Part shown: positions 1 to 64,000 of the stretch, piece by piece | How positions within the stretch are numbered: the first letter of the stretch is position 1 | How the letters are laid out: each line of letters begins with the position of its first letter | NCBI RefSeq assembly: GCF_035207705.1 | Contig: NZ_CP128187.1 | Location: 682,001-746,000, forward strand | DNA: 64,000 nt | Origin: Maribacter sp. BPC-D8 | GTDB lineage: Bacteria; Bacteroidota; Bacteroidia; Flavobacteriales; Flavobacteriaceae | Direction of reading: 5' to 3' | The notes under the pieces: model-generated | The model's database searches: none | What the model was told of the DNA's origin: nothing | Seen by the model: the letters and a program-made list of their open reading frames with translations, nothing else | Program-made: the position numbers and the translations under genes

Positions 1-1287
1 TCTGTTAGAGTCATTCCTTTTTTTAGGTTTACTGGTATTTCTATTGTTCTTTCCTCGAAAATTGTTACCACCAGGTCTATTTTTATTTCCTGATTTTCCC
101 GGACCTCTAGGAGATCTTGCAGGCCTGTCGTCTTTTTCTTCTTCACCATCCTCATCTGTAAACTGATGTTCTGGCATACGTGGTATAGGTTGTTTAATTA
201 GCTTTTCTATATCACGTAAATAAGCTCTTTCTTCTTTATCGCAGAAGGATATGGCAGTACCACTAGCATTTGCACGACCTGTTCTACCTATTCGGTGAAC
301 ATAAGTTTCAGAAACATTAGGTAAGTCATAATTTACTACTAATGATAAATCATCAACATCAATACCTCTAGCAGCAATATCAGTGGCTACTAATACTTTA
401 AGTTTTCCGTCTTTAAAATCACCTAATGCTTTTTGCCTTGCTGTTTGCGATTTGTTACCATGTATTGCAGCAGCTCTTATGCCTGCTTGGTCTAATTTCT
501 TTACAATCTTATTGGCTCCGTGTTTAGTTCTAGAAAAAACAAGAACAGAATCATTTGGTTGTTTCTCAAGTAAATGAATAAGTAATTTTGGCTTATTCGC
601 TTTACTAACAAAATATACACCTTGCTCAACTTTCTCTGCGGTGGCTTGTTCAGGTTTAATGGTAACACGTTCAAAATCACCTAGCATTTTTCGAGATAGT
701 ACAACAATATCTTTTGGCATAGTTGCCGAAAAGAATAGCGACTGTCTTTTAGGAGGTAATTTTGCAATAATTTTTTTAATATCGTGTATGAAACCCATAT
801 CCAACATTTGGTCGGCTTCATCTAAAACCACATGTTCTAAATCTCTAAAAGAAATAAAACCTTGGTTCATTAAATCTAATAAACGACCGGGAGTAGCAAT
901 TAAAATATCAACTCCGCCTCTAAGGGCATTTACTTGTTTACCTTGCTTTACGCCGCCGAAAATAACAGTGTTACGTAAGCCAGTGAATTTACCGTAAGCC
1001 GTAAAACTTTCACCAATTTGTATGGCAAGCTCACGAGTAGGTGTAACTACTAAAGCTTTAACCTTACGTTTTGATTGGCTCAAGCTAATACCCTCATACA
1101 ATTGATGTAAAATAGGAATACCAAAAGCAGCTGTTTTACCAGTACCCGTTTGTGCAACACCTAATAGGTCTTTGCCTTTAAGTAGTATAGGAATAGATTG
1201 TTCTTGAATTGGAGTAGGGTGAGTATAACCTTCGGCTTCTAAGGCCTTTAGGATTGGTTCGGCTAGGCCGAGTTCTTTAAATGTCAT
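1..1287 (-). CDS. rhlE: DEAD-box ATP-dependent RNA helicase, RhlE type (C-terminus cut by window edge)
   Basis: The reverse strand opens with ATG at 1287 and stays open to base 1, giving 429 codons without a stop. The N-terminus has the Q-motif region (PTPIQEQ), Walker A AQTGTGKT near residues 45-52, PTREL, TPGR, the DEAD box in VLDEADQ near residue 156, and the SAT motif. The second RecA domain ends with HRIGRTGRA. After it comes a basic tail rich in R, G, N and K, typical of RhlE-like helicases that act on structured RNA and in ribosome assembly. The domain order is certain. The RhlE subfamily is inferred from the short core and basic tail. The last residues lie outside the window. Confidence 0.93.
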
Positions 1288-1369
1288 AAAAATTTTAATA
1301 AGTTGCAAAGGTACGCTTTAATGTGGAAAAAGTAATATGGTGGTTGGTAGTTGGTTTTTAGTATTAAGT

Positions 1370-1680
1370 ATCAGGTGGGAAGTACAAAGTACAAAGTAAG
1401 AAGTAAGAAGTAATAAGTATTAAGTATTAAGTAGGAAGTTAGAATAAAGAAAATAGAGAATAGACTTATTTAGATTAATGCTGGTTGATTGGTGAATGCT
1501 TGTGTTGAGAAGTATGAAGTATGAAGTAATAAGTATTAAGTAAGAAGTTAGAATAGAGAAAATAGAGAATAGATTTATTATGGATGGATGCTTGTTGAGA
1601 GGTTGTGGTGAGAAGTAATAAGTATTAAGTACAAAGTATAAAGCGGGAGGTACGAAGTTGAAAGTAGAAAGTAGAAAAGA
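1370..1680. repeat. Degenerate AAGTANN heptad repeats with a duplicated block
   Basis: This intergenic stretch is built from runs of 7-base words of the form AAGTANN (AAGTACA, AAGTAAG, AAGTAAT, AAGTATT). A block ending in GTTAGAATA(A/G)AGAAAATAG occurs twice, at about 1411-1463 and 1521-1574, and a third, more degraded AAGTAATAAGTATT block starts near 1613. A similar scrap occurs after the LytTR gene near 54725-54775. I see no gene here. The period matches the perfect 7-bp satellite that follows, so both may come from slippage of heptamers. Confidence 0.6.
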
Positions 1681-1739
1681 GAGAATAGAGTAGAGAGGAA
1701 AGACTTTTGAAAATGAAAATTTAGCAAAGCTAAATTTTT

Positions 1740-1893
1740 CCAACAGCCAACAGCCAACAGCCAACAGCCAACAGCCAACAGCCAACAGCCAACAGCCAAC
1801 AGCCAACAGCCAACAGCCAACAGCCAACAGCCAACAGCCAACAGCCAACAGCCAACAGCCAACAGCCAACAGCCAACAGCCAACAACCAACAA
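1740..1893. repeat. 7-bp tandem repeat (CCAACAG)n, about 22 units
   Basis: Twenty consecutive perfect CCAACAG units run from 1740 to 1879, followed by two CCAACAA variants to 1893. Because 7 is not a multiple of 3, the array reads as the same seven-residue repeat in all three reverse frames and carries no stop there, which produces several overlapping spurious open frames. It begins 37 bases past the stop of the FAD oxidoreductase gene and lies 3' of the helicase-side intergenic heptads. Such heptanucleotide satellites are expected to vary in copy number between strains. Confidence 0.95.
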
Positions 1894-1929
1894 CCAAGTT
1901 GAGCTTGAACTTGATTCTTGCATTTGAAC

Positions 1930-3480
1930 TTACAACCCCGCCATAGCAGCTTCGGCACATCGTTCTCCGTCCATAGCGGCAGAAACGATACCACCAGCAT
2001 AACCACCACCTTCACCACATGGAAAAAGACCTTTAATTACTGGGTGTTCTAATTTTTCATTTCTTGGTATACTAACGGGAGAAGAGGTTCTAGATTCTAC
2101 ACCGACAATATTTGCTTCTGCAGTATAATACCCATGCATTTTATCACCGAAAGCTTTAAAACCTTGGCGCAGTCTACCACCAATAAGTTTTGGTAATAGA
2201 GAGTGTAGGGGAGCGGAGTTTAATCCCGGTTGATATGAAGTGGGGTTGAGGTCTACAGAAAGGTTCCCATCTACGAAATCAGTTAATCTTTGTGCAGGCG
2301 CAGTTTGTGAGCGTCCGCCAGAGGTAAATGCTAAGCGTTCCAATGCCTTTTGGTATTCTAATCCTTTAAGCGCTCCGAATTTCTCGTATTTAGGAATATC
2401 CTTATCCACATTTATTTCAACCACGATTCCTGAATTGGCATACAAGTTATTTCGTTTCGACGGAGACATTCCGTTTACGACAACCTCACCAGGTGCAGTT
2501 GCAGCGGGAACTATGAATCCGCCAGGGCACATACAAAAAGAATACACACCACGTTCTTTCACCTGTTCTACCAAACTATAAGAAGCCGCAGGTAACAATT
2601 CGCTACGATCACCAGAGCAATGGTATTGAATACTATCTATAATATGTTGCGGATGCTCTACACGAACACCCATGGCAAATGACTTTGCTTCAAGTGCTAT
2701 ATCTTTTTTATGTAGCAAATCGAAAATATCGCGAGCTGAATGTCCCGTTGCCAAGATTACGCGTTCTACAGCCATTTCATCTTTCTCATTTAAAACAATT
2801 GCTTTTAGCGTATTATCTTTAATAACGAAATCTGTCACTTTAGTATTAAAATGAATTTCACCACCATGATGCTGAATTACTTCACGAATATTCTGAACTA
2901 TTTTAGGGAGTTTGTTTGTCCCGATATGCGGATGGGCATCTACTAGAATTTGATCAGTAGCACCATGAAAAACTAAGCTTTCAAATATGCGACGCACATC
3001 ACCACGTTTAAGACTTCGTGTATATAATTTCCCATCAGAATACGTACCGGCACCGCCTTCTCCAAAGCAATAGTTACTTTCGGGGTTTACTTGATGGTCT
3101 TGGTTGATGGCTTTTAAATCTCGTCTACGATCCTTTACATTATTACCTCGTTCAAGAACAATAGGTTTGTAACCCATTTCTAAACAACGTAATGCAGCCC
3201 ACATACCAGCTGGTCCGAATCCTATAATGTGAATTGGTTTTGCATTCGATACATCTTTATACTTAAAGTTTAGCGCATCGCTTGGGGCAGGTTCATTAAT
3301 ATAAATTGCCAGTTTGTAATTAAAGAAAATTTTAGGCTTACGAGCATCTATAGACTTTCGAAGTACCTTAATTTTAAAGGTTCCATCTTCGAGTCCTAAG
3401 TACTTTGCCGCACGAATTTCTAATCCGTTAGGTGTGCCTTCTTCTTTTAATGTTAACCGCAACTGTACATTTCTGACCAT
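1930..3480 (-). CDS. FAD-dependent oxidoreductase of the uncharacterised COG2509-like family
   Basis: The protein has 516 residues. After an N-terminal domain of about 80 residues comes a dinucleotide-binding motif, GFGPAGMWAAL, followed by the acidic end of the second strand (VLERG). A glycine-rich stretch, CFGEGGAGTYSDGKL, is typical of this large flavoprotein family, and RVILATGHSARDIF is the ATG motif of FAD enzymes. The C-terminus has a second FAD contact, FPCGEGGGYAGGI. The family is widespread and its substrate is unknown, so only a flavin-dependent dehydrogenase can be claimed. ATG at 3480 is the only sensible start. The neighbours are unrelated. Confidence 0.85.
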   Translation of the reverse strand: MVRNVQLRLTLKEEGTPNGLEIRAAKYLGLEDGTFKIKVLRKSIDARKPKIFFNYKLAIYINEPAPSDALNFKYKDVSNAKPIHIIGFGPAGMWAALRCLEMGYKPIVLERGNNVKDRRRDLKAINQDHQVNPESNYCFGEGGAGTYSDGKLYTRSLKRGDVRRIFESLVFHGATDQILVDAHPHIGTNKLPKIVQNIREVIQHHGGEIHFNTKVTDFVIKDNTLKAIVLNEKDEMAVERVILATGHSARDIFDLLHKKDIALEAKSFAMGVRVEHPQHIIDSIQYHCSGDRSELLPAASYSLVEQVKERGVYSFCMCPGGFIVPAATAPGEVVVNGMSPSKRNNLYANSGIVVEINVDKDIPKYEKFGALKGLEYQKALERLAFTSGGRSQTAPAQRLTDFVDGNLSVDLNPTSYQPGLNSAPLHSLLPKLIGGRLRQGFKAFGDKMHGYYTAEANIVGVESRTSSPVSIPRNEKLEHPVIKGLFPCGEGGGYAGGIVSAAMDGERCAEAAMAGL

Positions 3481-3550
3481 GCTGCAAAATTAAAGTAAAA
3501 ATTATGATGAGCACGCTAGCCAATCAAAAATGCTGAGGAGAATTGTAGTT

Positions 3551-4162
3551 CTATTTTTCCACAATAGTTCTAAAAGTCAAATTAATCCTTGCATTCTTGC
3601 TTTTAGTTGTAGGCGGCAAGCGATGAAGCCAATTCGTTTGCGTTTCATCTTTCATAATTAATAAGCTGCCATGTTCTAAAACCAATTCTATTTTTTCTTT
3701 AGTTTCTTTGTGTTTAAAAGCAAATTTACGTTCATCGCCAAAACTAAGAGAGGCAATGGCTCCGTTCTTTTTTAAGTCCTTTTCTCCATCACTATGCCAA
3801 GCCATACCTTCGCTACCATCATGATATAAGTTTAGCAGACATGAGTTGAATGTTTCTCCCGTTTCTTGTTCTATTTTTTGTTTTAGTTCTAGCAATTCCG
3901 CCGTCCAAGGTAACGCCTGTTTTGTAGTTTTCGAGTAGGTGTATTGAAAAGGCTTTTCACCGTACCATGCTACTTTACGTTTGGTAATAATCTTCTTTCC
4001 AAAGATGATAGCTTCATCATTCTTCCAAACAATGTTATTGAGTAGTTTGTCTAGGTAATTTTCAGCTTCCTGTTGGGTAAGTATTTTTCCGTAATAATTG
4101 ACTGTTCCGCCATGCTGAAGCAAATTTTTACTGTGGTCAACCTTTATATCAAATAATTTCAT
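3551..4162 (-). CDS. AlkB-like 2-oxoglutarate/Fe(II)-dependent dioxygenase (alkylated DNA repair)
   Basis: The protein has 203 residues, the size of ALKBH2/3-like and bacterial AlkB-family enzymes. The iron ligands are visible: HSD in AWHSDGEKD (H123, D125) and a distal H180 in NWLHRLPP. The 2-oxoglutarate-binding arginine motif follows as ARINLTFR (R192, R198). NLYHDGSEGMAWHSD is the typical family segment. Members oxidatively remove methyl groups from damaged bases in DNA or RNA. Substrate preference cannot be read from the sequence. The gene stands alone between the FAD oxidoreductase and a hypothetical gene. Confidence 0.88.
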   Translation of the reverse strand: MKLFDIKVDHSKNLLQHGGTVNYYGKILTQQEAENYLDKLLNNIVWKNDEAIIFGKKIITKRKVAWYGEKPFQYTYSKTTKQALPWTAELLELKQKIEQETGETFNSCLLNLYHDGSEGMAWHSDGEKDLKKNGAIASLSFGDERKFAFKHKETKEKIELVLEHGSLLIMKDETQTNWLHRLPPTTKSKNARINLTFRTIVEK

Positions 4163-4297
4163 TTTCTAATTCAAACTGATGTAGTATTACAAGCTAATAA
4201 AATTTTAACACTTTAAAAAACAAAAGCGAATAGCCAACCTTTTTTTATAAGATTATCTACTCGCTTTTATAATTAATGAGAACTCTGTTGATATATA

Positions 4298-4777
4298 CTA
4301 ATTGCTTTTAAGCAAGTTCTTAATCACCAGGTTCCATTTTTCTATAGACTGAAACTCTCCGCTCAATTGATAGTTTACTTCGGCATTATAGAATTCAAAA
4401 ACGGTATCGGGTTCATTTGCTTTTGTCGAAAAAAGATTCAAAAGTAAACGCTCGGTTATTTTCTCTTTTCTAGCATAAGATTTGCCGATGTTGGCAATTT
4501 CAGACGCTTTGATAGTAGATAAATCGGCATATTGCTGATTTAAAACTTCTCCAGATTTTGAAACAAAGAATACGAACTTTTTCTGTGCATCAACACCTAT
4601 GGCGTAGTGACCAAAAATTTCATGTTCCGTAATTTGACAATTATGTTTGTTTGCGATGTCATTTAAAGATGACATCATTTCCTTTTCTTTCGTTTTTCTG
4701 CTTTTGCTTGTTACAACAAAAGGCATTGCACAAAGTGCAACAGATGCTAAACCAATAGCGGCTATTCCTAATTCCAT
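4298..4777 (-). CDS. Hypothetical protein with one N-terminal membrane segment
   Basis: The protein has 159 residues. It opens with a hydrophobic stretch (residues 4-24, GIAAIGLASVALCAMPFVV) and a lysine-rich stop-transfer segment (SKSRKTKEKE), so it should be anchored with its body in the cytoplasm. The remaining 130 residues look like a mixed alpha/beta domain. I do not recognise the family. A 108-base gap separates it from the next gene. It ends 135 bases upstream of the AlkB-like gene's start, but joint transcription is not evident. Confidence 0.6.
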   Translation of the reverse strand: MELGIAAIGLASVALCAMPFVVTSKSRKTKEKEMMSSLNDIANKHNCQITEHEIFGHYAIGVDAQKKFVFFVSKSGEVLNQQYADLSTIKASEIANIGKSYARKEKITERLLLNLFSTKANEPDTVFEFYNAEVNYQLSGEFQSIEKWNLVIKNLLKSN

Positions 4778-4885
4778 TTTATAATTTTTTAAATATGATA
4801 TATTGATTTCTGTATGATGTTTTAAATAACATCATATCAAATAGTTACATGTGGTTATCAAAACGATAACCTTTTAAAAAATGGA

Positions 4886-5260
4886 TTACCAGAAACTATG
4901 AAAAGGGAAGATGAGGTCAGACTTTCTATGTCTTATTAATAATGTATTCGCGTATAGTTGGTATTGCTTAAACCTTGCTACAAAACCTAATTCACTATTA
5001 TTTATATGTGAATTAAAACCTGTAAATGGCAGCTTGTAATTAGGTGATGATACTTCGGCAACATCAGAAACTGAAATTTCAGATTGCTGTGCATGCGGAG
5101 ATAACGTCTTTGAAGATTCTTTAAATAAAGATTGCTTATTATTACTTTGATTTATTACAACCTCGTTGGAGAACGGTAACGTATTGGCAGAACTATATAT
5201 ACCGAAACAATAAATCGTTAACAGCAGTAGAACTCTGAATATGTTATTCGTACTTTTCAT
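4886..5260 (-). CDS. Small exported hypothetical protein downstream of the K+/H+ antiporter
   Basis: The reading frame is open from a TTG at 5269, but the ATG at 5260 is the better start. It gives 124 residues opening directly with a signal-peptide-like sequence (MKSTNNIFRVLLLLTIYCFG), and it lies only 2 bases from the TAA stop of the antiporter gene, so the two are likely co-transcribed. The mature part is polar and low in recognisable motifs. No known family is apparent. Export to the periplasm is inferred from the N-terminus only. Confidence 0.55.
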   Translation of the reverse strand: MKSTNNIFRVLLLLTIYCFGIYSSANTLPFSNEVVINQSNNKQSLFKESSKTLSPHAQQSEISVSDVAEVSSPNYKLPFTGFNSHINNSELGFVARFKQYQLYANTLLIRHRKSDLIFPFHSFW

Positions 5261-5261
5261 A

Positions 5262-6734
5262 TTATGCAATAACCGCTTGGTTGAGAATTACATTAACTTC
5301 TTTCAAACTTTCTTCATTATCTAGTAGTAGAACTAGAACATCATCAGCTTCAATAATTGTTGATCCACCTGGTCGAACAAAGGTTCCATCTCTTTTGATC
5401 ATAACAATGAATGCAGCCCTTGGAAAGTGCAAATCTATTATACGTTTATCTACTGCGAAACTATTTGGCAAAATTATAACTTCTTCCATTGCAGATTTCG
5501 GTAGATTAAGAATATATCTATCATTTTCTGCAATAGGTTTCACTTCATCAGGCAAAGCAACATTCAGCCATTTTGCAAAAATAGACAGCGTAGTCCCTTG
5601 AATTAGTACTGACGATACCGATATAAAAAATACAATACTAAAAATGATATTCGCCTTGTCAATACCTGCAAGTAGGGGATAGGTGGCAAATACAATAGGT
5701 ACTGCGCCACGCAAGCCCACCCAAGAGATATAGAATCTTCTGCCCATTTTCATTTTAAAGAACATTAAGCTGAGAAAAACACTTACTGGTCTTGCAACAA
5801 GAATTAAGAATACTGAAATCAGTAATCCGATACCTAAATATGGCACGATTTGAGATGGGAAAACCAGTAATCCCAACGTAAGGAACAATACAATTTGCAT
5901 TAGCCAAGCCATACCGTCGAACATCTTTAAAATGGTCGATTTATGAATTAAATCTTGATTACCTAAATACACGGCACATATATAAATGGCTAAGAAACCA
6001 TTACCACCTAAAGCATCGGTTGCTGAAAATGTAATGAACATTAATGCAATTACTAATACAGGATATAAACCTTCAAAACCTAGTTTGATTTTGTTAATGA
6101 TTATCTCGCTCAATTTTCCAAAAGCGAATCCGCCGATACCACCTAAAATCATTTGTTTTAAAAACAGCGGGATAATAGATAGTACGCTTAGATCTTGATT
6201 TATTACAAGCGTTAAAAATGCAAGCGTTAGCACATAAGCCATCGGGTCGTTACTACCACTTTCAAGCTCTAAAGTAGGTCTAAGATTACTTTTTAGCGCC
6301 AAATTTTTAGAGCGTAAAATAGAGAATACAGCAGCAGCATCTGTTGAAGAAACAATGGAGCCCAGCAACATACTTTCATAAATGGTAAAATCGGTTACAT
6401 AGTAAACAAATGTTCCCAGAGTTAACGCTGTAAGCAATACACCGAGAGTAGAAAGCATAATGCCTTCTTTCAAAATCGGTTTTACGGCTTTCCAGTTGGT
6501 ATCTAATCCACCAGAAAAGAGAATAAAGTTTAAAGAAACGATGCCGATAAATTGAGCAAGTTTAGGGTCATCGAATTTGATACCTCCGATACCATCAGAA
6601 CCTGCCAGCATGCCTATAGCCAAGAAAAGAATTAAAGTGGGTACACCAAATTTATACGATGTCTTACCAACTATAATACTGATAAACAGTAGAATAGAAC
6701 CTACAAGAAGTATGTTTTCGATGGTAAGATTCAT
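5262..6734 (-). CDS. K+/H+ antiporter of the CPA1 family with C-terminal TrkA-C domain (NhaP2/CvrA-like)
   Basis: The protein has 490 residues. About 12 hydrophobic segments span residues 1-390, with CPA motifs such as LESGSNDPMAYVLTL in the middle helices, where the GSNDP acidic site carries cation/proton exchange, and GLRGAVPIVFATYPLL near residue 345. The last 90 residues form a soluble TrkA-C (RCK-C) domain, including FAVDKRIIDLHFPRAAFIV and DVLVLLLDNEE. This layout is that of NhaP2/CvrA, inner-membrane antiporters that expel K+ or Na+ in exchange for protons. The ion specificity is inferred from the family. Confidence 0.88.
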   Translation of the reverse strand: MNLTIENILLVGSILLFISIIVGKTSYKFGVPTLILFLAIGMLAGSDGIGGIKFDDPKLAQFIGIVSLNFILFSGGLDTNWKAVKPILKEGIMLSTLGVLLTALTLGTFVYYVTDFTIYESMLLGSIVSSTDAAAVFSILRSKNLALKSNLRPTLELESGSNDPMAYVLTLAFLTLVINQDLSVLSIIPLFLKQMILGGIGGFAFGKLSEIIINKIKLGFEGLYPVLVIALMFITFSATDALGGNGFLAIYICAVYLGNQDLIHKSTILKMFDGMAWLMQIVLFLTLGLLVFPSQIVPYLGIGLLISVFLILVARPVSVFLSLMFFKMKMGRRFYISWVGLRGAVPIVFATYPLLAGIDKANIIFSIVFFISVSSVLIQGTTLSIFAKWLNVALPDEVKPIAENDRYILNLPKSAMEEVIILPNSFAVDKRIIDLHFPRAAFIVMIKRDGTFVRPGGSTIIEADDVLVLLLDNEESLKEVNVILNQAVIA

Positions 6735-6857
6735 TGGTGGTTATTAATCTTGAATTTAACAAGGTAAAGTTAAATCATTTATCAAAAAATCAACACAAAT
6801 GTTAAGGTTTGGCACAATGTTAACATGTTGTACTAATACCCAAGTTTCATTGGAAAT

Positions 6858-7301
6858 TTAATTAGTCTTTTTTACTAAAGCTGCTATGATATTTATGGGA
6901 TATAATAATTGGATAGCTATTACCACAAGTACCGATAATGTAGTTATTACTTGCGCATCAAAATAATATTCTAGATTTAGAGAAGGATCATTTTGATTCA
7001 GTTCAGGTGACAAAAGCGGAATTAATAGAATAGTTAGAAACCCAATGATTGTTACTGTTGCGTGTAGTATGGTTAGCCAATTGATTAGTTTCTTTCTCAA
7101 GATGAATACTACCCAGTAGCCTAATCCTATAATTCCACAAATAATTGAAAGTAATACACCTAAATTAAGCATTGTGATTACAAAATAGGTGTCATAAATA
7201 TTGATGGCGATAGTTTCATTTGAATCTATAGAGCCAATTAAAAGTAAAACGGGAATAAGAATCCAGAATACGAAATGAGGTTTTTGAGTAAGTTTCTTCA
7301 T
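6858..7301 (-). CDS. Four-helix membrane protein, possibly related to a heme-copper oxidase subunit I fragment
   Basis: The protein has 147 residues and four hydrophobic segments (about 12-28, 42-66, 76-98 and 119-142). The piece NIYDTYFVITMLNLGVLL resembles the DTYFVIAHFHYV helix of cytochrome oxidase subunit I, but the metal-binding histidines of that helix are absent. It would therefore be a non-catalytic relative if related at all. No function can be given. It lies alone between the antiporter and the divergent ArsR gene. Confidence 0.5.
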   Translation of the reverse strand: MKKLTQKPHFVFWILIPVLLLIGSIDSNETIAINIYDTYFVITMLNLGVLLSIICGIIGLGYWVVFILRKKLINWLTILHATVTIIGFLTILLIPLLSPELNQNDPSLNLEYYFDAQVITTLSVLVVIAIQLLYPINIIAALVKKTN

Positions 7302-7358
7302 TTATCAAATGTGGTATTAATCTTAAGGTCAAGTTAATGATTATTAAGGTCTTCCCAA

Positions 7359-7400
7359 TTTGTATTTTAAATTAAAATTTATAAATACATTTGCATGTAT
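7359..7400 (+). promoter_or_regulatory. Bacteroidota-type promoter with overlapping inverted repeat, upstream of arsR-like gene
   Basis: TTTG at 7359-7362 and TACATTTG at 7386-7393 match the TTTG / TAnnTTTG boxes of Bacteroidota promoters, with a slightly long 23-base spacer. The -7 box lies inside an inverted repeat, ATACAT-TTGC-ATGTAT (7385-7400), a plausible operator for the dimeric ArsR-type repressor encoded just downstream. The position makes an upstream ATG at 7395 an unlikely start. Confidence 0.5.
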
Positions 7401-7418
7401 CAATATATTAAACACATC

Positions 7419-7688
7419 ATGGAGCTAAAACAAGTTGAGAAAATATCAAAAGCGTTAAGTGATGTAAATCGTTTGAAATTATTGCAGTACATGCAAAAGA
7501 ACCAGGGTAAGGTAGAATGTACCAGAGCGTGTGATTTATTAGATTTAGCACAACCTTCTATTAGTCATCATATTAAGAAATTAGTAGAAGCAGGATTGAT
7601 AAATCAACATAAAATAGGTCGTAATTATAACTACTCACTGAATCATGAAGTGTGGGATAATTATATGATGCGCTTGCAAAATTTGTAA
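7419..7688 (+). CDS. ArsR/SmtB-family winged-helix transcriptional regulator
   Basis: The protein has 89 residues counted from ATG 7419. An ATG at 7395 is in frame but overlaps the likely promoter. The winged helix-turn-helix is clear: KALSDVNRLKLLQYM, then the recognition helix QPSISHHIKKLVEAGL and the wing QHKIGRNYNYSLN. Two cysteines (ECTRACDLL) sit where some ArsR proteins bind metal in helix 3, so metal or thiol sensing is possible but not shown. It probably represses itself through the inverted repeat at 7385-7400, and perhaps the monooxygenase gene that follows 53 bases later on the same strand. Confidence 0.85.
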   Translation: MELKQVEKISKALSDVNRLKLLQYMQKNQGKVECTRACDLLDLAQPSISHHIKKLVEAGLINQHKIGRNYNYSLNHEVWDNYMMRLQNL

Positions 7689-7741
7689 TTTTTTCAAACA
7701 GATATATAGATACTTTTAAATATATAAATGAATTTAATAGT

Positions 7742-8758
7742 ATGAAAAAAATAAAATATTCCATATTAGATTTAGCCATAGTATCGCAGGGTACTACATT
7801 GAAAGATACCTTTGATCATTCGGTAGCTCTGGCACAAGCTGCGGAAGAAGCGGGCTACACACGTTTTTGGTTGGCAGAACATCATAATTCAGTAGCTATA
7901 GGTAGTAGTGCAACATCTATTTTAATAGGCAAAATTGCTGAAGAAACTAAAACCATACGTGTTGGGTCTGGTGGTATTATGTTGCCTAACCATTCCCCAT
8001 TAATTATTGCAGAGCAGTTTGGTACGTTAGGGATTCTATATCCTAACCGAATAGACTTGGGCTTAGGTCGCGCACCTGGTACCGATCAGTTGACGGCACA
8101 GGCTATACGTTCAGATTTTTACCAAGCAGCACAGTCATTTCCTCTAGAGGTTGAAAAAATACAACGTTATTTTTCTCCTGAAAATGCCGATGCAAAAGTA
8201 CGTGCTACTTTGGCAGAAGGGGTAGAGGTTCCTATATACATTTTAGGTTCAAGTACTGATAGTGCACATTTAGCTGCTAAAAAAGGTTTGCCATATGCAT
8301 TTGCGAGCCACTTTGCTACAACTCATTTAATGAATGCTTTAGAAATTTATCATAATGAATTTCAGCCATCAAAGGAGTTAGAAAAACCTTATACGGCTGC
8401 GGGAGTGAACATCATTATTGCAGAAACCGATGAAGAAGCAGAACGCATTTCTACATCGTTATATAAAATGATTATTGCGCTGTTGACGGGTAATAGAACA
8501 TTTATGCAACCAGCAGTAGAGATGACAAATGATTTACGAGAATTAAGTCAGAACCCTGCTGTGCAGCAAATGTTGAAATATTCATTTATTGGAAGCAAAG
8601 AGACCGTTAAAAAACAAGTACAGCAATTTATATCAGATACTCAAGTAGATGAATTGATTGCAGTGACTAACATTTATGACGGACAAGACCGTATAAAATC
8701 TTATCAAATGTTTGCTGAGATAATGAAAGAATTGAACGTTGAGGCACCTTTGATTTAA
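7742..8758 (+). CDS. LLM-class flavin-dependent oxidoreductase (bacterial luciferase-like monooxygenase)
   Basis: The protein has 338 residues, the usual length for the YhbW-type single-component branch of the luciferase-like family. Family signatures include RFWLAEHHNS, GSGGIMLPNHSPLIIAEQFGTL, RIDLGLGRAPGTD and the late segment FIGSKETVKKQVQQFI. These enzymes form a TIM barrel and use reduced FMN to oxidise small organic substrates. The substrate is unknown. It follows the ArsR-type gene on the same strand and probably shares its transcript, so the regulator may control it. The gene ends 2 bases from the stop of the convergent glycosyltransferase. Confidence 0.88.
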   Translation: MKKIKYSILDLAIVSQGTTLKDTFDHSVALAQAAEEAGYTRFWLAEHHNSVAIGSSATSILIGKIAEETKTIRVGSGGIMLPNHSPLIIAEQFGTLGILYPNRIDLGLGRAPGTDQLTAQAIRSDFYQAAQSFPLEVEKIQRYFSPENADAKVRATLAEGVEVPIYILGSSTDSAHLAAKKGLPYAFASHFATTHLMNALEIYHNEFQPSKELEKPYTAAGVNIIIAETDEEAERISTSLYKMIIALLTGNRTFMQPAVEMTNDLRELSQNPAVQQMLKYSFIGSKETVKKQVQQFISDTQVDELIAVTNIYDGQDRIKSYQMFAEIMKELNVEAPLI

Positions 8759-8760
8759 GC

Positions 8761-9522
8761 TTATATGTTCTGTTGATAGGTGTTTTTAATTATGTTTAAA
8801 ATATGGTAGTATGCTGAATATTGAGCTTTAATTTTAGATTTTGGTCTTCTTTCTTTAGTGTAAGTTCCATTATTTACTTTTGATTTTATCACTTTATAAT
8901 TCAACTTTATGGCTACAAGTGGGAGCAGAAAATCTAGCCCCCACTTTAGATTATATTCCTTTACAACTTGTTGTTGTAAAACTGTTTTTAAAACATTCTT
9001 TCCATATAATAAAACCCCAGACGAAACAGGGTTGTAGTTCTTTATATTAAGGTTTTCATTTAAATAACGTTCCATTTTCACTCGTTCTTGAATTTCTAGG
9101 GTAGATTGAGTAATTACATTTTCAATCTGTCTTTCACCAACTAAAATTTCATCAAAATTTGGTTGGCTCTCTTTGATATAATTAATAAACGTATCAAGAA
9201 ATATGGCATGAGGAAAATCACTATCCATATCACATTTTAAAATGAAATCTGCTTTTGATTTTAATGCTTCTTCAAACAGTTTTTTTGTGCTTTTTACAAT
9301 TCCTTTATTAATACTATTACTTATAATTTGAAGATCATTAAAAGTATCATCCTTAAATTTATTTAATAATAACAAAGATTCATCTGTACTAAAATCATCT
9401 AAAACAATTAACTGAAAAGAATAATCTTTGTAATTAGAAATTTGTAATAGAATTGTTTTTAGCGTAGCAATTATATTTTTTTCCTCGTTAAAAGAGGGAA
9501 TTACAATTACTATTTTAATCAT
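8761..9522 (-). CDS. Family 2 glycosyltransferase
   Basis: The protein has 253 residues. The GT-A fold is seen at the N-terminus: IKIVIVIPSFNEEKNIIATL, then the nucleotide-binding LDDFSTDESL, and the DxD-type metal site in LKCDMDSDFPH near residue 117. There is no membrane segment, so it is cytosolic or membrane-associated. The C-terminal part is lysine-rich and less conserved. GT2 enzymes transfer sugars from nucleotide donors to lipids, polysaccharides or proteins. No other glycan gene is adjacent, so donor and acceptor cannot be guessed. Confidence 0.8.
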   Translation of the reverse strand: MIKIVIVIPSFNEEKNIIATLKTILLQISNYKDYSFQLIVLDDFSTDESLLLLNKFKDDTFNDLQIISNSINKGIVKSTKKLFEEALKSKADFILKCDMDSDFPHAIFLDTFINYIKESQPNFDEILVGERQIENVITQSTLEIQERVKMERYLNENLNIKNYNPVSSGVLLYGKNVLKTVLQQQVVKEYNLKWGLDFLLPLVAIKLNYKVIKSKVNNGTYTKERRPKSKIKAQYSAYYHILNIIKNTYQQNI

Positions 9523-9568
9523 TATTTTGTATTAAGTAAATCATACTTGTATAGTATTTTCTTTAGTC

Positions 9569-10543
9569 TTATTCATTAACATCTATGATTGATTGCCGTT
9601 CTCTATTAACAGTAAGTTTCGTTACATCTGGTCTAGAATAGTGCCCAACAGAATCAAAGTTTTGGCGTTCTTCTAGCACTCTATTAAAATCGATGGTTGC
9701 TGTAATAAGTCCCTCTTTATCAATAACTGGAGGTAAAATCCATTCTCCATCAGGTCCGGCAATACAAGAACCACCATTGGCTAGGGTTTCTGGACAGTTT
9801 TCAAGAATAGTATCTAAATGCGGTGTATCTGGCGGAAAATCTGCCTTGCTCATTAAGCTAGAAACAGAAACTACAAAGGATCTTGATTCCCTTGCAATAA
9901 ATCGTGTAATATCAGCGGTATTATAATCTGATCCTGGCCATACGGCAATATGCAAATCTTCTCCTAAACCATATAAAGCGGTACGTGGAAGAGGCATCCA
10001 ATTTTCCCAACAATTGAGTCCGCCAACAGTAAAGTTTTTTAAGTCGTGAACCCGTAATCCGTTACCATCACCAGGTGCCCATGTTAATCGTTCTTCATAG
10101 GTAGGTTGTAATTTTCTATGCACAGACTTAATTTCACCATCACTATTTATATAAACAAGCGAACAGTAAATACTGTGCCCGCCTCTATTTTTTGCTCGTT
10201 CCATTAACCCTAAGTAGATGGCAATTTTATGTTGTTTTGCAAGTGCACAAATCTCGTCTAATTCTCCCGCTTCAATTTGAATGGAATTTTTGATGTAATG
10301 GGCATGAATTTCTTTCTGTACTTTAGAATCAAACTGAGCACCATCGGTCATGGAAACCCAAAAAGGATAACCCGGTAATAGAGCTTCACCAAAAACTACA
10401 AGCTCGCAATCATCTTCACCAGCTTTAATAATATAATCCTTGATTTTATCAATAGTCTTCTCTTTATTTAGCCAAACCGGTGAGATTTGAGCCATACCTA
10501 TTTTAAGGTTATTTTGATCGGGAGTATCTATTATTTTGGACAT
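9569..10543 (-). CDS. Nitrilase-family carbon-nitrogen hydrolase
   Basis: The protein has 324 residues, the length of true nitrilases. The catalytic triad of the superfamily is in place: E53 in VFGEALLPGYPFW, K144 in HRKLQPTYEERL, and the nucleophile C178 in GGLNCWENW. The sequences around K and C (TYEERLTWAPGDG, NCWENWMPL) are those of branch-1 nitrilases (aliphatic or aryl nitrilases, cyanide hydratases), which turn nitriles into acids and ammonia. The substrate is not predictable. The neighbours do not form a pathway with it. Confidence 0.88.
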   Translation of the reverse strand: MSKIIDTPDQNNLKIGMAQISPVWLNKEKTIDKIKDYIIKAGEDDCELVVFGEALLPGYPFWVSMTDGAQFDSKVQKEIHAHYIKNSIQIEAGELDEICALAKQHKIAIYLGLMERAKNRGGHSIYCSLVYINSDGEIKSVHRKLQPTYEERLTWAPGDGNGLRVHDLKNFTVGGLNCWENWMPLPRTALYGLGEDLHIAVWPGSDYNTADITRFIARESRSFVVSVSSLMSKADFPPDTPHLDTILENCPETLANGGSCIAGPDGEWILPPVIDKEGLITATIDFNRVLEERQNFDSVGHYSRPDVTKLTVNRERQSIIDVNE

Positions 10544-10680
10544 TGTTGAATAGGGTTTTTATAATATAATTTTAAAATAATTTTTTGTCAAGAGAATTCT
10601 GTTTATTGAATTTATGATAAAGATCAACTTTAATATGAAATATGTAAATATCTGGTTTGCATGCTATTGTGTTTTATAAT

Positions 10681-11790
10681 CTATTCTTTTAAAATACCAT
10701 TTTGGCTTACGCTATAAAAAGAGGTTCCGTCAAAACGGAACAATCCCATGTAGCCGCCCAGCCATATTTTCCCTTCATTATCTTCAAATATACATTGTAT
10801 GGCACCACTTTTAAGTCCGTCGTTTTCGTTGAAATTTATGGCAGTTGTGCTATCGTATCGATAGACGCCAAAACTTTCAATCGGAAACCAAATTTGACCA
10901 GATGTATCTTCAAATAAGCTCCATACTTCGGTACTATTTTCTCTTTCTTTTGTAGCAATTTTAGTGAAAGATTTTCCGTCCCAAAAACAAACTCCTGCAT
11001 AGTGAGTGGCAAACCAAATATTACCATTTTTATCCTCTAAAATATCATTGACGGCGTTATTGCATAATCCATCTTTTTCAGAAAGATTTACTAATGATTT
11101 TCCATCATAAAAATATGCACCGGCATTAGTTCCAAACCACATGCTACCTTTGCTGTCTTCCATAATACTATGAATAATTTTAGCACTAGTAACACCTCTG
11201 TTGTAATCTGGTTTAGCTTCCGGTACAGTAAACGATGAAAATTTTTCACCATCAAATAAATTGATTCCTTCCAAGCTACCTATCCAAATTATGCCCTTAC
11301 TATCTATAAAAAGACTCCAAATATTATCATTGTTCAGTCCGTCTTTTTCTGTGAAATTCTCAAAAGAATTCCCATCGTATTTCGTTAATCCGCGTTCGGT
11401 ACCGAACCAAATATTACCGTCATTATCTTCTATAATTCCCCTAACGGCAACACCACCAAAACCCTCATTGACAGAAAAATAGTCAAGAGATTTTCCATTA
11501 TACCGTGCAACACCATCTCCGTTGGTGCCAAACCATAGATTTCCACTTTTATCTTGAAATATTCTACGAACAAATTCGCTTATGGGTACATTGATTTCGG
11601 GTTGAAGAAAAGGGCTATTGTATTCATTTTTAGGTGAATCCGTTTTTTGTAACGGAATGTCTTTCAATGAAGTTCTTGAGTTTTTTTCTTTTTGTTGACC
11701 ATTACAAGAAATGATAAAGACAGAAAACAGGAGTAGGAGTAAAGACGATACACGAGTAATGCCCTTATAGATATATGTCGTCTTTTTCAT
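10681..11790 (-). CDS. Beta-propeller lipoprotein with two-component-regulator propeller repeats
   Basis: The protein has 369 residues. The N-terminus is a lipoprotein signal peptide with lipobox FIISCNG. The rest consists of about seven copies of the Reg_prop motif, such as FQDKSGNLWFGTNGDGV, IEDNDGNIWFGTERGL and FEDNEGKIWLGGYMGLF, which fold as propeller blades. In Bacteroidota such propellers usually form the periplasmic sensor of hybrid two-component systems. Here no kinase or membrane part is attached, so it is a free-standing, lipid-anchored propeller. It is the last of three consecutive lipoprotein genes, with a gap of 43 bases. Confidence 0.85.
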   Translation of the reverse strand: MKKTTYIYKGITRVSSLLLLLFSVFIISCNGQQKEKNSRTSLKDIPLQKTDSPKNEYNSPFLQPEINVPISEFVRRIFQDKSGNLWFGTNGDGVARYNGKSLDYFSVNEGFGGVAVRGIIEDNDGNIWFGTERGLTKYDGNSFENFTEKDGLNNDNIWSLFIDSKGIIWIGSLEGINLFDGEKFSSFTVPEAKPDYNRGVTSAKIIHSIMEDSKGSMWFGTNAGAYFYDGKSLVNLSEKDGLCNNAVNDILEDKNGNIWFATHYAGVCFWDGKSFTKIATKERENSTEVWSLFEDTSGQIWFPIESFGVYRYDSTTAINFNENDGLKSGAIQCIFEDNEGKIWLGGYMGLFRFDGTSFYSVSQNGILKE

Positions 11791-11833
11791 TTATACTGTT
11801 TTTAAAATGGATTACCTGTTAGTATCTATAATT

Positions 11834-12691
11834 TTAGTCGTTGCCGTTAAGGATTTTTAGTTTGTTATTAATCTGGTTTTTAAAACGTTGTGCGAAAATA
11901 TGATTAGGGTCTAATTGCAAGGCTTTGTCAATATTAGACGTTGCCAACGGTAAACTATCCATTTTTAAATAAATACTGCCGTAAAGTACGTAGGGCTGTG
12001 GAATATTAGGATCATTAATTTGAGCGTTAAAATCATCTGCAATTGAAAGTGCTTTTTCAAAATTGCCTAGATCTGATTCTAACGTAGCCGAATAACTAAT
12101 AAAAAATGGAATCTTCTTCTGTTTAGTAGTCGTTAGGTTATGTAGTGAGTCTAATGCTATCTTTGGTCCATATACAGCATTTAAAACCTCTATATATTCT
12201 GCTTTTATATATGATTCATTAGGGTGCCTATGAATAAATGTTCGGTAATTTTTTTCTGCCGCTAACATAAAATAAGGAATGAAATCTTTCTCTAATTTAA
12301 TTTTTTGATCACGCGCATTAAATAGTTCAATAGTAAGGCGTGTAACTTCTAGAATTAATTGGTCGTCTTCACTAACCTTGTTTTTATTAGGGTATAGATC
12401 ATTTAAAATCTCGATTCTTTCGGGAAGATTTGTGGTGCTTTTACCTACCAATGCCTTGCCAATTACGAAAGTAGAATCGAAGGATACTGCTTTTCTAAAT
12501 GCTTTGTCAGATAAGGTCCATTGACCATAATCTAAAATCAACTCCCAACCTTTATTAAAATAAAAAACGGCAGAATCGTTTTTAGCGCCGTAAGTGTAAA
12601 CGGCTGGTTCTGCAGATGATTTATTTTGTTTTTGTTTACATGAAGTAAGCAGTATAAACACTAGTACATAAATTGGGTACTTCAATGACAT
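11834..12691 (-). CDS. TPR-containing lipoprotein
   Basis: The protein has 285 residues. The signal peptide ends in lipobox LLTSCKQ. The mature part is helical with tetratricopeptide-like units near the end (YVLYGSIYLKMDSLPLATSN followed by IDKALQLDPNHIFAQRFKN) and an earlier one around AFRKAVSFDSTF. It starts 11 bases after the stop of the PIG-L gene and is followed 43 bases later by the propeller lipoprotein, so the three probably form one transcript for cell-envelope proteins. The specific partner is unknown. Confidence 0.75.
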   Translation of the reverse strand: MSLKYPIYVLVFILLTSCKQKQNKSSAEPAVYTYGAKNDSAVFYFNKGWELILDYGQWTLSDKAFRKAVSFDSTFVIGKALVGKSTTNLPERIEILNDLYPNKNKVSEDDQLILEVTRLTIELFNARDQKIKLEKDFIPYFMLAAEKNYRTFIHRHPNESYIKAEYIEVLNAVYGPKIALDSLHNLTTTKQKKIPFFISYSATLESDLGNFEKALSIADDFNAQINDPNIPQPYVLYGSIYLKMDSLPLATSNIDKALQLDPNHIFAQRFKNQINNKLKILNGND

Positions 12692-12702
12692 GGAAAATAG
12701 GT

Positions 12703-13572
12703 TTACTCGAAAATATTGTTTTTAATTTCATTAGAGCCATTCCAAGGTCTAAAATAAAGTACGGAATCTGTTTGAGAAACAATAGTAAGTAAATCATCAA
12801 TGGCATCTGGTGTGTATTGAGATTTATGACAATCTGAAGCATCATGCCCAAGTTGTAAATCTTCTGAATTATACGGAATTCTGTAGGTGAGAAATCTTTT
12901 TTGAGTTCTTTTAAGGTTATCGTTCAACCATTGCACTAAATTTGTTTTGAAGCTAATGTCTTTATTACTTATTTCCTTCGGATAAGCATAATAGAGTAGG
13001 TTCTGCAGCGATTCTGATGTTTCTCTCTGAAAGACCTCTGTCACCACATTACTAACAATTCTATGGTCTGGGTGTCCGTATTGACCGCCAGGTCCGAAAC
13101 TAATGACTACGTTTGGTTTATAGCTTGTAAATAAGCTATCAATCTTCTCATCTAAAGAGTTGATGTTTTCCTTTAGGGCTAAATCCCCATCAGTATACTT
13201 AAAAAATATCGGCGGATTAATTCCTAATGTTTTTGTAACGCACAAAGCCTCTTCTGCACGCGTTTTGGCAAGTAATTCTCCCGCAGGAATATTCGCATGC
13301 GGAGTAACGCCGTTAGAACCATCGGTAACAATAACCAAGTGAATACGAACACCCTCTTTCTGATATTTTGAAAGGATGGGTGATATTACGATCTCATCAT
13401 CAGGATGGGCAAAAATTGCCATTAATGTTTTGCCTTTGTTGGTTTCTTTTAGAAATGCATTACTCTGGACTAAATTTTCTTTTTGATCTATCGGTTTTTG
13501 ACTGTTTTCATTACAGCTGGTAAGTGATAGAAAAACGGAAAAGGTGAGAAGCAGTATTAATATACGGGTCAT
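12703..13572 (-). CDS. PIG-L / LmbE-family deacetylase, lipoprotein
   Basis: The protein has 289 residues. The lipobox is LTSCNEN (C20). The zinc-binding motif AHPDDE lies at residues 55-60, and the second ligand motif is in GQYGHPDHRIVS. Family members remove acetyl groups from N-acetylglucosamine-type substrates, for example in GPI, mycothiol or bacillithiol pathways or antibiotic synthesis. This one is predicted to be lipid-anchored outside the inner membrane, so its substrate would be periplasmic or extracellular. It leads a probable three-gene lipoprotein operon with the TPR and propeller proteins. Confidence 0.85.
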   Translation of the reverse strand: MTRILILLLTFSVFLSLTSCNENSQKPIDQKENLVQSNAFLKETNKGKTLMAIFAHPDDEIVISPILSKYQKEGVRIHLVIVTDGSNGVTPHANIPAGELLAKTRAEEALCVTKTLGINPPIFFKYTDGDLALKENINSLDEKIDSLFTSYKPNVVISFGPGGQYGHPDHRIVSNVVTEVFQRETSESLQNLLYYAYPKEISNKDISFKTNLVQWLNDNLKRTQKRFLTYRIPYNSEDLQLGHDASDCHKSQYTPDAIDDLLTIVSQTDSVLYFRPWNGSNEIKNNIFE

Positions 13573-13612
13573 TATGCTTTATATGTTTATAGAATTTATT
13601 TTTGGCAATTAC

Positions 13613-16387
13613 TTAAACTGCTAATATTTTTTTAACCTCTTTTTTTACTGCATTTTTATCTGACATAGCTTCTAAATTTTCTTTTATTTTTTTTGGAATT
13701 TCTGAGTCAGTAGATTTTAAGATTTCATAGTAGAAATGTAAAATATTTTTAAAACTTTTTGGTAGGTTTTCAGGGTCTATCTGCGCTAAAATTTCTTGAA
13801 GTGTATGGTGAAGAACATCTACATATTTTCCACCCATTTGGTGTAATTGTTCAAACTGTTCGCTGACTCTTTTAATTGGAAAAGGATGATGCTCGTTACT
13901 AAGCATCTGAGTAACGAATTTGGAAAATAGGGGTAGGTCCAAATAGTCTGCTTCTATTAATTCTAGTAGCCATTCTAATGCAGTATTTCTTACTGTGGTA
14001 TTCCCTGCAAAAAGACTCAAGCATAAAAACATCATTCCGTTTTGTTCAAGCGGAATTGGGTTTTTAATACTCTCAAGCAGTGCTGCCATGGTAGATTTAC
14101 TTTCTCGTGCTTCCATCTCTGAAAGAAATCTGTAGTTGTTTAGTATCAATGAGAGGTATAGGGGTTCTAGGTAATAACGGTCTTTAAGAAACCAATGTGA
14201 TACATCTGCAATTATATATTCATAATTTAATAAGTAATACGAAAAATGATTTACGTCAACCACTGTTTCATCATCTCTAGTGTATGCTAGGTCAAATGTT
14301 ATGTTAGCCCATTTATAGCTGCTAGAGTCAGAATATCGCATTCCGAATTTAAAGAGATCTTTAGCTTCTGCCGTCCACCATTTTGCTTTTTTGGTTAAGA
14401 AAAAGTCTATGGCTTCTGGGCTTTTAGATTGGTTTTTGATGACAAAGGCAGTGAACCAGCTGTTTTCTAAACTCTTTATTTTTTTAGGGTCAAAAGTTAC
14501 TTTTTCATCTAAAATATAGTTCAATATATCTCTATACTCAGATTTGTTTTCTTGAGGCTTATTATACGTAGACCACCTGTTTAGTCGGTTTAAGGCAATA
14601 TTAAAATCAGTTTCATTTATAGATATTTTGTTTTGCTCGTATACATAAAGTCTTTCAAAAAAGACATTGATATCTATTGATCCATTTGTATATGTTGGGG
14701 TACTAAGAAGTACTATTTCTTTATCTTCTCTAATGGTTTTTGCTATAAATGACAAGCGCCCCAATAACCTATAAAAGGTCAAGAATCTAACCTCGGTATA
14801 GTCATGTAAATATTTACCTGTCCCTTTTTGGGTTTTCCAGTTTTTTATTTCTTCTTCAATGGTAACTTCCTCAGGATCTAACCAAATACAGATTAATTTG
14901 GCTACAAAAATATGATGAATACCTTCTCTAGCTGTAGCTTCGATATGCATGCTCTCTGTCATTCTCTTCGCCATTTTTAGAGCAGAGCCTAAAGCCTTTT
15001 TCTGCGTGTCTTTTATATGGTAAAAGCGTAAAAGTCCTTCTAGAAACAATTCATAATCTAAGGCATCTTGACTTTTTAGCACTTTGGTACATAGAAAAAT
15101 AAAATCGTCTTCAGTGGCTATATATTCTAATTTTTGAAGCGCAGAACTAGGTAGGGGAGTGTATTTTTCTTGTTTATATTTTTCATAGGGAATCTCTAAT
15201 GCTAAATCTTCGCTAGATAATAGAAATGCTAAGGCAGATTTTGTTTCGCTGTGCATGGTACTTATAAAAGGCTCTAAAGCTTCACTTAAAACCTCGTTGT
15301 TATTTTCTAATAAGCTAAACACTTTAACAGCTTCTTCTTGAATACTAGCTTCTTCTTGAACAAATATGGGGACTAAATTTACACACGTTTTTTCTAAAAG
15401 AGTTTTGTCTTTCTGAAGCTTTTTATAAAGCATACCCAGGGCAAGTTTTAATCCGCCATTAAACTTTTTGCGATACACAATACCATCTAAAGAGTCGATA
15501 AAATAAGACCAATCGAAAGTTTTATCAGTAGAAATTTGTTTTAATATTTTAAGACTAAAATTGCTGATTAAATTTACATCATTATGCAGTAATTCTATGA
15601 ATTGTGCTTGACAAGCCAGATTTTCTTCTTTAGAAAACTTGAGTCCGACGTAAACATTTTTAACCCAAGATTGAGTGCTTTGTTTTAGCGTAGGGTTGTT
15701 GAATGCTTCAAATATTTTCTGCTGAACCTTGCCTTTATCTAATGTGCCGTCATTTACTAATTTTAAAATAATAGCACCAATATTTAAATCGCGTTCTAAA
15801 TAAAAAGCTCCATCAACGCCTAGTTCCATTTCAAAAACAGCCATTAAAATATCTAAAGTAAACTCATCTTTCGGAAAAATGCGATCTACCTTTTCGGCAG
15901 CTTCAGGTTTTAATTTTTCTGTAAAATGAGATTTGTGCCAAACATTAAAACGAATTAAGCAGGCTACAAAAATTTGCCTATCAAAAGGTACTTTTTTCTT
16001 TTCATATAATGCTTTAATAACCGTGTAAGGTATGCGGGTTAGAAAACTTTCAGGACTTGCGATATCTGCTTTAATCTCTTTATACTTGCTTTCTGGTTTT
16101 TGTAGGTCATAAAAACATAAAATTTCTTCAAGTTCGATATCACTCAAGGCAGAAACATCAAGGTCTATTTCGGTTAAATTTAAAACCCCCTGACAACTAA
16201 AATTTAATAGCGTTATTATTGTAATTTGAACTTGAGAAAGAGTTTTTCTTTTCTCTTCATCATATTGTTTTAAATACTCAAGTAGGGTTTTTCTATATCC
16301 CCATTCATAATCTAGCAACCATTTCGTAATTCCTGTTATCTCTTCTTTGGCGAGTTTTTCTTCAAACATCTTTATTACTCCGCTCAT
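13613..16387 (-). CDS. Large helical repeat protein, DUF6493-like, coupled to SWIM protein
   Basis: The protein has 924 residues, with no signal peptide or membrane segment. It is strongly helical with HEAT-like character (for example FVQEEASIQEEAVKVFSLLE and MFLCLSLFAGNTTVRNTALE). Its ATG overlaps the stop of the SWIM gene by 4 bases (ATGA), so the two are translationally coupled. From memory, SWIM zinc-finger proteins in Bacteroidota are often paired with a DUF6493 protein of this size, which is the basis for the name. The activity is unknown, and a MoxR/VWA-type partner seen in related clusters elsewhere is absent here. Confidence 0.6.
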   Translation of the reverse strand: MSGVIKMFEEKLAKEEITGITKWLLDYEWGYRKTLLEYLKQYDEEKRKTLSQVQITIITLLNFSCQGVLNLTEIDLDVSALSDIELEEILCFYDLQKPESKYKEIKADIASPESFLTRIPYTVIKALYEKKKVPFDRQIFVACLIRFNVWHKSHFTEKLKPEAAEKVDRIFPKDEFTLDILMAVFEMELGVDGAFYLERDLNIGAIILKLVNDGTLDKGKVQQKIFEAFNNPTLKQSTQSWVKNVYVGLKFSKEENLACQAQFIELLHNDVNLISNFSLKILKQISTDKTFDWSYFIDSLDGIVYRKKFNGGLKLALGMLYKKLQKDKTLLEKTCVNLVPIFVQEEASIQEEAVKVFSLLENNNEVLSEALEPFISTMHSETKSALAFLLSSEDLALEIPYEKYKQEKYTPLPSSALQKLEYIATEDDFIFLCTKVLKSQDALDYELFLEGLLRFYHIKDTQKKALGSALKMAKRMTESMHIEATAREGIHHIFVAKLICIWLDPEEVTIEEEIKNWKTQKGTGKYLHDYTEVRFLTFYRLLGRLSFIAKTIREDKEIVLLSTPTYTNGSIDINVFFERLYVYEQNKISINETDFNIALNRLNRWSTYNKPQENKSEYRDILNYILDEKVTFDPKKIKSLENSWFTAFVIKNQSKSPEAIDFFLTKKAKWWTAEAKDLFKFGMRYSDSSSYKWANITFDLAYTRDDETVVDVNHFSYYLLNYEYIIADVSHWFLKDRYYLEPLYLSLILNNYRFLSEMEARESKSTMAALLESIKNPIPLEQNGMMFLCLSLFAGNTTVRNTALEWLLELIEADYLDLPLFSKFVTQMLSNEHHPFPIKRVSEQFEQLHQMGGKYVDVLHHTLQEILAQIDPENLPKSFKNILHFYYEILKSTDSEIPKKIKENLEAMSDKNAVKKEVKKILAV

Positions 16388-17742
16388 AATTCTAGTTCTT
16401 CTATTATTTTTTCGATTTCTGTTTGCTCTTTATTTTTTAAGATTTTGCCCACTAAAATATGCTTACAATCTCCTCTTTCATTTTGGTGGCTGGCATACCA
16501 GGTACAGGTGCATTTAGACTTCTCTTTCGATAATACTATTTTATGATAATGACCACTCCCTTTTACTTCAATCTCTTTATTTTTTACTAGCCATTTGTAG
16601 TCACCTTTTTTAATGATCTTTAAAGCATTCTTATACCTAGGGTTTAAGCTTTCGATCCTGTTCATTTTAAAAGGCAGCTTTCTATAATAATACACTTGGT
16701 CAGTAAGGTCAAAACCAAGTAAGCCCATAGAAGCCAGCCTAGTGGCAACATTTTTAAAATCTGTTGTACTTAACTCCTGTAAGTGATTGTCTTTTAAACT
16801 AAATTCTTCATGTATTTTGGCATAGTTATCTAATTTGTCTAACCAAGTATCGGGTACATCGTCTACTAAGTGACTTAATACCGTGCCTTCGCCCGAAAAA
16901 CCTCGCCAGAAACTTCTAGAAAGCATAAGCGTAAAACGCATATTTTTCATTTGAAACTCAAATGCCGTGGCATTTTCTGTTTCCATAGCATATATGGTTA
17001 ACGAATCGGCTAAGTTTACCAATCCGTCAAGTAACCTTAATCGATGTACACCACCAATACAGATACTCTTAGGCGATTTAACCGGTGATAGATTTGGTCT
17101 TCTACCTCTTAAACTTAAATAATAATCGTCATTGATATTTCCTTTTGGTACGCTTCTAAAAAGTAATTGAATTTGGAGTTTATCTAGTTTTAAAAATGGC
17201 GTTAATTCTGAAGCTAAAACTTGAACGGTTGCCATACCTTTTATCCACCGTAGGGGTAAAGAGACTTTTTTTTCTACGACGCTATTATTATCTTTTTGCA
17301 GCACAAAATCTTTTTCTCCGATAGAAAAAAATACTTCTTCATTTTTTCTGATTTTACTTAAAGCAGAAATCATTTCAGTATTAAAATCTACGTTTGTGGT
17401 GCCTTGCTGTAAAAAATCACCTTCTAAAGATGCGGGCAGTAAATCTACTTTTGCATAAACACTACAGCAAGATGAAAAGGCTTCTAATCTCAATTTATTA
17501 CCACCGGCAGTAATTACAGGATCTCTTAAAGAACTGCCTAAAGGCATATAGTTTGCGGCAACAACTTTAGAAAGTGTAAGCAAACTTCTTGCTACTAGGT
17601 ATGGGTTATTAAGCTTGCCCCAAAAGAAACAAGGTGTTTCAGCTTGCGAGTATTCTTCATTAAAATGAGCTAGAAAAAGTCTACTTTCTTTTTCTGTTTT
17701 TTTTAAGCTAGAAACCTGGCAGTACTGATATGAGATATCCAT
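16384..17742 (-). CDS. SWIM zinc-finger protein
   Basis: The protein has 452 residues. Near the C-terminus lies the SWIM motif CxCx(n)CxH, in KCTCTWYASHQNERGDCKHI. SWIM domains bind zinc and contact DNA or proteins. The first 350 residues are a mixed domain without a recognisable motif. The stop codon overlaps the start of the 924-residue partner, so both should be made together and probably act together. No transposase-type or SNF2 helicase domain is attached. Confidence 0.8.
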   Translation of the reverse strand: MDISYQYCQVSSLKKTEKESRLFLAHFNEEYSQAETPCFFWGKLNNPYLVARSLLTLSKVVAANYMPLGSSLRDPVITAGGNKLRLEAFSSCCSVYAKVDLLPASLEGDFLQQGTTNVDFNTEMISALSKIRKNEEVFFSIGEKDFVLQKDNNSVVEKKVSLPLRWIKGMATVQVLASELTPFLKLDKLQIQLLFRSVPKGNINDDYYLSLRGRRPNLSPVKSPKSICIGGVHRLRLLDGLVNLADSLTIYAMETENATAFEFQMKNMRFTLMLSRSFWRGFSGEGTVLSHLVDDVPDTWLDKLDNYAKIHEEFSLKDNHLQELSTTDFKNVATRLASMGLLGFDLTDQVYYYRKLPFKMNRIESLNPRYKNALKIIKKGDYKWLVKNKEIEVKGSGHYHKIVLSKEKSKCTCTWYASHQNERGDCKHILVGKILKNKEQTEIEKIIEELEL

Positions 17743-17860
17743 ATATAATCTTCTATTTTTAATCTTAAAAGTACCAACAACTCTTGTTCTGTTAAAACGT
17801 GCTTAAGTTAGTAAACTTCTACATATAATTATAGAATTTAGAAGATGTACACATCTATTT

Positions 17861-18730
17861 CTACTGTATTAAAGCATTCAGTTTGGCAATAGCTTCGTCG
17901 GGTAGATCTGTTAGCGTTTTAATGTGATCGGTATTTGTTTTCCAAAATATTTTTGGCTCTTTAGCTGCTTTAAATATGTTCATACCTCTTTCGAAGGGTA
18001 CGGCTCTATCATTAATACTATGTATAATGAGTTTAGGAGTATTCGTTATTTGAGTAATATCTCTAATGGCTATATAATCTTGATTATAGTTATTAGGGTC
18101 ATTTGTAAATGATTTTAAATAAAACGCTCGAAAATTATCTGTAATAAAACTATGTGCAGATTCTAAAGATCCGTCGAGCACTAAAGCGTCAATTTTAGTC
18201 TGGTTGTCTTTGGTCAGCTTAACCGCTAATTGACCACCTAAAGACATACCATATACTATGGTTTTTATACTGTCATTTTTTGTCTGGTGCAAAAAGTCAA
18301 CAAAAGCCGTTTCTGTGTCTTTTATAACCCCTTTATAGTTCGGAACACCACTAGACTTTCCGTAGCCTCTCCAGTCGGTTGAATACACTCTAAAACCATT
18401 ATCGACTAGTGGTTTAATTAATTCTTGACCTTGACTGGTATTTCCGCTATTTCCACGGACTAAAAAAATATTTGCTTTAGCTTCTGAGGAGGGGTTGAAT
18501 ACATAGCTATGAATTTTAATAGAATCATCTACGGTAAGTATATGTTCTGAATAGTCAAAATTATTCAAAGGTTCAATTTTTGTAGAAGGTCTATAGAATA
18601 GTTTAGATTCATTATTTTGTACCAATGCCTTTATATAGGGGTCAGATTGATAAAGAAAAAGCCCGTAAGCAGTAACTATAATTAGTAAAAATAGAAGTGT
18701 TCGAATGATAATTTTGATTAGTTTTTTCAT
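17861..18730 (-). CDS. Membrane-anchored alpha/beta hydrolase
   Basis: The protein has 289 residues. An N-terminal hydrophobic segment (residues 6-27) acts as an uncleaved anchor or signal. The alpha/beta-hydrolase core has the strand-turn NIFLVRGNSGN (oxyanion region), DWRGYGKSSG, and the nucleophile elbow GMSLGG, so the catalytic serine is in YGMSLGGQLA. The acid is probably in HSINDRAVPFERG and the histidine in NTDHIKTL. The fold is that of BAAT/YqiA-like or DUF1749-like hydrolases, with unknown substrate. The start codon sits 1 base from the left end of the IS element, so its promoter region has been replaced by the IS. Confidence 0.82.
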   Translation of the reverse strand: MKKLIKIIIRTLLFLLIIVTAYGLFLYQSDPYIKALVQNNESKLFYRPSTKIEPLNNFDYSEHILTVDDSIKIHSYVFNPSSEAKANIFLVRGNSGNTSQGQELIKPLVDNGFRVYSTDWRGYGKSSGVPNYKGVIKDTETAFVDFLHQTKNDSIKTIVYGMSLGGQLAVKLTKDNQTKIDALVLDGSLESAHSFITDNFRAFYLKSFTNDPNNYNQDYIAIRDITQITNTPKLIIHSINDRAVPFERGMNIFKAAKEPKIFWKTNTDHIKTLTDLPDEAIAKLNALIQ

Positions 18731-18770
18731 ATGTCACGTCCTAAAATACGGCTACAGATTAATATTATTT

Positions 18771-19628
18771 TTAAGCGGCATATTGATGCACGTAATTTGG
18801 TGTTTTATAATCTAAAGATAAATGCAATCTTTTAGAGTTGTATAATTTGATTGCATTTTTGGCTGCTTTTTTAGCATGTACAACGCTTGTAAAAGTCTGG
18901 TCAAGATAGAATTCATCTTTTAGAATACCGTTGACCCTTTCGGCTAGGGCGTTTTCATAGCAATGGTTTTCTTCTGTCATACTAATTTCTATTTTCTTTC
19001 TTTTTAGTATTTGGGTATAGACGTTACTACAATATTGAATACCTCTGTCGGAGTGATGAATAAGGCTGTCAATGTTCTTAGCATTGTAAATAGCCTTATT
19101 TAAAGCTCTGACACAACCTTTTAGTTCAAGGCTATCACTCAGGTCGTATCCAACGATTTTACGGGAGTACATGTCCGTAATCAATGCCAGGTAACAGAAT
19201 CCTTTTATAGTTCTGATATAGGTAATATCGGATGCCCAAACCTGATTAGGCCTATTGATCTTCAAGTCTTTTATAATGTTATTATACTTGTAGAATCTGT
19301 GATATGAATTGGTAGTTCTACAGGAGTATCTCTTTCTTCTTATGAGCAAATTGTTTTCTCTTAAGATACGGAATAGCCGGTCTCTGCCTACTTTGATGTC
19401 ATACTTGTGAAACTCATCTTTTAATGACCTCATGAGTTTTCTGGTGCCTTCTCTGGGCAGTGTTCTTCTACTTTGCCGAACAAGTTCGATTATATCCTGT
19501 TCTATCTGTTTTTTGATTAAAAACCTTTTTTGGTATTTGTAATAGGCATCTCTTTTCAAATCAAAAGCATTGCAGATAGTACCAATGGATAACAGTCTTT
19601 CATTACGGTTTATCGGTGCTACTTTCAT
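18771..19628 (-). CDS. IS3-family transposase OrfB (DDE integrase core), copy 1
   Basis: The protein has 285 residues. An N-terminal HTH_21-like region (RQSRRTLPREGTRKLMRSLK) is followed by the rve integrase core. The catalytic residues are D134 (VWASDITYIRT), D194 (HHSDRGIQYC) and E230 (ENALAERVNG), with exactly 35 residues between the last two, the DDx35E signature of IS3 elements. The start ATG overlaps the orfA stop in TAATG. The orfB frame is open from the A9 slippery run, so a -1 frameshift would make the OrfAB fusion that is the active transposase. Confidence 0.95.
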   Translation of the reverse strand: MKVAPINRNERLLSIGTICNAFDLKRDAYYKYQKRFLIKKQIEQDIIELVRQSRRTLPREGTRKLMRSLKDEFHKYDIKVGRDRLFRILRENNLLIRRKRYSCRTTNSYHRFYKYNNIIKDLKINRPNQVWASDITYIRTIKGFCYLALITDMYSRKIVGYDLSDSLELKGCVRALNKAIYNAKNIDSLIHHSDRGIQYCSNVYTQILKRKKIEISMTEENHCYENALAERVNGILKDEFYLDQTFTSVVHAKKAAKNAIKLYNSKRLHLSLDYKTPNYVHQYAA

Positions 19629-20023
19629 TAAGGCTTTATGTTTAAGTTTTTTTTTAATTCCTCAACATCTCTATAACCTAGATTCTCAGCAGCTACCTCG
19701 AGATAGCTATCGGTCACCAATTTGTCCAGGTCTTTTTTAATAAGAAGGTCCTTAAGTTGCTTTAGCTCTTTTTGCAGGGCTTTGATACGGGAAAGTTCAT
19801 CGTCTGTTTGCACGGTTACACGGGTGTTCATTAGATCTTTACGATCGTACTTTTTTATCCATACGTTTATAGTACTGGATTGTATACCGTAAGTTAATGC
19901 AATTTGTCTTTTGGAATGGTTTCCTTTGGTTAGTTCTGCCAATACCTTGAGCTTAAAGCTCTCACTATAGCGTTTTACATATCCATCATTTTTATACATA
20001 TACTTGAAGTGTTTTGTATACAT
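19628..20023 (-). CDS. IS3-family OrfA helix-turn-helix protein, copy 1
   Basis: The protein has 131 residues and an HTH_Tnp_1-type domain: YSESFKLKVLAELTKGNHSK, then IALTYGIQSSTINVWIKKY. A leucine-zipper-like coiled coil follows (ELSRIKALQKELKQLKDLL). OrfA binds the IS ends, and frameshifting joins it to OrfB. Near its end the coding strand carries nine adenines, which is where slippage is expected. The start codon lies 17 bases inside the right IS end. Confidence 0.95.
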   Translation of the reverse strand: MYTKHFKYMYKNDGYVKRYSESFKLKVLAELTKGNHSKRQIALTYGIQSSTINVWIKKYDRKDLMNTRVTVQTDDELSRIKALQKELKQLKDLLIKKDLDKLVTDSYLEVAAENLGYRDVEELKKNLNIKP

Positions 20024-20161
20024 ATTTCAGGACGGGTCAATATTGTGGGCAACGTATTTTTAGATGTTTTGTTGCTTAACTAAACATTTACCAACCGAAC
20101 TAAAAATCTGCCTAGGTTTTATGTATTTAATGAACTAATAGTAAAATATAAACGGTATTAA

Positions 20162-20683
20162 CTAAATTATATTTAGGCTTTTGGCAACATCTTTTTTCCA
20201 CTTTTTTCTATCCTGCATTTTAATTGAGATTTCTTCGCCAGTAATATCTAATAGCTCATATAATTTCTCAGAGTAGGGGAAACCTAATTTTCCGCCAACA
20301 GCGCAAAATAATTTTAAACTATCATCTTCTTCTATAGCAAAGTCAAAATAGTCCCACATAACATCTAAAATTAATAAGTTCCAATTTAGACCGTATTGCG
20401 TATATATTTCATCGTTTTCAAGTTCGAATTTTACTATTTCACTGCCATTATTTTTTTCAAATAAAGCATAAAAAGTTTCACCACAATCGAATATAGGGGT
20501 TACTTCTACATCAGTAAATATGGTGTATTCTGTCATTGTAGGGAAATAGAAATATGCTCCCTCTGGCTTTTGAAGCGAATAATCTAATTCATCAATTTCG
20601 CCAATATTGTTGAGAAATTGCTGTGGTATTCCATACTTTAATAACTTACTATGTCTTTCTTCTTTCGGAGTTAGTTTTTTCAT
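20162..20683 (-). CDS. Accessory hypothetical protein, paralogue of the protein at 34999
   Basis: The protein has 173 residues. It is acidic and cytosolic, and closely similar along its whole length to the protein encoded at 34999-35517: both share FPTMxxxTIFxxxEVTPIFD and YGLNWNLLIxDVxWxYFD. I do not recognise the family. The size, acidity and scattered paralogues resemble immunity-type or SMI1-associated accessory proteins, but no toxin is adjacent. It lies between the IS element and the SUKH-like gene, and its promoter is not evident. Confidence 0.65.
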   Translation of the reverse strand: MKKLTPKEERHSKLLKYGIPQQFLNNIGEIDELDYSLQKPEGAYFYFPTMTEYTIFTDVEVTPIFDCGETFYALFEKNNGSEIVKFELENDEIYTQYGLNWNLLILDVMWDYFDFAIEEDDSLKLFCAVGGKLGFPYSEKLYELLDITGEEISIKMQDRKKWKKDVAKSLNII

Positions 20684-20785
20684 GTTTTAGGTAATTGTTG
20701 AACTAAAAATTGTTTTTAATCGACTTAAGTTAAAACTTTTACTAATAGCTGTTCGCTTAATAAAATTATCTGTTGAAAGTTATGC

Positions 20786-21292
20786 TCAATCAAATGCGTC
20801 TCCCAAACTTTTAAACTCACTAGCAATCCAATACCAAGAATCTCCTTTTCCTTTCGAACTATAAAGACGCCAGAGTAATTCTGTAAAGTTATTTGCTACA
20901 ATTTCAGACATTCCTTCTTCGCCATGTGTTTCAAGAAAACTATCATAACATTTTCCATTGTTTTTAACTGTTAGATCAATACTGATATATTGAGATAAAG
21001 CATCACTTTTCGCTATTAAGAACCATTCATTAGTAACATCGTTTTCAAGTTCTTCCCAAATTACATCATCTTCAGGGTAGAGGTATTTATTCGTTGAGAT
21101 AAACTCTTCTTTTCCTACTATTTTGATACCAAAAGTTTCATTTTCAAACAAACTAATACCGTTAGTCATTTTAAAGAATACATCTAAATCATCAGGAATC
21201 TTATTTTCAATTACTAACTTATCATTTGGTTCAAAAACCTTACAATTTGAATCTTTAGAAATTAATTCAATAAGTTCTTTTAAGTCGGTCAT
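20786..21292 (-). CDS. SMI1/KNR4 (SUKH)-like protein
   Basis: The protein has 168 residues. IPDDLDVFFKMTNGISLFEN is the typical start of the SUKH domain (folded strand, then helix, with the conserved NG), followed by FGIKIVGKEEF and the later WFLIAKSDALSQYISIDL. The C-terminal helix is NNFTELLWRLY. In bacteria SUKH proteins are often immunity proteins of contact-dependent or polymorphic toxins. No toxin gene is next to it here. Its start codon lies just beyond one end of a degenerate palindromic element (21298-21484). Confidence 0.65.
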   Translation of the reverse strand: MTDLKELIELISKDSNCKVFEPNDKLVIENKIPDDLDVFFKMTNGISLFENETFGIKIVGKEEFISTNKYLYPEDDVIWEELENDVTNEWFLIAKSDALSQYISIDLTVKNNGKCYDSFLETHGEEGMSEIVANNFTELLWRLYSSKGKGDSWYWIASEFKSLGDAFD

Positions 21293-21297
21293 ATTTT

Positions 21298-21484
21298 TAC
21301 ATTACATAATATTATAGCTGATTATCTACCTGCGGGTGCCTTTTATATGCGCAATTTTTTAGATTATTATTTTCTTATCAAAGCTGAAATTCACTTTAGA
21401 TAACTAATAAAATTAGCGACTTTATAAAAATACGAAAACCTTTCGGTTTCCTGTAAAATACTACGTTAGGCAAATATTTTTGTA
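21298..21484. repeat. Degenerate attC-like palindromic element (R0)
   Basis: The right half carries the conserved core of the elements seen further along (AAAGCTGAAATT, then ATTAGCGACTTTATAAAAAT, then ACCTTTCGG) in the same orientation. The left end, TTACATAATATTATAGC, and the inverted right end, TTACAAAAATATTTGCC, still match. It lies directly before the SUKH-like gene's start codon, as the other copies do for their genes. The gene on its other side (21578) is on the plus strand, so the array is disturbed here. Confidence 0.5.
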
Positions 21485-21577
21485 AGTTAATTATAGTGTT
21501 TAATGTCGTTCATCGATGTTATTGAAAATGGCTAATAAATAAACATTTTTTTCGTTTATAAATCAAATCAAAATAAC

Positions 21578-23269
21578 ATGAAAAATTTCTTGTCTGCAAC
21601 AGCATTATTAGGTCTATTGTTTATTAGTGTAATCAGTTGTAGTAGTGATAGTGATTTAAGTAGTTTACTAGAAGAGGGGGCAACAAGCTCAGAACCAATA
21701 GGTGATTATGTTTCACCAATAGGAGTACCTGATGCATGGATTTCTCCAGATTTAGAAAGTCCTGAAAGACCAGAAACATGGGAAACAGAACTAGCGGGTT
21801 ATTATTATGTGGAGTATGCTGTGGGATCAGATACCGATAATACCTATGGTACACCAAATGCGCCTCGTAAAACAATTCCTTTTCCGGTTCCTGCAGGGTC
21901 TTATGTTGTTGTTGCTGGTAATTATAATTACATACAAAACGATATTAAACTAAGAGGAGAAGGTACAGGAGATACTTGGGTAGCTGGCGAAAGCGGACCT
22001 GTTTGGGTGGTAAGCGATTCAGAAAAAAAAGCCGAAATAACGGATAAAAAAATGTTGCTATCTGGCAGTTATGTATATCTAGACGGATTTTATTTTCACT
22101 CTGGTGGTCGTATACAATTGGGTTCATATCAATCTGGTAGTCAGGTAGATCATATTTTAATTCGAAATAGTGAGATGAAGGGCGAAGTTGATGTTGCTGG
22201 TGGTGTCTTAATAAATACTGTTGGTTTAGAAGAAGGACCAGCAAAAGATATTATCATCTACAATAATAAAGCGCATAGAATTGGTCCGTTAGATTCTGAT
22301 GTAGATATAGACGCTCGTGGTTGCTCTATTCAAGGTTATACTAGTAATATGTGGGTAGTAGATAATGAATTCAGTGAATCTTCTGCGGGGCTTCAAGTAG
22401 AAGCTGGTTCAATAGAACGTCAAGCCACAACTCATCATATTTATATAGGTAGAAACCATGTATTTAATATAGCTCAAGCTGGTATTGGGGTGAAATATGC
22501 TTTAGATATTATAATAAGTGAAAATATAGTTCACGATATTATTGATACACCTTGGTCACCATCTAAAGGCATCGGTTTTCAATACGCACCTGATCGCGTT
22601 TGGATCCTTTTTAATGAAATTTATAATGTATACACAGGTATTCGAGGCGGAAGTGATAATGGAGGCGCAGGATCTGTTGGTGAGAGTGTATTTATTATAG
22701 GAAATTTAATTAGAGATAATACTATTGATGGTACTGCTTATAACGGAGCTACTGAAGGTTTAGGTATAGAAATTAATAACGGAGCAACACCAAGGTATAT
22801 AATTAATAATACGATTGTAAATAATGATGTAGGTGTTGCAAATGGTTATTATAATTCAACAATGTATATTGAAAATAATGTAATCTCTAATTCTAGTGTT
22901 TTTGATATTATGCTTGAAGATAGTTATCAGACAGGTGCACAATCAACACTTAAAAACAATCATTTCGATACTGAAGCTAAAATTATATGGAGTAATGGTG
23001 TTACGCATGATTTAGAAAGTTTTCAAGCTGCATTTAATAAGGGAGAAGGGTGTATTAGCGCTGATCCTTTATTTGTAGATGCCAATGCCGGTGACTTTAC
23101 ATTACAAGCATCAAGCGCAGCCGTAAGCAGTGCATTACAACCGAGTAATTTATCTGTTGATGTTTATGATCTTTTCGAATCGTTTTACAATATAGATATC
23201 AGAGTTGATATTAATAATGATGCTAGACCAAGTACCGATTCTTGGAATATGGGGGCATACTCAAATTAA
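21578..23269 (+). CDS. Right-handed parallel beta-helix lipoprotein
   Basis: The protein has 563 residues. The signal peptide has lipobox FISVISCSSD. From about residue 130 there are repeated beta-helix coils of the PbH1 type: SYVYLDGFYFHSGG, ILIRNSEMKGEV, WVVDNEFSES, IYIGRNHVFNIAQAG and MYIENNVISN. This fold is that of polysaccharide lyases, pectate lyase-like enzymes and surface adhesins. No catalytic site can be assigned. It is expected to sit on the cell surface. It is read against the direction of the surrounding accessory genes and is followed by a clear terminator. Confidence 0.8.
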   Translation: MKNFLSATALLGLLFISVISCSSDSDLSSLLEEGATSSEPIGDYVSPIGVPDAWISPDLESPERPETWETELAGYYYVEYAVGSDTDNTYGTPNAPRKTIPFPVPAGSYVVVAGNYNYIQNDIKLRGEGTGDTWVAGESGPVWVVSDSEKKAEITDKKMLLSGSYVYLDGFYFHSGGRIQLGSYQSGSQVDHILIRNSEMKGEVDVAGGVLINTVGLEEGPAKDIIIYNNKAHRIGPLDSDVDIDARGCSIQGYTSNMWVVDNEFSESSAGLQVEAGSIERQATTHHIYIGRNHVFNIAQAGIGVKYALDIIISENIVHDIIDTPWSPSKGIGFQYAPDRVWILFNEIYNVYTGIRGGSDNGGAGSVGESVFIIGNLIRDNTIDGTAYNGATEGLGIEINNGATPRYIINNTIVNNDVGVANGYYNSTMYIENNVISNSSVFDIMLEDSYQTGAQSTLKNNHFDTEAKIIWSNGVTHDLESFQAAFNKGEGCISADPLFVDANAGDFTLQASSAAVSSALQPSNLSVDVYDLFESFYNIDIRVDINNDARPSTDSWNMGAYSN

Positions 23270-23278
23270 GTATAAAAT

Positions 23279-23313
23279 GTCAGTGTTATTTCTATAATTA
23301 CACTGACTTTTTC
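23279..23313 (+). terminator. Rho-independent terminator after the beta-helix gene
   Basis: An 8-bp stem GTCAGTGT / ACACTGAC with a 13-base loop is followed at once by TTTTT. It begins 9 bases after the stop codon of the beta-helix lipoprotein. Confidence 0.8.
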
Positions 23314-23502
23314 TTAATAATTGTTTCATCTAAATATTTGATTTGGTGTGTTTTAGTGCTTTGCCTTTTAAATAACTAGTAGCGTTGAACAAACTCTAAA
23401 TTAATAATAGCGCTGTAAGTGGTTATTAATCAATTCTTAGTTTACGTTTTGTCAGTTTAGCAACTAAGACTAATAAGCTATTTATTGAAAGAGGAGCATA
23501 AG

Positions 23503-23859
23503 TTATATTTCAAATTTATGTGTAAACGCTAAACCTCCATAATAAAAAAGGGTCATCCAATATAGAAACTGAAAGGGAAACGAAAAGAAGAAGTGTTTCC
23601 ATGAAACTTCTTGTTTAAACATCAAAAAGATACCACCTGCTAGAACAACTAGTTGAATAATACAAAATATCATGTATAATTGCGATTCAAATTCTTTTGA
23701 AGTGTATGGAGAACAAATTGTAATAATTACAAAAAGCAATAACATAATTGCTGAAGGCAATAAAATATTGAGATCTAATTTGAAAGCGTATTTAACAAGT
23801 AATCCCATTAGAACTAATGGCGAAACAAAATAGATAAGGTCTAGTAAGCTTGTGTTCAT
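23503..23859 (-). CDS. Small four-helix membrane protein, unknown
   Basis: The protein has 118 residues with four hydrophobic segments (about 7-24, 32-48, 62-82 and 90-112). No family is recognised. It stands alone on the minus strand between two plus-strand genes, with AT-rich flanks. An inner-membrane location is inferred from composition only. Confidence 0.5.
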   Translation of the reverse strand: MNTSLLDLIYFVSPLVLMGLLVKYAFKLDLNILLPSAIMLLLFVIITICSPYTSKEFESQLYMIFCIIQLVVLAGGIFLMFKQEVSWKHFFFSFPFQFLYWMTLFYYGGLAFTHKFEI

Positions 23860-24383
23860 TTCCTTTTATATTTCAAATCAGTTTTTCAAGACTTCGGCTA
23901 AGTAAATAGTTACTACACCAAGTTAGTTTTATGATTGATTAATAGCCTATTAAGGGTTTTTTTTATTGGTTACTAAGATAAATACTATTTCTGTTAGTTT
24001 TTCTGTTCAACAATTGTTTTAGAATTTTCGGTGAACAAGAAAAAAGATAAATAGACCCACCGATTTTAAAACAATATATGTCTGCATCAAATATACTTTC
24101 TAAGGGTCATTTAATCTTTCATACATAGACATAAAATTACAACAGCGATAGTAGGGGAGATTTAATAGACTTAAGCTCGTTCTTTAATATTTAACCAAGT
24201 TTAACTTGGTTAAATATTAAATATGACAACTACTATTCTGGTTTGGTGAAATAATCATTGTACAAAATGTTCTTAAAATTTTAAATGAAATCAGTACTTT
24301 TTTATACCAATGATTATCTCAGTTGATAACGAATTGAATGCTTTGTTTTTTACTACTTTTATTGGCGACAAAAATATAACTAA
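23860..24383. other. 524-bp AT-rich intergenic region with a perfect palindrome
   Basis: No open frame of note is found. The stretch holds a perfect 39-base palindrome at 24184-24222 (listed separately). A TACAAC at 24139-24144 resembles the boxes of the palindromic elements, but no partner arm is found. The promoter of the cyclophilin gene should lie in the last 100 bases. Confidence 0.5.
24184..24222. repeat. Perfect 19-bp inverted repeat with 1-base centre
   Basis: The arms TTTAATATTTAACCAAGTT and AACTTGGTTAAATATTAAA are exact reverse complements around a single T. The hairpin is AT-rich and lacks a following T-run, so it is not a typical terminator. It could be an operator for a dimeric regulator or a cruciform-forming site. 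It lies 162 bases before the cyclophilin start codon. Confidence 0.85.
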
Positions 24384-24950
24384 ATGAAGTGTTTAAAGTA
24401 TTTGATGGTATTCGTATTATTTACAGCGTGTAAGTCTTACGAAATAGGAAAAATTGACACTCAGAAGGGAGAAATTTTAGTTTGGTTGCATGATGAAACT
24501 CCGAATCATAAAGCGAGTTTTATAGAACTTGCGAATGCAGGATATTGGGATTCGTTGACTTTTAATAGGGTGATTCCTGATTTTGTTGCACAAGGTGGTT
24601 GTCCAGATACTCCCGAAGGTTTTAATGATCCCGAATATTTGTTAGCTCCAGAATTTGACTCAAAACTAACGCATACATACGGAGCAGTAGGGGCAGGGCG
24701 AGATGGTAATGCTGAAAAATTATCGGCTCGTTGTCAGTTTTACATCGTACAAAATAAAGATGGTCTACATCGTTTAGACGGTGACTATACAGTTTTTGGC
24801 AATGTTCTAAAAGGGATGAATGTTGTAAACGAATTAGTAGGTGTACCAAAAGATTCTACTGATACACCGATTACACCATTACCATTAGATATTTCAATAG
24901 TAAAGATTTCTGCGAAAAGGCTAAAAGAGCTACGGCTAAATAATAAATAA
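24384..24950 (+). CDS. Cyclophilin-type peptidyl-prolyl cis-trans isomerase, lipoprotein
   Basis: The protein has 188 residues. The signal peptide ends with lipobox LFTACKS. The cyclophilin fold is seen in FNRVIPDFVAQGG (active-site arginine in FNRV), then CQFYIVQNKDGLHRLDGDYTVFGNVLKGMNVV. The usual FMxxxxxPWLNG-type elements are shortened, as in other Bacteroidota lipoprotein cyclophilins. It should speed proline isomerisation of proteins in the periplasm. It is on the plus strand, convergent with the first gene of the minus-strand accessory array. Confidence 0.85.
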   Translation: MKCLKYLMVFVLFTACKSYEIGKIDTQKGEILVWLHDETPNHKASFIELANAGYWDSLTFNRVIPDFVAQGGCPDTPEGFNDPEYLLAPEFDSKLTHTYGAVGAGRDGNAEKLSARCQFYIVQNKDGLHRLDGDYTVFGNVLKGMNVVNELVGVPKDSTDTPITPLPLDISIVKISAKRLKELRLNNK

Positions 24951-24970
24951 TAGAAGTGTAAAAATATTGT

Positions 24971-25164
24971 ATGTTTCTGTCTACGCCCGAAGCTCAAGTT
25001 TCTTGCCAGCGCGGAACACTTGGGTATGTTCGGGCGGGTTTTAATCAATGTTTCTTGTTCAGAGTTAAATCCGTTCCCGATAGCTATTGGTATTAGCGAC
25101 TACACACACACACACAGCTTAGCTTTAAAGCCATAGGTCAGTATTTGGTATAGCTTGTGTTACT
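24971..25164. repeat. attC-like palindromic element, degenerate (R1), distal end of array
   Basis: The conserved core is present in the usual orientation (GTTAAATCC, a CCCGATAGCTATTGG hairpin, ATTAGCGAC). The right box is GTTACT at 25159-25164, with 20 bases between its inverted AAC and the arm end as in the intact copies. It lies 8 bases from the stop of the gene at 25173. An internal 8-bp hairpin, CGCCCGAA / TTCGGGCG, is perfect. The core is followed by an (AC)8 run at 25102-25116. The left box cannot be placed. Confidence 0.65.
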
Positions 25165-25172
25165 ACTAGTTT

Positions 25173-25805
25173 TTAATCGAAATTAGACCAGGTTCCTCGA
25201 TTCAAATTCCCTCTTAACTTCTCATCGTATAATCTATTAGCTACGAATAGTGTCACCCAAAATCTATCTTGTTTATAAAATTGATCATATGCCTTTTTTG
25301 GGTGTATTTGAATAACTCTATCTTCATCAAACCATGTTAACCTAGTTCCTTCAGCAAAAAGTTTTTCTCTACCTGTAGAATTAGAAGAATCTTTTATAAT
25401 AGGATTTCCGTATAATGAATTAAGTTTTGAAATCATTTTATTATAAGCAATACTATCTGTATTCTCATTTTTAGCATAAAAGATTAAGAATTCATTTTTA
25501 GAATTGGTTAAGGCTCCAATTTTCGAGAAATATAAATTGTCAAAAACAGCTAACTTATCAGTAGTGGAAGACCTTTTATGAGTGTATTCAGAAATTTCTT
25601 CTAAATCACCTCTAATATCATATTCATATTCTCCAATTTGATAATGCTCATAATTTGCATCATCAATATCAAAAAAAGAATCTACATTAAAATTATTATT
25701 TAGCTTTTCAAGATTTAAAATATCTTTTTTGAATTTTAAATTAGTTTGTCCATTACATCCAGTAATAATGGATAACATTATAAAACTTATGAATATTTTT
25801 TTCAT
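25173..25805 (-). CDS. Hypothetical lipoprotein (array gene)
   Basis: The protein has 210 residues. The signal peptide ends in SIITGCNGQ, a lipobox. The mature part is polar with a tyrosine-rich middle (YEHYQIGEYEYDIRGDL) and no recognised domain. Its stop codon lies 8 bases from the right box of element R1, which makes it the last cassette-like gene of the array on this side. Confidence 0.6.
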   Translation of the reverse strand: MKKIFISFIMLSIITGCNGQTNLKFKKDILNLEKLNNNFNVDSFFDIDDANYEHYQIGEYEYDIRGDLEEISEYTHKRSSTTDKLAVFDNLYFSKIGALTNSKNEFLIFYAKNENTDSIAYNKMISKLNSLYGNPIIKDSSNSTGREKLFAEGTRLTWFDEDRVIQIHPKKAYDQFYKQDRFWVTLFVANRLYDEKLRGNLNRGTWSNFD

Positions 25806-25896
25806 TTTTTAAATTAATGGTGGCATAAAAATATATAGACCTTTTGGTAAAGATCGAGACCCTTTTTACGTAAAGCTTTTATTTGGCTTAGTTTAT

Positions 25897-27003
25897 TTAT
25901 GAAAGACTCTTCAACGCTCTATTGATGATAATTACTTCTTTGTTATTTATTCCTCTTTCTGTAGAAGGGTAAAGTATTACCGCATAGTTGTTTTCAGTAG
26001 TTTTGTTAACGCTAGATATAATAAGTCTATCGTTAGGCATTTGCAGTATTTTATTAGAAACTAACTCTTTAAAACCGTTGATGTCTTTACTATAGAAGAA
26101 TTCTAATAATTTGTCTTTTTTAGTCGTAAACCAACCATTACCAAACTCACCGTTAAACACCGTAACATAAGTGTCATCTGCTATTTTCACAGGACTCCAA
26201 GTGTTATAAAAACTATTTTTAATGTCAATTAATTCTTGAGAGGTAATAGCACCAGATTTAGATATTGTCTTAATCGTAACTACTCCTTTTTCATTGTATA
26301 AGAGATAAGAATCGTTTTCAAAAGATAGATTCAATATTTCTTTAAAATATTGAGGAGCTAGTTTTATAGTTCTTTTCTGTAGTTCATTTCCTTTTGCATC
26401 TATTAATCTATGCAACCAACTATTATCTTCATAAGCTAAAAGATGAATTTCATTATCATTAATAAATATGTTATTATTTCTAGGAAGAGAAATTTTTACA
26501 TTGTGTTTTTTCTTTAATAAACCTTCTTTAAACTCCATCGAAAGTAGCTTGTCAGGTTTCGTATCTGACCATGAATCTGCAAAATGAAATACTGAATATT
26601 CATTTGATATTCCTATGAAATCGCCTACAAAAGGTCTATTACCTTTTTTGAGTACAATTTCTTCTCTATTAAATATAGGAATACTTATTTCTAGTTCTTT
26701 ATCAGGATGATATGGTATGATGGAAACATAATTTTCTAATGCAGGACTATGAAATAATGTTGGTAAAATACCATCATCTTCTTTGTAATTTTTATCTCTA
26801 CCATCAATGTCTATAACACTATATATTAAGCTATATTGACCCTCGTCATCACTATCAACGTAGTTGGCTAAAAGACTCTTTTCTTTATAATTTATACTCT
26901 TTTTTGCCGAAATGCCATATTCAGCGGTTAGGGTAGTTATTTTACCGAACTCAGAATCTTCAGTTACGTTAGAAAAACAATTTATTTTTTTAAGATTTTC
27001 CAT
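25897..27003 (-). CDS. Hypothetical cytosolic protein, probably beta-rich (array gene)
   Basis: The protein has 368 residues without signal peptide or membrane segment. The alternating short strands (FVGDFIGISNEYSVFHFADS, then DDTYVTVFNGEFGNGWF) suggest a propeller-like beta fold, but no repeat family is recognised. Between it and the next array gene (25806-25896) is a scrap, CATAAAAATATATAGACCTT, resembling the core of the palindromic elements. Confidence 0.55.
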   Translation of the reverse strand: MENLKKINCFSNVTEDSEFGKITTLTAEYGISAKKSINYKEKSLLANYVDSDDEGQYSLIYSVIDIDGRDKNYKEDDGILPTLFHSPALENYVSIIPYHPDKELEISIPIFNREEIVLKKGNRPFVGDFIGISNEYSVFHFADSWSDTKPDKLLSMEFKEGLLKKKHNVKISLPRNNNIFINDNEIHLLAYEDNSWLHRLIDAKGNELQKRTIKLAPQYFKEILNLSFENDSYLLYNEKGVVTIKTISKSGAITSQELIDIKNSFYNTWSPVKIADDTYVTVFNGEFGNGWFTTKKDKLLEFFYSKDINGFKELVSNKILQMPNDRLIISSVNKTTENNYAVILYPSTERGINNKEVIIINRALKSLS

Positions 27004-27189
27004 TTACTTCCTTTATTAATGCCAATGTTTAAAAGTGATGTATTTCAACTTCGTCACAAGCTAATCTATTAATTTTTTTGCTTTACCACAGCCAAATTCA
27101 TTTTAATCAAAAGCTTTGCTAGTCTTCGTTTTTCTAAGGGCTGTTTTTGACTACTATAAAAGATAAATTATACAGTAATGTTTCTTAGG

Positions 27190-28557
27190 TTAATCATTGC
27201 TTTCAATTATATGATCTTCATTTTCTACCCAAGGAATTTCAATAACAATTTTACCCGTTTTATCTATATAGTACCACGTACCATCTGAATTAAAACGTGC
27301 TAAACCAGTATTGAAATCTGCAGCGCTATAGTAAATAGGCGGAATAATTTCTTTACCTGTTGTATCTATAAATCCTTTTTTGCGATCTATTATAACCATT
27401 GCCACGCCTTCTTTAAACTTATAAATTTTATCGTATTTAATAGGTGTAAGCTCTTTTCCTGTTTGGTCTATTATGCCATATTTATCGTTTAATTGAACAA
27501 TAGCAACTCCGTTTGAAAAACTGTTAACGTAATAATATTTTAAGGGTATTACTTCTGTACCTGTTTTGTCAATAAAACCTCTACTGCCATTTACTGCGAC
27601 ACCTGCTAAACCTTCAGAAAAATTATAAACAAATTCATAGTTAAAAGGAATAACAATATTCTCACTCTTATCTATATAGCCCGATTTGCCATTTAAATAA
27701 ACAACTGCTTTACCATCTAAAAAATTTGAGGCAGCCTCATATTTTAATGGGATAACTTCTTCTCCATTTAAATTTATGAAGCCCCATTTTTCATTTAAAC
27801 TAACCGCTGCTAAACCTTCTGAAAATCCTTTAATTTCATCGTATATTAAAGGTGTTATTTTTTTACCTGTCTTATCAATAAAACCCCATTTTCTATTTGA
27901 TCTTACCCCTATAAAACCTTCAGATGAATCTTGCATTTTATCATATTCAAAGGCAGTTATTTCTTTACCTGTTTTATCTATAAAGGCGCCTTGATTGTTT
28001 AATACAACTACAGCTAAGCCATCTGTAAATTCATTGGTTTTCTCATAAATAAAGGGAATTATTTCTTTTCCGTTTTTATCAATAAAACCCCATTTACCAT
28101 TTAAACTAGCACCTGCCAATTCTTCTGAAAAACCTTCAACGGCATCATATTTAAGTGGAATAATTTCTTCACCGTTCGCATTTACAAAGCCCCATTTATC
28201 ATTTAAACTAACTTCTGCCAAACCTTCAGAAAAATCATAAATCTGATCATATTTTAAAGGTGTTATTTCTTTTCCGGTTTTATTTATAAAACCCCACTTA
28301 CCATTTTTGCGAACTTTTGAAAAACCATTTGAAAAATCATTGATATAATCATATTTTAGTGAAATAACTTCTTTGCCTTTGGTATTTATAAATCCCCATT
28401 TTTCGTTCCGTTGAACACCTGCTAAACCTTCTGAGAACGATTCGGCATCATCATATGTTAGCTTTATAACTTCATTGTTCTTTTGACTAAAAGCGGATAA
28501 AGGGAAAGTCATTAATAAAAAAAGAGTAATCTTAATTATATTTTGCATGTAAATCAT
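27190..28557 (-). CDS. WG-repeat protein, exported
   Basis: The protein has 455 residues from ATG 28557; ATG 28548 is an equally good start and opens directly with the signal peptide (MQNIIKITLFLLMTFPLSAF). The mature protein consists of twelve WG-type repeats of about 33 residues, each with a KWGFIDKTGKEI-like strand and a (F)SEGLAxV hairpin. WG repeats are beta-rich and common in Bacteroidota surface or toxin-linked proteins. The binding partner is unknown. The repeats are near-identical at DNA level in places, so the copy number may vary. Confidence 0.85.
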   Translation of the reverse strand: MIYMQNIIKITLFLLMTFPLSAFSQKNNEVIKLTYDDAESFSEGLAGVQRNEKWGFINTKGKEVISLKYDYINDFSNGFSKVRKNGKWGFINKTGKEITPLKYDQIYDFSEGLAEVSLNDKWGFVNANGEEIIPLKYDAVEGFSEELAGASLNGKWGFIDKNGKEIIPFIYEKTNEFTDGLAVVVLNNQGAFIDKTGKEITAFEYDKMQDSSEGFIGVRSNRKWGFIDKTGKKITPLIYDEIKGFSEGLAAVSLNEKWGFINLNGEEVIPLKYEAASNFLDGKAVVYLNGKSGYIDKSENIVIPFNYEFVYNFSEGLAGVAVNGSRGFIDKTGTEVIPLKYYYVNSFSNGVAIVQLNDKYGIIDQTGKELTPIKYDKIYKFKEGVAMVIIDRKKGFIDTTGKEIIPPIYYSAADFNTGLARFNSDGTWYYIDKTGKIVIEIPWVENEDHIIESND

Positions 28558-28662
28558 AGTTGTTAGTGATTCTGAATATTTATTTAATACTAATGGTGGG
28601 GTTGAATATAGTAAGGTGTTTAGAAAACTTTTTGTCTACTTACAAAGCGACATTTAATAGCT

Positions 28663-29670
28663 TTATTCATCTTCTTTTAATTCAATTTTACTGGTAGTAG
28701 TAACCAAGGTTTTAATTTGGTCACCAATACTTTTTTCAATTATAAATACTAGCGTATCTCCTATAGCTAAGTTATTTTTCTCTTCTTTGAAACTAGTCAT
28801 ATAATCTTCAGATAATCGATAAGATTTTCTGTCATCTCGTTCTGTTTTGTTGATGTCAATACGGTGTGGAACTCCTTGGTAAACTAATTGTTTAGCACCA
28901 TTACTATCTTCGAATCGATAAGCTTCTTCATTAAAACACCTTAAATCTACAGAAGTAACTTCATCAGAAAAACCAATTATCTGTACATAATACTGGTACT
29001 TTTTTGAAAAATTATTCCATTTTTCCATTTCCGGAGGAATGTTATTTTTTATGATACTATCTGTTTCTTTGCTATTAGAATCAAAGTCTTCAGGTAAAGA
29101 ATTTAAGAGTTCATCTCCAAAGGCATTCCAATCATAACTATCAAATTCTTTTGCTTGATACGTAGCAATCTCTTTTTGAAAATAATATTTACCCGAAGCC
29201 CAAAGTGTCACCATACCACCAGGCGCAATACCAACTCCAAATTCATATCCATAAACATCAGATCCACCGTATGGACTAAATGAGTGCATTTTTGATTTTT
29301 CTAACTTAAATAAACTATCTATTGTTTTATGCGGAAGCTCAAAAGTGCCTTTATATATTTTACGTTCACGAAGAGAAACCCAATGGCAGGATAAGGTATA
29401 TGGTGGAGGAAAATTTTCAAATTCATAATTACTGGCAAACCCCCAATATGCATTATCTTCTTTATAGTCTTCAGAAATAGTTATTGATTGATTTTTATTT
29501 TCAGTAAACAGTTCAAACTTGCCCATAATAGGGTGGTGCTCTGCTACACCAATACTAAGTGAATAATTTTCTCGCGCAAAGGTTTGGTATGTAATCATTC
29601 GCCATACATGTAACCCTATGAGAATTACGGTAATGATTAAAAAGGATAAAGTAAGTTTATGTATTCTCAT
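28663..29670 (-). CDS. DUF2931-like membrane-anchored protein
   Basis: The protein has 335 residues. An N-terminal membrane segment (residues 8-24) is followed by an extracytoplasmic domain with PPPYTLSCHWVSLRERKIYKG and GVGIAPGGMVTLWASG, which match the conserved features of DUF2931 proteins as I know them (a WxS..E...Y segment and an APGG.V.VW segment). DUF2931 proteins are common in Bacteroidota accessory islands, with unproven roles. It starts 3 bases after the stop of the small membrane protein at 29674, so the two are one transcript. Confidence 0.6.
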   Translation of the reverse strand: MRIHKLTLSFLIITVILIGLHVWRMITYQTFARENYSLSIGVAEHHPIMGKFELFTENKNQSITISEDYKEDNAYWGFASNYEFENFPPPYTLSCHWVSLRERKIYKGTFELPHKTIDSLFKLEKSKMHSFSPYGGSDVYGYEFGVGIAPGGMVTLWASGKYYFQKEIATYQAKEFDSYDWNAFGDELLNSLPEDFDSNSKETDSIIKNNIPPEMEKWNNFSKKYQYYVQIIGFSDEVTSVDLRCFNEEAYRFEDSNGAKQLVYQGVPHRIDINKTERDDRKSYRLSEDYMTSFKEEKNNLAIGDTLVFIIEKSIGDQIKTLVTTTSKIELKEDE

Positions 29671-29673
29671 ATT

Positions 29674-29970
29674 CTAATGCTGAAAAGCTGCTGCAAGCCC
29701 TGTTAAAAATGCTATACCTAGTGCTACTAGTAATGAAATTACTACGGCTATTATACCAAGAATTTTAAATGTTTTTTTATTTTTAGAAGTATCGAAATAT
29801 GCTATCAAAAACAGCTGAATTGCAACTACTACCCAAAAGAAATTGAAAATATACAAGAGGTCGTTTTCATGACTACTCATTTCTAATAAAAGAGTAAAAA
29901 GCAATATGGTGTTTATAATAGCTATTAGAAATGTCAAAGAGCTATTAAACTTTGGTATGGTTTTGATCAT
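29674..29970 (-). CDS. Small membrane protein, unknown
   Basis: The protein has 98 residues and three hydrophobic segments (about 12-28, 38-58 and 68-92), with a short polar linker of the DTSKNKKT type. It is unrecognised. It is the first gene of a two-gene unit with the DUF2931-like gene (3-base gap), so a role as a membrane partner of that protein is possible. Confidence 0.55.
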   Translation of the reverse strand: MIKTIPKFNSSLTFLIAIINTILLFTLLLEMSSHENDLLYIFNFFWVVVAIQLFLIAYFDTSKNKKTFKILGIIAVVISLLVALGIAFLTGLAAAFQH

Positions 29971-30037
29971 ATTTTAAATTATAATGGCACCGTTATTATT
30001 TTATTATTAATTACCTATAGAGGTGTTATCTGCAAAA

Positions 30038-30397
30038 TTATTTTAATTCACACTTTACGTCAGCCATATACCCGGCTTTCTGTTCAATCCATTCGTTCAA
30101 GTCTAAAGTATCATTTTCAGACTTTATAAAAACCCTATTCCAAGATTTTTTTAGAATTTGTCCTTTGGCTATAAGTTCTTCGGTATTTCTATCTAAAATT
30201 ATAACCGTATCATTTTGTTTTCCATTAAAAAAGACGTGATTATTTCTCCCATAATAATCTTCAATATCAAGCATATATAGATAACTGCCTATAATCCCCA
30301 AAAATAGAATTAGAAAAATGATTGTTAATTTTAAAGAGCGTTTATAAATCAAAAATATTATTAATAAAAGAAAGAGAACCAATGCAACTATTGACAT
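30038..30397 (-). CDS. Small membrane-anchored protein, unknown
   Basis: The protein has 119 residues. Two N-terminal hydrophobic helices (1-18 and 24-45) precede a polar tail containing NDTVIILDRNTEELIAKG and NDTLDLNEWIEQ. No family is recognised. It is followed 67 bases later by the 98-residue membrane protein gene, in the same direction. Confidence 0.5.
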   Translation of the reverse strand: MSIVALVLFLLLIIFLIYKRSLKLTIIFLILFLGIIGSYLYMLDIEDYYGRNNHVFFNGKQNDTVIILDRNTEELIAKGQILKKSWNRVFIKSENDTLDLNEWIEQKAGYMADVKCELK

Positions 30398-30465
30398 AAA
30401 TGATATGTTTTAGGGTTAGCCTATAATTGTTTATTCGTGTTTTTTACGAATGTCATTTTAGAATA

Positions 30466-30948
30466 CTAATCTCCATCCAGTAAGTATATTTCAGAAAGTG
30501 ATATTTGCTCTTTAGAATAAGTAAAACATAATTTTTTTAAATAAACCGAATTATGGGCTATTGCCTCGGTATTAAATTCGTAGCAATTTCCTTTAACATC
30601 AAAATAATCAGATTTTCTTCTTGTACTTTGGTCAGTATAAGTCTCTGGGGTATTAAAGAAATCTAATTTTTGATTTCCACTTAAATAGAAAGTATCCACG
30701 TTATTATCTATTGAATGATTGATAACAACCTTAATACTATCTCGTTCTAAAAATTGAGCTACGTATTCAATTATAGAAGTGTCTTGCTCACTAAAACCTT
30801 CATTTATTCTTTTTGATGCAAAGTATATTTCAGAATCAGTTTGTTCGTTCTTAAAACTTGCTTGCATAGCGTTATTGTTAATACCGTTTTTGCACGACAA
30901 TATCGATACTAACAGAATCCCAAAAAATATCTTTGTTACATAACTCAT
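30466..30948 (-). CDS. Hypothetical lipoprotein (array gene)
   Basis: The protein has 160 residues. The lipobox is LVSILSCKN. The mature part has no recognised motif. Its 5' flank (30949-31023) contains the inverted words GTTTGCAT and ATGCAAAT, 21 bases apart, which may be a short regulatory or cassette-border structure. Confidence 0.5.
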   Translation of the reverse strand: MSYVTKIFFGILLVSILSCKNGINNNAMQASFKNEQTDSEIYFASKRINEGFSEQDTSIIEYVAQFLERDSIKVVINHSIDNNVDTFYLSGNQKLDFFNTPETYTDQSTRRKSDYFDVKGNCYEFNTEAIAHNSVYLKKLCFTYSKEQISLSEIYLLDGD

Positions 30949-31023
30949 ATGAATGTATTTTCAATAGTACGTTTGCATTTCAAAAGTTCATAAATCATAT
31001 GCAAATTCTTCTAGTACGTATGC

Positions 31024-33306
31024 TTAATGCTTTAAGGTATTAAGTTTAATTTCTTCTAAGGTTTTTTGGTATTCAGCAAGATTTTTATGGTCGCTGTCAA
31101 TAGCCAGTTGGATAGCTTTAGATTCTAATTCAATGGCGCTATTTTTATCACCTAATAAGTATGCTAAATGGGCAAGCGTATCGACGTAAAAATGACTCTC
31201 AGGCGATAATTCAACTGAAATTTTTGACCATTTTTGTGCTTTCAGAAGTAAACTCTTATCGGTATTGTTTTTTGTTACCACATCCCAAGCCATTGCATTA
31301 CCTAAAGTCGATAAAAGATACTGCATATCATCGATGTAAATACATTCGCATGATCTATAAAATGATTCTAGCTGTTCATTAAAATTTTCATTTAAAGGAG
31401 CTACTTCATTTACCAATGCATCAAATTTCTCAATACTTAATTTCTGATTATTATATAGGTAGATATAATAGTAGAAAATGGAATAGTATTTTTCAGACTC
31501 CATGTTATTTAAATTTTCATAAATGGCTGTTACCAAAGCCGGATGCATAGCTTCATCTCCATGTCTACTTTTAAGTATTTCTCTAATAGTAGCATATTGA
31601 TTTTGACTAAACCGCTCTGAAGATTTAGTATGAATTTTTGATGTTTCAACAGGAAATCTAGAGAGGTACAAACAAAACTCATAATATATTTTGGTAGGTG
31701 CATAATTTCCTTTTTCACCTGCAATATCATCGAAAAACGACTCTACAGTTATGAAATCGAATGCTAGTTTAGCATAATCAAAATCAATAGCGGTATCATT
31801 TTTATGCTCTTCTACCAATCTATCTAACTCTTGCCTAATATCTTTATAATCAATTTGCGGATAGAAGTATTGAACATTTGTCTTAAACCCAGGGTAAGCA
31901 TTCTTACTTTCCCCAATTATGTGTATTTGCGAATCAATGATACTCTCATCAGCACTTTTTACTCTCTTGGTAATGGCTACATCAATAATATCATGATATC
32001 GCTGTTTACCTAAATTTAAGAAGTCTTTAGCGGTTGTGTTTTTTGCTTTTAATTTTCTTTCTAGTTTATTTAATTCATTGATAGCTAAAAGATTTTCTGA
32101 TAATTCTTGATCTATACCATGGTACTTGTAGTAAAAACGTTCAGTGTTAATATCTTCGGTATATACAATATCTAAATCGCTATTTAGGGCAAAGACTTCA
32201 TCAGTACTTTCTGGTCTATATTTCGAAAGTTCAGTTAAGTCTTCTGGCTTTATGTAATAAACTAAAAACTGATTATAGTTATAATCACTTAAATACGACT
32301 TTTCTGCACCGCTATAAACGTTATCAAAAATGTCATAAAAATAGGCGACATCGTTATTTCTAAGTAAAGAATTTAAAACTAATAATACCTTAGAGTCGTC
32401 TGCTTTTACAGCCGCTACAGCTTCCTTTAAATGGTTGAATTCATATTTCTTATACTCTTCATTTCTAGGGGGAGGACTAATGGTCAATACAGGCTTATAA
32501 ACATATTTTGGATCATTGAACTTTTTATAAACTTCCTTTTTAACCTCTACAGGCACTTTCCAATTAGGGAAAGAATCTATTTTAGTACGTTTTACATATG
32601 TTGAAGGTGTAAAAACCGAAGAAAATGCTTTACTGTCAATGTCAAGTATTTTTCGAGTACTTCCATATATTTCTGCAACGGCAAATTTTGAATTGAATAT
32701 ATTATTTTTATCTCGTATAGTTCGGTGGTCTACATAAGCATTAGCCGCATTTTTTGAAAGCGAAAATTGGTTCATGAGGTATGTTACTTTTTCCTCTTCG
32801 CTTTCACTGGTAACCTCTTCTTTTAAAACAAATTGTATTTCTGTTGTTCTTGGTATTTTAACACTCAAATAACCGTTAAAAGCAAACGGTTTAACATTTT
32901 CAGTATTAAAAAATAGTGTTTCGTAAATTAAATTTAAATAGGTGAAGTCTTCATCTCCTTTGGCTTTAAAACCCAGGTAATAATCTTCATCTTTTGCATC
33001 TAAACCTCGTCTATAAAAATTAACGGTAATACTGTCTTTAATAATCTCAGCATAATCTTCGGTTACATGAAAGCCTTCAACTTCATAACCAATATCATCT
33101 AAATAGATAACTGTTTCTCTGCCAGTATCAAACTTACCGTGTGATCCCTCTTTTAATATAATGTTGTACGTATTGTCTTCTTTAAAATGAAATTCAGCAC
33201 CACGGGTACTAGGTGAACCGTAATATATTTTCTCTTCTTGGGCGTTAGCATAGAAAACTGAACAGAAAAGCAGTAAAAAAAATAATTGTTTTTTAATTAA
33301 TGACAT
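31024..33306 (-). CDS. Large exported hypothetical protein with TPR-like C-terminus
   Basis: The protein has 760 residues. A Sec signal peptide ends in VFYANAQ. The first 230 residues look beta-rich, the rest helical. The C-terminus has a TPR-like pair, SLLLKAQKWSKISVELSPES and YVDTLAHLAYLLGDKNSAIE, of the kind seen in Bacteroidota thioredoxin-like or TPR exported proteins. The function is unknown. It is the largest gene of the array. Upstream lies a short palindromic element whose left box is 26 bases from its start codon. Confidence 0.6.
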   Translation of the reverse strand: MSLIKKQLFFLLLFCSVFYANAQEEKIYYGSPSTRGAEFHFKEDNTYNIILKEGSHGKFDTGRETVIYLDDIGYEVEGFHVTEDYAEIIKDSITVNFYRRGLDAKDEDYYLGFKAKGDEDFTYLNLIYETLFFNTENVKPFAFNGYLSVKIPRTTEIQFVLKEEVTSESEEEKVTYLMNQFSLSKNAANAYVDHRTIRDKNNIFNSKFAVAEIYGSTRKILDIDSKAFSSVFTPSTYVKRTKIDSFPNWKVPVEVKKEVYKKFNDPKYVYKPVLTISPPPRNEEYKKYEFNHLKEAVAAVKADDSKVLLVLNSLLRNNDVAYFYDIFDNVYSGAEKSYLSDYNYNQFLVYYIKPEDLTELSKYRPESTDEVFALNSDLDIVYTEDINTERFYYKYHGIDQELSENLLAINELNKLERKLKAKNTTAKDFLNLGKQRYHDIIDVAITKRVKSADESIIDSQIHIIGESKNAYPGFKTNVQYFYPQIDYKDIRQELDRLVEEHKNDTAIDFDYAKLAFDFITVESFFDDIAGEKGNYAPTKIYYEFCLYLSRFPVETSKIHTKSSERFSQNQYATIREILKSRHGDEAMHPALVTAIYENLNNMESEKYYSIFYYYIYLYNNQKLSIEKFDALVNEVAPLNENFNEQLESFYRSCECIYIDDMQYLLSTLGNAMAWDVVTKNNTDKSLLLKAQKWSKISVELSPESHFYVDTLAHLAYLLGDKNSAIELESKAIQLAIDSDHKNLAEYQKTLEEIKLNTLKH

Positions 33307-33331
33307 TCTTAAGATTATATGATTTATTTAA

Positions 33332-33458
33332 TACAACGTTGAAAATATGCCAAGTAGTGCAGTTTGCCGGCAATTATTTTTAATTTGTGGATAATACCAA
33401 TAAAGTACAGCCTTTAGATGAAACACTACTATTTTTATTTACCGCGCATGGCGTTGTA
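33332..33458. repeat. Short, divergent attC-like palindrome (R10)
   Basis: TACAAC at 33332-33337 and GTTGTA at 33453-33458 bound 127 bases. Behind the boxes the arms share GCC/GGC pairing (ATATGCC on the left, ATGGC before the right box). The gene at 31024 starts 26 bases from the left box. The remaining 130 bases to the stop at 33590 carry CAAATTGAAATATTGGTGG, a further trace of the element core. It is less well conserved than R3-R9. Confidence 0.5.
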
Positions 33459-33589
33459 GTTAGTTCTTATTTACCGGTAGATATAAGTAGTGGTAGATGA
33501 AACGACGTGTGGGTTTAGTTCTACTCTTGTCTTGTCTAAAACCAAATTGAAATATTGGTGGTCGTTATGAAAAAAGCACAAGTTTTGTT

Positions 33590-34681
33590 TTACTTATTTA
33601 AGATGTTAGCATCTTTATCTTCTTTCAGAATATTTATTTTTAGAAAATGAAAAAAAGTCTTTTCATCGCCACGTTGAAAAAACCAAAATAATATGGTAAC
33701 AAGAAGTATCATCGTTGCTAATTCAAAAAATCCGAAAGCTAATGTTATTGCAACTAATGAGATATAAATTAAAAATTCATATCTAAATTTAGTGTTCATA
33801 TGAACTCTTAGTAGATTATTTCTTTTTTCAATTTGTATATACGCCTCAAAAGGTTTTAAACCATATTTATTAATAAAAGACCCTAAATTTGAATTAAACA
33901 CTCCAAGCTTAGTAGCATCAACCACTAGTAGATTTTCATTTAGCCATTTAATTTCATAGCTATTTTCATGAACAAGTCTTTCTACTAATTCTTCTTTTGT
34001 AATACTAACTTCAAAATTATCTTTTAAAATAAATCTCGAACGAAAGCTTTTACTTAATTTATTTAATTTTTCATCAATACCTTCAAAATTTCCTATTTCA
34101 TTGAATATAGGTTTTTGTAGAAAAGTTGACAGTTTATTGGCAACTGCAAAGACTTTTTCGCGGTTATTAAAAGTAGCTATATTATATCTTTTGAGATTTT
34201 GCATTACTATAATCAATTGAAAATTAGTAAATAATGCATTCATAGTTCCAATATTACCCGCTGGGATTCTTCTCCTTTCTTGAAAACCTATAATTTGAAT
34301 TCCGAGTATCTTGTCTAATTTCTTTTCTTTTTTTATAAAGTCTTTATGGCTTAATGTAAACTTGCCTGTCTTTATATTAAAATAACGTTTCGTTTTATAA
34401 TTTATATAACCTATTAAGAAGCTAACAGAAAGAATGAAACCTATAAAAATATAAATGGTATAGAACCAGAAAGAGTCTGGCATATTTAGGTCTTTTATGA
34501 AAACATCATAAAATAAGACACTCCATAAACCAATTAAAAATATTTGTAAAAACAGAACTAATATTTTGTTAACTACTGTCGGTTTAAAGAATACCTCATT
34601 TTCTTTTTCTAAATATCTAGTATTGCTATCACTAGCTTTTAGAGGTGTTTTTTCAATCGTATTTTTTTCTTCGAGCTTCAT
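33590..34681 (-). CDS. Hypothetical multi-pass membrane protein (array gene)
   Basis: The protein has 363 residues. Two hydrophobic helices lie near residues 38-58 and 74-94, and a second pair near 303-340. Between them is a 200-residue soluble domain, including LDKILGIQIIGFQERRR. The family is not recognised. The pattern of paired helices around a cytosolic domain resembles some DUF-type PH-like membrane proteins, but I cannot confirm this. Confidence 0.55.
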   Translation of the reverse strand: MKLEEKNTIEKTPLKASDSNTRYLEKENEVFFKPTVVNKILVLFLQIFLIGLWSVLFYDVFIKDLNMPDSFWFYTIYIFIGFILSVSFLIGYINYKTKRYFNIKTGKFTLSHKDFIKKEKKLDKILGIQIIGFQERRRIPAGNIGTMNALFTNFQLIIVMQNLKRYNIATFNNREKVFAVANKLSTFLQKPIFNEIGNFEGIDEKLNKLSKSFRSRFILKDNFEVSITKEELVERLVHENSYEIKWLNENLLVVDATKLGVFNSNLGSFINKYGLKPFEAYIQIEKRNNLLRVHMNTKFRYEFLIYISLVAITLAFGFFELATMILLVTILFWFFQRGDEKTFFHFLKINILKEDKDANILNK

Positions 34682-34998
34682 TTTTTTACGTACAGCTATC
34701 GTTTAGTATAAGAAATGTAGCGTATAGAATAATCACTTCATTTCGGCTTATCAGTTAGCTAGAATTGATTTTTTTTAAAATGCAATATGTTATACTTACT
34801 AGACTTTTTTGTTTAACATAAACGTCTTATTTTATTCTAAATTGTTGGCAATTGTACCTTGTTTAAATTATTCAGGTTCTGTCAAATTACCAGTTGTACC
34901 ATTAAAATCTTTCTTTTTAATCTCAAGTAAAACAATGTTGTTACGTATAGCAGACTTTTGTAGTTAACACCAAGGCTTTATTTTCTATTCATTGTCAC
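34682..34998. other. 317-bp intergenic region without gene
   Basis: It is AT-rich. TTGTACC occurs twice (in CAATTGTACC and AGTTGTACC), and the ends carry partly inverted words (GTACAGCTATCG near 34688 and ACGTATAGCAG near 34945). It may be a decayed palindromic element, but I cannot align it with the intact copies. No coding potential is seen. Confidence 0.35.
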
Positions 34999-35517
34999 CT
35001 ATAGTATTTGCAAAATTTTTGCTACTTCTTTTTTCCATTTTTCTTGGTCATGCATTTTTGCTGAAATTTCGTCACTTGTAATGTTCAATTGCTCAAATAA
35101 TTTCTCGGAATACGGAAACCCAATTTTTTCACCAACAGAGCAAAATAATTCCAAACTATTATCTTCTTCTATTACTAAATCAAAATAGCTCCATAAAACA
35201 TCCATTATAAGTAAATTCCAATTTAACCCATAGTCTTTATAAATCTTATCTTCTTCAAGTGAAAAATACACGATTTTACTTATTGTATTACTTTCAAATA
35301 AAGTGTAAAAAGTATCTCCACAATCAAAAATGGGTGTTATTTCAAAATTTGAAAATATTGTAAAATGTGCCATTGTAGGAAAATAGAAATAAGAAGCTTT
35401 AGGCTCCATAACTACAAATTCTAATTCATCAATTTCACCGGTATTATTTAAAAAAAGTTCTGGAATTTTAAATTTCAATAATTTTGCTTTTCTCTCTTCT
35501 ATCGATGTTAGTTTCAT
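34999..35517 (-). CDS. Accessory hypothetical protein, paralogue of the protein at 20162
   Basis: The frame is open from a TTG at 35562, but ATG 35517 is preferred because the protein (172 residues) then matches the length and start of its paralogue at 20162 (MKLTSIEERKAKLLKFKIP against MKKLTPKEERHSKLLKYGIP). Shared segments include GEIDELxxxxxxPxAxYFYFPTM and FPYSEKLxExLxIT. It is acidic and cytosolic. The role is unknown; both copies lie in accessory DNA. Confidence 0.65.
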   Translation of the reverse strand: MKLTSIEERKAKLLKFKIPELFLNNTGEIDELEFVVMEPKASYFYFPTMAHFTIFSNFEITPIFDCGDTFYTLFESNTISKIVYFSLEEDKIYKDYGLNWNLLIMDVLWSYFDLVIEEDNSLELFCSVGEKIGFPYSEKLFEQLNITSDEISAKMHDQEKWKKEVAKILQIL

Positions 35518-35576
35518 AGTGTAGATAATGTTTGTGTAAAACCCGAAGTTCGTGTTGTTCAAGGGTTTTGTTGCTG

Positions 35577-37190
35577 TTAGTGTTTTTCTTTTTGTGTTTT
35601 GCTAATTTTATCTAGTTCTTTTGATATTACAATCGCCTCTTTGACCACCTCTTCAGGGTACCCGTTAATTTGCAAAATTTTGATTGCATTTCTATTCTTC
35701 AGTTTGCCTTTTTTGAGCTTGTAATCAAAATCTACGGTTTTTTCGTTCACTATTTCACTAAAATGAAAGAGTTCATATTCTTCTGACAGCATCTCGGTTA
35801 ACTCTATATCATGTGTAGATACAAAAACTATATTACCATTTTTAGCCAAAGTCGATAAAACAGCCTTGCCAGCTGAAATTCGCTCTATAGTATTTGTGCC
35901 TTTGTAAATTTCATCTAAAAGAAAGAGATTGATATTTTCGTTTTCACTTTCAGTAATCATTTCTTTGATGGTTAACACTTCTTCAAAATAGTAACTCTTA
36001 TCATTCAGTAAGTCATCACTAATTCTTATCGCAGAAAATATTCGAGTTACCGGAAAAATCAATGATTTCGCAAAGCAAGTATTTATAGTTAGACCAGTAA
36101 TTAGATTTAATCCGATAGTTCTTATAAAAGAAGTCTTACCAGCCATGTTAGAACCAGTTAGTAGAATAGATTTATCAGACACCTCAAGAGTGTTCGTTGT
36201 ACAGTTTATAATTAATGGATGATATATATCTATAGCTTTAATCTTTTTGTCAGTATTATTTATTTCAGGAATACAGAAGTTATCAAGTCCCTTTCTTAAA
36301 GAAGCTATTGAGATCAACATATCTATACGCCCAACAAATTCAAATACGTTTGCTATTTCTTCTCTTTTAGTATTTAACCTATTTAAAACACCAAATAACA
36401 ATAAGGGTTCTAAGAGGAATATGATTTTGACTAACTCTAAAAATATCCATGCTATAGACTCAAATTCACCCTGAAGCTTCGTTTCTAACTTTAAAAACGA
36501 CATTCTATATTTAACTCTATTTATAGTCTTTATAAATCCAGCTAAATTGGGATTTAATTTTTTTAGTTCTTTAATCGAGTTAAAGTAGTTAGCAAAATTA
36601 TTTAACCTCAATAGCTGTGGAATAGCATCTATAATCGATAATAAATTTTTCTTGTTCCAAATATGAATAATAAAGTTAGTTGCAAAAACTCCGAGAAAAA
36701 GGAACAAGAAATTTGGGGAGAAAAACATTAATATAAAAGATAGTAAGCTGGTAAAAGATAATAATTTAACAACGAAAAACCATTTTGGAGGCTGCGGATG
36801 TTCTTTCTGAAAAAGCTCTGATATTCTATAAACATCATATTTTGATAACCTTTCTAACTGACTTTGAATTTTTATTCTAAAAGCAGCATCTTCAGATAAT
36901 AATTGAATAATCTCTTCATTAACACTAGTTTTTTGAGGATCTATTTCAATAGTTCTAAGATTATTATAAAGGTACTGTTGTCCAATTTTTGAAGTTGTTC
37001 TGTCTAAAAACATAAACAATTCTTCAAAATCTAAATCTAGACATGTCTTGTCTGATAGAACTTGAAAGGCTTTTGAATTATCTTTATTTTCAAAGTACTT
37101 TCTAATAGACTGAAAGTCAAAGGATTCATTTTTTAATTTTCCGAACGATTCGGTTAATCTTTTAGTTTGTTTCCTTTTTTTTCTGAACAT
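35577..37190 (-). CDS. MutS-like ATPase with central membrane segments
   Basis: The protein has 537 residues. The C-terminal half is a MutS domain V ATPase: Walker A GSNMAGKT at 346-353, with the MutS-type NMAGK, then Walker B NLFLLDEIYKGT (424-431) and FVSTHDIEL. The middle (about 140-175) contains two hydrophobic helices, and the usual mismatch-recognition domain is missing. This is the MutS-related family common in Bacteroidota, not a mismatch-repair MutS. Its role is unknown, perhaps at the membrane. Its stop lies 60 bases upstream of the paralogue gene's start. Confidence 0.85.
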   Translation of the reverse strand: MFRKKRKQTKRLTESFGKLKNESFDFQSIRKYFENKDNSKAFQVLSDKTCLDLDFEELFMFLDRTTSKIGQQYLYNNLRTIEIDPQKTSVNEEIIQLLSEDAAFRIKIQSQLERLSKYDVYRISELFQKEHPQPPKWFFVVKLLSFTSLLSFILMFFSPNFLFLFLGVFATNFIIHIWNKKNLLSIIDAIPQLLRLNNFANYFNSIKELKKLNPNLAGFIKTINRVKYRMSFLKLETKLQGEFESIAWIFLELVKIIFLLEPLLLFGVLNRLNTKREEIANVFEFVGRIDMLISIASLRKGLDNFCIPEINNTDKKIKAIDIYHPLIINCTTNTLEVSDKSILLTGSNMAGKTSFIRTIGLNLITGLTINTCFAKSLIFPVTRIFSAIRISDDLLNDKSYYFEEVLTIKEMITESENENINLFLLDEIYKGTNTIERISAGKAVLSTLAKNGNIVFVSTHDIELTEMLSEEYELFHFSEIVNEKTVDFDYKLKKGKLKNRNAIKILQINGYPEEVVKEAIVISKELDKISKTQKEKH

Positions 37191-37757
37191 CTAATTAGAG
37201 TAATAATTTGTATTCAATTAATTAGTGCATGTTTTATATGATTTGTTACGTGTTATTCAATTTTATTCAATTTTTTGCATGAAATGAAAAAGCTGATGAA
37301 CACTAATGGTAACGAGTAGCTATTTGCAATAGGGGTATAGAACGTTACAGACTTTAGGTCTAGCACTTAAGCCAAAATTTTTATTTTGTTCTAAAGCTAA
37401 TTAGAAGATAGTGCTAAGGGTGCAAAGAACTTTGGTTTAATGATTTACGAACCGCTCTTTAAAAGAGCTGATCTTATGGTGGTGCGAGAGGCGCACGCTC
37501 ATGTGATCAGCCATGAAGTTTACGCTATTAGTAACTAGCTTTATTTAATTCGAATCTAGACCGATTACCTTAAGCTTAGCTTTTACATTATCGTTATTCT
37601 TTGATAAAGATATTACATGCTTATGTCCGTGCCAATTATTGAGTTTTGATTGAAATATTCTCGTAATTCATAAAACTTATTTTGATTATAATTAAAATAA
37701 ATCAAGTAAACCCAATAAAAGAGAGCATACAAAAAAGGTTACTATCCCTTTAATTAT
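37191..37757. other. 567-bp intergenic region without gene
   Basis: No supported open frame is seen on either strand. The middle holds an imperfect hairpin at 37466-37512 (listed separately) and a smaller stem, GCTCTT / AAGAGC, just before it (37454-37468). Traces such as TCTAAAGCTAATTAG near 37390 recall the cores of the palindromic elements, but the match is weak. It is probably decayed cassette DNA. Confidence 0.4.
37466..37512. repeat. Imperfect 21-bp hairpin in gene-free DNA
   Basis: The left arm AGCTGATCTTATGGTGGTGCG pairs with the right arm around an AGAGG loop in about 15 of 21 positions, with perfect outer (GCTGATC/GATCAGC) and inner (GTGCG/CGCAC) blocks. There is no T-run, so terminator function is doubtful. 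Confidence 0.55.
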
Positions 37758-38333
37758 TTAACAATCATATTTATTATATATTAAATCGTCAAAAAGAATT
37801 TCGTCTAATTTTTCAATAGTCATATTATCTACATCTATTTTTTTTAATTTAATTTTCAACTGTTTATTGGTGTCTGGGCTTATCCATTGTCCGCTAAAAT
37901 CATTTTCGCTTTCTTTTAAAAATAAAACACCAGAGAAGTTGTCTTCAACCATACAGAAAAACTTTTTTTGTCGATCTCTTGTAACTTCTAATAATATCCA
38001 TTTATCCTGATTATCATATTTATACATTGCACTTAGCATTGTTATGTCACCACCGCAAGGACTCTCTTGTTCATTCAAATATAATTGTATATTAATGGTA
38101 CTATCTAAAGTGCCTTTGTACAAAACGGTTCTTAATACGCCAGAGTCGCTAATGCTGTTTTCAGGGTTAAGACTACTATTTTCAAGTGTTGTTTCAAGTT
38201 CTGAATTCATTACCGTGTTCACTTTCTCTGTAGCGGCTAATTCAACCACTGTTTCAGGTGCTGAATTTATTACTTTGTTGGCATTGTCTTTACATGATAA
38301 AAACAATATGACAATCATTATAATTTTGTTCAT
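37758..38333 (-). CDS. Hypothetical lipoprotein (array gene)
   Basis: The protein has 191 residues. The signal peptide has lipobox VILFLSCKD. After it come two similar segments (VINSAPETVVELAAT and VMNSELETTLENSS), encoded by imperfect tandem copies in the DNA. The C-terminal domain has the pattern of small lipocalin-like proteins (SGVLFLKESENDFSGQWISP), but this is not certain. The function is unknown. Confidence 0.55.
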   Translation of the reverse strand: MNKIIMIVILFLSCKDNANKVINSAPETVVELAATEKVNTVMNSELETTLENSSLNPENSISDSGVLRTVLYKGTLDSTINIQLYLNEQESPCGGDITMLSAMYKYDNQDKWILLEVTRDRQKKFFCMVEDNFSGVLFLKESENDFSGQWISPDTNKQLKIKLKKIDVDNMTIEKLDEILFDDLIYNKYDC

Positions 38334-38344
38334 TTGTAATGTTT

Positions 38345-38455
38345 TATATTTTTTATTGCAAAGCCAAATTGAAAGATTTGGTAGACTTAGTAAAAACGCA
38401 TTTACTCTTAAAATAAGTATTTTAGCCAGTATTAATTATAGCTTTTGTTTATAAT
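38345..38455. repeat. Remnant of an attC-like element core
   Basis: AAAGCCAAATTGAAAGATTT followed by GGTAGACTTAGTAAAAACGC corresponds in order and spacing to AAAGCTAAATCCCAAAGATT and TAGCGACATCATAAATATAC of the intact elements, and it has the same orientation. Outer boxes are not recognisable. It sits between the start of the lipoprotein gene at 37758-38333 and the stop of the next gene, as expected for a decayed copy. Confidence 0.4.
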
Positions 38456-38459
38456 ATTT

Positions 38460-38903
38460 TTAATCATACCCATTAAAAATCACCTCACCTTTTGTTTCAG
38501 ATTTCCAGTATTCAATCTGTTCTTTTTCAGTTTTCGATAAGTTTCTAATATCGATATCTTCTAATTTAGAGTTTAAATACTTGGGCTTTAAACAAGGAAA
38601 AATATCTTGTAATTTTCTCTCTAGAAGATGTGGTATTTCTATAAACTCAATATTCATCCAAGAGCTCTCATCTGTAGCACAACAAGAATAGCCATATTGG
38701 CAATTTATGAGTAAATCTATTTTTTCGTTTTCAATGAAATCATAGAGTTTAATACGAACATAATTACTCGTTTCATTTTGGTCATAGAAGGCTTTTATTT
38801 TATATTTTTTCAAATACAAAATATTCTTCTTTAGTAATTCAAGTTTATTACTTAACCCTTCTAAGTTAGAACAATTAAAACCTGTAATACCTTCTTTTAT
38901 CAT
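38460..38903 (-). CDS. Hypothetical cytosolic protein (array gene)
   Basis: The protein has 147 residues and no signal or membrane segment. It contains INCQYGYSCCATDESSWMNI in the middle and a C-terminal helical tail, NLSKTEKEQIEYWKSET. The domain is not recognised. The gene is flanked by AT-rich spacers of 120-140 bases, one of which holds the remnant at 38345-38455. Confidence 0.5.
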   Translation of the reverse strand: MIKEGITGFNCSNLEGLSNKLELLKKNILYLKKYKIKAFYDQNETSNYVRIKLYDFIENEKIDLLINCQYGYSCCATDESSWMNIEFIEIPHLLERKLQDIFPCLKPKYLNSKLEDIDIRNLSKTEKEQIEYWKSETKGEVIFNGYD

Positions 38904-39043
38904 AACGTATTACTTACAATTTTTCTTAGATGATACACAGCTATTCATCAAATAAAAATGAGACAACCTTAGTGAAATCTATGGTTTTCTCAGTAAACAC
39001 ATCCCAAGTAATTAATTGTAAATGGTGTTACCCACGGCTATTT

Positions 39044-40351
39044 TTATTCTGCTAATTCTTTTGCTTTATTCCATAGACTTTCGCCTTTATTCTTAAGATC
39101 CTCACCGGCTTCTTTTAAGTTTTCTGTACTAGCGTATTTCTCTAAATTCTCTATAAAACCTTTTAAATTATCCATGGTTTTAAAAATCTCTTCAGTATGC
39201 GGTACATTCTGTTCTTTCATTACTTTTTTCCAATCTACTTTCGATAAAATTGAAAACATATATTTTGTAGCTATTTTACTTAAAAAATACTTGTCATATA
39301 CGCCGTTTAGTACTTCGCCTGGTTTTCTATTTTTTACATATTCAATAGATTCATCTAATTTTTCTTTATCATCAGAAGAAAGTAAAGTACTAGTTTTTAG
39401 TTTTTTTAAAGCCAAAATGGCTTTTTCGTTTTCTTCATTCTTTAAATACAAGTAGGTTTCAATAGACCAAACAATTTCATTATCCATTCCAATTTCTTTA
39501 GCATCTTTTAAAAACATTTCAAAATCTTCTAAAGCACGTTTTTCGTCAATCTCTCTATCCATCATTAATCTATCAAACCCTCTGAATAAGTGATTTAAAG
39601 AATGCAAGCCTAAATGTGTTTGTTGGTTATTGAGGTTTCCCCATTGAAACATAGCTCTTGTATAGGGTAGGTCCACTTCTTCGTTATTGTTTAACCAATC
39701 TATATTTCTTGAAATCTCATCTTCCGATAAATAATAGAGTCCTTTTTCAAAGAACAAAAACCCTCTAAAATACTGTAACAAGGTTTTTATTTCAGAATCT
39801 GGAAGCAATTCTGGGTATGTTTTAGAACACTCATAAAGCGATACTTCTTTTCCTAAATCTTTGCTTAAAATTACAATGGCACTTAAAACAGAATGCTCAA
39901 TATTTTGGACATACACTTTGTCTTCCCCTTTTAGGTATTCTCTTTGTTTGCTAATAGAATCTCCATAAACCACATTAAAAGCATCTATTAAAGTTGGAAA
40001 AATATCTTCATCGGTTTCCATTATAAAATCTTCCATTTTTTTATAATCTCGATAAATAGAAATATAATCTAGCACAGATAAGCTTTCTGGATTTTCTATA
40101 TCATATTTTACTACTTTATTAAATATTCTATCAAGGTCAGATTTAAAAGATTGAAATTCTGGTGATATAGTATTTTTTTCTGCTGAAGCTCTAATTAGTA
40201 TTTTTCCAAACTTATATGTAGACACTTTATAAGAGTCTAAGTTTTCTACTAGTTCTTTTTTATCTTTTTCTAGTAATTGTTGGTCTGTTTTATCATCGTC
40301 TGAACAACTAAATGTTATGATTAATAGTACAGCTAAAATTATTTTTTTCAT
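39044..40351 (-). CDS. Hypothetical helical lipoprotein (array gene)
   Basis: The protein has 435 residues. The lipobox is LIITFSCSDD. The mature protein is almost entirely helical, with TPR-like features (FEMFLKDAKEIGMDNEIVWS, then YLKNEENEKAILALKKLK). The C-terminus is a charged amphipathic helix (EDLKNKGESLWNKAKELAE). No exact family is recognised. A periplasmic, lipid-anchored location is inferred. Confidence 0.6.
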   Translation of the reverse strand: MKKIILAVLLIITFSCSDDDKTDQQLLEKDKKELVENLDSYKVSTYKFGKILIRASAEKNTISPEFQSFKSDLDRIFNKVVKYDIENPESLSVLDYISIYRDYKKMEDFIMETDEDIFPTLIDAFNVVYGDSISKQREYLKGEDKVYVQNIEHSVLSAIVILSKDLGKEVSLYECSKTYPELLPDSEIKTLLQYFRGFLFFEKGLYYLSEDEISRNIDWLNNNEEVDLPYTRAMFQWGNLNNQQTHLGLHSLNHLFRGFDRLMMDREIDEKRALEDFEMFLKDAKEIGMDNEIVWSIETYLYLKNEENEKAILALKKLKTSTLLSSDDKEKLDESIEYVKNRKPGEVLNGVYDKYFLSKIATKYMFSILSKVDWKKVMKEQNVPHTEEIFKTMDNLKGFIENLEKYASTENLKEAGEDLKNKGESLWNKAKELAE

Positions 40352-40502
40352 ATTTCGTTAGTTTCGAACTAATGGTTGTGTATGGTTTGCGACCTTTTTT
40401 AAATTCACTTAAATTATAGAAATTTACTAATAGTTATAAATAGAAGCTTAATTTGGGTTTAGTAATTTATAGCAAATAATGATAATACTCTTTTACCAAA
40501 AG

Positions 40503-41690
40503 TTATTCATGAATGATACAATTAGGAATTTGTTTTTGTAATTTTTCTAAAGCAAGCTTGTCTAGATTATTTTCTGAAAGGTCGAGTTCTTCTAATTTTG
40601 TTAAGGCTTTTAATTTTTCTAACTCCATTATTTCTATATTGTTTTCTGATAGATTTAGCCAAACCAGTTCAGTTAAATTTTGGAATGAAAGAGGTAAAGT
40701 GACAATTCTATTTTGACTTAAATAAAGACTTTTTAAATTATTTAGTTTTCCGATACTTTCATTTACGATACTCTTATTAAAATTTGCACTTAAATCAAGC
40801 TCTTCTAATGAGTTTAGTCCTTCCAAGTTATTAGGTAAAATTGAAATATCATTATTATTCAATTTCAGCGTGGTTAGTTTTTTTAATTGTGATAAAGAGT
40901 TAGGTATTGATTCTAAATCATTAAAAGATGCATCTAGCTCTATTAGCTCTGAATAATTTCCAATATAATAAGGCAGTTCTTTGAGTTCATTGGCAAACAA
41001 TTTTATATGTGTAAGCTTACTTAGCGCAGAGATATCGGGTAGATATGTTAACTTGTTATTTTCTAGTGTTAGAACCTCTAAATTGCTCAAGTTTTTTATT
41101 TCTGTCGGAAGTTCAGTTATCTGACATCTTTCTATCCACAGCGTTTTAAGATTAGATAACTGACCAATAGATTTCGGTATTTTAGTTAGTTTATACCTGT
41201 AGTTTTTTACAACAATATTTATTAGTGTTTTTAAATTCCCTAAATCTTCAGGTAGTTCAGCTATTTTATTATGTATTAAAATTAAATTTTTAAGCTTGGG
41301 CAGTGAGGTATAGCTATCTGGTATTTTTTGAATAGATGTGTAATTTACTTTAAGCTTAGTCAAGCTTTGAAAACTACCTATACCTGCTTCAGGTAGCTCG
41401 GTGTAATCATTTGGGCCTATATGTAGATGCCATAGTTCTTTAAAATCGCCAATAAATTCAGGAATTTCTGTAAGTGCAGAATTGCCACCTATAATAAGTT
41501 GTTCTAAGTTTTTAAATTCAAGAATTGACTTAGGTATTTCTTCAAGATATTCGTCTTGTAAATCTAAAATTAGTACTTCATTCTTATTAGCAACTTCTAA
41601 GGCTTCTGATAAATTGTATATTTTTAAATCTTGTGCATTGCTTAAAATGCATGTTAGAGAAACTAGTATTGAGAGTATTATTTTATTCAT
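40503..41690 (-). CDS. Leucine-rich repeat protein, exported
   Basis: The protein has 395 residues. The signal peptide is KIILSILVSLTCILSNA. More than a dozen leucine-rich repeats of about 23 residues fill the rest, of the type LKTLWIERCQITELPTEIKN and LTTLKLNNNDISILPNNLEG, which is the bacterial LRR_RI/SDS22-like consensus. LRRs form a curved solenoid for protein binding. No enzymatic domain is attached. The gene is followed by gene-free spacer in both directions. Confidence 0.85.
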   Translation of the reverse strand: MNKIILSILVSLTCILSNAQDLKIYNLSEALEVANKNEVLILDLQDEYLEEIPKSILEFKNLEQLIIGGNSALTEIPEFIGDFKELWHLHIGPNDYTELPEAGIGSFQSLTKLKVNYTSIQKIPDSYTSLPKLKNLILIHNKIAELPEDLGNLKTLINIVVKNYRYKLTKIPKSIGQLSNLKTLWIERCQITELPTEIKNLSNLEVLTLENNKLTYLPDISALSKLTHIKLFANELKELPYYIGNYSELIELDASFNDLESIPNSLSQLKKLTTLKLNNNDISILPNNLEGLNSLEELDLSANFNKSIVNESIGKLNNLKSLYLSQNRIVTLPLSFQNLTELVWLNLSENNIEIMELEKLKALTKLEELDLSENNLDKLALEKLQKQIPNCIIHE

Positions 41691-41734
41691 ACTTTTTAAA
41701 GTATTTAGTATGGTTGTCTTTGATTAATAATCTT

Positions 41735-41869
41735 TTAACGAGATACAACTTCTATTATTTTATCAAACATATAAGTGACAATACTATTCGCAATAAATAA
41801 TACAGAAATAACTAAGGTAGTTTTAACTAAAACATCTAAAAATGTAATTATTGCAGGCAGTTCATTTAA
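41735..41869 (-). pseudogene. Short reading frame without start codon, probable cassette-gene remnant
   Basis: On the minus strand a frame of about 44 codons ends at TAA 41735 and encodes a hydrophobic peptide (FLDVLVKTTLVISVLFIANS plus IVTYMFDKIIEVVSR) that looks like the last membrane helix of a real protein. There is no ATG, and the frame begins directly at the box GTTAAAT of element R2. It may be a cassette gene that lost its 5' part. Confidence 0.35.
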
Positions 41870-42065
41870 CGTAGGCTACTTGCTGGTAATTTCTGCACTT
41901 TGCGTAGTATGTAGGTAAAGAAATTATTCACTTCCATCTACGCACAAAGTTAAATGGTTTTGTACGCCTGTACCGAAAAGGCACGTTCGGGCGTGTTTTT
42001 TCTTTTTTTGTATTAAAGCGAAATCCCAAAGATTCCGCTACCTCATAAAAATAGGCAAACCTTTT
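41864..42065. repeat. attC-like palindromic element lacking its right arm (R2)
   Basis: The left box ATTTAAC (41864-41870) fits the classical RYYYAAC consensus. Internal features are intact: the GTACGCC...GGCACGTTCGGGCG hairpin and the core GCGAAATCCCAAAGATTCCGC followed by TACCTCATAAAAATAGGCAA. The sequence then runs into the CPBP gene's stop without a right arm or box, so a deletion of about 40 bases is likely. Confidence 0.65.
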
Positions 42066-42076
42066 AATTAAGCACT

Positions 42077-42880
42077 TTAGTCCTCATTACTTATAGGTTT
42101 CGTTGCAAAACGTTTTTCTTTGTATGCTTTTCCAAAAATCAAGATTAAGATTAGAAACACGGATGCTGAAACAATTATATTGCCAAATTGATTATTCATA
42201 CTAGTAGTTGGGAATACAGAAATATATATTAAATCGTGTAATAGATGAAAAGCTATTGCGATATAAATAGAGTATCTAAACGCACCTATATAAGCTATCA
42301 TCAATGATAAGGCAACGCCCATTATTGGATATAAAATTAATCCTTCAATAATAGGTTGTTGAGCGAAGTTATATCCCTTCAAAGCTAACGGTAGATGCCA
42401 AAAACCCCATACAAGACCTAGTATTGTTACCCCTTTTAGATTCCCGTAAGTTTTAGTCAATTTTTCTTGTAAATATCCTCTCCAACCTATTTCTTCTCCT
42501 AGAACCAATAGAGTTATCAATGCAAGATTAGGAAGAGCTAAATTCTCAAGACTTAATAATGATAAATTAGGAACAGTTCTAAAATCAAGTTTTATTTGAG
42601 TTATTAAAATGATTGTTAGATAAAGTATTGGAAATAATATTGCTAATAAAATACTTCTTATAGATGTCTTTTTGAAGTATAAACTATGCCATGTGAGTTC
42701 TGTTTTTTTACTTACTATCAGAACTGATATAGTAGGTAAAAATGCCCAGATTAATTGCAGAATAAGACTTGTAATTTGATTATTTATAGTTGCTAAATGA
42801 AAAACAACTAGTCCGTAAATCCAAGAGATTCCTAAAACCCAGCATATGTATTTCTCCGCTTCTCCAACAACTAATTTCAT
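42077..42880 (-). CDS. CPBP-family intramembrane metalloprotease (array gene)
   Basis: The protein has 267 residues and about eight hydrophobic helices. The Abi/CPBP motifs are present: [10 protein letters not shown] (EExxxR), VWGFWHLPL (FxxxH) and FHLLHDLI (HxxxD/N), which form the metal site of type II CAAX-like proteases. In bacteria these proteins are linked to bacteriocin self-immunity and envelope functions. It is bordered by elements R2 and R3 and forms a typical one-gene cassette. Confidence 0.88.
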
Positions 42881-42909
42881 TTTAGGATTATAGTTTCTTT
42901 AAAATGTTT

Positions 42910-43104
42910 TACATCATTTTGGCAAAGCGTAGGGCGGAGGCAGGAAAATTTTTTGTTTCCTTTTGCGCACAAAGCGAAATCTTTTTGTTTTGTTTTTTTT
43001 TTTTTTTGTATCAAAGCGAAATCCCAAAGATTTCGTGACCTCATAAAAATACGCACACCTTTCGTTCAAGCCAAAAGCCGGTATCGTTTATAGGTTGTGT
43101 TGGG
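42910..43104. repeat. attC-like palindromic element (R3)
   Basis: It is bounded by TACATC (42910) and GTTGGG (43099-43104). GTTGGGT matches the classical GTTRRRY. Twenty-two bases separate the left box from the arm end (GGGCGG), and 21 on the right. The internal hairpin GCGAAATC-CCAAA-GATTTCG and a CAT-rich core are as in R5 and R7. It lies 30 bases from the CPBP start codon and 42 bases from the ParE stop. Confidence 0.8.
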
Positions 43105-43145
43105 TGTAATTTTTATTCCCGTATTCTGTTTTCCAAATCCATCCT

Positions 43146-43412
43146 TTATTGTAGTATTCTAATAACCTCAATTTCATCTTCAGAGATTGAGTGATAGAAA
43201 ATAATGTGCTTTCCAGATTTGATTCCAAGTAAACCTTTGCTAATTCCATCATATTCATTGCCGACATGTGGATTTTCTCCAATTCCATTGCAAATGAGCT
43301 TAATTATAGCATAATATTTGCCAGCCTGGGATTCCGACCATTCTTCAAAAGTATATATCCAAATATCATTTAAGTCATTAATAGCCTCTTGTCTAAAAAT
43401 AACTTTAGCCAT
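43146..43412 (-). CDS. parE: ParE/RelE-family toxin
   Basis: The protein has 88 residues. The ParE fold signature is clear: MAKVIFRQEAINDLNDIWIY, NPHVGNEYDGI, then GLLGIKSGKHIIFYH and the last strand EVIRIL. ParE toxins poison gyrase, while RelE relatives cut mRNA; the sequence is closer to ParE (no RelE catalytic set). It overlaps the antitoxin gene by 8 bases. Toxin-antitoxin pairs stabilise cassette arrays in chromosomal integrons, so the position between R3 and R4 is telling. Confidence 0.88.
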   Translation of the reverse strand: MAKVIFRQEAINDLNDIWIYTFEEWSESQAGKYYAIIKLICNGIGENPHVGNEYDGISKGLLGIKSGKHIIFYHSISEDEIEVIRILQ

Positions 43413-43653
43413 TCTTTCTTTTTTCAGATTTTAAATTTTTCAGATTTTCATCAAAGCTAAAATTTTCAACTCGCGGGCTATTTAAGCCTTCCTGAATGGC
43501 ATTTCTTAATGCAATTACTTTGCTTTCTTCATTTTCCAAAAGTCGTAGCCCCGCTCTGACTACTTCGCTAACATTTTTATAACGTCCAGCTGATACCTGC
43601 GCACTTATGAATTGGTCAAAATAATTTCCAAGTGATATCGATGTATTTTTCAT
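43405..43653 (-). CDS. parD: ParD-family ribbon-helix-helix antitoxin
   Basis: The protein has 82 residues. The N-terminal ribbon-helix-helix (NTSISLGNYFDQFI, then GRYKNVSEVVRAGLRLLE) is that of ParD/CC2985-type antitoxins, and the acidic, flexible tail (RVENFSFDENLKNLKSEKR) wraps the toxin. It precedes the toxin gene with an 8-base overlap, the usual order. A perfect inverted repeat 20 bases upstream of the start codon should be its own operator. Confidence 0.9.
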   Translation of the reverse strand: MKNTSISLGNYFDQFISAQVSAGRYKNVSEVVRAGLRLLENEESKVIALRNAIQEGLNSPRVENFSFDENLKNLKSEKRKNG

Positions 43654-43672
43654 ATTAAGGATGTTTCCTTAA

Positions 43673-43693
43673 AATTACCAAAAATTGGTAATT
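43673..43693 (-). promoter_or_regulatory. Inverted repeat, likely ParD operator
   Basis: AATTACCAA-AAA-TTGGTAATT is a perfect palindrome directly upstream of parD. ParD proteins bind such sites to repress their operon. The 72-base gap between parD and the neighbouring element box is among the longest in the intact part of the array, which suits a cassette with its own promoter. Confidence 0.65.
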
Positions 43694-43725
43694 ATTCCAA
43701 AATTTAATGATTTTCTGAAATTATA

Positions 43726-43932
43726 CACAACAAAGTATCCATGTGTAGTGCGTTGGCAAGGAAACTTTTTGTTTCCGTCTACGCATGTAGCTAAAGCTTT
43801 TTGTTTAGTTTTATTTTTTCTTGTACAAAGCTAAATTCACACCCGATAGCTATCGGGATTAGCGACTTCATAAATATACACAGACCATTCGATTTAGCCC
43901 TAAAGTTCGCATTACGTTTGGGTGGTGTTAGC
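43726..43932. repeat. attC-like palindromic element (R4)
   Basis: The boxes are CACAAC (43726) and GTTAGC (43927). Arm lengths are 22 bases left and 20 right, measured from the AAC triplets to the GCG end. Internal hairpins are GGAAAC-TTTTT-GTTTCC and a long one built on GCTAAAT...ATTAGC that contains the perfect CCCGATAGCTATCGGG. The right box lies 1 base from the stop codon of the gene at 43934. Confidence 0.85.
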
Positions 43933-43933
43933 T

Positions 43934-44980
43934 TTAGTTTTTTCTATGATATGTTAGTTTCAATTCAAATCCATTGACGTACTCTGCAAGTAACACTAAC
44001 TCGTTTTTTGATAAACTATCTATTTTAAATAAGTTAATAAGTGTTGTTTTTTCTTTTATGGTTAATGTATCTCTTCTTACCTGGTCTTTTGGCCAAGCGA
44101 CATCAGGTATTATCATTAGATTGCTTGTGCCACCAAGAATCCATTTTTTGATGGACTCAATATTTCCTCTTTTTATAAGAATACTGTCTTTACTTATTTG
44201 GAGAAAATCCAAAGTTGGTCTTTGATAACCCTTCGGTAAACGCATTTGTTCGATTCTTAGAGTATCACAAATTTTCAATACCCAATCTCCTAGTAGATTT
44301 TTTGGAGTTTCATGGTTTCGCTCTTTAAGCGTATAATTAAATTTCTGCTTGTCTTGAATCGATAAGTGCACCTTGTTATTTACCAATGAGTCAACCGATA
44401 GAGCTGTTATGTTTAGTTTATCGAAAACTAAAAACAAATTGTTCTTAATATTGAAAGTATTCCAATGTCCAACAGAAACTTCTTCGGTTTCGTGTAGGTA
44501 ATCGATAAATAGTCCGTTTTCCAAGAATTCGGTATTTACTAACGAACGATTGCCTTGCCATTCATATGATTTGTTGCTTGGATTCCAGTTTATTTCCGAC
44601 TTAAGTTGCTTTTGCTTTTTAAATACCTCTTTTGTGCTATTTTCAGTATCATAGCTAATTATAATACTATCATGCGATATTTCGTGAATATATATCCTGT
44701 TAAAGTTTTCATCTTCGGTTACAATTCTGTCCGATGTCCTTTTGAATTTGGTTTTAAAATACTTTGCGTCAGATCCATTTTTAGGATCTCCTGTCGTCCT
44801 AAAAAAGATACTGTCTCCAACTATCCGCATAATTTTATTATAATCCGCAATTCCTTGATTTGGGATTGTTTGAATTTGATATGCGCTTACCCAAAGTCCA
44901 TCCATATCATATTTTGGTTGAGTGCAGCCGTATTCTAGAATTAGCATGCAAATTATCGATATGAATATTATTTTTTTCAA
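43934..44980 (-). CDS. Hypothetical lipoprotein (array gene)
   Basis: The protein has 348 residues. The start is TTG at 44980, giving a normal signal peptide (KKIIFISIICMLILEYGCTQ) with a lipobox-like EYGCTQ. The mature part is mixed, with repeated short strands (DGLWVSAYQIQTIP and GDWVLKICDTLRIEQ). No family is recognised. The gene fills almost the whole distance between R4 and R5. Confidence 0.55.
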   Translation of the reverse strand: MKKIIFISIICMLILEYGCTQPKYDMDGLWVSAYQIQTIPNQGIADYNKIMRIVGDSIFFRTTGDPKNGSDAKYFKTKFKRTSDRIVTEDENFNRIYIHEISHDSIIISYDTENSTKEVFKKQKQLKSEINWNPSNKSYEWQGNRSLVNTEFLENGLFIDYLHETEEVSVGHWNTFNIKNNLFLVFDKLNITALSVDSLVNNKVHLSIQDKQKFNYTLKERNHETPKNLLGDWVLKICDTLRIEQMRLPKGYQRPTLDFLQISKDSILIKRGNIESIKKWILGGTSNLMIIPDVAWPKDQVRRDTLTIKEKTTLINLFKIDSLSKNELVLLAEYVNGFELKLTYHRKN

Positions 44981-44986
44981 ATTAAA

Positions 44987-45210
44987 ACTAATGTTTTAGC
45001 TATGAACAGTACGTGAACAAACTAGTTTGCTTTCCGCCACGCACATAGCGAAATCCTTTGGTTTTGCCCGTCCGTATCGAAAAGGCACGTTCGGGTGGTT
45101 TTTTTCTTTTTTCGTGTCAAAGCGAAATCCCAAAGATTTCGCGACCTCATAAATATACTCAAACCTTTCGTTTTAGCCTGAAGCCCGTCTTATTAATAGG
45201 TTGCGTTGTA
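44987..45210. repeat. attC-like palindromic element (R5)
   Basis: The right box GTTGTA (45205-45210) lies 10 bases from the stop of the split gene at 45221. The left box is diverged (ACTAAT at 44987-44992), but the following 22 bases align with R7 and R9. The right arm is 20 bases. Internal structures are the self-complementary GCAAACTAGTTTGC, a CCCG...ACGTTCGGG stem, and the perfect GCGAAATC-CCAAA-GATTTCGC hairpin. Confidence 0.8.
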
Positions 45211-45220
45211 CAAAGGTTTT

Positions 45221-45760
45221 TTAGTCTGTTGAGTACCATTTTTTTTCCAACTTATTATAATGATATTCATAGCCATAATAAGATTTAAACCCGATAGAAT
45301 AATTTTCATTTTCATAGAGTTCATAAATGTACTTTGTCCCAATACTTGTCCTTTCTGGCAAATCAACATTTGCTTCATTTTCAAGCTCAATTAATGATTT
45401 AGGATAAGAACCATTTCTCTCTCTATAAGCCTCAACTATTTCAACTAAAACAACTCCATTATGCTATGAATTCTCAATTTGCCATTCTCTAATTGGATTT
45501 GAAACCAACCAAATAAAAAGTAACTGAATAATCGATATAATAAAGTAGTATTTAAATTTTGTTGATTGCTTTATGTCAATGAGAATTGATATTACAAGAC
45601 CTATTAATAATACAATAAATAAAAACATTAAATAAAAAAACAGTCCTAATCCAAATTCCCAAACAAAGGAAAAATTCCAGACATATAACACTAAAAATAG
45701 AAAGGATAAAATACCAAAAAGTACTAGAGTAAACTTTTTTGGGTCTGAAATATTTTTCAA
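45221..45760 (-). pseudogene. Array gene interrupted by an in-frame TAG stop
   Basis: A frame starting at TTG 45760 gives 98 residues with two or three membrane helices (FTLVLFGILSFLFLVLYVWN and later ones) and stops at TAG 45464-45466. The same frame continues without shift for 80 more sensible codons (HNGVVLVEIVEAYRERNGSY, then PKSLIELENE, ending KKWYSTD) to TAA at 45221, 10 bases from element R5. The whole is therefore a protein of about 179 residues split by one amber codon. Either it is a recent point-mutation pseudogene or the stop is read through. Confidence 0.7.
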
Positions 45761-45783
45761 TTGATTTTATTTTTCAGCTTATG

Positions 45784-45913
45784 TAGAACGTTTATGTATA
45801 AGAATAGTTGCGGGTTTGTATGCGAGGATTTTCCGAAGGAAAATCAGACGTAACAAACAAGGAACTAACTTTGGTTTAGCTAAAACTAGCAATTTTTTTT
45901 ATATGGTGTTGTG
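45784..45913. repeat. attC-like palindromic element, short divergent type (R6)
   Basis: The boxes are TAGAAC (45784) and GTTGTG (45908-45913). The arm ends are TTGC on both sides (22 bases left, 19 right). There is one strong internal hairpin, GATTTTCC-GAA-GGAAAATC. It lies 6 bases from the stop of the gene at 45920 and 23 bases from the start of the split gene. It has the same layout and orientation as the others but a different internal sequence. Confidence 0.65.
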
Positions 45914-45919
45914 GTGAGT

Positions 45920-46630
45920 TTACCATAGTTCTTCCATTTGTTCTGGTGTATCTAAAAACAGTATCCACTTTCCATTTTTTCTTATATATGTGTTTTCTGT
46001 TAGCTGAATATTGTCTTGGACTGAGGCATCATACATATGTTTTGCAACAGGTTTCATTGTTCTAAAACTTTCCATTAACTTCATATCAGAGAAGAATAGC
46101 AAATTTTTTGCGGGTATCGATACAGCAATAGTATCAGATTTTACAATTTGCTGAACTGTATTATCCCAAAATTCATCTACTAACATCATAGAAGGCGGAT
46201 AGTTTGCATCCATTTCTAGTTTATAGAAAGGTTTTGATTCTGTATTCTGTTGAGAAAAATCTTGCACACTGACACTATTTCTTTCATTGAAGCGATCTGT
46301 CAGGTTTCTCATGGCAGTATTATCAACTATTTCTCTATCGAAATTGAATTGGTCAAGATGAGATTGCGAAATCATTTCAAACTTGTCTCCCATATCTAAC
46401 ACATAACATTTCACAATACCTTCTGCTATTGGTTCCATTATGATAGGATTTTTGTTTTGAGACATTTTTATTCTTTCGTCATCGACAGATTTAATTACTG
46501 GAAAAATACTTCTTCCAATAGATACATAGCCTTCTCTCTCTTTCTTTATTTCTTCGACAGGTGTTTCAAGTCCTTTTTTAACTTTATGGTTGACTGGCTC
46601 TTTTTTAAATAATTTCTTCAGAAAACTCAT
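45920..46630 (-). CDS. DUF1444 (YtpQ)-like protein (array gene)
   Basis: The protein has 236 residues and is cytosolic with a basic N-terminus (SFLKKLFKKEPVNHKVKKG). The middle and end resemble DUF1444/YtpQ proteins: CYVLDMGDKFEMISQSHLDQ, then PPSMMLVDEFWDNTVQQI, followed by DTIAVSIPAKNLLFFSDMK. The function of that family is unknown. It forms a single-gene cassette between R6 and R7. Confidence 0.5.
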   Translation of the reverse strand: MSFLKKLFKKEPVNHKVKKGLETPVEEIKKEREGYVSIGRSIFPVIKSVDDERIKMSQNKNPIIMEPIAEGIVKCYVLDMGDKFEMISQSHLDQFNFDREIVDNTAMRNLTDRFNERNSVSVQDFSQQNTESKPFYKLEMDANYPPSMMLVDEFWDNTVQQIVKSDTIAVSIPAKNLLFFSDMKLMESFRTMKPVAKHMYDASVQDNIQLTENTYIRKNGKWILFLDTPEQMEELW

Positions 46631-46675
46631 ATCCTATTTTTTTTATGTTAGTTAAATCGCATATATGTAATTCAA

Positions 46676-46869
46676 TACAACACAGTACCTATGAACAGTA
46701 CGGGAGCAAACTAGCGTTTACTTTCCGCCACGCACAAAGCGAAATCTTTTGGTTTTGTTTTTTCTTTTTTTGTGTCAAAGCGAAATCCTAAAGATTTCGC
46801 GACTTCATAAAAATACGCAAACCTTGGCGTTTAAAACCTAAGCCCGTATTGTTTATAGGTTTTGTTGCC
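46676..46869. repeat. attC-like palindromic element (R7)
   Basis: The boxes are TACAAC (46676-46681) and GTTGCC (46864-46869). The left arm ACCTATGAACAGTACGG and the inverted right arm ACCTATAAACAATACGG differ only at two positions (G against A). Arm lengths are 22 and 20. The internal hairpin is GCGAAATC-CTAAA-GATTTCGC. The right box lies 11 bases from the stop of the next gene. Confidence 0.88.
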
Positions 46870-46880
46870 AGTAGTTGTTT

Positions 46881-47270
46881 TTATTCCGTTTCAAATATTT
46901 CACGAATCTCAGGATTAATTTCTTTCCAATTTTTTTCATCCTGTTTTGTCCAAATTTCCGTTTTATTAAATACACTACCAGTCGGCCAAATAAGTCCTGC
47001 TCCGATTGCTTTTGCGTATAATTTATGGCTTTCGTCAACAGTCAATTTTGAGAAAGCAAAACATTTCCATTTCACTACTTTATAACTCCACCAAAGCCAA
47101 CCGATGCAGATCGCAATAATAACAGCGACCATCACAATAAAATCCACTTTCTCTGACTTCAGAACATTTTCAGCATACCAATTAGTGATAAATCCACAAA
47201 AGACAACGAAAGTAACTAGAGGTCCATAAACCATAATCAGTCCTTTGTTTATCAACTTACTTAAGTTCAT
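46881..47270 (-). CDS. Small membrane protein, unknown (array gene)
   Basis: The protein has 129 residues with two hydrophobic helices (about 13-33 and 43-64), followed by a soluble tail that contains AIGAGLIWPTGSVFNKTEIW and ends in an acidic helix (WKEINPEIREIFETE). The family is not recognised. The second IS copy has inserted 39 bases upstream of its start codon, between it and element R8, and may alter its expression. Confidence 0.55.
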   Translation of the reverse strand: MNLSKLINKGLIMVYGPLVTFVVFCGFITNWYAENVLKSEKVDFIVMVAVIIAICIGWLWWSYKVVKWKCFAFSKLTVDESHKLYAKAIGAGLIWPTGSVFNKTEIWTKQDEKNWKEINPEIREIFETE

Positions 47271-47348
47271 TTAGTTAAATTTTCGAATTTAAAAAGATGG
47301 TTGAGTAAATGTCACGTCCTAAAATACGGCTACAGATTAATATTAGTT

Positions 47349-48206
47349 TTAAGCGGCATATTGATGCACGTAATCTGGTGTTTTATAATCTAAAGATAAA
47401 TGCAATCTTTTAGAGTTGTATAGTTTGATTGCATTTTTGGCTGCTTTTTTAGCATGTACCACGCTGGTAAAGGTTTGGTCAAGATAAAATTCATCTTTTA
47501 GAATACCGTTTACCCTTTCGGCTAGGGCGTTTTCATAGCAATGGTTTTCTTCAGTCATACTGATTTTAATTTTCTTTCTTTTTAGTATTTGGGTATAGAC
47601 ATTACTGCAATATTGAATACCTCTGTCGGAGTGATGAATAAGGCTGTCAATGTTCTTAGCATTGTAAATAGCTTTATTTAAAGCTCTGACACAACCTTTT
47701 AGTTCAAGACTATCACTCAGGTCGTATCCAACGATTTTACGGGAGTACATGTCCGTAATCAATGCCAGGTAACAGAATCCTTTTATGGTTCTGATATAGG
47801 TAATATCGGATGCCCAAACCTGATTAGGTCTATTGATCTTCAAGTCTTTTATAATGTTATTATACTTATAGAATCTGTGATATGAATTGGTAGTTCTACA
47901 GGAGTATCTCTTTCTTCTTATGAGCAAATTGTTTTCTCTTAAGATACTGAATAGCTGGTCTCTACCTACTTTAAGGTCGTACTTATAAAACTCATCTTTT
48001 AATGATCTCATGAGTTTTCTGGTGCCTTCTCTGGGCAGTGTTCTTCTACTTTGCCGGACAAGTTCGATTATATCCTGTTCTATCTGTTTTTTGATTAAAA
48101 ACCTTTTTTGGTATTTGTAATAGGCATCTCTTTTCAGATCAAAGGCATTACAGATAGTACCAATTGAATACAGCCTTTCATTACGGTTTATCGGTGCTAC
48201 TTTCAT
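47349..48206 (-). CDS. IS3-family transposase OrfB, copy 2
   Basis: The protein has 285 residues from ATG 48206. A TTG at 48209 is in frame but unlikely. It keeps the DDE set (VWASDITYIRT, HHSDRGIQYC, ENALAERVNG) and differs from copy 1 at only a few residues, for example ERLYS against ERLLS and CSNVYTQILKRKKIKIS against KKIEIS. Because of the A8 run it is no longer reachable by a simple -1 frameshift from orfA. Confidence 0.92.
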   Translation of the reverse strand: MKVAPINRNERLYSIGTICNAFDLKRDAYYKYQKRFLIKKQIEQDIIELVRQSRRTLPREGTRKLMRSLKDEFYKYDLKVGRDQLFSILRENNLLIRRKRYSCRTTNSYHRFYKYNNIIKDLKINRPNQVWASDITYIRTIKGFCYLALITDMYSRKIVGYDLSDSLELKGCVRALNKAIYNAKNIDSLIHHSDRGIQYCSNVYTQILKRKKIKISMTEENHCYENALAERVNGILKDEFYLDQTFTSVVHAKKAAKNAIKLYNSKRLHLSLDYKTPDYVHQYAA

Positions 48207-48219
48207 CAAGGCTTTATGT

Positions 48220-48600
48220 TTAAGTTTTTTTTAATTCCTCAACATCTCTATAGCCCAGGTTCTCAGCAGCGACCTCGAGATAGCTATCGGTCACCAGTTT
48301 GTCCAGGTCCTTTTTAATAAGAAGGTCCTTAAGTTGCTTTAGCTCTTTTTGCAGGGCTTTGATACGGGAAAGTTCATCGTCTGTTTGCACGGTTACACGG
48401 GTGTTCATTAGATCTTTACGATCGTACTTTTTTATCCATACGTTTATAGTACTGGATTGTATACCGTAAGTTAATGCAATTTGTCTTTTGGAATGGTTTC
48501 CTTTGGTTAGTTCTGCCAATACCTTGAGCTTAAAGCTCTCACTATAGCGTTTTACATATCCATCATTTTTATACATATACTTGAAGTGTTTTGTATACAT
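48220..48600 (-). CDS. IS3-family OrfA, copy 2 (frame altered at A8 run)
   Basis: The protein has 126 residues and is identical to copy 1 up to DVEELKK, then ends early (T, stop) because one A is missing in the run that normally allows frameshifting. A -1 shift here meets TGA just before the orfB start, so fusion would need +1 or -2 slippage, or transcript slippage. The helix-turn-helix and the zipper are intact. Confidence 0.92.
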   Translation of the reverse strand: MYTKHFKYMYKNDGYVKRYSESFKLKVLAELTKGNHSKRQIALTYGIQSSTINVWIKKYDRKDLMNTRVTVQTDDELSRIKALQKELKQLKDLLIKKDLDKLVTDSYLEVAAENLGYRDVEELKKT

Positions 48601-48624
48601 ATTTCAGGACGGGTCAAAATGCAC

Positions 48625-48811
48625 TACAACGTTCAGGCTATGATTAGTGCGGGGCGGAAATCCGACGGATTTCCTGTCTTGCGCTAAGCTAAACCTTTGG
48701 GTTTCGCTTTTTCTTTTTTTTGTCCAAAGCTAAATCCCAAAGATTTAGCGACATCATAAATATACACAGAACTTGGCACCTAAGCCCGCATTAAGTATAG
48801 GCATTGTTGTA
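48625..48811. repeat. attC-like palindromic element (R8)
   Basis: The boxes are TACAAC (48625-48630) and GTTGTA (48806-48811). The arms are GGCTATGATTAGTGCGG on the left and GCCTATACTTAATGCGG for the inverted right one, with lengths 22 and 20. Internal hairpins are the perfect GGAAATCC-GAC-GGATTTCC and GCTAAATC-CCAAA-GATTTAGC, the latter with a T/A pair where R5 and R7 have G/C. Confidence 0.9.
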
Positions 48812-48946
48812 ATCAGTAGTGACACGTATGAGTAAGGACGAACGATTGCGATTCTATAGTTTTTCCGTCCGAGTAAAGTCCATCTGCGTAACAGTTGCGT
48901 TTGAGTGAAGTCCATTTGCGCAAACTCGCTAATAGTCCATTGGGAA
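48812..48946. other. 135-bp spacer between element R8 and the small membrane protein gene
   Basis: It holds two direct copies of GAGT(A/G)AAGTCCAT(C/T)TGCG about 34 bases apart. All three minus frames are partly open here, but none gives a convincing protein. It could be the decayed 3' part of the upstream gene. Confidence 0.35.
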
Positions 48947-49249
48947 TTAGATTCCGTTCGCATTTAGAAATGGTATAGAAATAGCAATTCCCACAACTAA
49001 CACAATTGCCATTTGATATTTCTTTTTTGCAGAATCTGCTACACCGCAAAATATAACTGTGCTTAGCACCAAATAAATTAATGACATGTATAGATCAATT
49101 TTCACTCCAAACATACCCGTAAACATTAAAGAAAGTACAATATTGAAACTCCAATAAGTTGAAAGATGATTATTAAAACTCATGTAAAAAATCACAGAAT
49201 TAACTATCAAATAAATGATGGAAAAGATAATTACATTCTTAGTTGGCAT
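48947..49249 (-). CDS. Small membrane protein, unknown (array gene)
   Basis: The protein has 100 residues from ATG 49249, 19 bases from the left box of R9. Four hydrophobic segments alternate with short loops (NVIIFSIIYLIVNSVIF, LMFTGMFG and VVGIAISIPF). The family is unknown. The gap of 135 bases to R8 is longer than for other cassettes, so the gene may once have been longer. Confidence 0.5.
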   Translation of the reverse strand: MPTKNVIIFSIIYLIVNSVIFYMSFNNHLSTYWSFNIVLSLMFTGMFGVKIDLYMSLIYLVLSTVIFCGVADSAKKKYQMAIVLVVGIAISIPFLNANGI

Positions 49250-49268
49250 TTAATTTTGAGCTATTGAT

Positions 49269-49462
49269 TACAACGTTTTGGCTAAGCGTAGTGCGGAGGC
49301 AAGGAAACTTTTCGTTTCCGTCTGCCGACGTAGCTAAAGCTTATTGTTTTGCTTTTTCTTTTTTTGTCCAAAGCTAAATCCATAAGATTTAGCGACATTA
49401 TAAATATACACAGACCTTTCGGTTTTGCCCTAAAGTCCGCATTACGTTTAGGCTGTGTTGTA
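49269..49462. repeat. attC-like palindromic element (R9), best-preserved copy
   Basis: The boxes are TACAAC (49269-49274) and GTTGTA (49457-49462). The arms are GGCTAAGCGTAGTGCGG on the left and GCCTAAACGTAATGCGG for the inverted right one, 22 and 20 bases from the AAC. Internal hairpins are GGAAAC-TTTTC-GTTTCC and GCTAAATC-CATAA-GATTTAGC. It lies 8 bases from the stop of the gene at 49471. Confidence 0.9.
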
Positions 49463-49470
49463 CACCGTTT

Positions 49471-50040
49471 TTACTCGCACGAATTAAGAGTCAACCATTC
49501 CACACAAACCGTTTTTTCCACTTCATCAAATTCAAAATCCGTTATCTTATTTTCGCCTGAACAGTTTAGTAAAATGTAATCATCGGATAAGTTATTCGTG
49601 TAATCATATCCCAGTAGATTAGCATAATGTTTGATTGGTAAGCATTGTTTTTTGTCCATAACATCAAGTTCATTAAACTCCTCTATCGAAATGCTTTTGT
49701 AAACAGGCAACCTTATTTTCCCCAAGTCAATTTTTGTCGAGTCAGTTACTTTTATATTTTTTATTATAACTTCAAGTTCTTTAAAATCAGAAGGGTCAAA
49801 TCCTTGATTTAAATTAATTACAAGGTCAAATGTTTTTTCACTTTTAGGTAGTTTCAAATAGAAATTCCCGTCAAAATCAGCGGTTGATTTTTCAGTTCCA
49901 TTTAGAATATAAATTTTAGCTCCAGGATATTCGGTTCCATCCCGAAACAGTTGTCCAGATATTTGCGCATTGGCAATTCCGCTGAATATTAATACTAAAA
50001 TTGATATGTAAAATGTCTTTCTCAAAATGGTGTACAACAT
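49471..50040 (-). CDS. Exported protein with carboxypeptidase-regulatory-like domain (first array gene)
   Basis: The frame is open from ATG 50094, but ATG 50040 is preferred because it gives 189 residues with a normal signal peptide (KTFYISILVLIFSGIANAQ). The mature N-terminus, ISGQLFRDGTEYPGAKIYIL followed by TADFDGNFYLKLP, is the beta-sandwich pattern of CarboxypepD_reg-like domains, typical at the start of Bacteroidota surface proteins. The C-terminus carries four cysteines. The start codon overlaps a box GTTGTA (on the minus strand, ATGTTGTAC), so the gene begins exactly at a presumed cassette border. Confidence 0.7.
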   Translation of the reverse strand: MLYTILRKTFYISILVLIFSGIANAQISGQLFRDGTEYPGAKIYILNGTEKSTADFDGNFYLKLPKSEKTFDLVINLNQGFDPSDFKELEVIIKNIKVTDSTKIDLGKIRLPVYKSISIEEFNELDVMDKKQCLPIKHYANLLGYDYTNNLSDDYILLNCSGENKITDFEFDEVEKTVCVEWLTLNSCE

Positions 50041-50110
50041 AGTATATATAACATTAATGTTATATATACCTCCAATATAGAATATATATAACATATGATA
50101 TATATATCTT
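50033..50110. repeat. Head of the array: TACAAC box next to a perfect 28-bp palindrome
   Basis: TACAAC at 50033-50038 is followed at once by the perfect palindrome GTATATATAACATT / AATGTTATATATAC (50042-50069). A partial second copy, TATATATAACAT, lies near 50083. No gene lies between here and the kinase gene at 50357. As the upstream end of the array it is the place where an attI-like primary site would be expected. The box and palindrome are seen directly; the attI idea is inference. Confidence 0.45.
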
Positions 50111-50180
50111 TTATAAATTTCTAAGAGTCAAGGGGATTTTGAAGCAATTGAAAAAACAATAGTCTCAGTTAAATTAAAAT

Positions 50181-50210
50181 ACAATTCAGAACCTAGAAAT
50201 AACAATTCAG
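50181..50210 (+). promoter_or_regulatory. Candidate LytTR-regulator binding site upstream of the kinase gene
   Basis: ACAATTCAG occurs at 50181-50189 and again at 50202-50210, exactly 21 bases (two helical turns) apart. Direct 9-bp repeats with a 12-base spacer are the known binding arrangement of LytTR-domain regulators. The site lies 147 bases before the kinase start, in the locus that also encodes such a regulator. Confidence 0.6.
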
Positions 50211-50356
50211 TCCCTATTTTTTTAAATTCAATGGAAAAGGGGTCAAGTTTGCTTTTCAATAGGGCGTCTATAGAAAGAATTATACTTCTAAAAGGAAATT
50301 CCTAAATTTAAAAACCCGAAGTTAGCATATTAAGATTCGCATATAAAGCATATTCA

Positions 50357-51679
50357 ATGAGTACTCTTTTAAAAGTATTTAAGTACAGCACTATAATTTC
50401 TGTTGCCATTATTTTGGTTGAACGAGTTATGAGTTGGGGTGAATCTTTTATCTGGGCAGAACAAGTTGAACATATAATTATTGTCATAGGTATATCTACA
50501 ATATTGACAGTAATTAATATATATTATGAGGCATATATTTCTAAAAAGTATACTTGGGATGAAGCTCCAAAAAAGAGATTAATTTTTGGTTCATTAGGTT
50601 CAATTACCATTATAGTCGTTGCCTATTGGCTACTTAGAATGTTGCTTTTTGTTGGCTATTTTAATAGACCACTAGCAGATTTTATTTTAAACGAAGATCG
50701 AGGGACCTATTTGGTATTTATAATAGTTGCTGTATTTATCTCATTGTTTATACATGCCTTTCACTTCTACAAAGCATTACAAGACACCAAAGTAAAAGAA
50801 CAGAAAATTATAGCAGGTTCTGCATCTGCAAAGTTCGATGCTTTAAAAAATCAGCTAGATCCGCATTTTCTATTCAATAGCTTAAACGTATTAACAAGCC
50901 TTATAGAAGAGGATCCTATGCAGGCACAAAAGTTTACGACTTCGCTATCAAAAGTATATAGATATGTGTTAGAGCAGAAGAGTAAGAACCTTATTTCTGT
51001 AGATGAAGAATTAAAGTTTGCAAGAACCTATGTTCGCCTATTAAAAATGCGTTTCGAAGACAGTATTATATTCGAGATTCCTGATGCTGCACTCAACCCC
51101 GAAGCTAAAATAGTACCCCTGTCGCTGCAGTTATTATTAGAGAATGCGGTGAAGCACAATGTGGTAACATCCTCAAAACCATTACATATTAGAATTTATG
51201 AAGAAGACGACTATTTATATGTCGTTAACAATCTTCAAGAAAAACAGGTGGTTAAAAAGAGTAGTGGTGTGGGGCTGCAAAATATTCGTCAGCGTTATGC
51301 CATTCTCACGAAAAAGGAAATGCAAATCTTTAAAACAAATAAGGAATTTAAAGTGCGCCTACCGATGTTAATGAACGAAATTTCGTTTCGAGAAACCCAA
51401 GATTCTCATATAAGTGCCAAGCGCTACGAGAAGGCTAAAGAGCGCGTAGAGCTTATTAAAGGCTTCTATGGTAACTTGACCTCATATTGTATTGTAATAC
51501 CAGTACTTGCCTTTATAAACTATAGAACTACCAGTTTTGTTTGGGTTATTTTCCCTGCCATTGGTTGGGGAATTGGTTTACTAGCTCATGGCTTAAAGGC
51601 CTATGGTTTAAATCCGTTATTTGGTAGTAACTGGGAAGAAAGAAAAATTAAGGAACTCATGGAGAAAGATAATTTCTAA
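50357..51679 (+). CDS. LytS/YehU-type sensor histidine kinase with C-terminal 2TM domain
   Basis: The protein has 440 residues. About four hydrophobic helices lie in residues 10-140. The phosphoacceptor region of the His_kinase family follows, LKNQLDPHFLFNSLNVLTSL, then the N-box LQLLLENAVKHNV and the G-box SSGVGLQNIRQRY. After the catalytic domain comes a complete 2TM domain (KAKERVELIKGFYGN...NWEERKIKELM) of the same kind as the small proteins downstream. This fusion ties the 2TM family to kinase signalling. It is the partner of the LytTR regulator at 53961. Confidence 0.9.
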   Translation: MSTLLKVFKYSTIISVAIILVERVMSWGESFIWAEQVEHIIIVIGISTILTVINIYYEAYISKKYTWDEAPKKRLIFGSLGSITIIVVAYWLLRMLLFVGYFNRPLADFILNEDRGTYLVFIIVAVFISLFIHAFHFYKALQDTKVKEQKIIAGSASAKFDALKNQLDPHFLFNSLNVLTSLIEEDPMQAQKFTTSLSKVYRYVLEQKSKNLISVDEELKFARTYVRLLKMRFEDSIIFEIPDAALNPEAKIVPLSLQLLLENAVKHNVVTSSKPLHIRIYEEDDYLYVVNNLQEKQVVKKSSGVGLQNIRQRYAILTKKEMQIFKTNKEFKVRLPMLMNEISFRETQDSHISAKRYEKAKERVELIKGFYGNLTSYCIVIPVLAFINYRTTSFVWVIFPAIGWGIGLLAHGLKAYGLNPLFGSNWEERKIKELMEKDNF

Positions 51680-51701
51680 ATGAATTTTAAAACATTACAC
51701 T

Positions 51702-52154
51702 ATGAAGCTAACAAAAGAGATAAAAGCAGCTATAGGCGATAGTGTATTGTGTTGGCTGGCAACATCTTCTGCCGATAACATGCCCAATGTATCACCCAAA
51801 GAAATATTCTGTTATTTTGAAGACGATACTATTATAGTAGCAAATATAGCTTCGCCACAAACCGTTAAAAATATAAGAGCGAATAAAAATGTGTGTATCA
51901 GTTTTATAGACATTTTAAAGCAGAAAGGATTCCAGTTGAAGGGTGTTGCCGAGATTATAGAGAAATCAGATACAGACTTCTCAAAGATGGAAAAAATGCT
52001 TCTACACCTTACTGAAGGCAAGTTTCCGTTTGCTACAATAACCAAGGTTACCATCACTAGTTCAAAGCCTATTATAGCACCTAAATACCTGCTGTATCCT
52101 AATACTACAGAACAACAACAGATAGAGAGTGCAAAGAAATTGTATGGATTTTAA
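51702..52154 (+). CDS. Pyridoxamine 5'-phosphate oxidase-like flavin-binding protein
   Basis: The protein has 150 residues. The split-barrel PNPOx-like fold is indicated by VLCWLATSSADNMPNVSPKE, VANIASPQTVKNIRANKNV and CISFIDILKQKGFQLKGVAE. Such proteins bind FMN, F420 or heme; the cofactor and substrate here are unknown. It lies between the kinase gene and the 2TM run on the same strand (22-base gap to the kinase) and is separated from the 2TM genes by a second regulator site. Confidence 0.75.
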   Translation: MKLTKEIKAAIGDSVLCWLATSSADNMPNVSPKEIFCYFEDDTIIVANIASPQTVKNIRANKNVCISFIDILKQKGFQLKGVAEIIEKSDTDFSKMEKMLLHLTEGKFPFATITKVTITSSKPIIAPKYLLYPNTTEQQQIESAKKLYGF

Positions 52155-52184
52155 AGGTTTTCGTACCTATAAACATCACATTTT

Positions 52185-52214
52185 ACAATTCAGTCATTAA
52201 AAATTACAACTGGG
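52185..52214 (+). promoter_or_regulatory. Second candidate LytTR-regulator binding site, upstream of the 2TM gene run
   Basis: ACAATTCAG at 52185-52193 is followed 21 bases later by ACAACTGGG at 52206-52214. The geometry is the same as at 50181-50210, and the first half-site is identical. It lies 83 bases before the first 2TM gene, so the regulator probably controls the 2TM genes and itself. Confidence 0.6.
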
Positions 52215-52296
52215 TATTTCATTTTTTTTAAACCTGGGTTATCTGCCGAAATTTGAAGTATAGCAATCAAATAACAATAACCTAAAACATATAAAG

Positions 52297-52581
52297 ATGG
52301 AATCATACTTCACAAACGACAATAATTATAAGTACGAAAAGGCAAAAGAAAAAGTAGAAGCAATAAAGGGCTTCTACGGTAATTTACTAGCATACTGCAT
52401 CGTAATTCCGATTTTGGCATATATTAATTACTCGACCACTAGTTTCCCTTGGGTAATATTTCCGGCATTGGGCTGGGGTTTCGGATTGGTAATGAACGGA
52501 CTCTATGCCTACGGGTATAACCCATTATTCGGTAAGAATTGGGAAGAGAGAAAGATCAAAGAATTCATGCAAGAATCATAA
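52297..52581 (+). CDS. 2TM domain protein 1
   Basis: The protein has 94 residues: an amphipathic start (YKYEKAKEKVEAIKGFYGN), two hydrophobic helices (about 32-48 and 54-72), and the conserved tail NPLFGKNWEERKIKEFM. The whole matches the C-terminal domain of the kinase at 50357 nearly position by position. 2TM-domain proteins (PF13239-type) are common in Bacteroidota near LytTR systems. Their biochemical role is unknown. It is the first of five tandem genes. Confidence 0.85.
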   Translation: MESYFTNDNNYKYEKAKEKVEAIKGFYGNLLAYCIVIPILAYINYSTTSFPWVIFPALGWGFGLVMNGLYAYGYNPLFGKNWEERKIKEFMQES

Positions 52582-52599
52582 CCTAAAAGACTAAAGATC

Positions 52600-52890
52600 A
52601 TGGAAAACACAAAATATAATAGAGCAAAAGAAAGAGTTGAAGAAATTAAAACATTTTATGGCAAAGTAGCATCTGCTATTGTAACCATTTTAATTGTAGC
52701 CGCAATCAACTATTACTTGAATGAATGGAGGCATGCCTGGTTTCTTTGGGTAGTATTCGGATTAAGCATTAGCTTGTTTTTTAAAGCAAATAAAATCTTT
52801 AACTTGAATCCGTTTATGAATCGCGATTGGGAAGAAAGAAAATTACAGGAGTTTTTACAACAAGAAGAAAGTAGAAAAAGATGGAACTAA
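52600..52890 (+). CDS. 2TM domain protein 2
   Basis: The protein has 96 residues with the same layout: KYNRAKERVEEIKTFYGKVA, two hydrophobic helices, and NPFMNRDWEERKLQEFLQ. It follows the first copy by 18 bases and overlaps the start of the third by 10 bases, so the run is translationally coupled. The second helix is shorter and more polar at its ends than in copy 1. Confidence 0.82.
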   Translation: MENTKYNRAKERVEEIKTFYGKVASAIVTILIVAAINYYLNEWRHAWFLWVVFGLSISLFFKANKIFNLNPFMNRDWEERKLQEFLQQEESRKRWN

Positions 52891-53219
52891 ACGAATTTGA
52901 ACAATCAGATAAATTGCTGAGAGCCCAAAAAAAGGTAAAAGAATTGAAAGGGTTTTATATTCACTTGCTTGTTTACGTACTTGTGAATCTCTTTCTTATG
53001 ACTATTACCATAATGGGTATCATGTCTGGCGGAGCTTCATTTTCAGAGGCACTATTTAACTTCGGTACATTTTCTACTCCGTTTTTCTGGGGAATAGGTT
53101 TGGCTTTTCATGCAGCTAAAGTATTTGGTTATAGTCCTTTCTTTAGTAAAGATTGGGAGCAACGCCAAATCAGCAAGTATGTAGAGCAAGATAAAAAGGA
53201 TGCCGAAAAATTTAGATAA
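52881..53219 (+). CDS. 2TM domain protein 3
   Basis: The protein has 112 residues: LLRAQKKVKELKGFYIHLLV, two hydrophobic helices separated by a longer loop (GGASFSEALFNFGTFSTPFF), and SPFFSKDWEQRQISKYVEQD. It is closest to copy 4, so these two are probably the youngest duplication in the run. The start lies inside the end of copy 2. Confidence 0.85.
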   Translation: MELNEFEQSDKLLRAQKKVKELKGFYIHLLVYVLVNLFLMTITIMGIMSGGASFSEALFNFGTFSTPFFWGIGLAFHAAKVFGYSPFFSKDWEQRQISKYVEQDKKDAEKFR

Positions 53220-53220
53220 T

Positions 53221-53559
53221 ATGAACGTTTCAATGGTTGATAAGACTAATGCATTAGCAAATGCAGAAAAGAAGGTTAAAGATTTGAAAGGTTTTTATAT
53301 TCATTTAACCGTTTACATTTTGGCAAACATTATTATAGTTGCAATGAATGTAATGATAAGAATATGGGAAGGAGAATCTTTATATGAAGCAGTGGTGAAT
53401 TTTGGCACTTTTATAATTCCTTTTTTCTGGGGAATAGGATTGGTTTTTCATGCAGTCAAAGTCTTTGATTACCATCCGTTTTTAGGAAAGGATTGGGAAG
53501 CTCGCCAAATAAGTAAATACATTGAGGAAGATAAACGTGAATTTGAAAAATATAGATAA
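53221..53559 (+). CDS. 2TM domain protein 4
   Basis: ATG 53221, one base after the TAA of copy 3, is chosen over an upstream ATG at 53200 that would overlap copy 3. The product has 112 residues: LANAEKKVKDLKGFYIHLTV, two helices around a loop with GESLYEAVVNFGTFIIPFFW, and HPFLGKDWEARQISKYIEED. It is a clear duplicate of copy 3. Confidence 0.85.
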   Translation: MNVSMVDKTNALANAEKKVKDLKGFYIHLTVYILANIIIVAMNVMIRIWEGESLYEAVVNFGTFIIPFFWGIGLVFHAVKVFDYHPFLGKDWEARQISKYIEEDKREFEKYR

Positions 53560-53560
53560 T

Positions 53561-53926
53561 ATGGAAACTAATCTACCAAACGATAATCTTGTAAATGAAG
53601 AATTTAGTAGGTTGTCTAAATATGAGAGAGCAAAAACAAAAGTGGCGAGTATAAAACGTTTCTATAACCACGCATTAGTTTTTCTACTTATAAATGTCAT
53701 TTTGTATTTCTTGAGACATAAGTTTGTTTTTATTTTAGTGAATAAAAATGCATTGGGTAATCCTGAATTTTTAGATTGGATAAACTGGAATGTCTACGGC
53801 ACCACAATCGTTTGGGGATTCATTCTTGCGATTCATGCACTTATTGTTTTTGGTAATATTTCAGGGTACATGAAGAGATGGGAAGAACGTGAAATTCAGA
53901 AACACATAAATTCATATAACGACTAA
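53561..53926 (+). CDS. 2TM domain protein 5
   Basis: ATG 53561 follows the stop of copy 4 by one base; an in-frame TTG at 53522 is not needed. The product has 121 residues with SKYERAKTKVASIKRFYNHA, two hydrophobic helices, and the tail YMKRWEEREIQKHI. The loop is longer than in the other copies (NKNALGNPEFLDWINWNVYG). It is the last 2TM gene before the response regulator. Confidence 0.82.
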   Translation: METNLPNDNLVNEEFSRLSKYERAKTKVASIKRFYNHALVFLLINVILYFLRHKFVFILVNKNALGNPEFLDWINWNVYGTTIVWGFILAIHALIVFGNISGYMKRWEEREIQKHINSYND

Positions 53927-53960
53927 GCATACTATTTTATAAAAACCATACAACCAAACC

Positions 53961-54725
53961 ATGAAGACTATTATAATTGAAGATGAAAAACCAGCAGCAC
54001 GTAGGCTGGGTAGAATGTTAGAGAGTTTAGATCTTTCGGTTTCTACTATGCTACATTCTGTAGAAGAGGCTATAGATTGGTTTCAAAACAATGAACACCC
54101 AGATTTAATATTCTTGGATATTCAATTGTCTGACGGACTCTCATTCGAAATTTTTGATGTTATAGAGGTACATAGTGCTATTATATTTACTACCGCTTTT
54201 GATGAGTACGCGCTTAAAGCCTTTAAATTGAACAGTATCGATTATATATTAAAACCGATAGACGATGAAGATTTAGAGCAAGCGGTTACAAAATATAGAA
54301 AGCTATTTAAATCTGCCAATGAGCCAAGTAAAATTGCTTTAGACTTTGAAGACATTAAAAAGCTATTGGTGAATCCGCTTGAGCGGGAATATAAAAAGCG
54401 TTTTACCGCTAAGGTCGGTCAACACTTAAAAATCATAAACGCAGAAGATGTAGAATGTTTTTATAGCGAAAACAAAGGCACCTACGCCGCTACAAAAGAC
54501 GGTCGTAATTATTTACTCGATACTACTTTAGAGCAGTTAGAAGAGGAGCTAAAACCACAAGTGTTTTTTAGGGTAAGTAGAAAGTTCTATGTGAATATAG
54601 ACCACATAAAAGATATCATTTCTTACACCAATTCGAGATTGCAGATCAAGCTAAAAAACAACCCTGATCACGAGATAATTGTAAGTAGAGAAAAGGTGAA
54701 AGACTTTAAGCTTTGGTTAGAGTAG
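53961..54725 (+). CDS. LytTR-family response regulator
   Basis: The protein has 254 residues. The receiver domain covers residues 1-115: IIEDEKPAARRL (acidic pair), LIFLDIQLSDGLS with the phosphorylated aspartate in FLDIQ, TTAFDEYALKAF (switch Thr) and YILKPIDDEDL (Lys). The C-terminal LytTR DNA-binding domain follows from about 150 (KRFTAKVGQHLKIINAEDVE, then FFRVSRKFYVNIDHI). It is the partner of the kinase at 50357, separated from it by the PNPOx-like and 2TM genes. Confidence 0.92.
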   Translation: MKTIIIEDEKPAARRLGRMLESLDLSVSTMLHSVEEAIDWFQNNEHPDLIFLDIQLSDGLSFEIFDVIEVHSAIIFTTAFDEYALKAFKLNSIDYILKPIDDEDLEQAVTKYRKLFKSANEPSKIALDFEDIKKLLVNPLEREYKKRFTAKVGQHLKIINAEDVECFYSENKGTYAATKDGRNYLLDTTLEQLEEELKPQVFFRVSRKFYVNIDHIKDIISYTNSRLQIKLKNNPDHEIIVSREKVKDFKLWLE

Positions 54726-54937
54726 TAAAGTAGTTGTGAGTATTGAGTACTTTGTATTAGGTAAAAAGTCTTAAGAATTTAATTTAACGAATTGATTAAT
54801 AGGTGTTAAGGTGTAAATATTGAAACTGCTAATTGAAACTAAATGCTGAAATTTAGTACTGAGTAACAAGTCTAAATCTGCCAACTGATACTGTCAATGC
54901 CGCAATTGCTACTAACTTAACAATGATATGTTTAGTC

Positions 54938-56149
54938 TTATTGCTGATTTATGTTGTCGTCATCTTCCTCATCAATTCTATTTTCATCGAACGCAGAGGG
55001 CAATAATTTAGGAATCAGCTTAATAAAAATAGGGAGCAGAATTGCACCGCCAGGCAGAATAAATATCGCTAAAGATGGTATGCTTTTAAAAATATCTAAT
55101 AGTTGATTTTGAACCTTTTTCTTTTCCTCGTTACTTAAATCTCGCATAGTAGATTTAGATAATAGTGCAACTAATTCGGCACTTTGCGATAGTTCTTTAA
55201 CTAGACGTTTACTATTACGTAGAATCAGTTTTTTTACAATTTTACCCATGCTTTCGTAAAATTGCTGTGCCAAATTCTTTTCCTTTAAATAAGGTATAAC
55301 ATCAACATTCATTTTAAAGAAGTCGGTAACATCGGTAATAGATGATGAAATTATAGATTTTTCAAAACCCAGATCTTCTCCAATTCCGAATATAAATTCA
55401 GACTCGGTATAATCTAAAGAATGGTCTTCCCACACGGTAAGGCAAGCCATATCTAGCAAATATCGATTCTCCCAATTTTCCTTATTGTTTAAAAGCCGTT
55501 CGCGGTAAGAACCATCAAAACTGTTTTCAGCACAACTAATATAGGTTAATGAAGAAGCCAGTAACTGCGAAAGTCTATTGTCTTGTCTATCAATTTCTTG
55601 AGAGCTAAGAGCAGCATAGGTAATATTAATAGCTAAATATTCTATTTCTTCTGCCTTTTGCTTTAATGCGGTGTGCTTATTTAAAAAATGTTTAAAAAGA
55701 AGTACATCAATAAATAATAGCGAATTGGTAATAAGGCTATTAAAAGTCTTACTTATAATATTGTCTTCAATATATATTCTGGAAGTCATTAGTTTTTCAA
55801 GCTTCGCAGATGTTTTGCTTCCGGTAAACCATTTATCAAAAAATCTTGCACGACTAATATTCAGTATTCCGTAGAACTCAAAAATTTGTTCTATAAAGGT
55901 ATTATAGTCATCACCACCTTTTATACGGTAGGTGAAGTATAGTGCATGCAGTAAATTAATTTTTGCTTTCTCGTCTTCAGATAAAGTATGTTCTAACTCA
56001 ATAAACTCTGGTATACTAGAATTCAGCCCATATACGAATCCGCTTTTTTTAAGCGTACTGTATAAAGCTTCAAAATGGGGGAAAGCATTTTGGTGTTTTT
56101 GAACAACCGAACCATATTTCTCAATCCAACCAGAGGAAGACGGGTTCAT
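54938..56149 (-). CDS. LETM1-like protein with C-terminal LETM1 domain
   Basis: The protein has 403 residues. A helical body is followed by a LETM1-type end: KLILRNSKRLVKELSQSAEL, DLSNEEKKKVQNQLLDIFKS, then the hydrophobic IPSLAIFILPGGAILLPIFI and KLIPKLLPSAF. In mitochondria LETM1 helps ion exchange at the inner membrane; bacterial relatives in Flavobacteriia are sometimes called biofilm-associated. Membrane location of the final helix is inferred. The gene is convergent with the LytTR gene. Confidence 0.75.
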   Translation of the reverse strand: MNPSSSGWIEKYGSVVQKHQNAFPHFEALYSTLKKSGFVYGLNSSIPEFIELEHTLSEDEKAKINLLHALYFTYRIKGGDDYNTFIEQIFEFYGILNISRARFFDKWFTGSKTSAKLEKLMTSRIYIEDNIISKTFNSLITNSLLFIDVLLFKHFLNKHTALKQKAEEIEYLAINITYAALSSQEIDRQDNRLSQLLASSLTYISCAENSFDGSYRERLLNNKENWENRYLLDMACLTVWEDHSLDYTESEFIFGIGEDLGFEKSIISSSITDVTDFFKMNVDVIPYLKEKNLAQQFYESMGKIVKKLILRNSKRLVKELSQSAELVALLSKSTMRDLSNEEKKKVQNQLLDIFKSIPSLAIFILPGGAILLPIFIKLIPKLLPSAFDENRIDEEDDDNINQQ

Positions 56150-56294
56150 ATCTTAAGTATTTAAGATTGCAAAGTTAGCTAATTATTAGTTTACACTTAT
56201 TTATAAATAGTTACTTCTAGGCTATAGAAACGTTTTTATTAGTAGTTCTCATTTTATAGTTGAAAATAAAATTTAATTTTTTTTAAGAAAAAAT

Positions 56295-56318
56295 GAACCT
56301 TTCATTTTTAGTCTCGTA
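56295..56318 (+). promoter_or_regulatory. ECF-sigma-like promoter upstream of the DUF4331 operon
   Basis: GAAC at 56295-56298 and CGTA at 56315-56318 are 16 bases apart, the spacing and words of ECF-sigma promoters (GAAC-N16-CGTC type). The ATG of the DUF4331 gene follows 35 bases later. Extracytoplasmic stress-type control is inferred. Confidence 0.4.
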
Positions 56319-56352
56319 AGTAGGGGTGATTCTAATCTAAAAAAAAAGGATA

Positions 56353-57063
56353 ATGAAAAAATCAAAATTATTTATGGGACTTGGGGCATTAGCCTTAGTA
56401 GGGGGTCTTTTAGTGGCAGCAGATCACATTGATGCGCCAAACGCTATGGGAACCTCGGCAGATATTGCCGATTTTTACGCTTTTGAACCAACAGAAGGTT
56501 CAGACAATACCGTTTTTGCGGTAGATCTTCAATCTAATGTGTTGCCAGATTTAGCTTATGGTACATTCGATGAAAATGTATTACTAGAAATTAATATCGA
56601 TACCGATAATGATTTGGTAGAAGATTTAGTAATACAAGCGATACCAAGAGATGGTAAAATGTATTTCTTTGGTCCGGTTGCACCAAGTGAAACAGGCTTA
56701 AATGGTGCCATTATGGTAGATGTTCCATTAGGATCGGTAGACATTTCTGCTGAAACTGCTATTGTAGAGACTACGGCAAACGGAGTTTCTTTATTCGCAG
56801 GTCCGAGACAAGATGCTTTTTTCTTTGATTTCTTTCAATTCAATGAAGTTATTGGTGGTACGGCTCCTTTAGGTTTTAAGCCAGCAGGTGATCCTAATAC
56901 AACTGACGACGATGATGATACCGCTGTTAATACTTTCGATGGTGCAAATACAATGTCTATAGTGGTTGAATTGCCTAACAGTCTTTTAGGTACTACAACA
57001 GGTCAAAATGCGCTTGGTTTAGAAGTGTACAAAACATGGGTAACTACAAACGCAAAACAATAA
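56353..57063 (+). CDS. DUF4331 protein, exported
   Basis: The protein has 236 residues. The signal peptide (LFMGLGALALVGGLLVAA) is followed at once by the DUF4331 start ADHIDAPNAMGTSADIADFY. Further family features are NTVFAVDLQSNVLPD, FAGPRQDAFFFDFFQFNEV and ANTMSIVVELPNSLLG. DUF4331 proteins are periplasmic or secreted with unknown activity. It leads an operon with the gene 22 bases downstream. Confidence 0.88.
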   Translation: MKKSKLFMGLGALALVGGLLVAADHIDAPNAMGTSADIADFYAFEPTEGSDNTVFAVDLQSNVLPDLAYGTFDENVLLEINIDTDNDLVEDLVIQAIPRDGKMYFFGPVAPSETGLNGAIMVDVPLGSVDISAETAIVETTANGVSLFAGPRQDAFFFDFFQFNEVIGGTAPLGFKPAGDPNTTDDDDDTAVNTFDGANTMSIVVELPNSLLGTTTGQNALGLEVYKTWVTTNAKQ

Positions 57064-57084
57064 TAACCTCTTAAAAATATAACG

Positions 57085-57846
57085 ATGAAATATAAAAATA
57101 TAATATATACGTTTTTGTCTCTTTTGGCAGTAGCAGCATTGGCTTCTTGTAGCGATGATGATGACAATACACCCATAGTAATTACACCAACATGTGATGA
57201 TGGTATTATGAATGGTGATGAAACAGGAGTTGATTGTGGCGGCACTTGTACACCATGTGAAGAGGCGATGGCGCCAGATTTTACAGGTACGTACGCACAA
57301 GTTGATTTTATGGGTAGACCGGGTATTAATACGGTATTAAGCGCAGATGGTACTATTAAAGATGCACACAACGTATCTATACCTTCAGAAATGGCAGCAA
57401 CTTTTCAAGCAGATTTCGAAGCGAGATTAGAAGCGTATCATGATGTGTATGCAAATATTTTAGGTGCTGATCCAGCTGCTGTAAACTATGAAAGCAACAT
57501 TTTAGGTTTAGATGCACCAACATTAACAGGTTATTTGGCTGCTGATGTTTTAGAGGTAGCACCAAACTTACCTACAACATATTTCAACCCAGGTACAGAT
57601 TTCGATAACGATGGTAGAATTTTGGTTCCAGATGGTGATGAAGTTGCATTGACAGGTAGGTTGCCACAAGATGATGTTATTGATGTTTCATTGATATTAT
57701 TATTCGGTGGTATGGAAGGCGATCGTTTTAGCGGTCAAGATACCGATGGTGATGGCATGGCAGATTTACCAAGATTAACCTCAGATGGCGTTGGGCAAAC
57801 CGCTACTGTAGGTACTACGTTCCCATACTTGGGAGCACCTGAATAA
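57085..57846 (+). CDS. DUF4331-associated lipoprotein with cysteine-rich CDDG motif
   Basis: The protein has 253 residues. The lipobox is AALASCSDD. The segment CDDGIMNGDETGVDCGGTCT is the cysteine-rich linker seen in many Bacteroidota lipoproteins. The remaining domain, with TYAQVDFMGRPGINTVL, resembles the second half of DUF4331 proteins, so the pair at 56353 and here may represent one split family. A terminator follows at 57924. Confidence 0.8.
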   Translation: MKYKNIIYTFLSLLAVAALASCSDDDDNTPIVITPTCDDGIMNGDETGVDCGGTCTPCEEAMAPDFTGTYAQVDFMGRPGINTVLSADGTIKDAHNVSIPSEMAATFQADFEARLEAYHDVYANILGADPAAVNYESNILGLDAPTLTGYLAADVLEVAPNLPTTYFNPGTDFDNDGRILVPDGDEVALTGRLPQDDVIDVSLILLFGGMEGDRFSGQDTDGDGMADLPRLTSDGVGQTATVGTTFPYLGAPE

Positions 57847-57923
57847 AAAGTTGCCTTCACCTTATCTATTGATAGGTTAGATAAGACAGGTACAACCCTA
57901 AATTGTTTATGAAAAAGAAGGGG

Positions 57924-57950
57924 AAGGGGAGTTGAAAAACTCCCCTTATT
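57924..57950 (+). terminator. Rho-independent terminator after the DUF4331 operon
   Basis: A 10-bp perfect stem AAGGGGAGTT / AACTCCCCTT with a GAAA tetraloop is followed by ATTTTA. It lies 78 bases after the lipoprotein's stop and 27 bases before the next gene. Confidence 0.85.
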
Positions 57951-57976
57951 TTAAACGATCCACAAAAAACAACCTT

Positions 57977-59254
57977 ATGAAATTATTGAAGCTTTTAATA
58001 GTAGTGATACTGATATCTTCTTGTAATACTAAGAATGAAGATGCAATTGCACATAAAAAAGATTACGACAAATTTTTAGTCTCAAATGAGATTAAAACAA
58101 CATCAAAATATTTTGACCTTTGGAATTCTAAAATAAGACCAGACAGCATGCAACTTACCAGTTTTGGTGTTGTAGGTGGGGAGTATAACAGATACTTTCA
58201 GCAAACTGGCGATATTGAATTTTTAAAGAAGGCAGAAAAGAGTTTAAAAAAAGCTGTTGATATTGCAAATATTGGGAAGCCTGGTTTTTATAGGTCATTG
58301 GCTAGAAATTATATATCACAACATCGCTTTAAAGAAGCATTGCAATTGGCAGATTCTGCAGCGGCAATTGGCGGAGATAAAAGCGAGACCCAAAGCTTGT
58401 ACTTCGATGTTCATATGGAGTTGGGTAATTACCCATTGGCAGAAACCTATTTAGATAGTTTAAAGAACATGTCAGATTTCGGCTATATGATTCGTTTGGC
58501 AAAATGGAACGATTATAAAGGCGATTTAGATACGACCATAAGTTTTATGGAAAAAGCTAGAACCAAAGCCGAATTGGCTAAGAACAAAGACTTAATGTTG
58601 TGGAGTTATACCAATTTAGGTGATTACTATGGTCACGCAGGTAGAATTGAAGATTCGTACCAGCAATATTTGAAAGCATTAGAGATTGATAATAATAACG
58701 CATATGCTAAAAAGGGAATCGCATGGATCGTTTTTTCAAACGATAAAAATTCTGAGGAGGCAATTCGCATTCTAGACTCCGTGACGAAGACTTATAATGC
58801 TCCAGATTACTTCTTATTGAAGGCAGAAATTGCTGATTATGCAGATGACGACTTAGTGCGTACCAAGAATTTAGACGAGTACTTCACCAGAGTTAAGAAT
58901 ACAGCCTATGGCGATATGTATAATGCATATAACCTTGGCTTATATATTGGCGAGACCAAACAATATGATAGCGCTCTACTATTGGCACAGAGAGAAGTAG
59001 CTAATAGACCTACACCAGAATCTTACAGTTGGTTAGGCTACAGTCTTTTGAAAAATGGAGACAAAGAGAAAGCAATGGAGATAATGAACACCTACGTATA
59101 TGGTAAAACATTTGAACCGGCTTTACTATACCAAGCAGCCGAAGTTTATAAAGCGAACGGAGAAGATGACAGAGTTAAAGAACTAAAAGGAGAATTAATA
59201 GGGGCTATTTATGAATTAGGTCCCGGTATGGAAAAGCAAGTGCATGATTTGTAA
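57977..59254 (+). CDS. TPR lipoprotein
   Basis: The frame is open from a TTG at 57932, but that start would lie inside the terminator. ATG 57977 gives 425 residues with signal peptide and lipobox (MKLLKLLIVVILISSCNT). Helical repeats of TPR type cover the protein, for example YTNLGDYYGHAGRIEDSYQQ with YLKALEIDNNNAYA, and SWLGYSLLKNGDKEKAMEIM. It should act in the cell envelope, possibly together with the DUF4331 proteins upstream, because this order recurs in the group as far as I remember. Confidence 0.8.
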   Translation: MKLLKLLIVVILISSCNTKNEDAIAHKKDYDKFLVSNEIKTTSKYFDLWNSKIRPDSMQLTSFGVVGGEYNRYFQQTGDIEFLKKAEKSLKKAVDIANIGKPGFYRSLARNYISQHRFKEALQLADSAAAIGGDKSETQSLYFDVHMELGNYPLAETYLDSLKNMSDFGYMIRLAKWNDYKGDLDTTISFMEKARTKAELAKNKDLMLWSYTNLGDYYGHAGRIEDSYQQYLKALEIDNNNAYAKKGIAWIVFSNDKNSEEAIRILDSVTKTYNAPDYFLLKAEIADYADDDLVRTKNLDEYFTRVKNTAYGDMYNAYNLGLYIGETKQYDSALLLAQREVANRPTPESYSWLGYSLLKNGDKEKAMEIMNTYVYGKTFEPALLYQAAEVYKANGEDDRVKELKGELIGAIYELGPGMEKQVHDL

Positions 59255-59311
59255 TTGATTGCCCAATTATTTTCATTTCATGTTTGTTTTAGGTTGGATT
59301 GTTTTTTTATT

Positions 59312-59340
59312 CAGTGTCACGATGTAAAGTCGTGACACTG
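59312..59340. terminator. Strong hairpin after the TPR lipoprotein gene
   Basis: The stem CAGTGTCACGA / TCGTGACACTG is 11 bp and perfect, with a 7-base loop. There is no T-run behind it on the plus strand, so it is a hairpin of terminator strength without the usual U-tail. It may also serve as a transcript end stabiliser. Confidence 0.55.
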
Positions 59341-59486
59341 TTAATATTACGTATTTCATCGAAAATTTGGTTTTTTTTAACAGGCGTATAGATGAAATGT
59401 ATATATTTATCGACCAAATACATTTAAAATGCCCCAGCATCTTAAATAACTGAACTAAAAGTAACCCCCGTAAATCAATTAGTGTT

Positions 59487-59603
59487 ATGGAATACCTGCT
59501 CTTTACATTATGGATTAGCTTAATGATTTTAATGGTTGGCAAAACAATCTTTGCCTATAGGTCTTTACAAAAGACATTAGACCGTACCAATAAGCCTGTC
59601 TAA
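59487..59603 (+). CDS. Possible small membrane protein (38 residues)
   Basis: ATG 59487 to TAA 59601 encodes a 38-residue peptide with one hydrophobic helix (YLLFTLWISLMILMVG) and a basic, polar tail (AYRSLQKTLDRTNKPV), which is the look of a genuine small membrane protein. Its stop overlaps the stop of the convergent MMPL gene. No family is recognised and expression is unproven. Confidence 0.4.
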   Translation: MEYLLFTLWISLMILMVGKTIFAYRSLQKTLDRTNKPV

Positions 59604-61843
59604 ATCAATTTTCTTAGTAGTACTGGTAGTAATAGTAGATCTAGTATCAATGCTGTTACCAAGGTTACACTTATAATCAACCCTATAGTTACACTAGGTT
59701 GATGAATAGAAAATAACATCACCATAAAGCCAAAGAAAAGAATAATGGTTGTAATGACTAGCGCTCTACCGGTTTGTGCAAATGTCTTTTCTAGTGCGGC
59801 CTCTTTATCCAAGCCTTGGCTAATACCCAGTTTATATTTTCCTAAAAAGTGAATGGTGTCATCAACGGCAATACCGAAGACGATAGCAAAAACTACAGAA
59901 AGCGAAGCTTCAAGGGGTATCCCCAGAAAACCTAACATACCACCGGCAAAAAGAATAGGTAGCACATTCGGTACAAGTGAAATCAGAAATATTTTAATGT
60001 CTCTAAACACAAAAGCCATAATTACTCCGATCAGCAGTAATCCGTAAAGCAATCCTTCTAATAAGCTACTTCTAATATATTCAGAGTTCTTATCAAGCAA
60101 AATACTCTTACCCGTCACTTTTATGGCAACAAGAGAAGTATCTAATTGCGTTTTAGCAAAATTATCGATATCGCTATAAACAATTTTTAAATTATCGGTA
60201 CCAATGTCTTGCAGCCTGCCATTGATACGGGCAATACTTTCATCTGCATTTATAAATTTAGCCAACTGTTTACGCGCAAGTTTACGGGTATCTTTTTGAT
60301 ACTTTAAAAACGTTTTCTCATCGCTAGGTAGGGAAAAGTATGCAGCGCTATTTAAGTTATTCGCTTTATTGAAGATTTTATACGGTAGGTTGGCAGACTG
60401 CACATTGCCTATACTTTTAAATGTTTTTAGGTAAGTAAGTAGTTTTTCAATTTCTTGGGCAACCTTAAAATCGGTAACCTTATTGCCTTCAGTACTCATA
60501 ACAGCAATTTCTAAAGGTCTGAATCCCGAAAAATTACTTTGAAAGTAATCGAAATCTTTGGCTATTTTACTTTCGGCAGGTAGTGTGTTCTTTAATTCTT
60601 GATTGGTTTGTACCATGTAGATACCCAAAACACAAAGTCCAGTAAAAACTACCGTTCCCAATATAATAGACTTAGGATAATTTTTAGTGAACGTATTTAA
60701 CTTTAAAAGGTATTTGACCCAATTCTCAGAAATGCTTTTGCGACCGATCAATGATTTTTCGGGTATACTTACCAATAATGAACCAGTTAAGAAAATAACC
60801 GTTATATAAGCTACAAGCACACCTATAGCAGCGTTTATTCCGAATTCTTGAATACTTACCAAACGAGACGAAAGTAAGGTAACAAAACCAACGGCAGTAG
60901 TTATTGAGGTTAGTAAGGTAGTCATACCCACTTCTCTAAGCGAAAATTTAATCGCTTTATAGCGTGGTATACCTGTTTGTAGTTTTCTAATATAACTGTC
61001 GGTAAGGTGTATAACATCAGAAGTACCGACAATAAGCATGAGTACAGGGTAGAATGCGGCCATAGCATTTAGTTCTTTTCCTAGCCAGCCTAATAATCCC
61101 ATGAATAGTAAAAGAGACATGGCAATCGAGAAAACCGATATCAAAACTACGGGCATACTTCTATACACCAAAAGTAGAATTATAAAAACCAAAATTGATG
61201 CTACAATAGTGGTTGTGAGCACTTCGCTCTTCTGCATTTCAACAATGGCTTCATAGAAGAAAGCCCTACCTAAAATATGAAAATCGGGTAAGTTATGTTC
61301 TTTTAAAGAAGCTCTAATACTATTTAAAAGAAGTTCAGATTGTTTGTAATCTAAATTGTCTTCGGTCTCTAAAGCTAAAACTAAAGAATTTCGCTTTTCA
61401 TCGACAAGTACATTTACAAATAGGGAATCTTCTTTAATTTTATTCCAATCTTTCTGATATTGAGAAGGGTCGTCAATATGTATGATGGGTAAAGTGGTAT
61501 AACCAAAAGTGGTTTTAAGCGGGTAGGAGAGTGATGTTAAAGAACTACTTTCTAAAACATATTCAAAAGTTTTACTCTCTTCAGAAAATGCTTGAAAACT
61601 GTTTAGAAACTCTTGTTGAAAAACATTGGGGTCGTTTTTTACTGCTATGAGTAGAAAATTATCATCGGTACCAAATTCTTCTACATAACTATCGTAAAAA
61701 GCTAAATCAGGATCTTCTTCAGGAAAAAACTGGCTGAAATCAAATGAAAACCGAAGCTCATCCAATTTAGAGGCAGCCATTACGCCCAATAGGATAAATA
61801 GTACAACGAATAACTTTTTAAGGAAGCCAAGGTCAGCCTTCAT
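59600..61843 (-). CDS. MMPL/RND-superfamily membrane transporter-like protein
   Basis: The protein has 747 residues. Two homologous halves each hold one helix, a large periplasmic domain and a block of five helices. The sterol-sensing/MMPL signatures are visible: AFYPVLMLIVGTSDVIHLTD in the first half and VVFAIVFGIAVDDTIHFLGK in the second, where the aspartates carry proton transfer. Family members export lipids or hydrophobic compounds such as hopanoids. It forms a minus-strand pair with the DUF547 gene, 129 bases upstream, a frequent combination in this group. Confidence 0.85.
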   Translation of the reverse strand: MKADLGFLKKLFVVLFILLGVMAASKLDELRFSFDFSQFFPEEDPDLAFYDSYVEEFGTDDNFLLIAVKNDPNVFQQEFLNSFQAFSEESKTFEYVLESSSLTSLSYPLKTTFGYTTLPIIHIDDPSQYQKDWNKIKEDSLFVNVLVDEKRNSLVLALETEDNLDYKQSELLLNSIRASLKEHNLPDFHILGRAFFYEAIVEMQKSEVLTTTIVASILVFIILLLVYRSMPVVLISVFSIAMSLLLFMGLLGWLGKELNAMAAFYPVLMLIVGTSDVIHLTDSYIRKLQTGIPRYKAIKFSLREVGMTTLLTSITTAVGFVTLLSSRLVSIQEFGINAAIGVLVAYITVIFLTGSLLVSIPEKSLIGRKSISENWVKYLLKLNTFTKNYPKSIILGTVVFTGLCVLGIYMVQTNQELKNTLPAESKIAKDFDYFQSNFSGFRPLEIAVMSTEGNKVTDFKVAQEIEKLLTYLKTFKSIGNVQSANLPYKIFNKANNLNSAAYFSLPSDEKTFLKYQKDTRKLARKQLAKFINADESIARINGRLQDIGTDNLKIVYSDIDNFAKTQLDTSLVAIKVTGKSILLDKNSEYIRSSLLEGLLYGLLLIGVIMAFVFRDIKIFLISLVPNVLPILFAGGMLGFLGIPLEASLSVVFAIVFGIAVDDTIHFLGKYKLGISQGLDKEAALEKTFAQTGRALVITTIILFFGFMVMLFSIHQPSVTIGLIISVTLVTALILDLLLLPVLLRKLI

Positions 61844-61972
61844 AGAAAAATATAAAATCTATTTCGGTTGCGAATTTACCATTCTTGATGCTAACCTTGG
61901 TAAAAAGAAACAATTAAGAGCGAAGTAAAATTCAATAAAAAATAGCTTTCGCTCTCAAATGTGGTTTATAAC

Positions 61973-62761
61973 CTATAATTCTATAAAATTATCAAGATAA
62001 AGGGTCCAGTCGTAATTGGTGTATTCAATATCTACGCCTTTGGTAGCAGGTATAATTTCATTGGCTTTCAGTATTTTTTTGATTCCGCTTTTGCCACCAA
62101 AATCACCTCTAAACCAACTGAATAAAGAAGTAATCTTAACTACATTGGTTTCACTGTTGAATTCACTTGTTTTCTCTAGAAGCCTTTTAGTACCAATTTT
62201 AAATTGTTCAGGTAAACGTTCCCATTCATAAATGGCAACTGGCGGACAATCTTTAGCGCCACAATTCAAAGCAAAATGTACATTATAAACGGGTTTGTTT
62301 ACTCTTAGTTTACGTTCAAATTTACCGGGAAACCACTTGCGTATATAACCCAAACCATATTCCCATTGCGATTTTCTAATGATCCCGTGCTCAATTTTAG
62401 CGAACGATACCATTTCACCTGCAATTTTAATTTGCTCTAACTTGAAAAAACTACCTCGGTCATCATATAACTCCGGATTCTTTTGAAGAATCACTTGTAT
62501 ATACGCGTTGTAAATGTTAAGCCAAAAAGCCAATCGTTTATCGTTGGTATCTAGTGCATTATCTAATTCTGAAATGGAAGTATTCGCTAAGATATCTTGT
62601 AGGTCTTGCGTATCTTTCTTATCGATAATGCGTTTTAAAAAGGTTTCAGATAATTCGTTGAAATCTGTATTTGATTGGGTGTCAACCTGCGCTTGCACAT
62701 CAGTTTTTGCCATAAAAAATATAGCCAACATAGTTACAAGAAAAGATATTTTTAGTTTCAT
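61973..62761 (-). CDS. DUF547 protein, exported
   Basis: The protein has 262 residues with a signal peptide ending in KTDVQAQ. DUF547 features are DKRLAFWLNIYNAYIQVILQ and NKPVYNVHFALNCGAKDCPP, with the conserved cysteines of the family. DUF547 resembles papain-like/glutaredoxin-linked domains, with unknown activity. In many Bacteroidota it sits next to TIGR04283-type glycosyltransferases, as here (divergent gene at 62969), in loci connected with arsenosugar synthesis. Confidence 0.85.
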   Translation of the reverse strand: MKLKISFLVTMLAIFFMAKTDVQAQVDTQSNTDFNELSETFLKRIIDKKDTQDLQDILANTSISELDNALDTNDKRLAFWLNIYNAYIQVILQKNPELYDDRGSFFKLEQIKIAGEMVSFAKIEHGIIRKSQWEYGLGYIRKWFPGKFERKLRVNKPVYNVHFALNCGAKDCPPVAIYEWERLPEQFKIGTKRLLEKTSEFNSETNVVKITSLFSWFRGDFGGKSGIKKILKANEIIPATKGVDIEYTNYDWTLYLDNFIEL

Positions 62762-62968
62762 GGTATTGTTTTAGATTACCTTATCTACGTAATAGTAGCT
62801 AAAAGGTTCGTGAAAGCTTGGTCGTATTTTTATTTAATCGATTACGATAATCTTTTCTTTAATTTTAAGAGAGTAATAAAACTATTTAACGGAATTTGCG
62901 TAGGTAAGGCGTAATCCTTTTATGGGTGGCAGTTTTTACTTGATAAATACTACGCCCTGTCTATTTCT

Positions 62969-63673
62969 ATGATAAGTATAATAATACCGGCACATAACGA
63001 ATTTCATAACTTGCAACGACTCTTTAAGGTTGCTTGCTTTTTAGAACATGAGCAACTTTTAGAAATTATAGTGGCGGTATCTCCGGGGAATTCAGATACT
63101 ATCGAAAATTTAGATTGCGGTCAGAAAGTCAAATTATTACATTGTAAGAATAAAGGGAGGGCGGCTCAAATGAACGAAGCTTCTCAAATTGCTTTAGGAA
63201 ATACCTTTGTTTTTTTACATGCAGATGTGGTACCACCAACGGGATTCATTGATGATATTTTAAATAGCTTACAGAATGGATATGATGCAGGATTCTTTTC
63301 ATACAAGTTTGATAAAGATACGTGGTACTTACGCATAAATGCTTCGTTTACAGCAAAAGACGGATTATTTACCGGTGGTGGCGATCAATGTCTTTTCATT
63401 AAAAAAGAGGCTTTCAACCAACTCGGTCAATTTAATGAAGAACAAGTTTTGATGGAAGATTTTGAATTTTTCCGACGGATGAAAAAAGGAAACGTACCCT
63501 ATACCATCGTTAAAAATGACTTGATAGTTTCTGCTCGTAAATATGAATCGAATTCTTATTTGCGTGTCAATCTTTCGAACTTTCTTTTATTGGCACTCTT
63601 TAAATTCGGATACCCAGGTGAGAAGCTAAAATCACTTCATAATAAGTTGATACGAACCCCGTATAATGGTTGA
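62969..63673 (+). CDS. TIGR04283-like family 2 glycosyltransferase (arsenosugar-type)
   Basis: The protein has 234 residues. Its GT-A core is ISIIIPAHNEFHNLQRL, then LLHCKNKGRAAQMNEASQIA, which is the specific GRAxQMN signature of TIGR04283, and the metal site VFLHADVVPP. Further on are FTGGGDQCLFIKKEAF and MEDFEFFRRMKK. TIGR04283 members accompany selenium- and arsenic-linked radical SAM genes and are named arsenosugar biosynthesis glycosyltransferases. Those partner genes may lie beyond the window edge. It overlaps the next gene by 8 bases. Confidence 0.82.
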   Translation: MISIIIPAHNEFHNLQRLFKVACFLEHEQLLEIIVAVSPGNSDTIENLDCGQKVKLLHCKNKGRAAQMNEASQIALGNTFVFLHADVVPPTGFIDDILNSLQNGYDAGFFSYKFDKDTWYLRINASFTAKDGLFTGGGDQCLFIKKEAFNQLGQFNEEQVLMEDFEFFRRMKKGNVPYTIVKNDLIVSARKYESNSYLRVNLSNFLLLALFKFGYPGEKLKSLHNKLIRTPYNG

Positions 63674-64000
63674 AACAATAAACGGAATTCAACAAATTGG
63701 GATAGGCGTTCTCGATGTTAAAAAGGTATTTAATTGGTATAGAAAGCATTTAAATTTTGATATTTTATTGTTTGAAGATGAGGCAGTTGCTGCTTTAATG
63801 ACAAGATATACCAATGGTAAGGCAGAAAAACGAGAAGCCTACTTATCATTAAATATGACAGGTGGCGGCGGATTAGAAATTTGGCAGTTCAAGGACCGAA
63901 CGCCCACTGCAGCCGTAAATCCAATTCAATTTGGAGATCTAGGTATTTATGCTATGAAAATTAGATGTAAAAATCTGACCGAAATGCATTCCTATTTGAA
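63666..64000 (+). CDS. VOC (glyoxalase/dioxygenase-fold) protein, truncated by window edge
   Basis: From ATG 63666 the frame is open to the end (111 codons). GIQQIGIGVLDVKKVFNWY is the first beta-alpha unit of the vicinal oxygen chelate fold; LSLNMTGGGGLEIWQFKDRT carries a likely metal-site glutamate in LEIWQ, and GIYAMKIRCKNLTEMHSYL begins the second unit. The role is unknown, and the gene is translationally coupled to the glycosyltransferase. Confidence 0.75.
   Translation, partial: MVETINGIQQIGIGVLDVKKVFNWYRKHLNFDILLFEDEAVAALMTRYTNGKAEKREAYLSLNMTGGGGLEIWQFKDRTPTAAVNPIQFGDLGIYAMKIRCKNLTEMHSYL

Follow-up and report, generated by a model that had tools for sequence, protein, structure and literature searches.

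We found that the window, by which we mean the whole 64,000-nt stretch of Maribacter sp. BPC-D8 DNA analysed here, very probably (roughly 90%) carries an integron-like cassette array that has lost its own integrase gene, and we propose that its cassettes are moved by a recombinase. Judged from its sequence, the array appears to resemble an integron both in look and in evolution. On the minus strand, leftwards from 50069, an attI-like site is followed by eight attC-like sites (49460 to 41899) between cassettes, each cassette consisting of a palindromic site and one gene or, in some cases, more, and then by a decayed tail. A sequence-only reading of the window had claimed an array of palindromic elements at 25173 to 50040 and had taken it for an integron-like or CALIN-like array whose attC-like sites are of a new type. 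The array of elements is real, lies at that place and exceeds chance, as examined with a DNA profile and with gene-border counts against random positions, and the interpretation was largely right. The claimed span, however, has to be narrowed: the array does lie within it, but intact or nearly intact sites are confined to 49.5-41.9 kb, and the array starts at the attI-like site at 50069-50036. From 41.9 to 25 kb, same-strand genes are accompanied by one profile match and, by eye, one or two further decayed sites. The profile was a DNA HMM seeded with seven window elements (R2-R5 and R7-R9) and then iterated; its matches in the window, intact as well as partial or decayed, are all on the minus strand. 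With eight attC-like sites and no recombinase, the window fits the definition of a CALIN (at least two attC sites and no integrase nearby). Note that an Rfam search over 24-50.4 kb gave only two matches, both below gathering score, and a known RNA family was thus rejected as the identity of the elements.

All features of the window described below are on the minus strand, and the sites bearing an R number were located by the DNA profile. The array is headed by an apparent 3' remnant of a deleted integrase gene (50121..50138), which consists of the codons N P L D S and a stop in the frame of the intact recombinases of loci L112 and L164. It is followed by a putative integrase-attI leader with two palindromes (50036..50120), laid out like the region behind the recombinase stop in same-genus loci. 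The attI-like site proper (palindrome and CTATGTT) leads into cassette 1, which starts at the GTT at 50038; its gene of 190 codons (49471..50040; weak CarbopepD_reg_2 match, below cut-off) has an ATG that spans the attI junction. The start GTTGTACACC and the end GGTGTACAAC of cassette 1 are exact complements. Site R9 (49271..49460) separates it from the cassette 2 gene (48947..49249; 100 aa, without Pfam match), and here the 7 nt behind the start GTT (GTAATCA) complement the 7 nt ahead of the end AAC (TGATTAC). Beyond site R8 (48627..48809) lies an IS with HTH_Tnp_1 and rve transposase ORFs (47304..48612), whose end is 11 nt from the CGTT of R8. Next come the cassette 3 gene (46881..47270; 129 aa, without Pfam match), site R7 (46678..46867), the cassette 4 gene, a DUF1444 gene (45920..46630), and a site of a shorter, 126-bp type with GTTC as right box (45786..45911). 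The cassette 5 gene is a 98-aa ORF, apparently interrupted (45464..45760), and site R5 (44989..45208) has a right box decayed to ATTAG. The cassette 6 gene (43934..44980; 348 aa, without Pfam match), site R4 (43728..43930), cassette 7 with a parDE-type toxin-antitoxin pair (43146..43653; ParD_antitoxin 1.7e-25, ParE_toxin 3e-11), site R3 (42917..43102) and the cassette 8 gene for an Rce1-like CAAX protease (42077..42880) follow. The compact array ends with R2 (41899..42105), a degenerate site and the last one that can be recognised there. In the tail, the profile found decayed sites at 38335..38449 (E 1.2e-11, partial) and at 24932..25161 (R1), and a decayed fragment at 21353..21449 (E 1.1e-7, partial), beyond the range of the earlier reading.

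Sites in the arrays are palindromic and about 120-240 bp long, and sites of the same type within the genome are up to 95% alike. With one window element as DNA query, 29 matches were obtained in the same genome, in several clusters of uniform orientation each, and matches were present in 33 of the 36 genomes of the genus, own genome counted. AAC was found in 93 of 93 full-length elements and GTT in about 90 of them. The R boxes are off the canonical consensus, as had been claimed: among the 192 elements, out of 277, that are full-length with both AAC and GTT, only 13 have GTTRRRY and 7 have RYYYAAC. In these 192 elements, inner-stem wobbles numbered 410 on the bottom strand and 27 on the top strand, and two G-T pairs recur there; in 86 of 120, the bottom strand had the lower folding energy. 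Within single elements, the complementarity of the outermost 4 bases was 1.71, not above that of shuffles (mean 1.56, maximum 1.82), which led to the test of cassette-end pairing described below.

The sequence-only reading had suggested a search for a recombinase of the IntI type in relatives. A tyrosine recombinase (375-aa or 355-aa class; about 355-400 aa) does lie at the 5' end of the arrays of relatives, but it is not of the IntI type. It is present in 28 of the 36 genomes of the genus (E 1e-40 or better), and arrays headed by it are found across many genomes of that genus as well as in further families of Bacteroidota. The window keeps only the last codons of such a gene. Specifically, the remnant and leader are 95.7% identical over 94 nt to the same-genus locus L164, covering the last 12 nt of its recombinase gene and the leader, and a 60-nt match to L112 (93.3%) takes in the last 20 nt of its recombinase gene, suggesting that the array once had an integrase gene, of which the last codons (NPLDS, stop) and the leader are left. 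In 21 of 24 codirectional loci, which are mainly of the 375-aa class, a palindrome (stem of at least 8) is followed by a GTT 41-47 nt past the recombinase stop, so that sequence comparison places an attI with a cassette junction at GTT beside codirectional integrases; for divergent recombinases, palindrome search found no attI. Four features had escaped the sequence-only reading: the attI-like site, the remnant of the integrase gene, the wobble signature of the bottom strand and the unlikeness of the recombinase to IntI. The genome of the window has four tyrosine recombinases, none within the window, and gave no match to the recombinase of the arrays; its arrays may for this reason be relics, and they are probably frozen or dependent on a recombinase supplied in trans.

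Sites were present in 26 of 32 recombinase loci by one or other of two detection methods, and no site in array orientation was found upstream of the recombinase, where 0.5-17 kb were available. The remaining six loci lacked sites in the orientation assumed: L106, L111, L154 and L158 have less than 2 kb downstream in each case, L166 has two sites that are opposite to the assumed orientation and codirectional with its recombinase, and L167, with a 253-aa recombinase remnant, has no site on either strand of its 17-kb locus. In other genera, where sites of about 125 bp follow recombinases, 13 of 25 loci bore 38 sites (a single site only in 5 of the 13), all downstream and codirectional; shuffles gave 0 and 18 control loci gave 2.

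The array recombinases are without the 42-residue insertion of IntI. Between two anchors, the 12 genus recombinases examined have 51 residues and 26 relatives have 51-56, versus 93 (74-94) in 15 IntI, two of which (L257 and L262) were assigned to IntI only after the tree. Where IntI4 has 63 residues the array recombinases have 20, and they do not possess the IntI-specific additional domain near patch III. Three of them scored 206, 187.8 and 199.8 bits against TIGR02249, under its curated cut-off of 265 bits. In a quick tree, the 15 IntI formed one starred clade that excludes the array recombinases. A joint clade of both was nevertheless unrejected by the AU test (p-AU 0.207), and we therefore keep an independent origin as a novel possibility, at slightly less than even odds: Bacteroidia may own a second integron, independently evolved, with an Xer-type recombinase without the IntI domain, folded single-stranded sites, G-T pairs replacing extrahelical bases, and a cassette-specific stem completed by the circle. 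Another explanation would be that these are ordinary integrons whose canonical IntI is lost or acts in trans, the adjacent Xer-like recombinase being incidental. Their sites share AAC and GTT boxes and bottom-strand bias with attC, those of the Cytophagales relative Rufibacter (L201) are about 60 bp, a size possible for canonical attC, and in other parts of the phylum canonical IntI is frequent (93 of the 345 genomes drawn). However, TIGR02249 with pieces scored apart gave no IntI above cut-off in 249 genomes drawn from the family, the 95 genomes that had a match in the draw of 345 include only one of the same class (G317), and the array head is occupied by another recombinase with the attI-like site behind it. 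We consider this explanation improbable.

We also compared cassettes between arrays. At a threshold of 80% over 250 nt, 84 cassette pairs were alike, and only 11 of them qualified as whole-cassette pairs, for which the match must start within 15 nt of a site; most of the others begin inside gaps. In 8 of the 11, which are comparisons among 6 cassette families, identity breaks at the upstream GTT, with 37-40 of 40 nt alike from the GTT and 7-27 of 40 ahead of it. Of the three pairs without a common GTT junction, two reflect internal homology, and in one copy of the third (L098_4/L101_3) GTT is replaced by GCT. A 677-bp cassette and its 188-bp site are 100% identical in two arrays of genome G018, and over 585 nt the cassette 5 region of the window shares 95% identity with a cassette of genome G004, in a match that begins beside a common GTT. 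The profile, a DNA HMM instead of the covariance model that the sequence-only reading had suggested, likewise confirmed that relatives' arrays differ in gene content between like sites. These comparisons indicate that units of gene plus attC-like site have moved between arrays. In a genome whose sites of one type are so alike, homologous recombination between the repeats could by itself shuffle cassettes, with no site-specific reaction; however, GTT junctions also join unlike partners, such as the attI-like palindrome and an attC (upstream, 13 and 7 of 40 nt agree), and this position of the junctions makes homologous shuffling very unlikely.

When cassette starts were paired with their own ends, a run of at least 5 was found in 87 of 135 cassettes, versus 5 of 135 for the neighbour's end and a mean of 3.2 (maximum 8) in 500 shuffles. 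The ends pair across about 11 positions, a cassette-specific 7-mer included. Such pairing within the cassette would be expected from a circular intermediate, unlike a MITE. The 48 cassettes without end-to-end pairing have longer gaps (median 1716 versus 718), so missed sites are a likely cause.

Orientation and gene-border position were examined in 78 fetched loci (24 genomes), 64 of which held the 277 elements; note that related rows raise all counts. No element lies against the orientation of its locus, and none of the 55 loci with at least two elements is mixed. A generic site finder over the 64 loci gave 223 sites in array orientation versus 1 opposite, and ORFs of at least 80 aa in 192 gaps under 3.5 kb were on the same strand in 272 cases and opposite in 22. 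A same-strand ORF of at least 60 codons ends upstream of 119 of 201 full-length elements, and for 113 of these the stop and the left box are at most 50 nt apart. Random positions, 5 per element, gave only 147 such ORFs in total (72 within 50 nt), and the antisense side gave one for 19 elements (15 within 50 nt). Since the loci were selected for holding elements or recombinases, adjacency rates are not genome-wide. Palindromic, multicopy and about 60-240 bp long, the elements might have been MITEs or REP-like repeats fallen at gene ends, for which the sequence-only reading had named mixed orientation and independent insertion as signs, but a MITE has matching terminal inverted repeats of its own and either orientation, whereas these elements keep a single orientation per locus, sit behind stop codons, travel with whole cassettes that join at GTT, and have outer bases matching the cassette's other end rather than their own, and this origin was rejected as almost inconceivable.

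Anatomy, single orientation, the recombinase at one end, the attI-like site, GTT junctions, exchange, end pairing and wobble asymmetry, which the sequences show, fit the following mechanism, the most likely one. Acting at the GTT boxes of adjacent sites, the recombinase would release the cassette between them as a circle and would insert circles at attI or at another site. The circle would rejoin the cassette's own two ends and so complete the long hairpin, whose bottom strand, marked by the fixed G-T pairs, would be the folded substrate. Catalysis by the neighbouring recombinase, the single-stranded substrate and the existence of circles are what we infer here.

A domain specific to IntI has been held necessary for integrons (Messier and Roy 2001, as cited in PMC9668308 and PMC2426708). 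The considered part of the IntegronFinder 2.0 paper reports one complete integron in Bacteroidetes proper, in Salinibacter (PMC9024848), and that of Smyshlyaev et al. 2021 (PMC8138268), on an integron-like subgroup of simple tyrosine recombinases, describes no Bacteroidia cassette arrays, attI or attC. Among the matches listed in open-licence PubMed Central papers, no earlier description of such arrays was found. Standard integron searches probably overlook them because the kind of recombinase and the build of the sites differ. Here, a recombinase without the IntI domain heads the arrays, and cassette exchange is legible in the sequences. If this recombinase catalyses the reaction, natural arrays that lack the IntI domain would offer a test of what that domain is needed for, and a large pool of mobile genes, probably missed by current models, would become visible.

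XerA acts in chromosome dimer resolution, and we know of no cassette arrays associated with it. The best catalytic-core matches of the array recombinases, in sequence and fold, are XerA-type (PDB 4a8e and 5hxy; NCBIfam NF040815, whose cut-off two of three array recombinases passed), and these agree with the array recombinases in length where IntI has its insertion. Matches to the solved XerA chains begin only at residue 108 or 116, so these chains are without the N-terminal extension; compared with IntI, the array recombinase has no additional domain, and its N-terminal part is about 80-110 residues longer. The pdif modules of Acinetobacter plasmids are similar in being small gene modules, often toxin-antitoxin, between tyrosine recombinase sites, but their 28-bp XerCD sites alternate in orientation. 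In contrast to integrons, the attI-like site contains a palindrome and is found downstream of an integrase gene that reads in the same direction, and the attC-like sites appear to differ from canonical attC in R boxes, in the recurrent G-T pairs and in the pairing of cassette ends. As in integrons and CALINs, a recombinase gene and attI lie at one end, codirectional cassettes have a palindromic site behind the gene, junctions fall at GTT, sites have AAC and GTT boxes with a folding bias towards the bottom strand, some cassettes are toxin-antitoxin pairs, and arrays exist without an integrase.

The system of the window and its genus probably works like an integron, a reading to which we give a probability of about 0.9. 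In the window, an attI-like site (50069-50036, minus strand) stands at the head of the array, and downstream of it eight attC-like sites (49460 to 41899, minus strand) separate the cassettes, which are mostly single-gene and include a parDE-type pair, a CAAX protease, a DUF1444 protein and several unknowns. The sequence-only reading had placed a cassette array over 25-50 kb; its right part stands, with attC-like sites between minus-strand cassettes, but leftwards beyond 41899, where the genes are still on the minus strand, the sites are only decayed or partial (at 38.4, 25.1 and 21.4 kb). Genes on the minus strand there encode a WG-repeat protein with 12 repeats and a 102-bp DNA periodicity (27190-28557), and a protein with MutS domain V in its C-terminal part (35577-37190).

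The window also retains a two-palindrome leader and the terminal integrase codons NPLDS-stop, with 95.7% identity over 94 nt to L164, a fetched locus. Because this leader and these codons remain, the window array is, as far as its sequence can tell, an integron-like array after integrase deletion. No recombinase of this kind was found in the own genome, where two further loci (L086 and L089) also have an attI-like site at their start and no recombinase ahead of it. The stretch from the end of the integrase to cassette 1 contains two tandem attI-like palindromes in the window (50036-50120) and in L164, and one in L112.

The elements gave 29 matches in the own genome and, counting the own genome, occur in 33 of the 36 genus genomes. 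A DNA HMM profile started from seven window elements detected 277 elements in 64 of 78 loci fetched from 28 genomes. As the sequence-only reading had claimed for the window, they share one orientation within a locus, which was mixed in none of the 55 loci with at least two elements, and the layout of a gene followed by a site was likewise found, since 113 of the 119 elements with a callable ORF (201 examined) stand behind a stop codon. A generic finder, run without the profile on boxes and a 15-nt inner stem only, reported 223 sites in array orientation versus 1 opposed (in L153) in the same 64 loci; its scoring favours bottom-strand wobbles, so that the same site is never reported on both strands. 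As controls, it found 2 sites in 18 loci around other recombinases and none in Markov-shuffled sequence of the loci sampled from other genera. Sites of ~125 bp and ~190 bp are mixed within single arrays of the genus (e.g., L108, L150, L152 and L164), so a single recombinase probably accepts both.

The inner stems of 192 elements contain 410 differences that would form G-T pairs on the bottom strand versus 27 on the top strand, and the 97 distinct inner stems contain 215 versus 24. A wider first count, which reached into the spacer, gave 572 versus 86 in 120 elements, and in 86 of 120 it was the bottom strand that had the lower folding energy. Two recurrent G-T positions, five apart, were seen in stems of quite different sequence.

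By the geometry of the array, the right end of an element already belongs to the cassette that follows. The 7 nt before the opposite box (AAC) paired in a run of at least 5 with the 7 nt after the junction box (GTT) that starts their own cassette in 87 of 135 cassettes, versus only 5 of 135 with the start within the same element; 500 shuffles gave a mean of 3.2 and a maximum of 8. In a slightly larger set of 158 cassettes, 109 pair at 6 or more of 7 positions, with 72 different 7-mers; in these 109, position 8 was never paired and positions 9-11 were paired in 84-94%. Since the cassette start pairs with the end of its own cassette, the functional hairpin would be complete only once the cassette ends rejoin in a circle. 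A MITE origin of the elements was rejected, because their ends match their own cassette rather than their own element, and a MITE would not give such pairing.

We compared cassettes among arrays and found 815 pairs with any similarity, 84 of them at ≥80% identity over 250 nt; 11 of the 84 are whole-cassette pairs, in which the shorter cassette is covered to within 80 nt and the match starts at most 15 nt from a site. In 8 of the 11, from six cassette families, identity breaks at GTT, with 37-40 of 40 nt alike after it and 7-27 of 40 before it, and the pairs L088/L173 and L108/L183, beyond the 11, also break beside a shared GTT. The remaining pairs start mostly inside gaps, and three of these are IS copies. 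Window cassette 5 has 95% identity over 585 nt to a cassette of genome G004, and this similarity begins at the 126-bp site, next to a GTT that both have. Furthermore, two arrays of one genome (L095 and L113 in G018, at 0.04 and 3.09 Mb of a 4.02-Mb contig) have a 677-bp cassette in common that is 100% identical, its 188-bp site included, with flanks alike at 13 of 40 and 18 of 40 nt.

The window has two copies (47304-48612 and 18731-20035, both minus strand) of an IS with two ORFs, HTH_Tnp_1 and rve, of which the own genome has five more full copies and one fragment. All seven full copies have the same position (CGTTG, 6 nt, A, 3 nt, then the IS end), with a 3-bp target duplication at six of them as judged by eye, and the IS appears to target cassette junctions. 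Two copies (window 20045 and L297) lie behind an ACGTTG core with no recognisable attC-like site ahead; these cores may be decayed sites or secondary cassette insertion points.

A recombinase match at E 1e-40 or better was present in 28 of the 36 genomes of the genus. Recombinases of the 375-aa class are codirectional with the array, whereas those of the 355-aa class diverge from it. No elements lay upstream of the recombinase in the 21 recombinase loci with profile hits. With profile and generic finder together, sites were found in 26 of 32 recombinase loci, none upstream in array orientation; four site-free loci (L106, L111, L154 and L158) have <2 kb of downstream sequence each. The two sites of L166 are opposite to the assumed orientation, that is, codirectional with its recombinase, and L167, a 253-aa recombinase remnant, has no site on either strand. 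Past the stop codon of 21 of 24 codirectional recombinases, a palindrome (stem ≥8, at most one mismatch) is followed by GTT at 41-47 nt. L110 has a weak palindrome with GTT at 47 nt, in L164 there are two palindromes and the core lies at 82 nt, and L163 yielded none by this definition. By script, the best stems of the 24 loci are of 17 kinds, or about ten after trimmed variants were merged by eye.

The 120 best recombinase homologues listed bear names such as Maribacter, Zobellia, Gelidibacter, Psychroflexus, Cellulophaga and Formosa. Near-identical recombinases in another genome of the genus indicate that the window's genus is probably Maribacter. In 25 Bacteroidota loci of other genera, chosen from 80 named genome loci, the generic finder detected 38 sites of 59 to 192 bp in 13 loci, all of them downstream of the recombinase and in its direction. 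At least two sites are present in 8 of the 13 loci, which include those of Winogradskyella, Seonamhaeicola, Algibacter, two Flavobacterium species and Rufibacter. Canonical IntI was above the cut-off in 93 of 345 phylum genomes drawn, nearly all outside the window's class, to which one IntI-matching genome belongs. A passage of one paper gives Salinibacter as the only complete integron reported in Bacteroidetes proper (PMC9024848). None of the matches listed from open-licence PubMed Central papers describes the present system.

For three recombinases, the best NCBIfam model was the XerA-like NF040815, described there as site-specific tyrosine recombinase/integron integrase, and two of the three passed its cut-off; TIGR02249 gave 187.8-206 bits, below its cut-off of 265. 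Sequence and fold searches ranked XerA and IntI4 first, with low TM-scores (about 0.4 by query length) from a middling model (pLDDT 75.5, pTM 0.53). A quick tree of 71 rows puts 15 IntI, of which two received that label only after the tree was built, into one starred clade; the grouping of this clade with archaeal XerA has 86% and no star. The recombinases of Bacteroidota fall outside the IntI clade, with no single clade of their own seen and the 355-aa kind apart from the 375-aa kind; constraining them together with IntI was not rejected (p 0.207). The sequence-only reading had suggested a search for an IntI-type tyrosine recombinase in relatives, and a tyrosine recombinase does head their arrays, but not one with the IntI insertion. 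An additional domain is given as the defining feature of IntI in the relevant passage of PMC9668308, and by its domain content the recombinase is outside the IntI family: IntI has 93 residues between the anchors, whereas the recombinases of the genus have 51.
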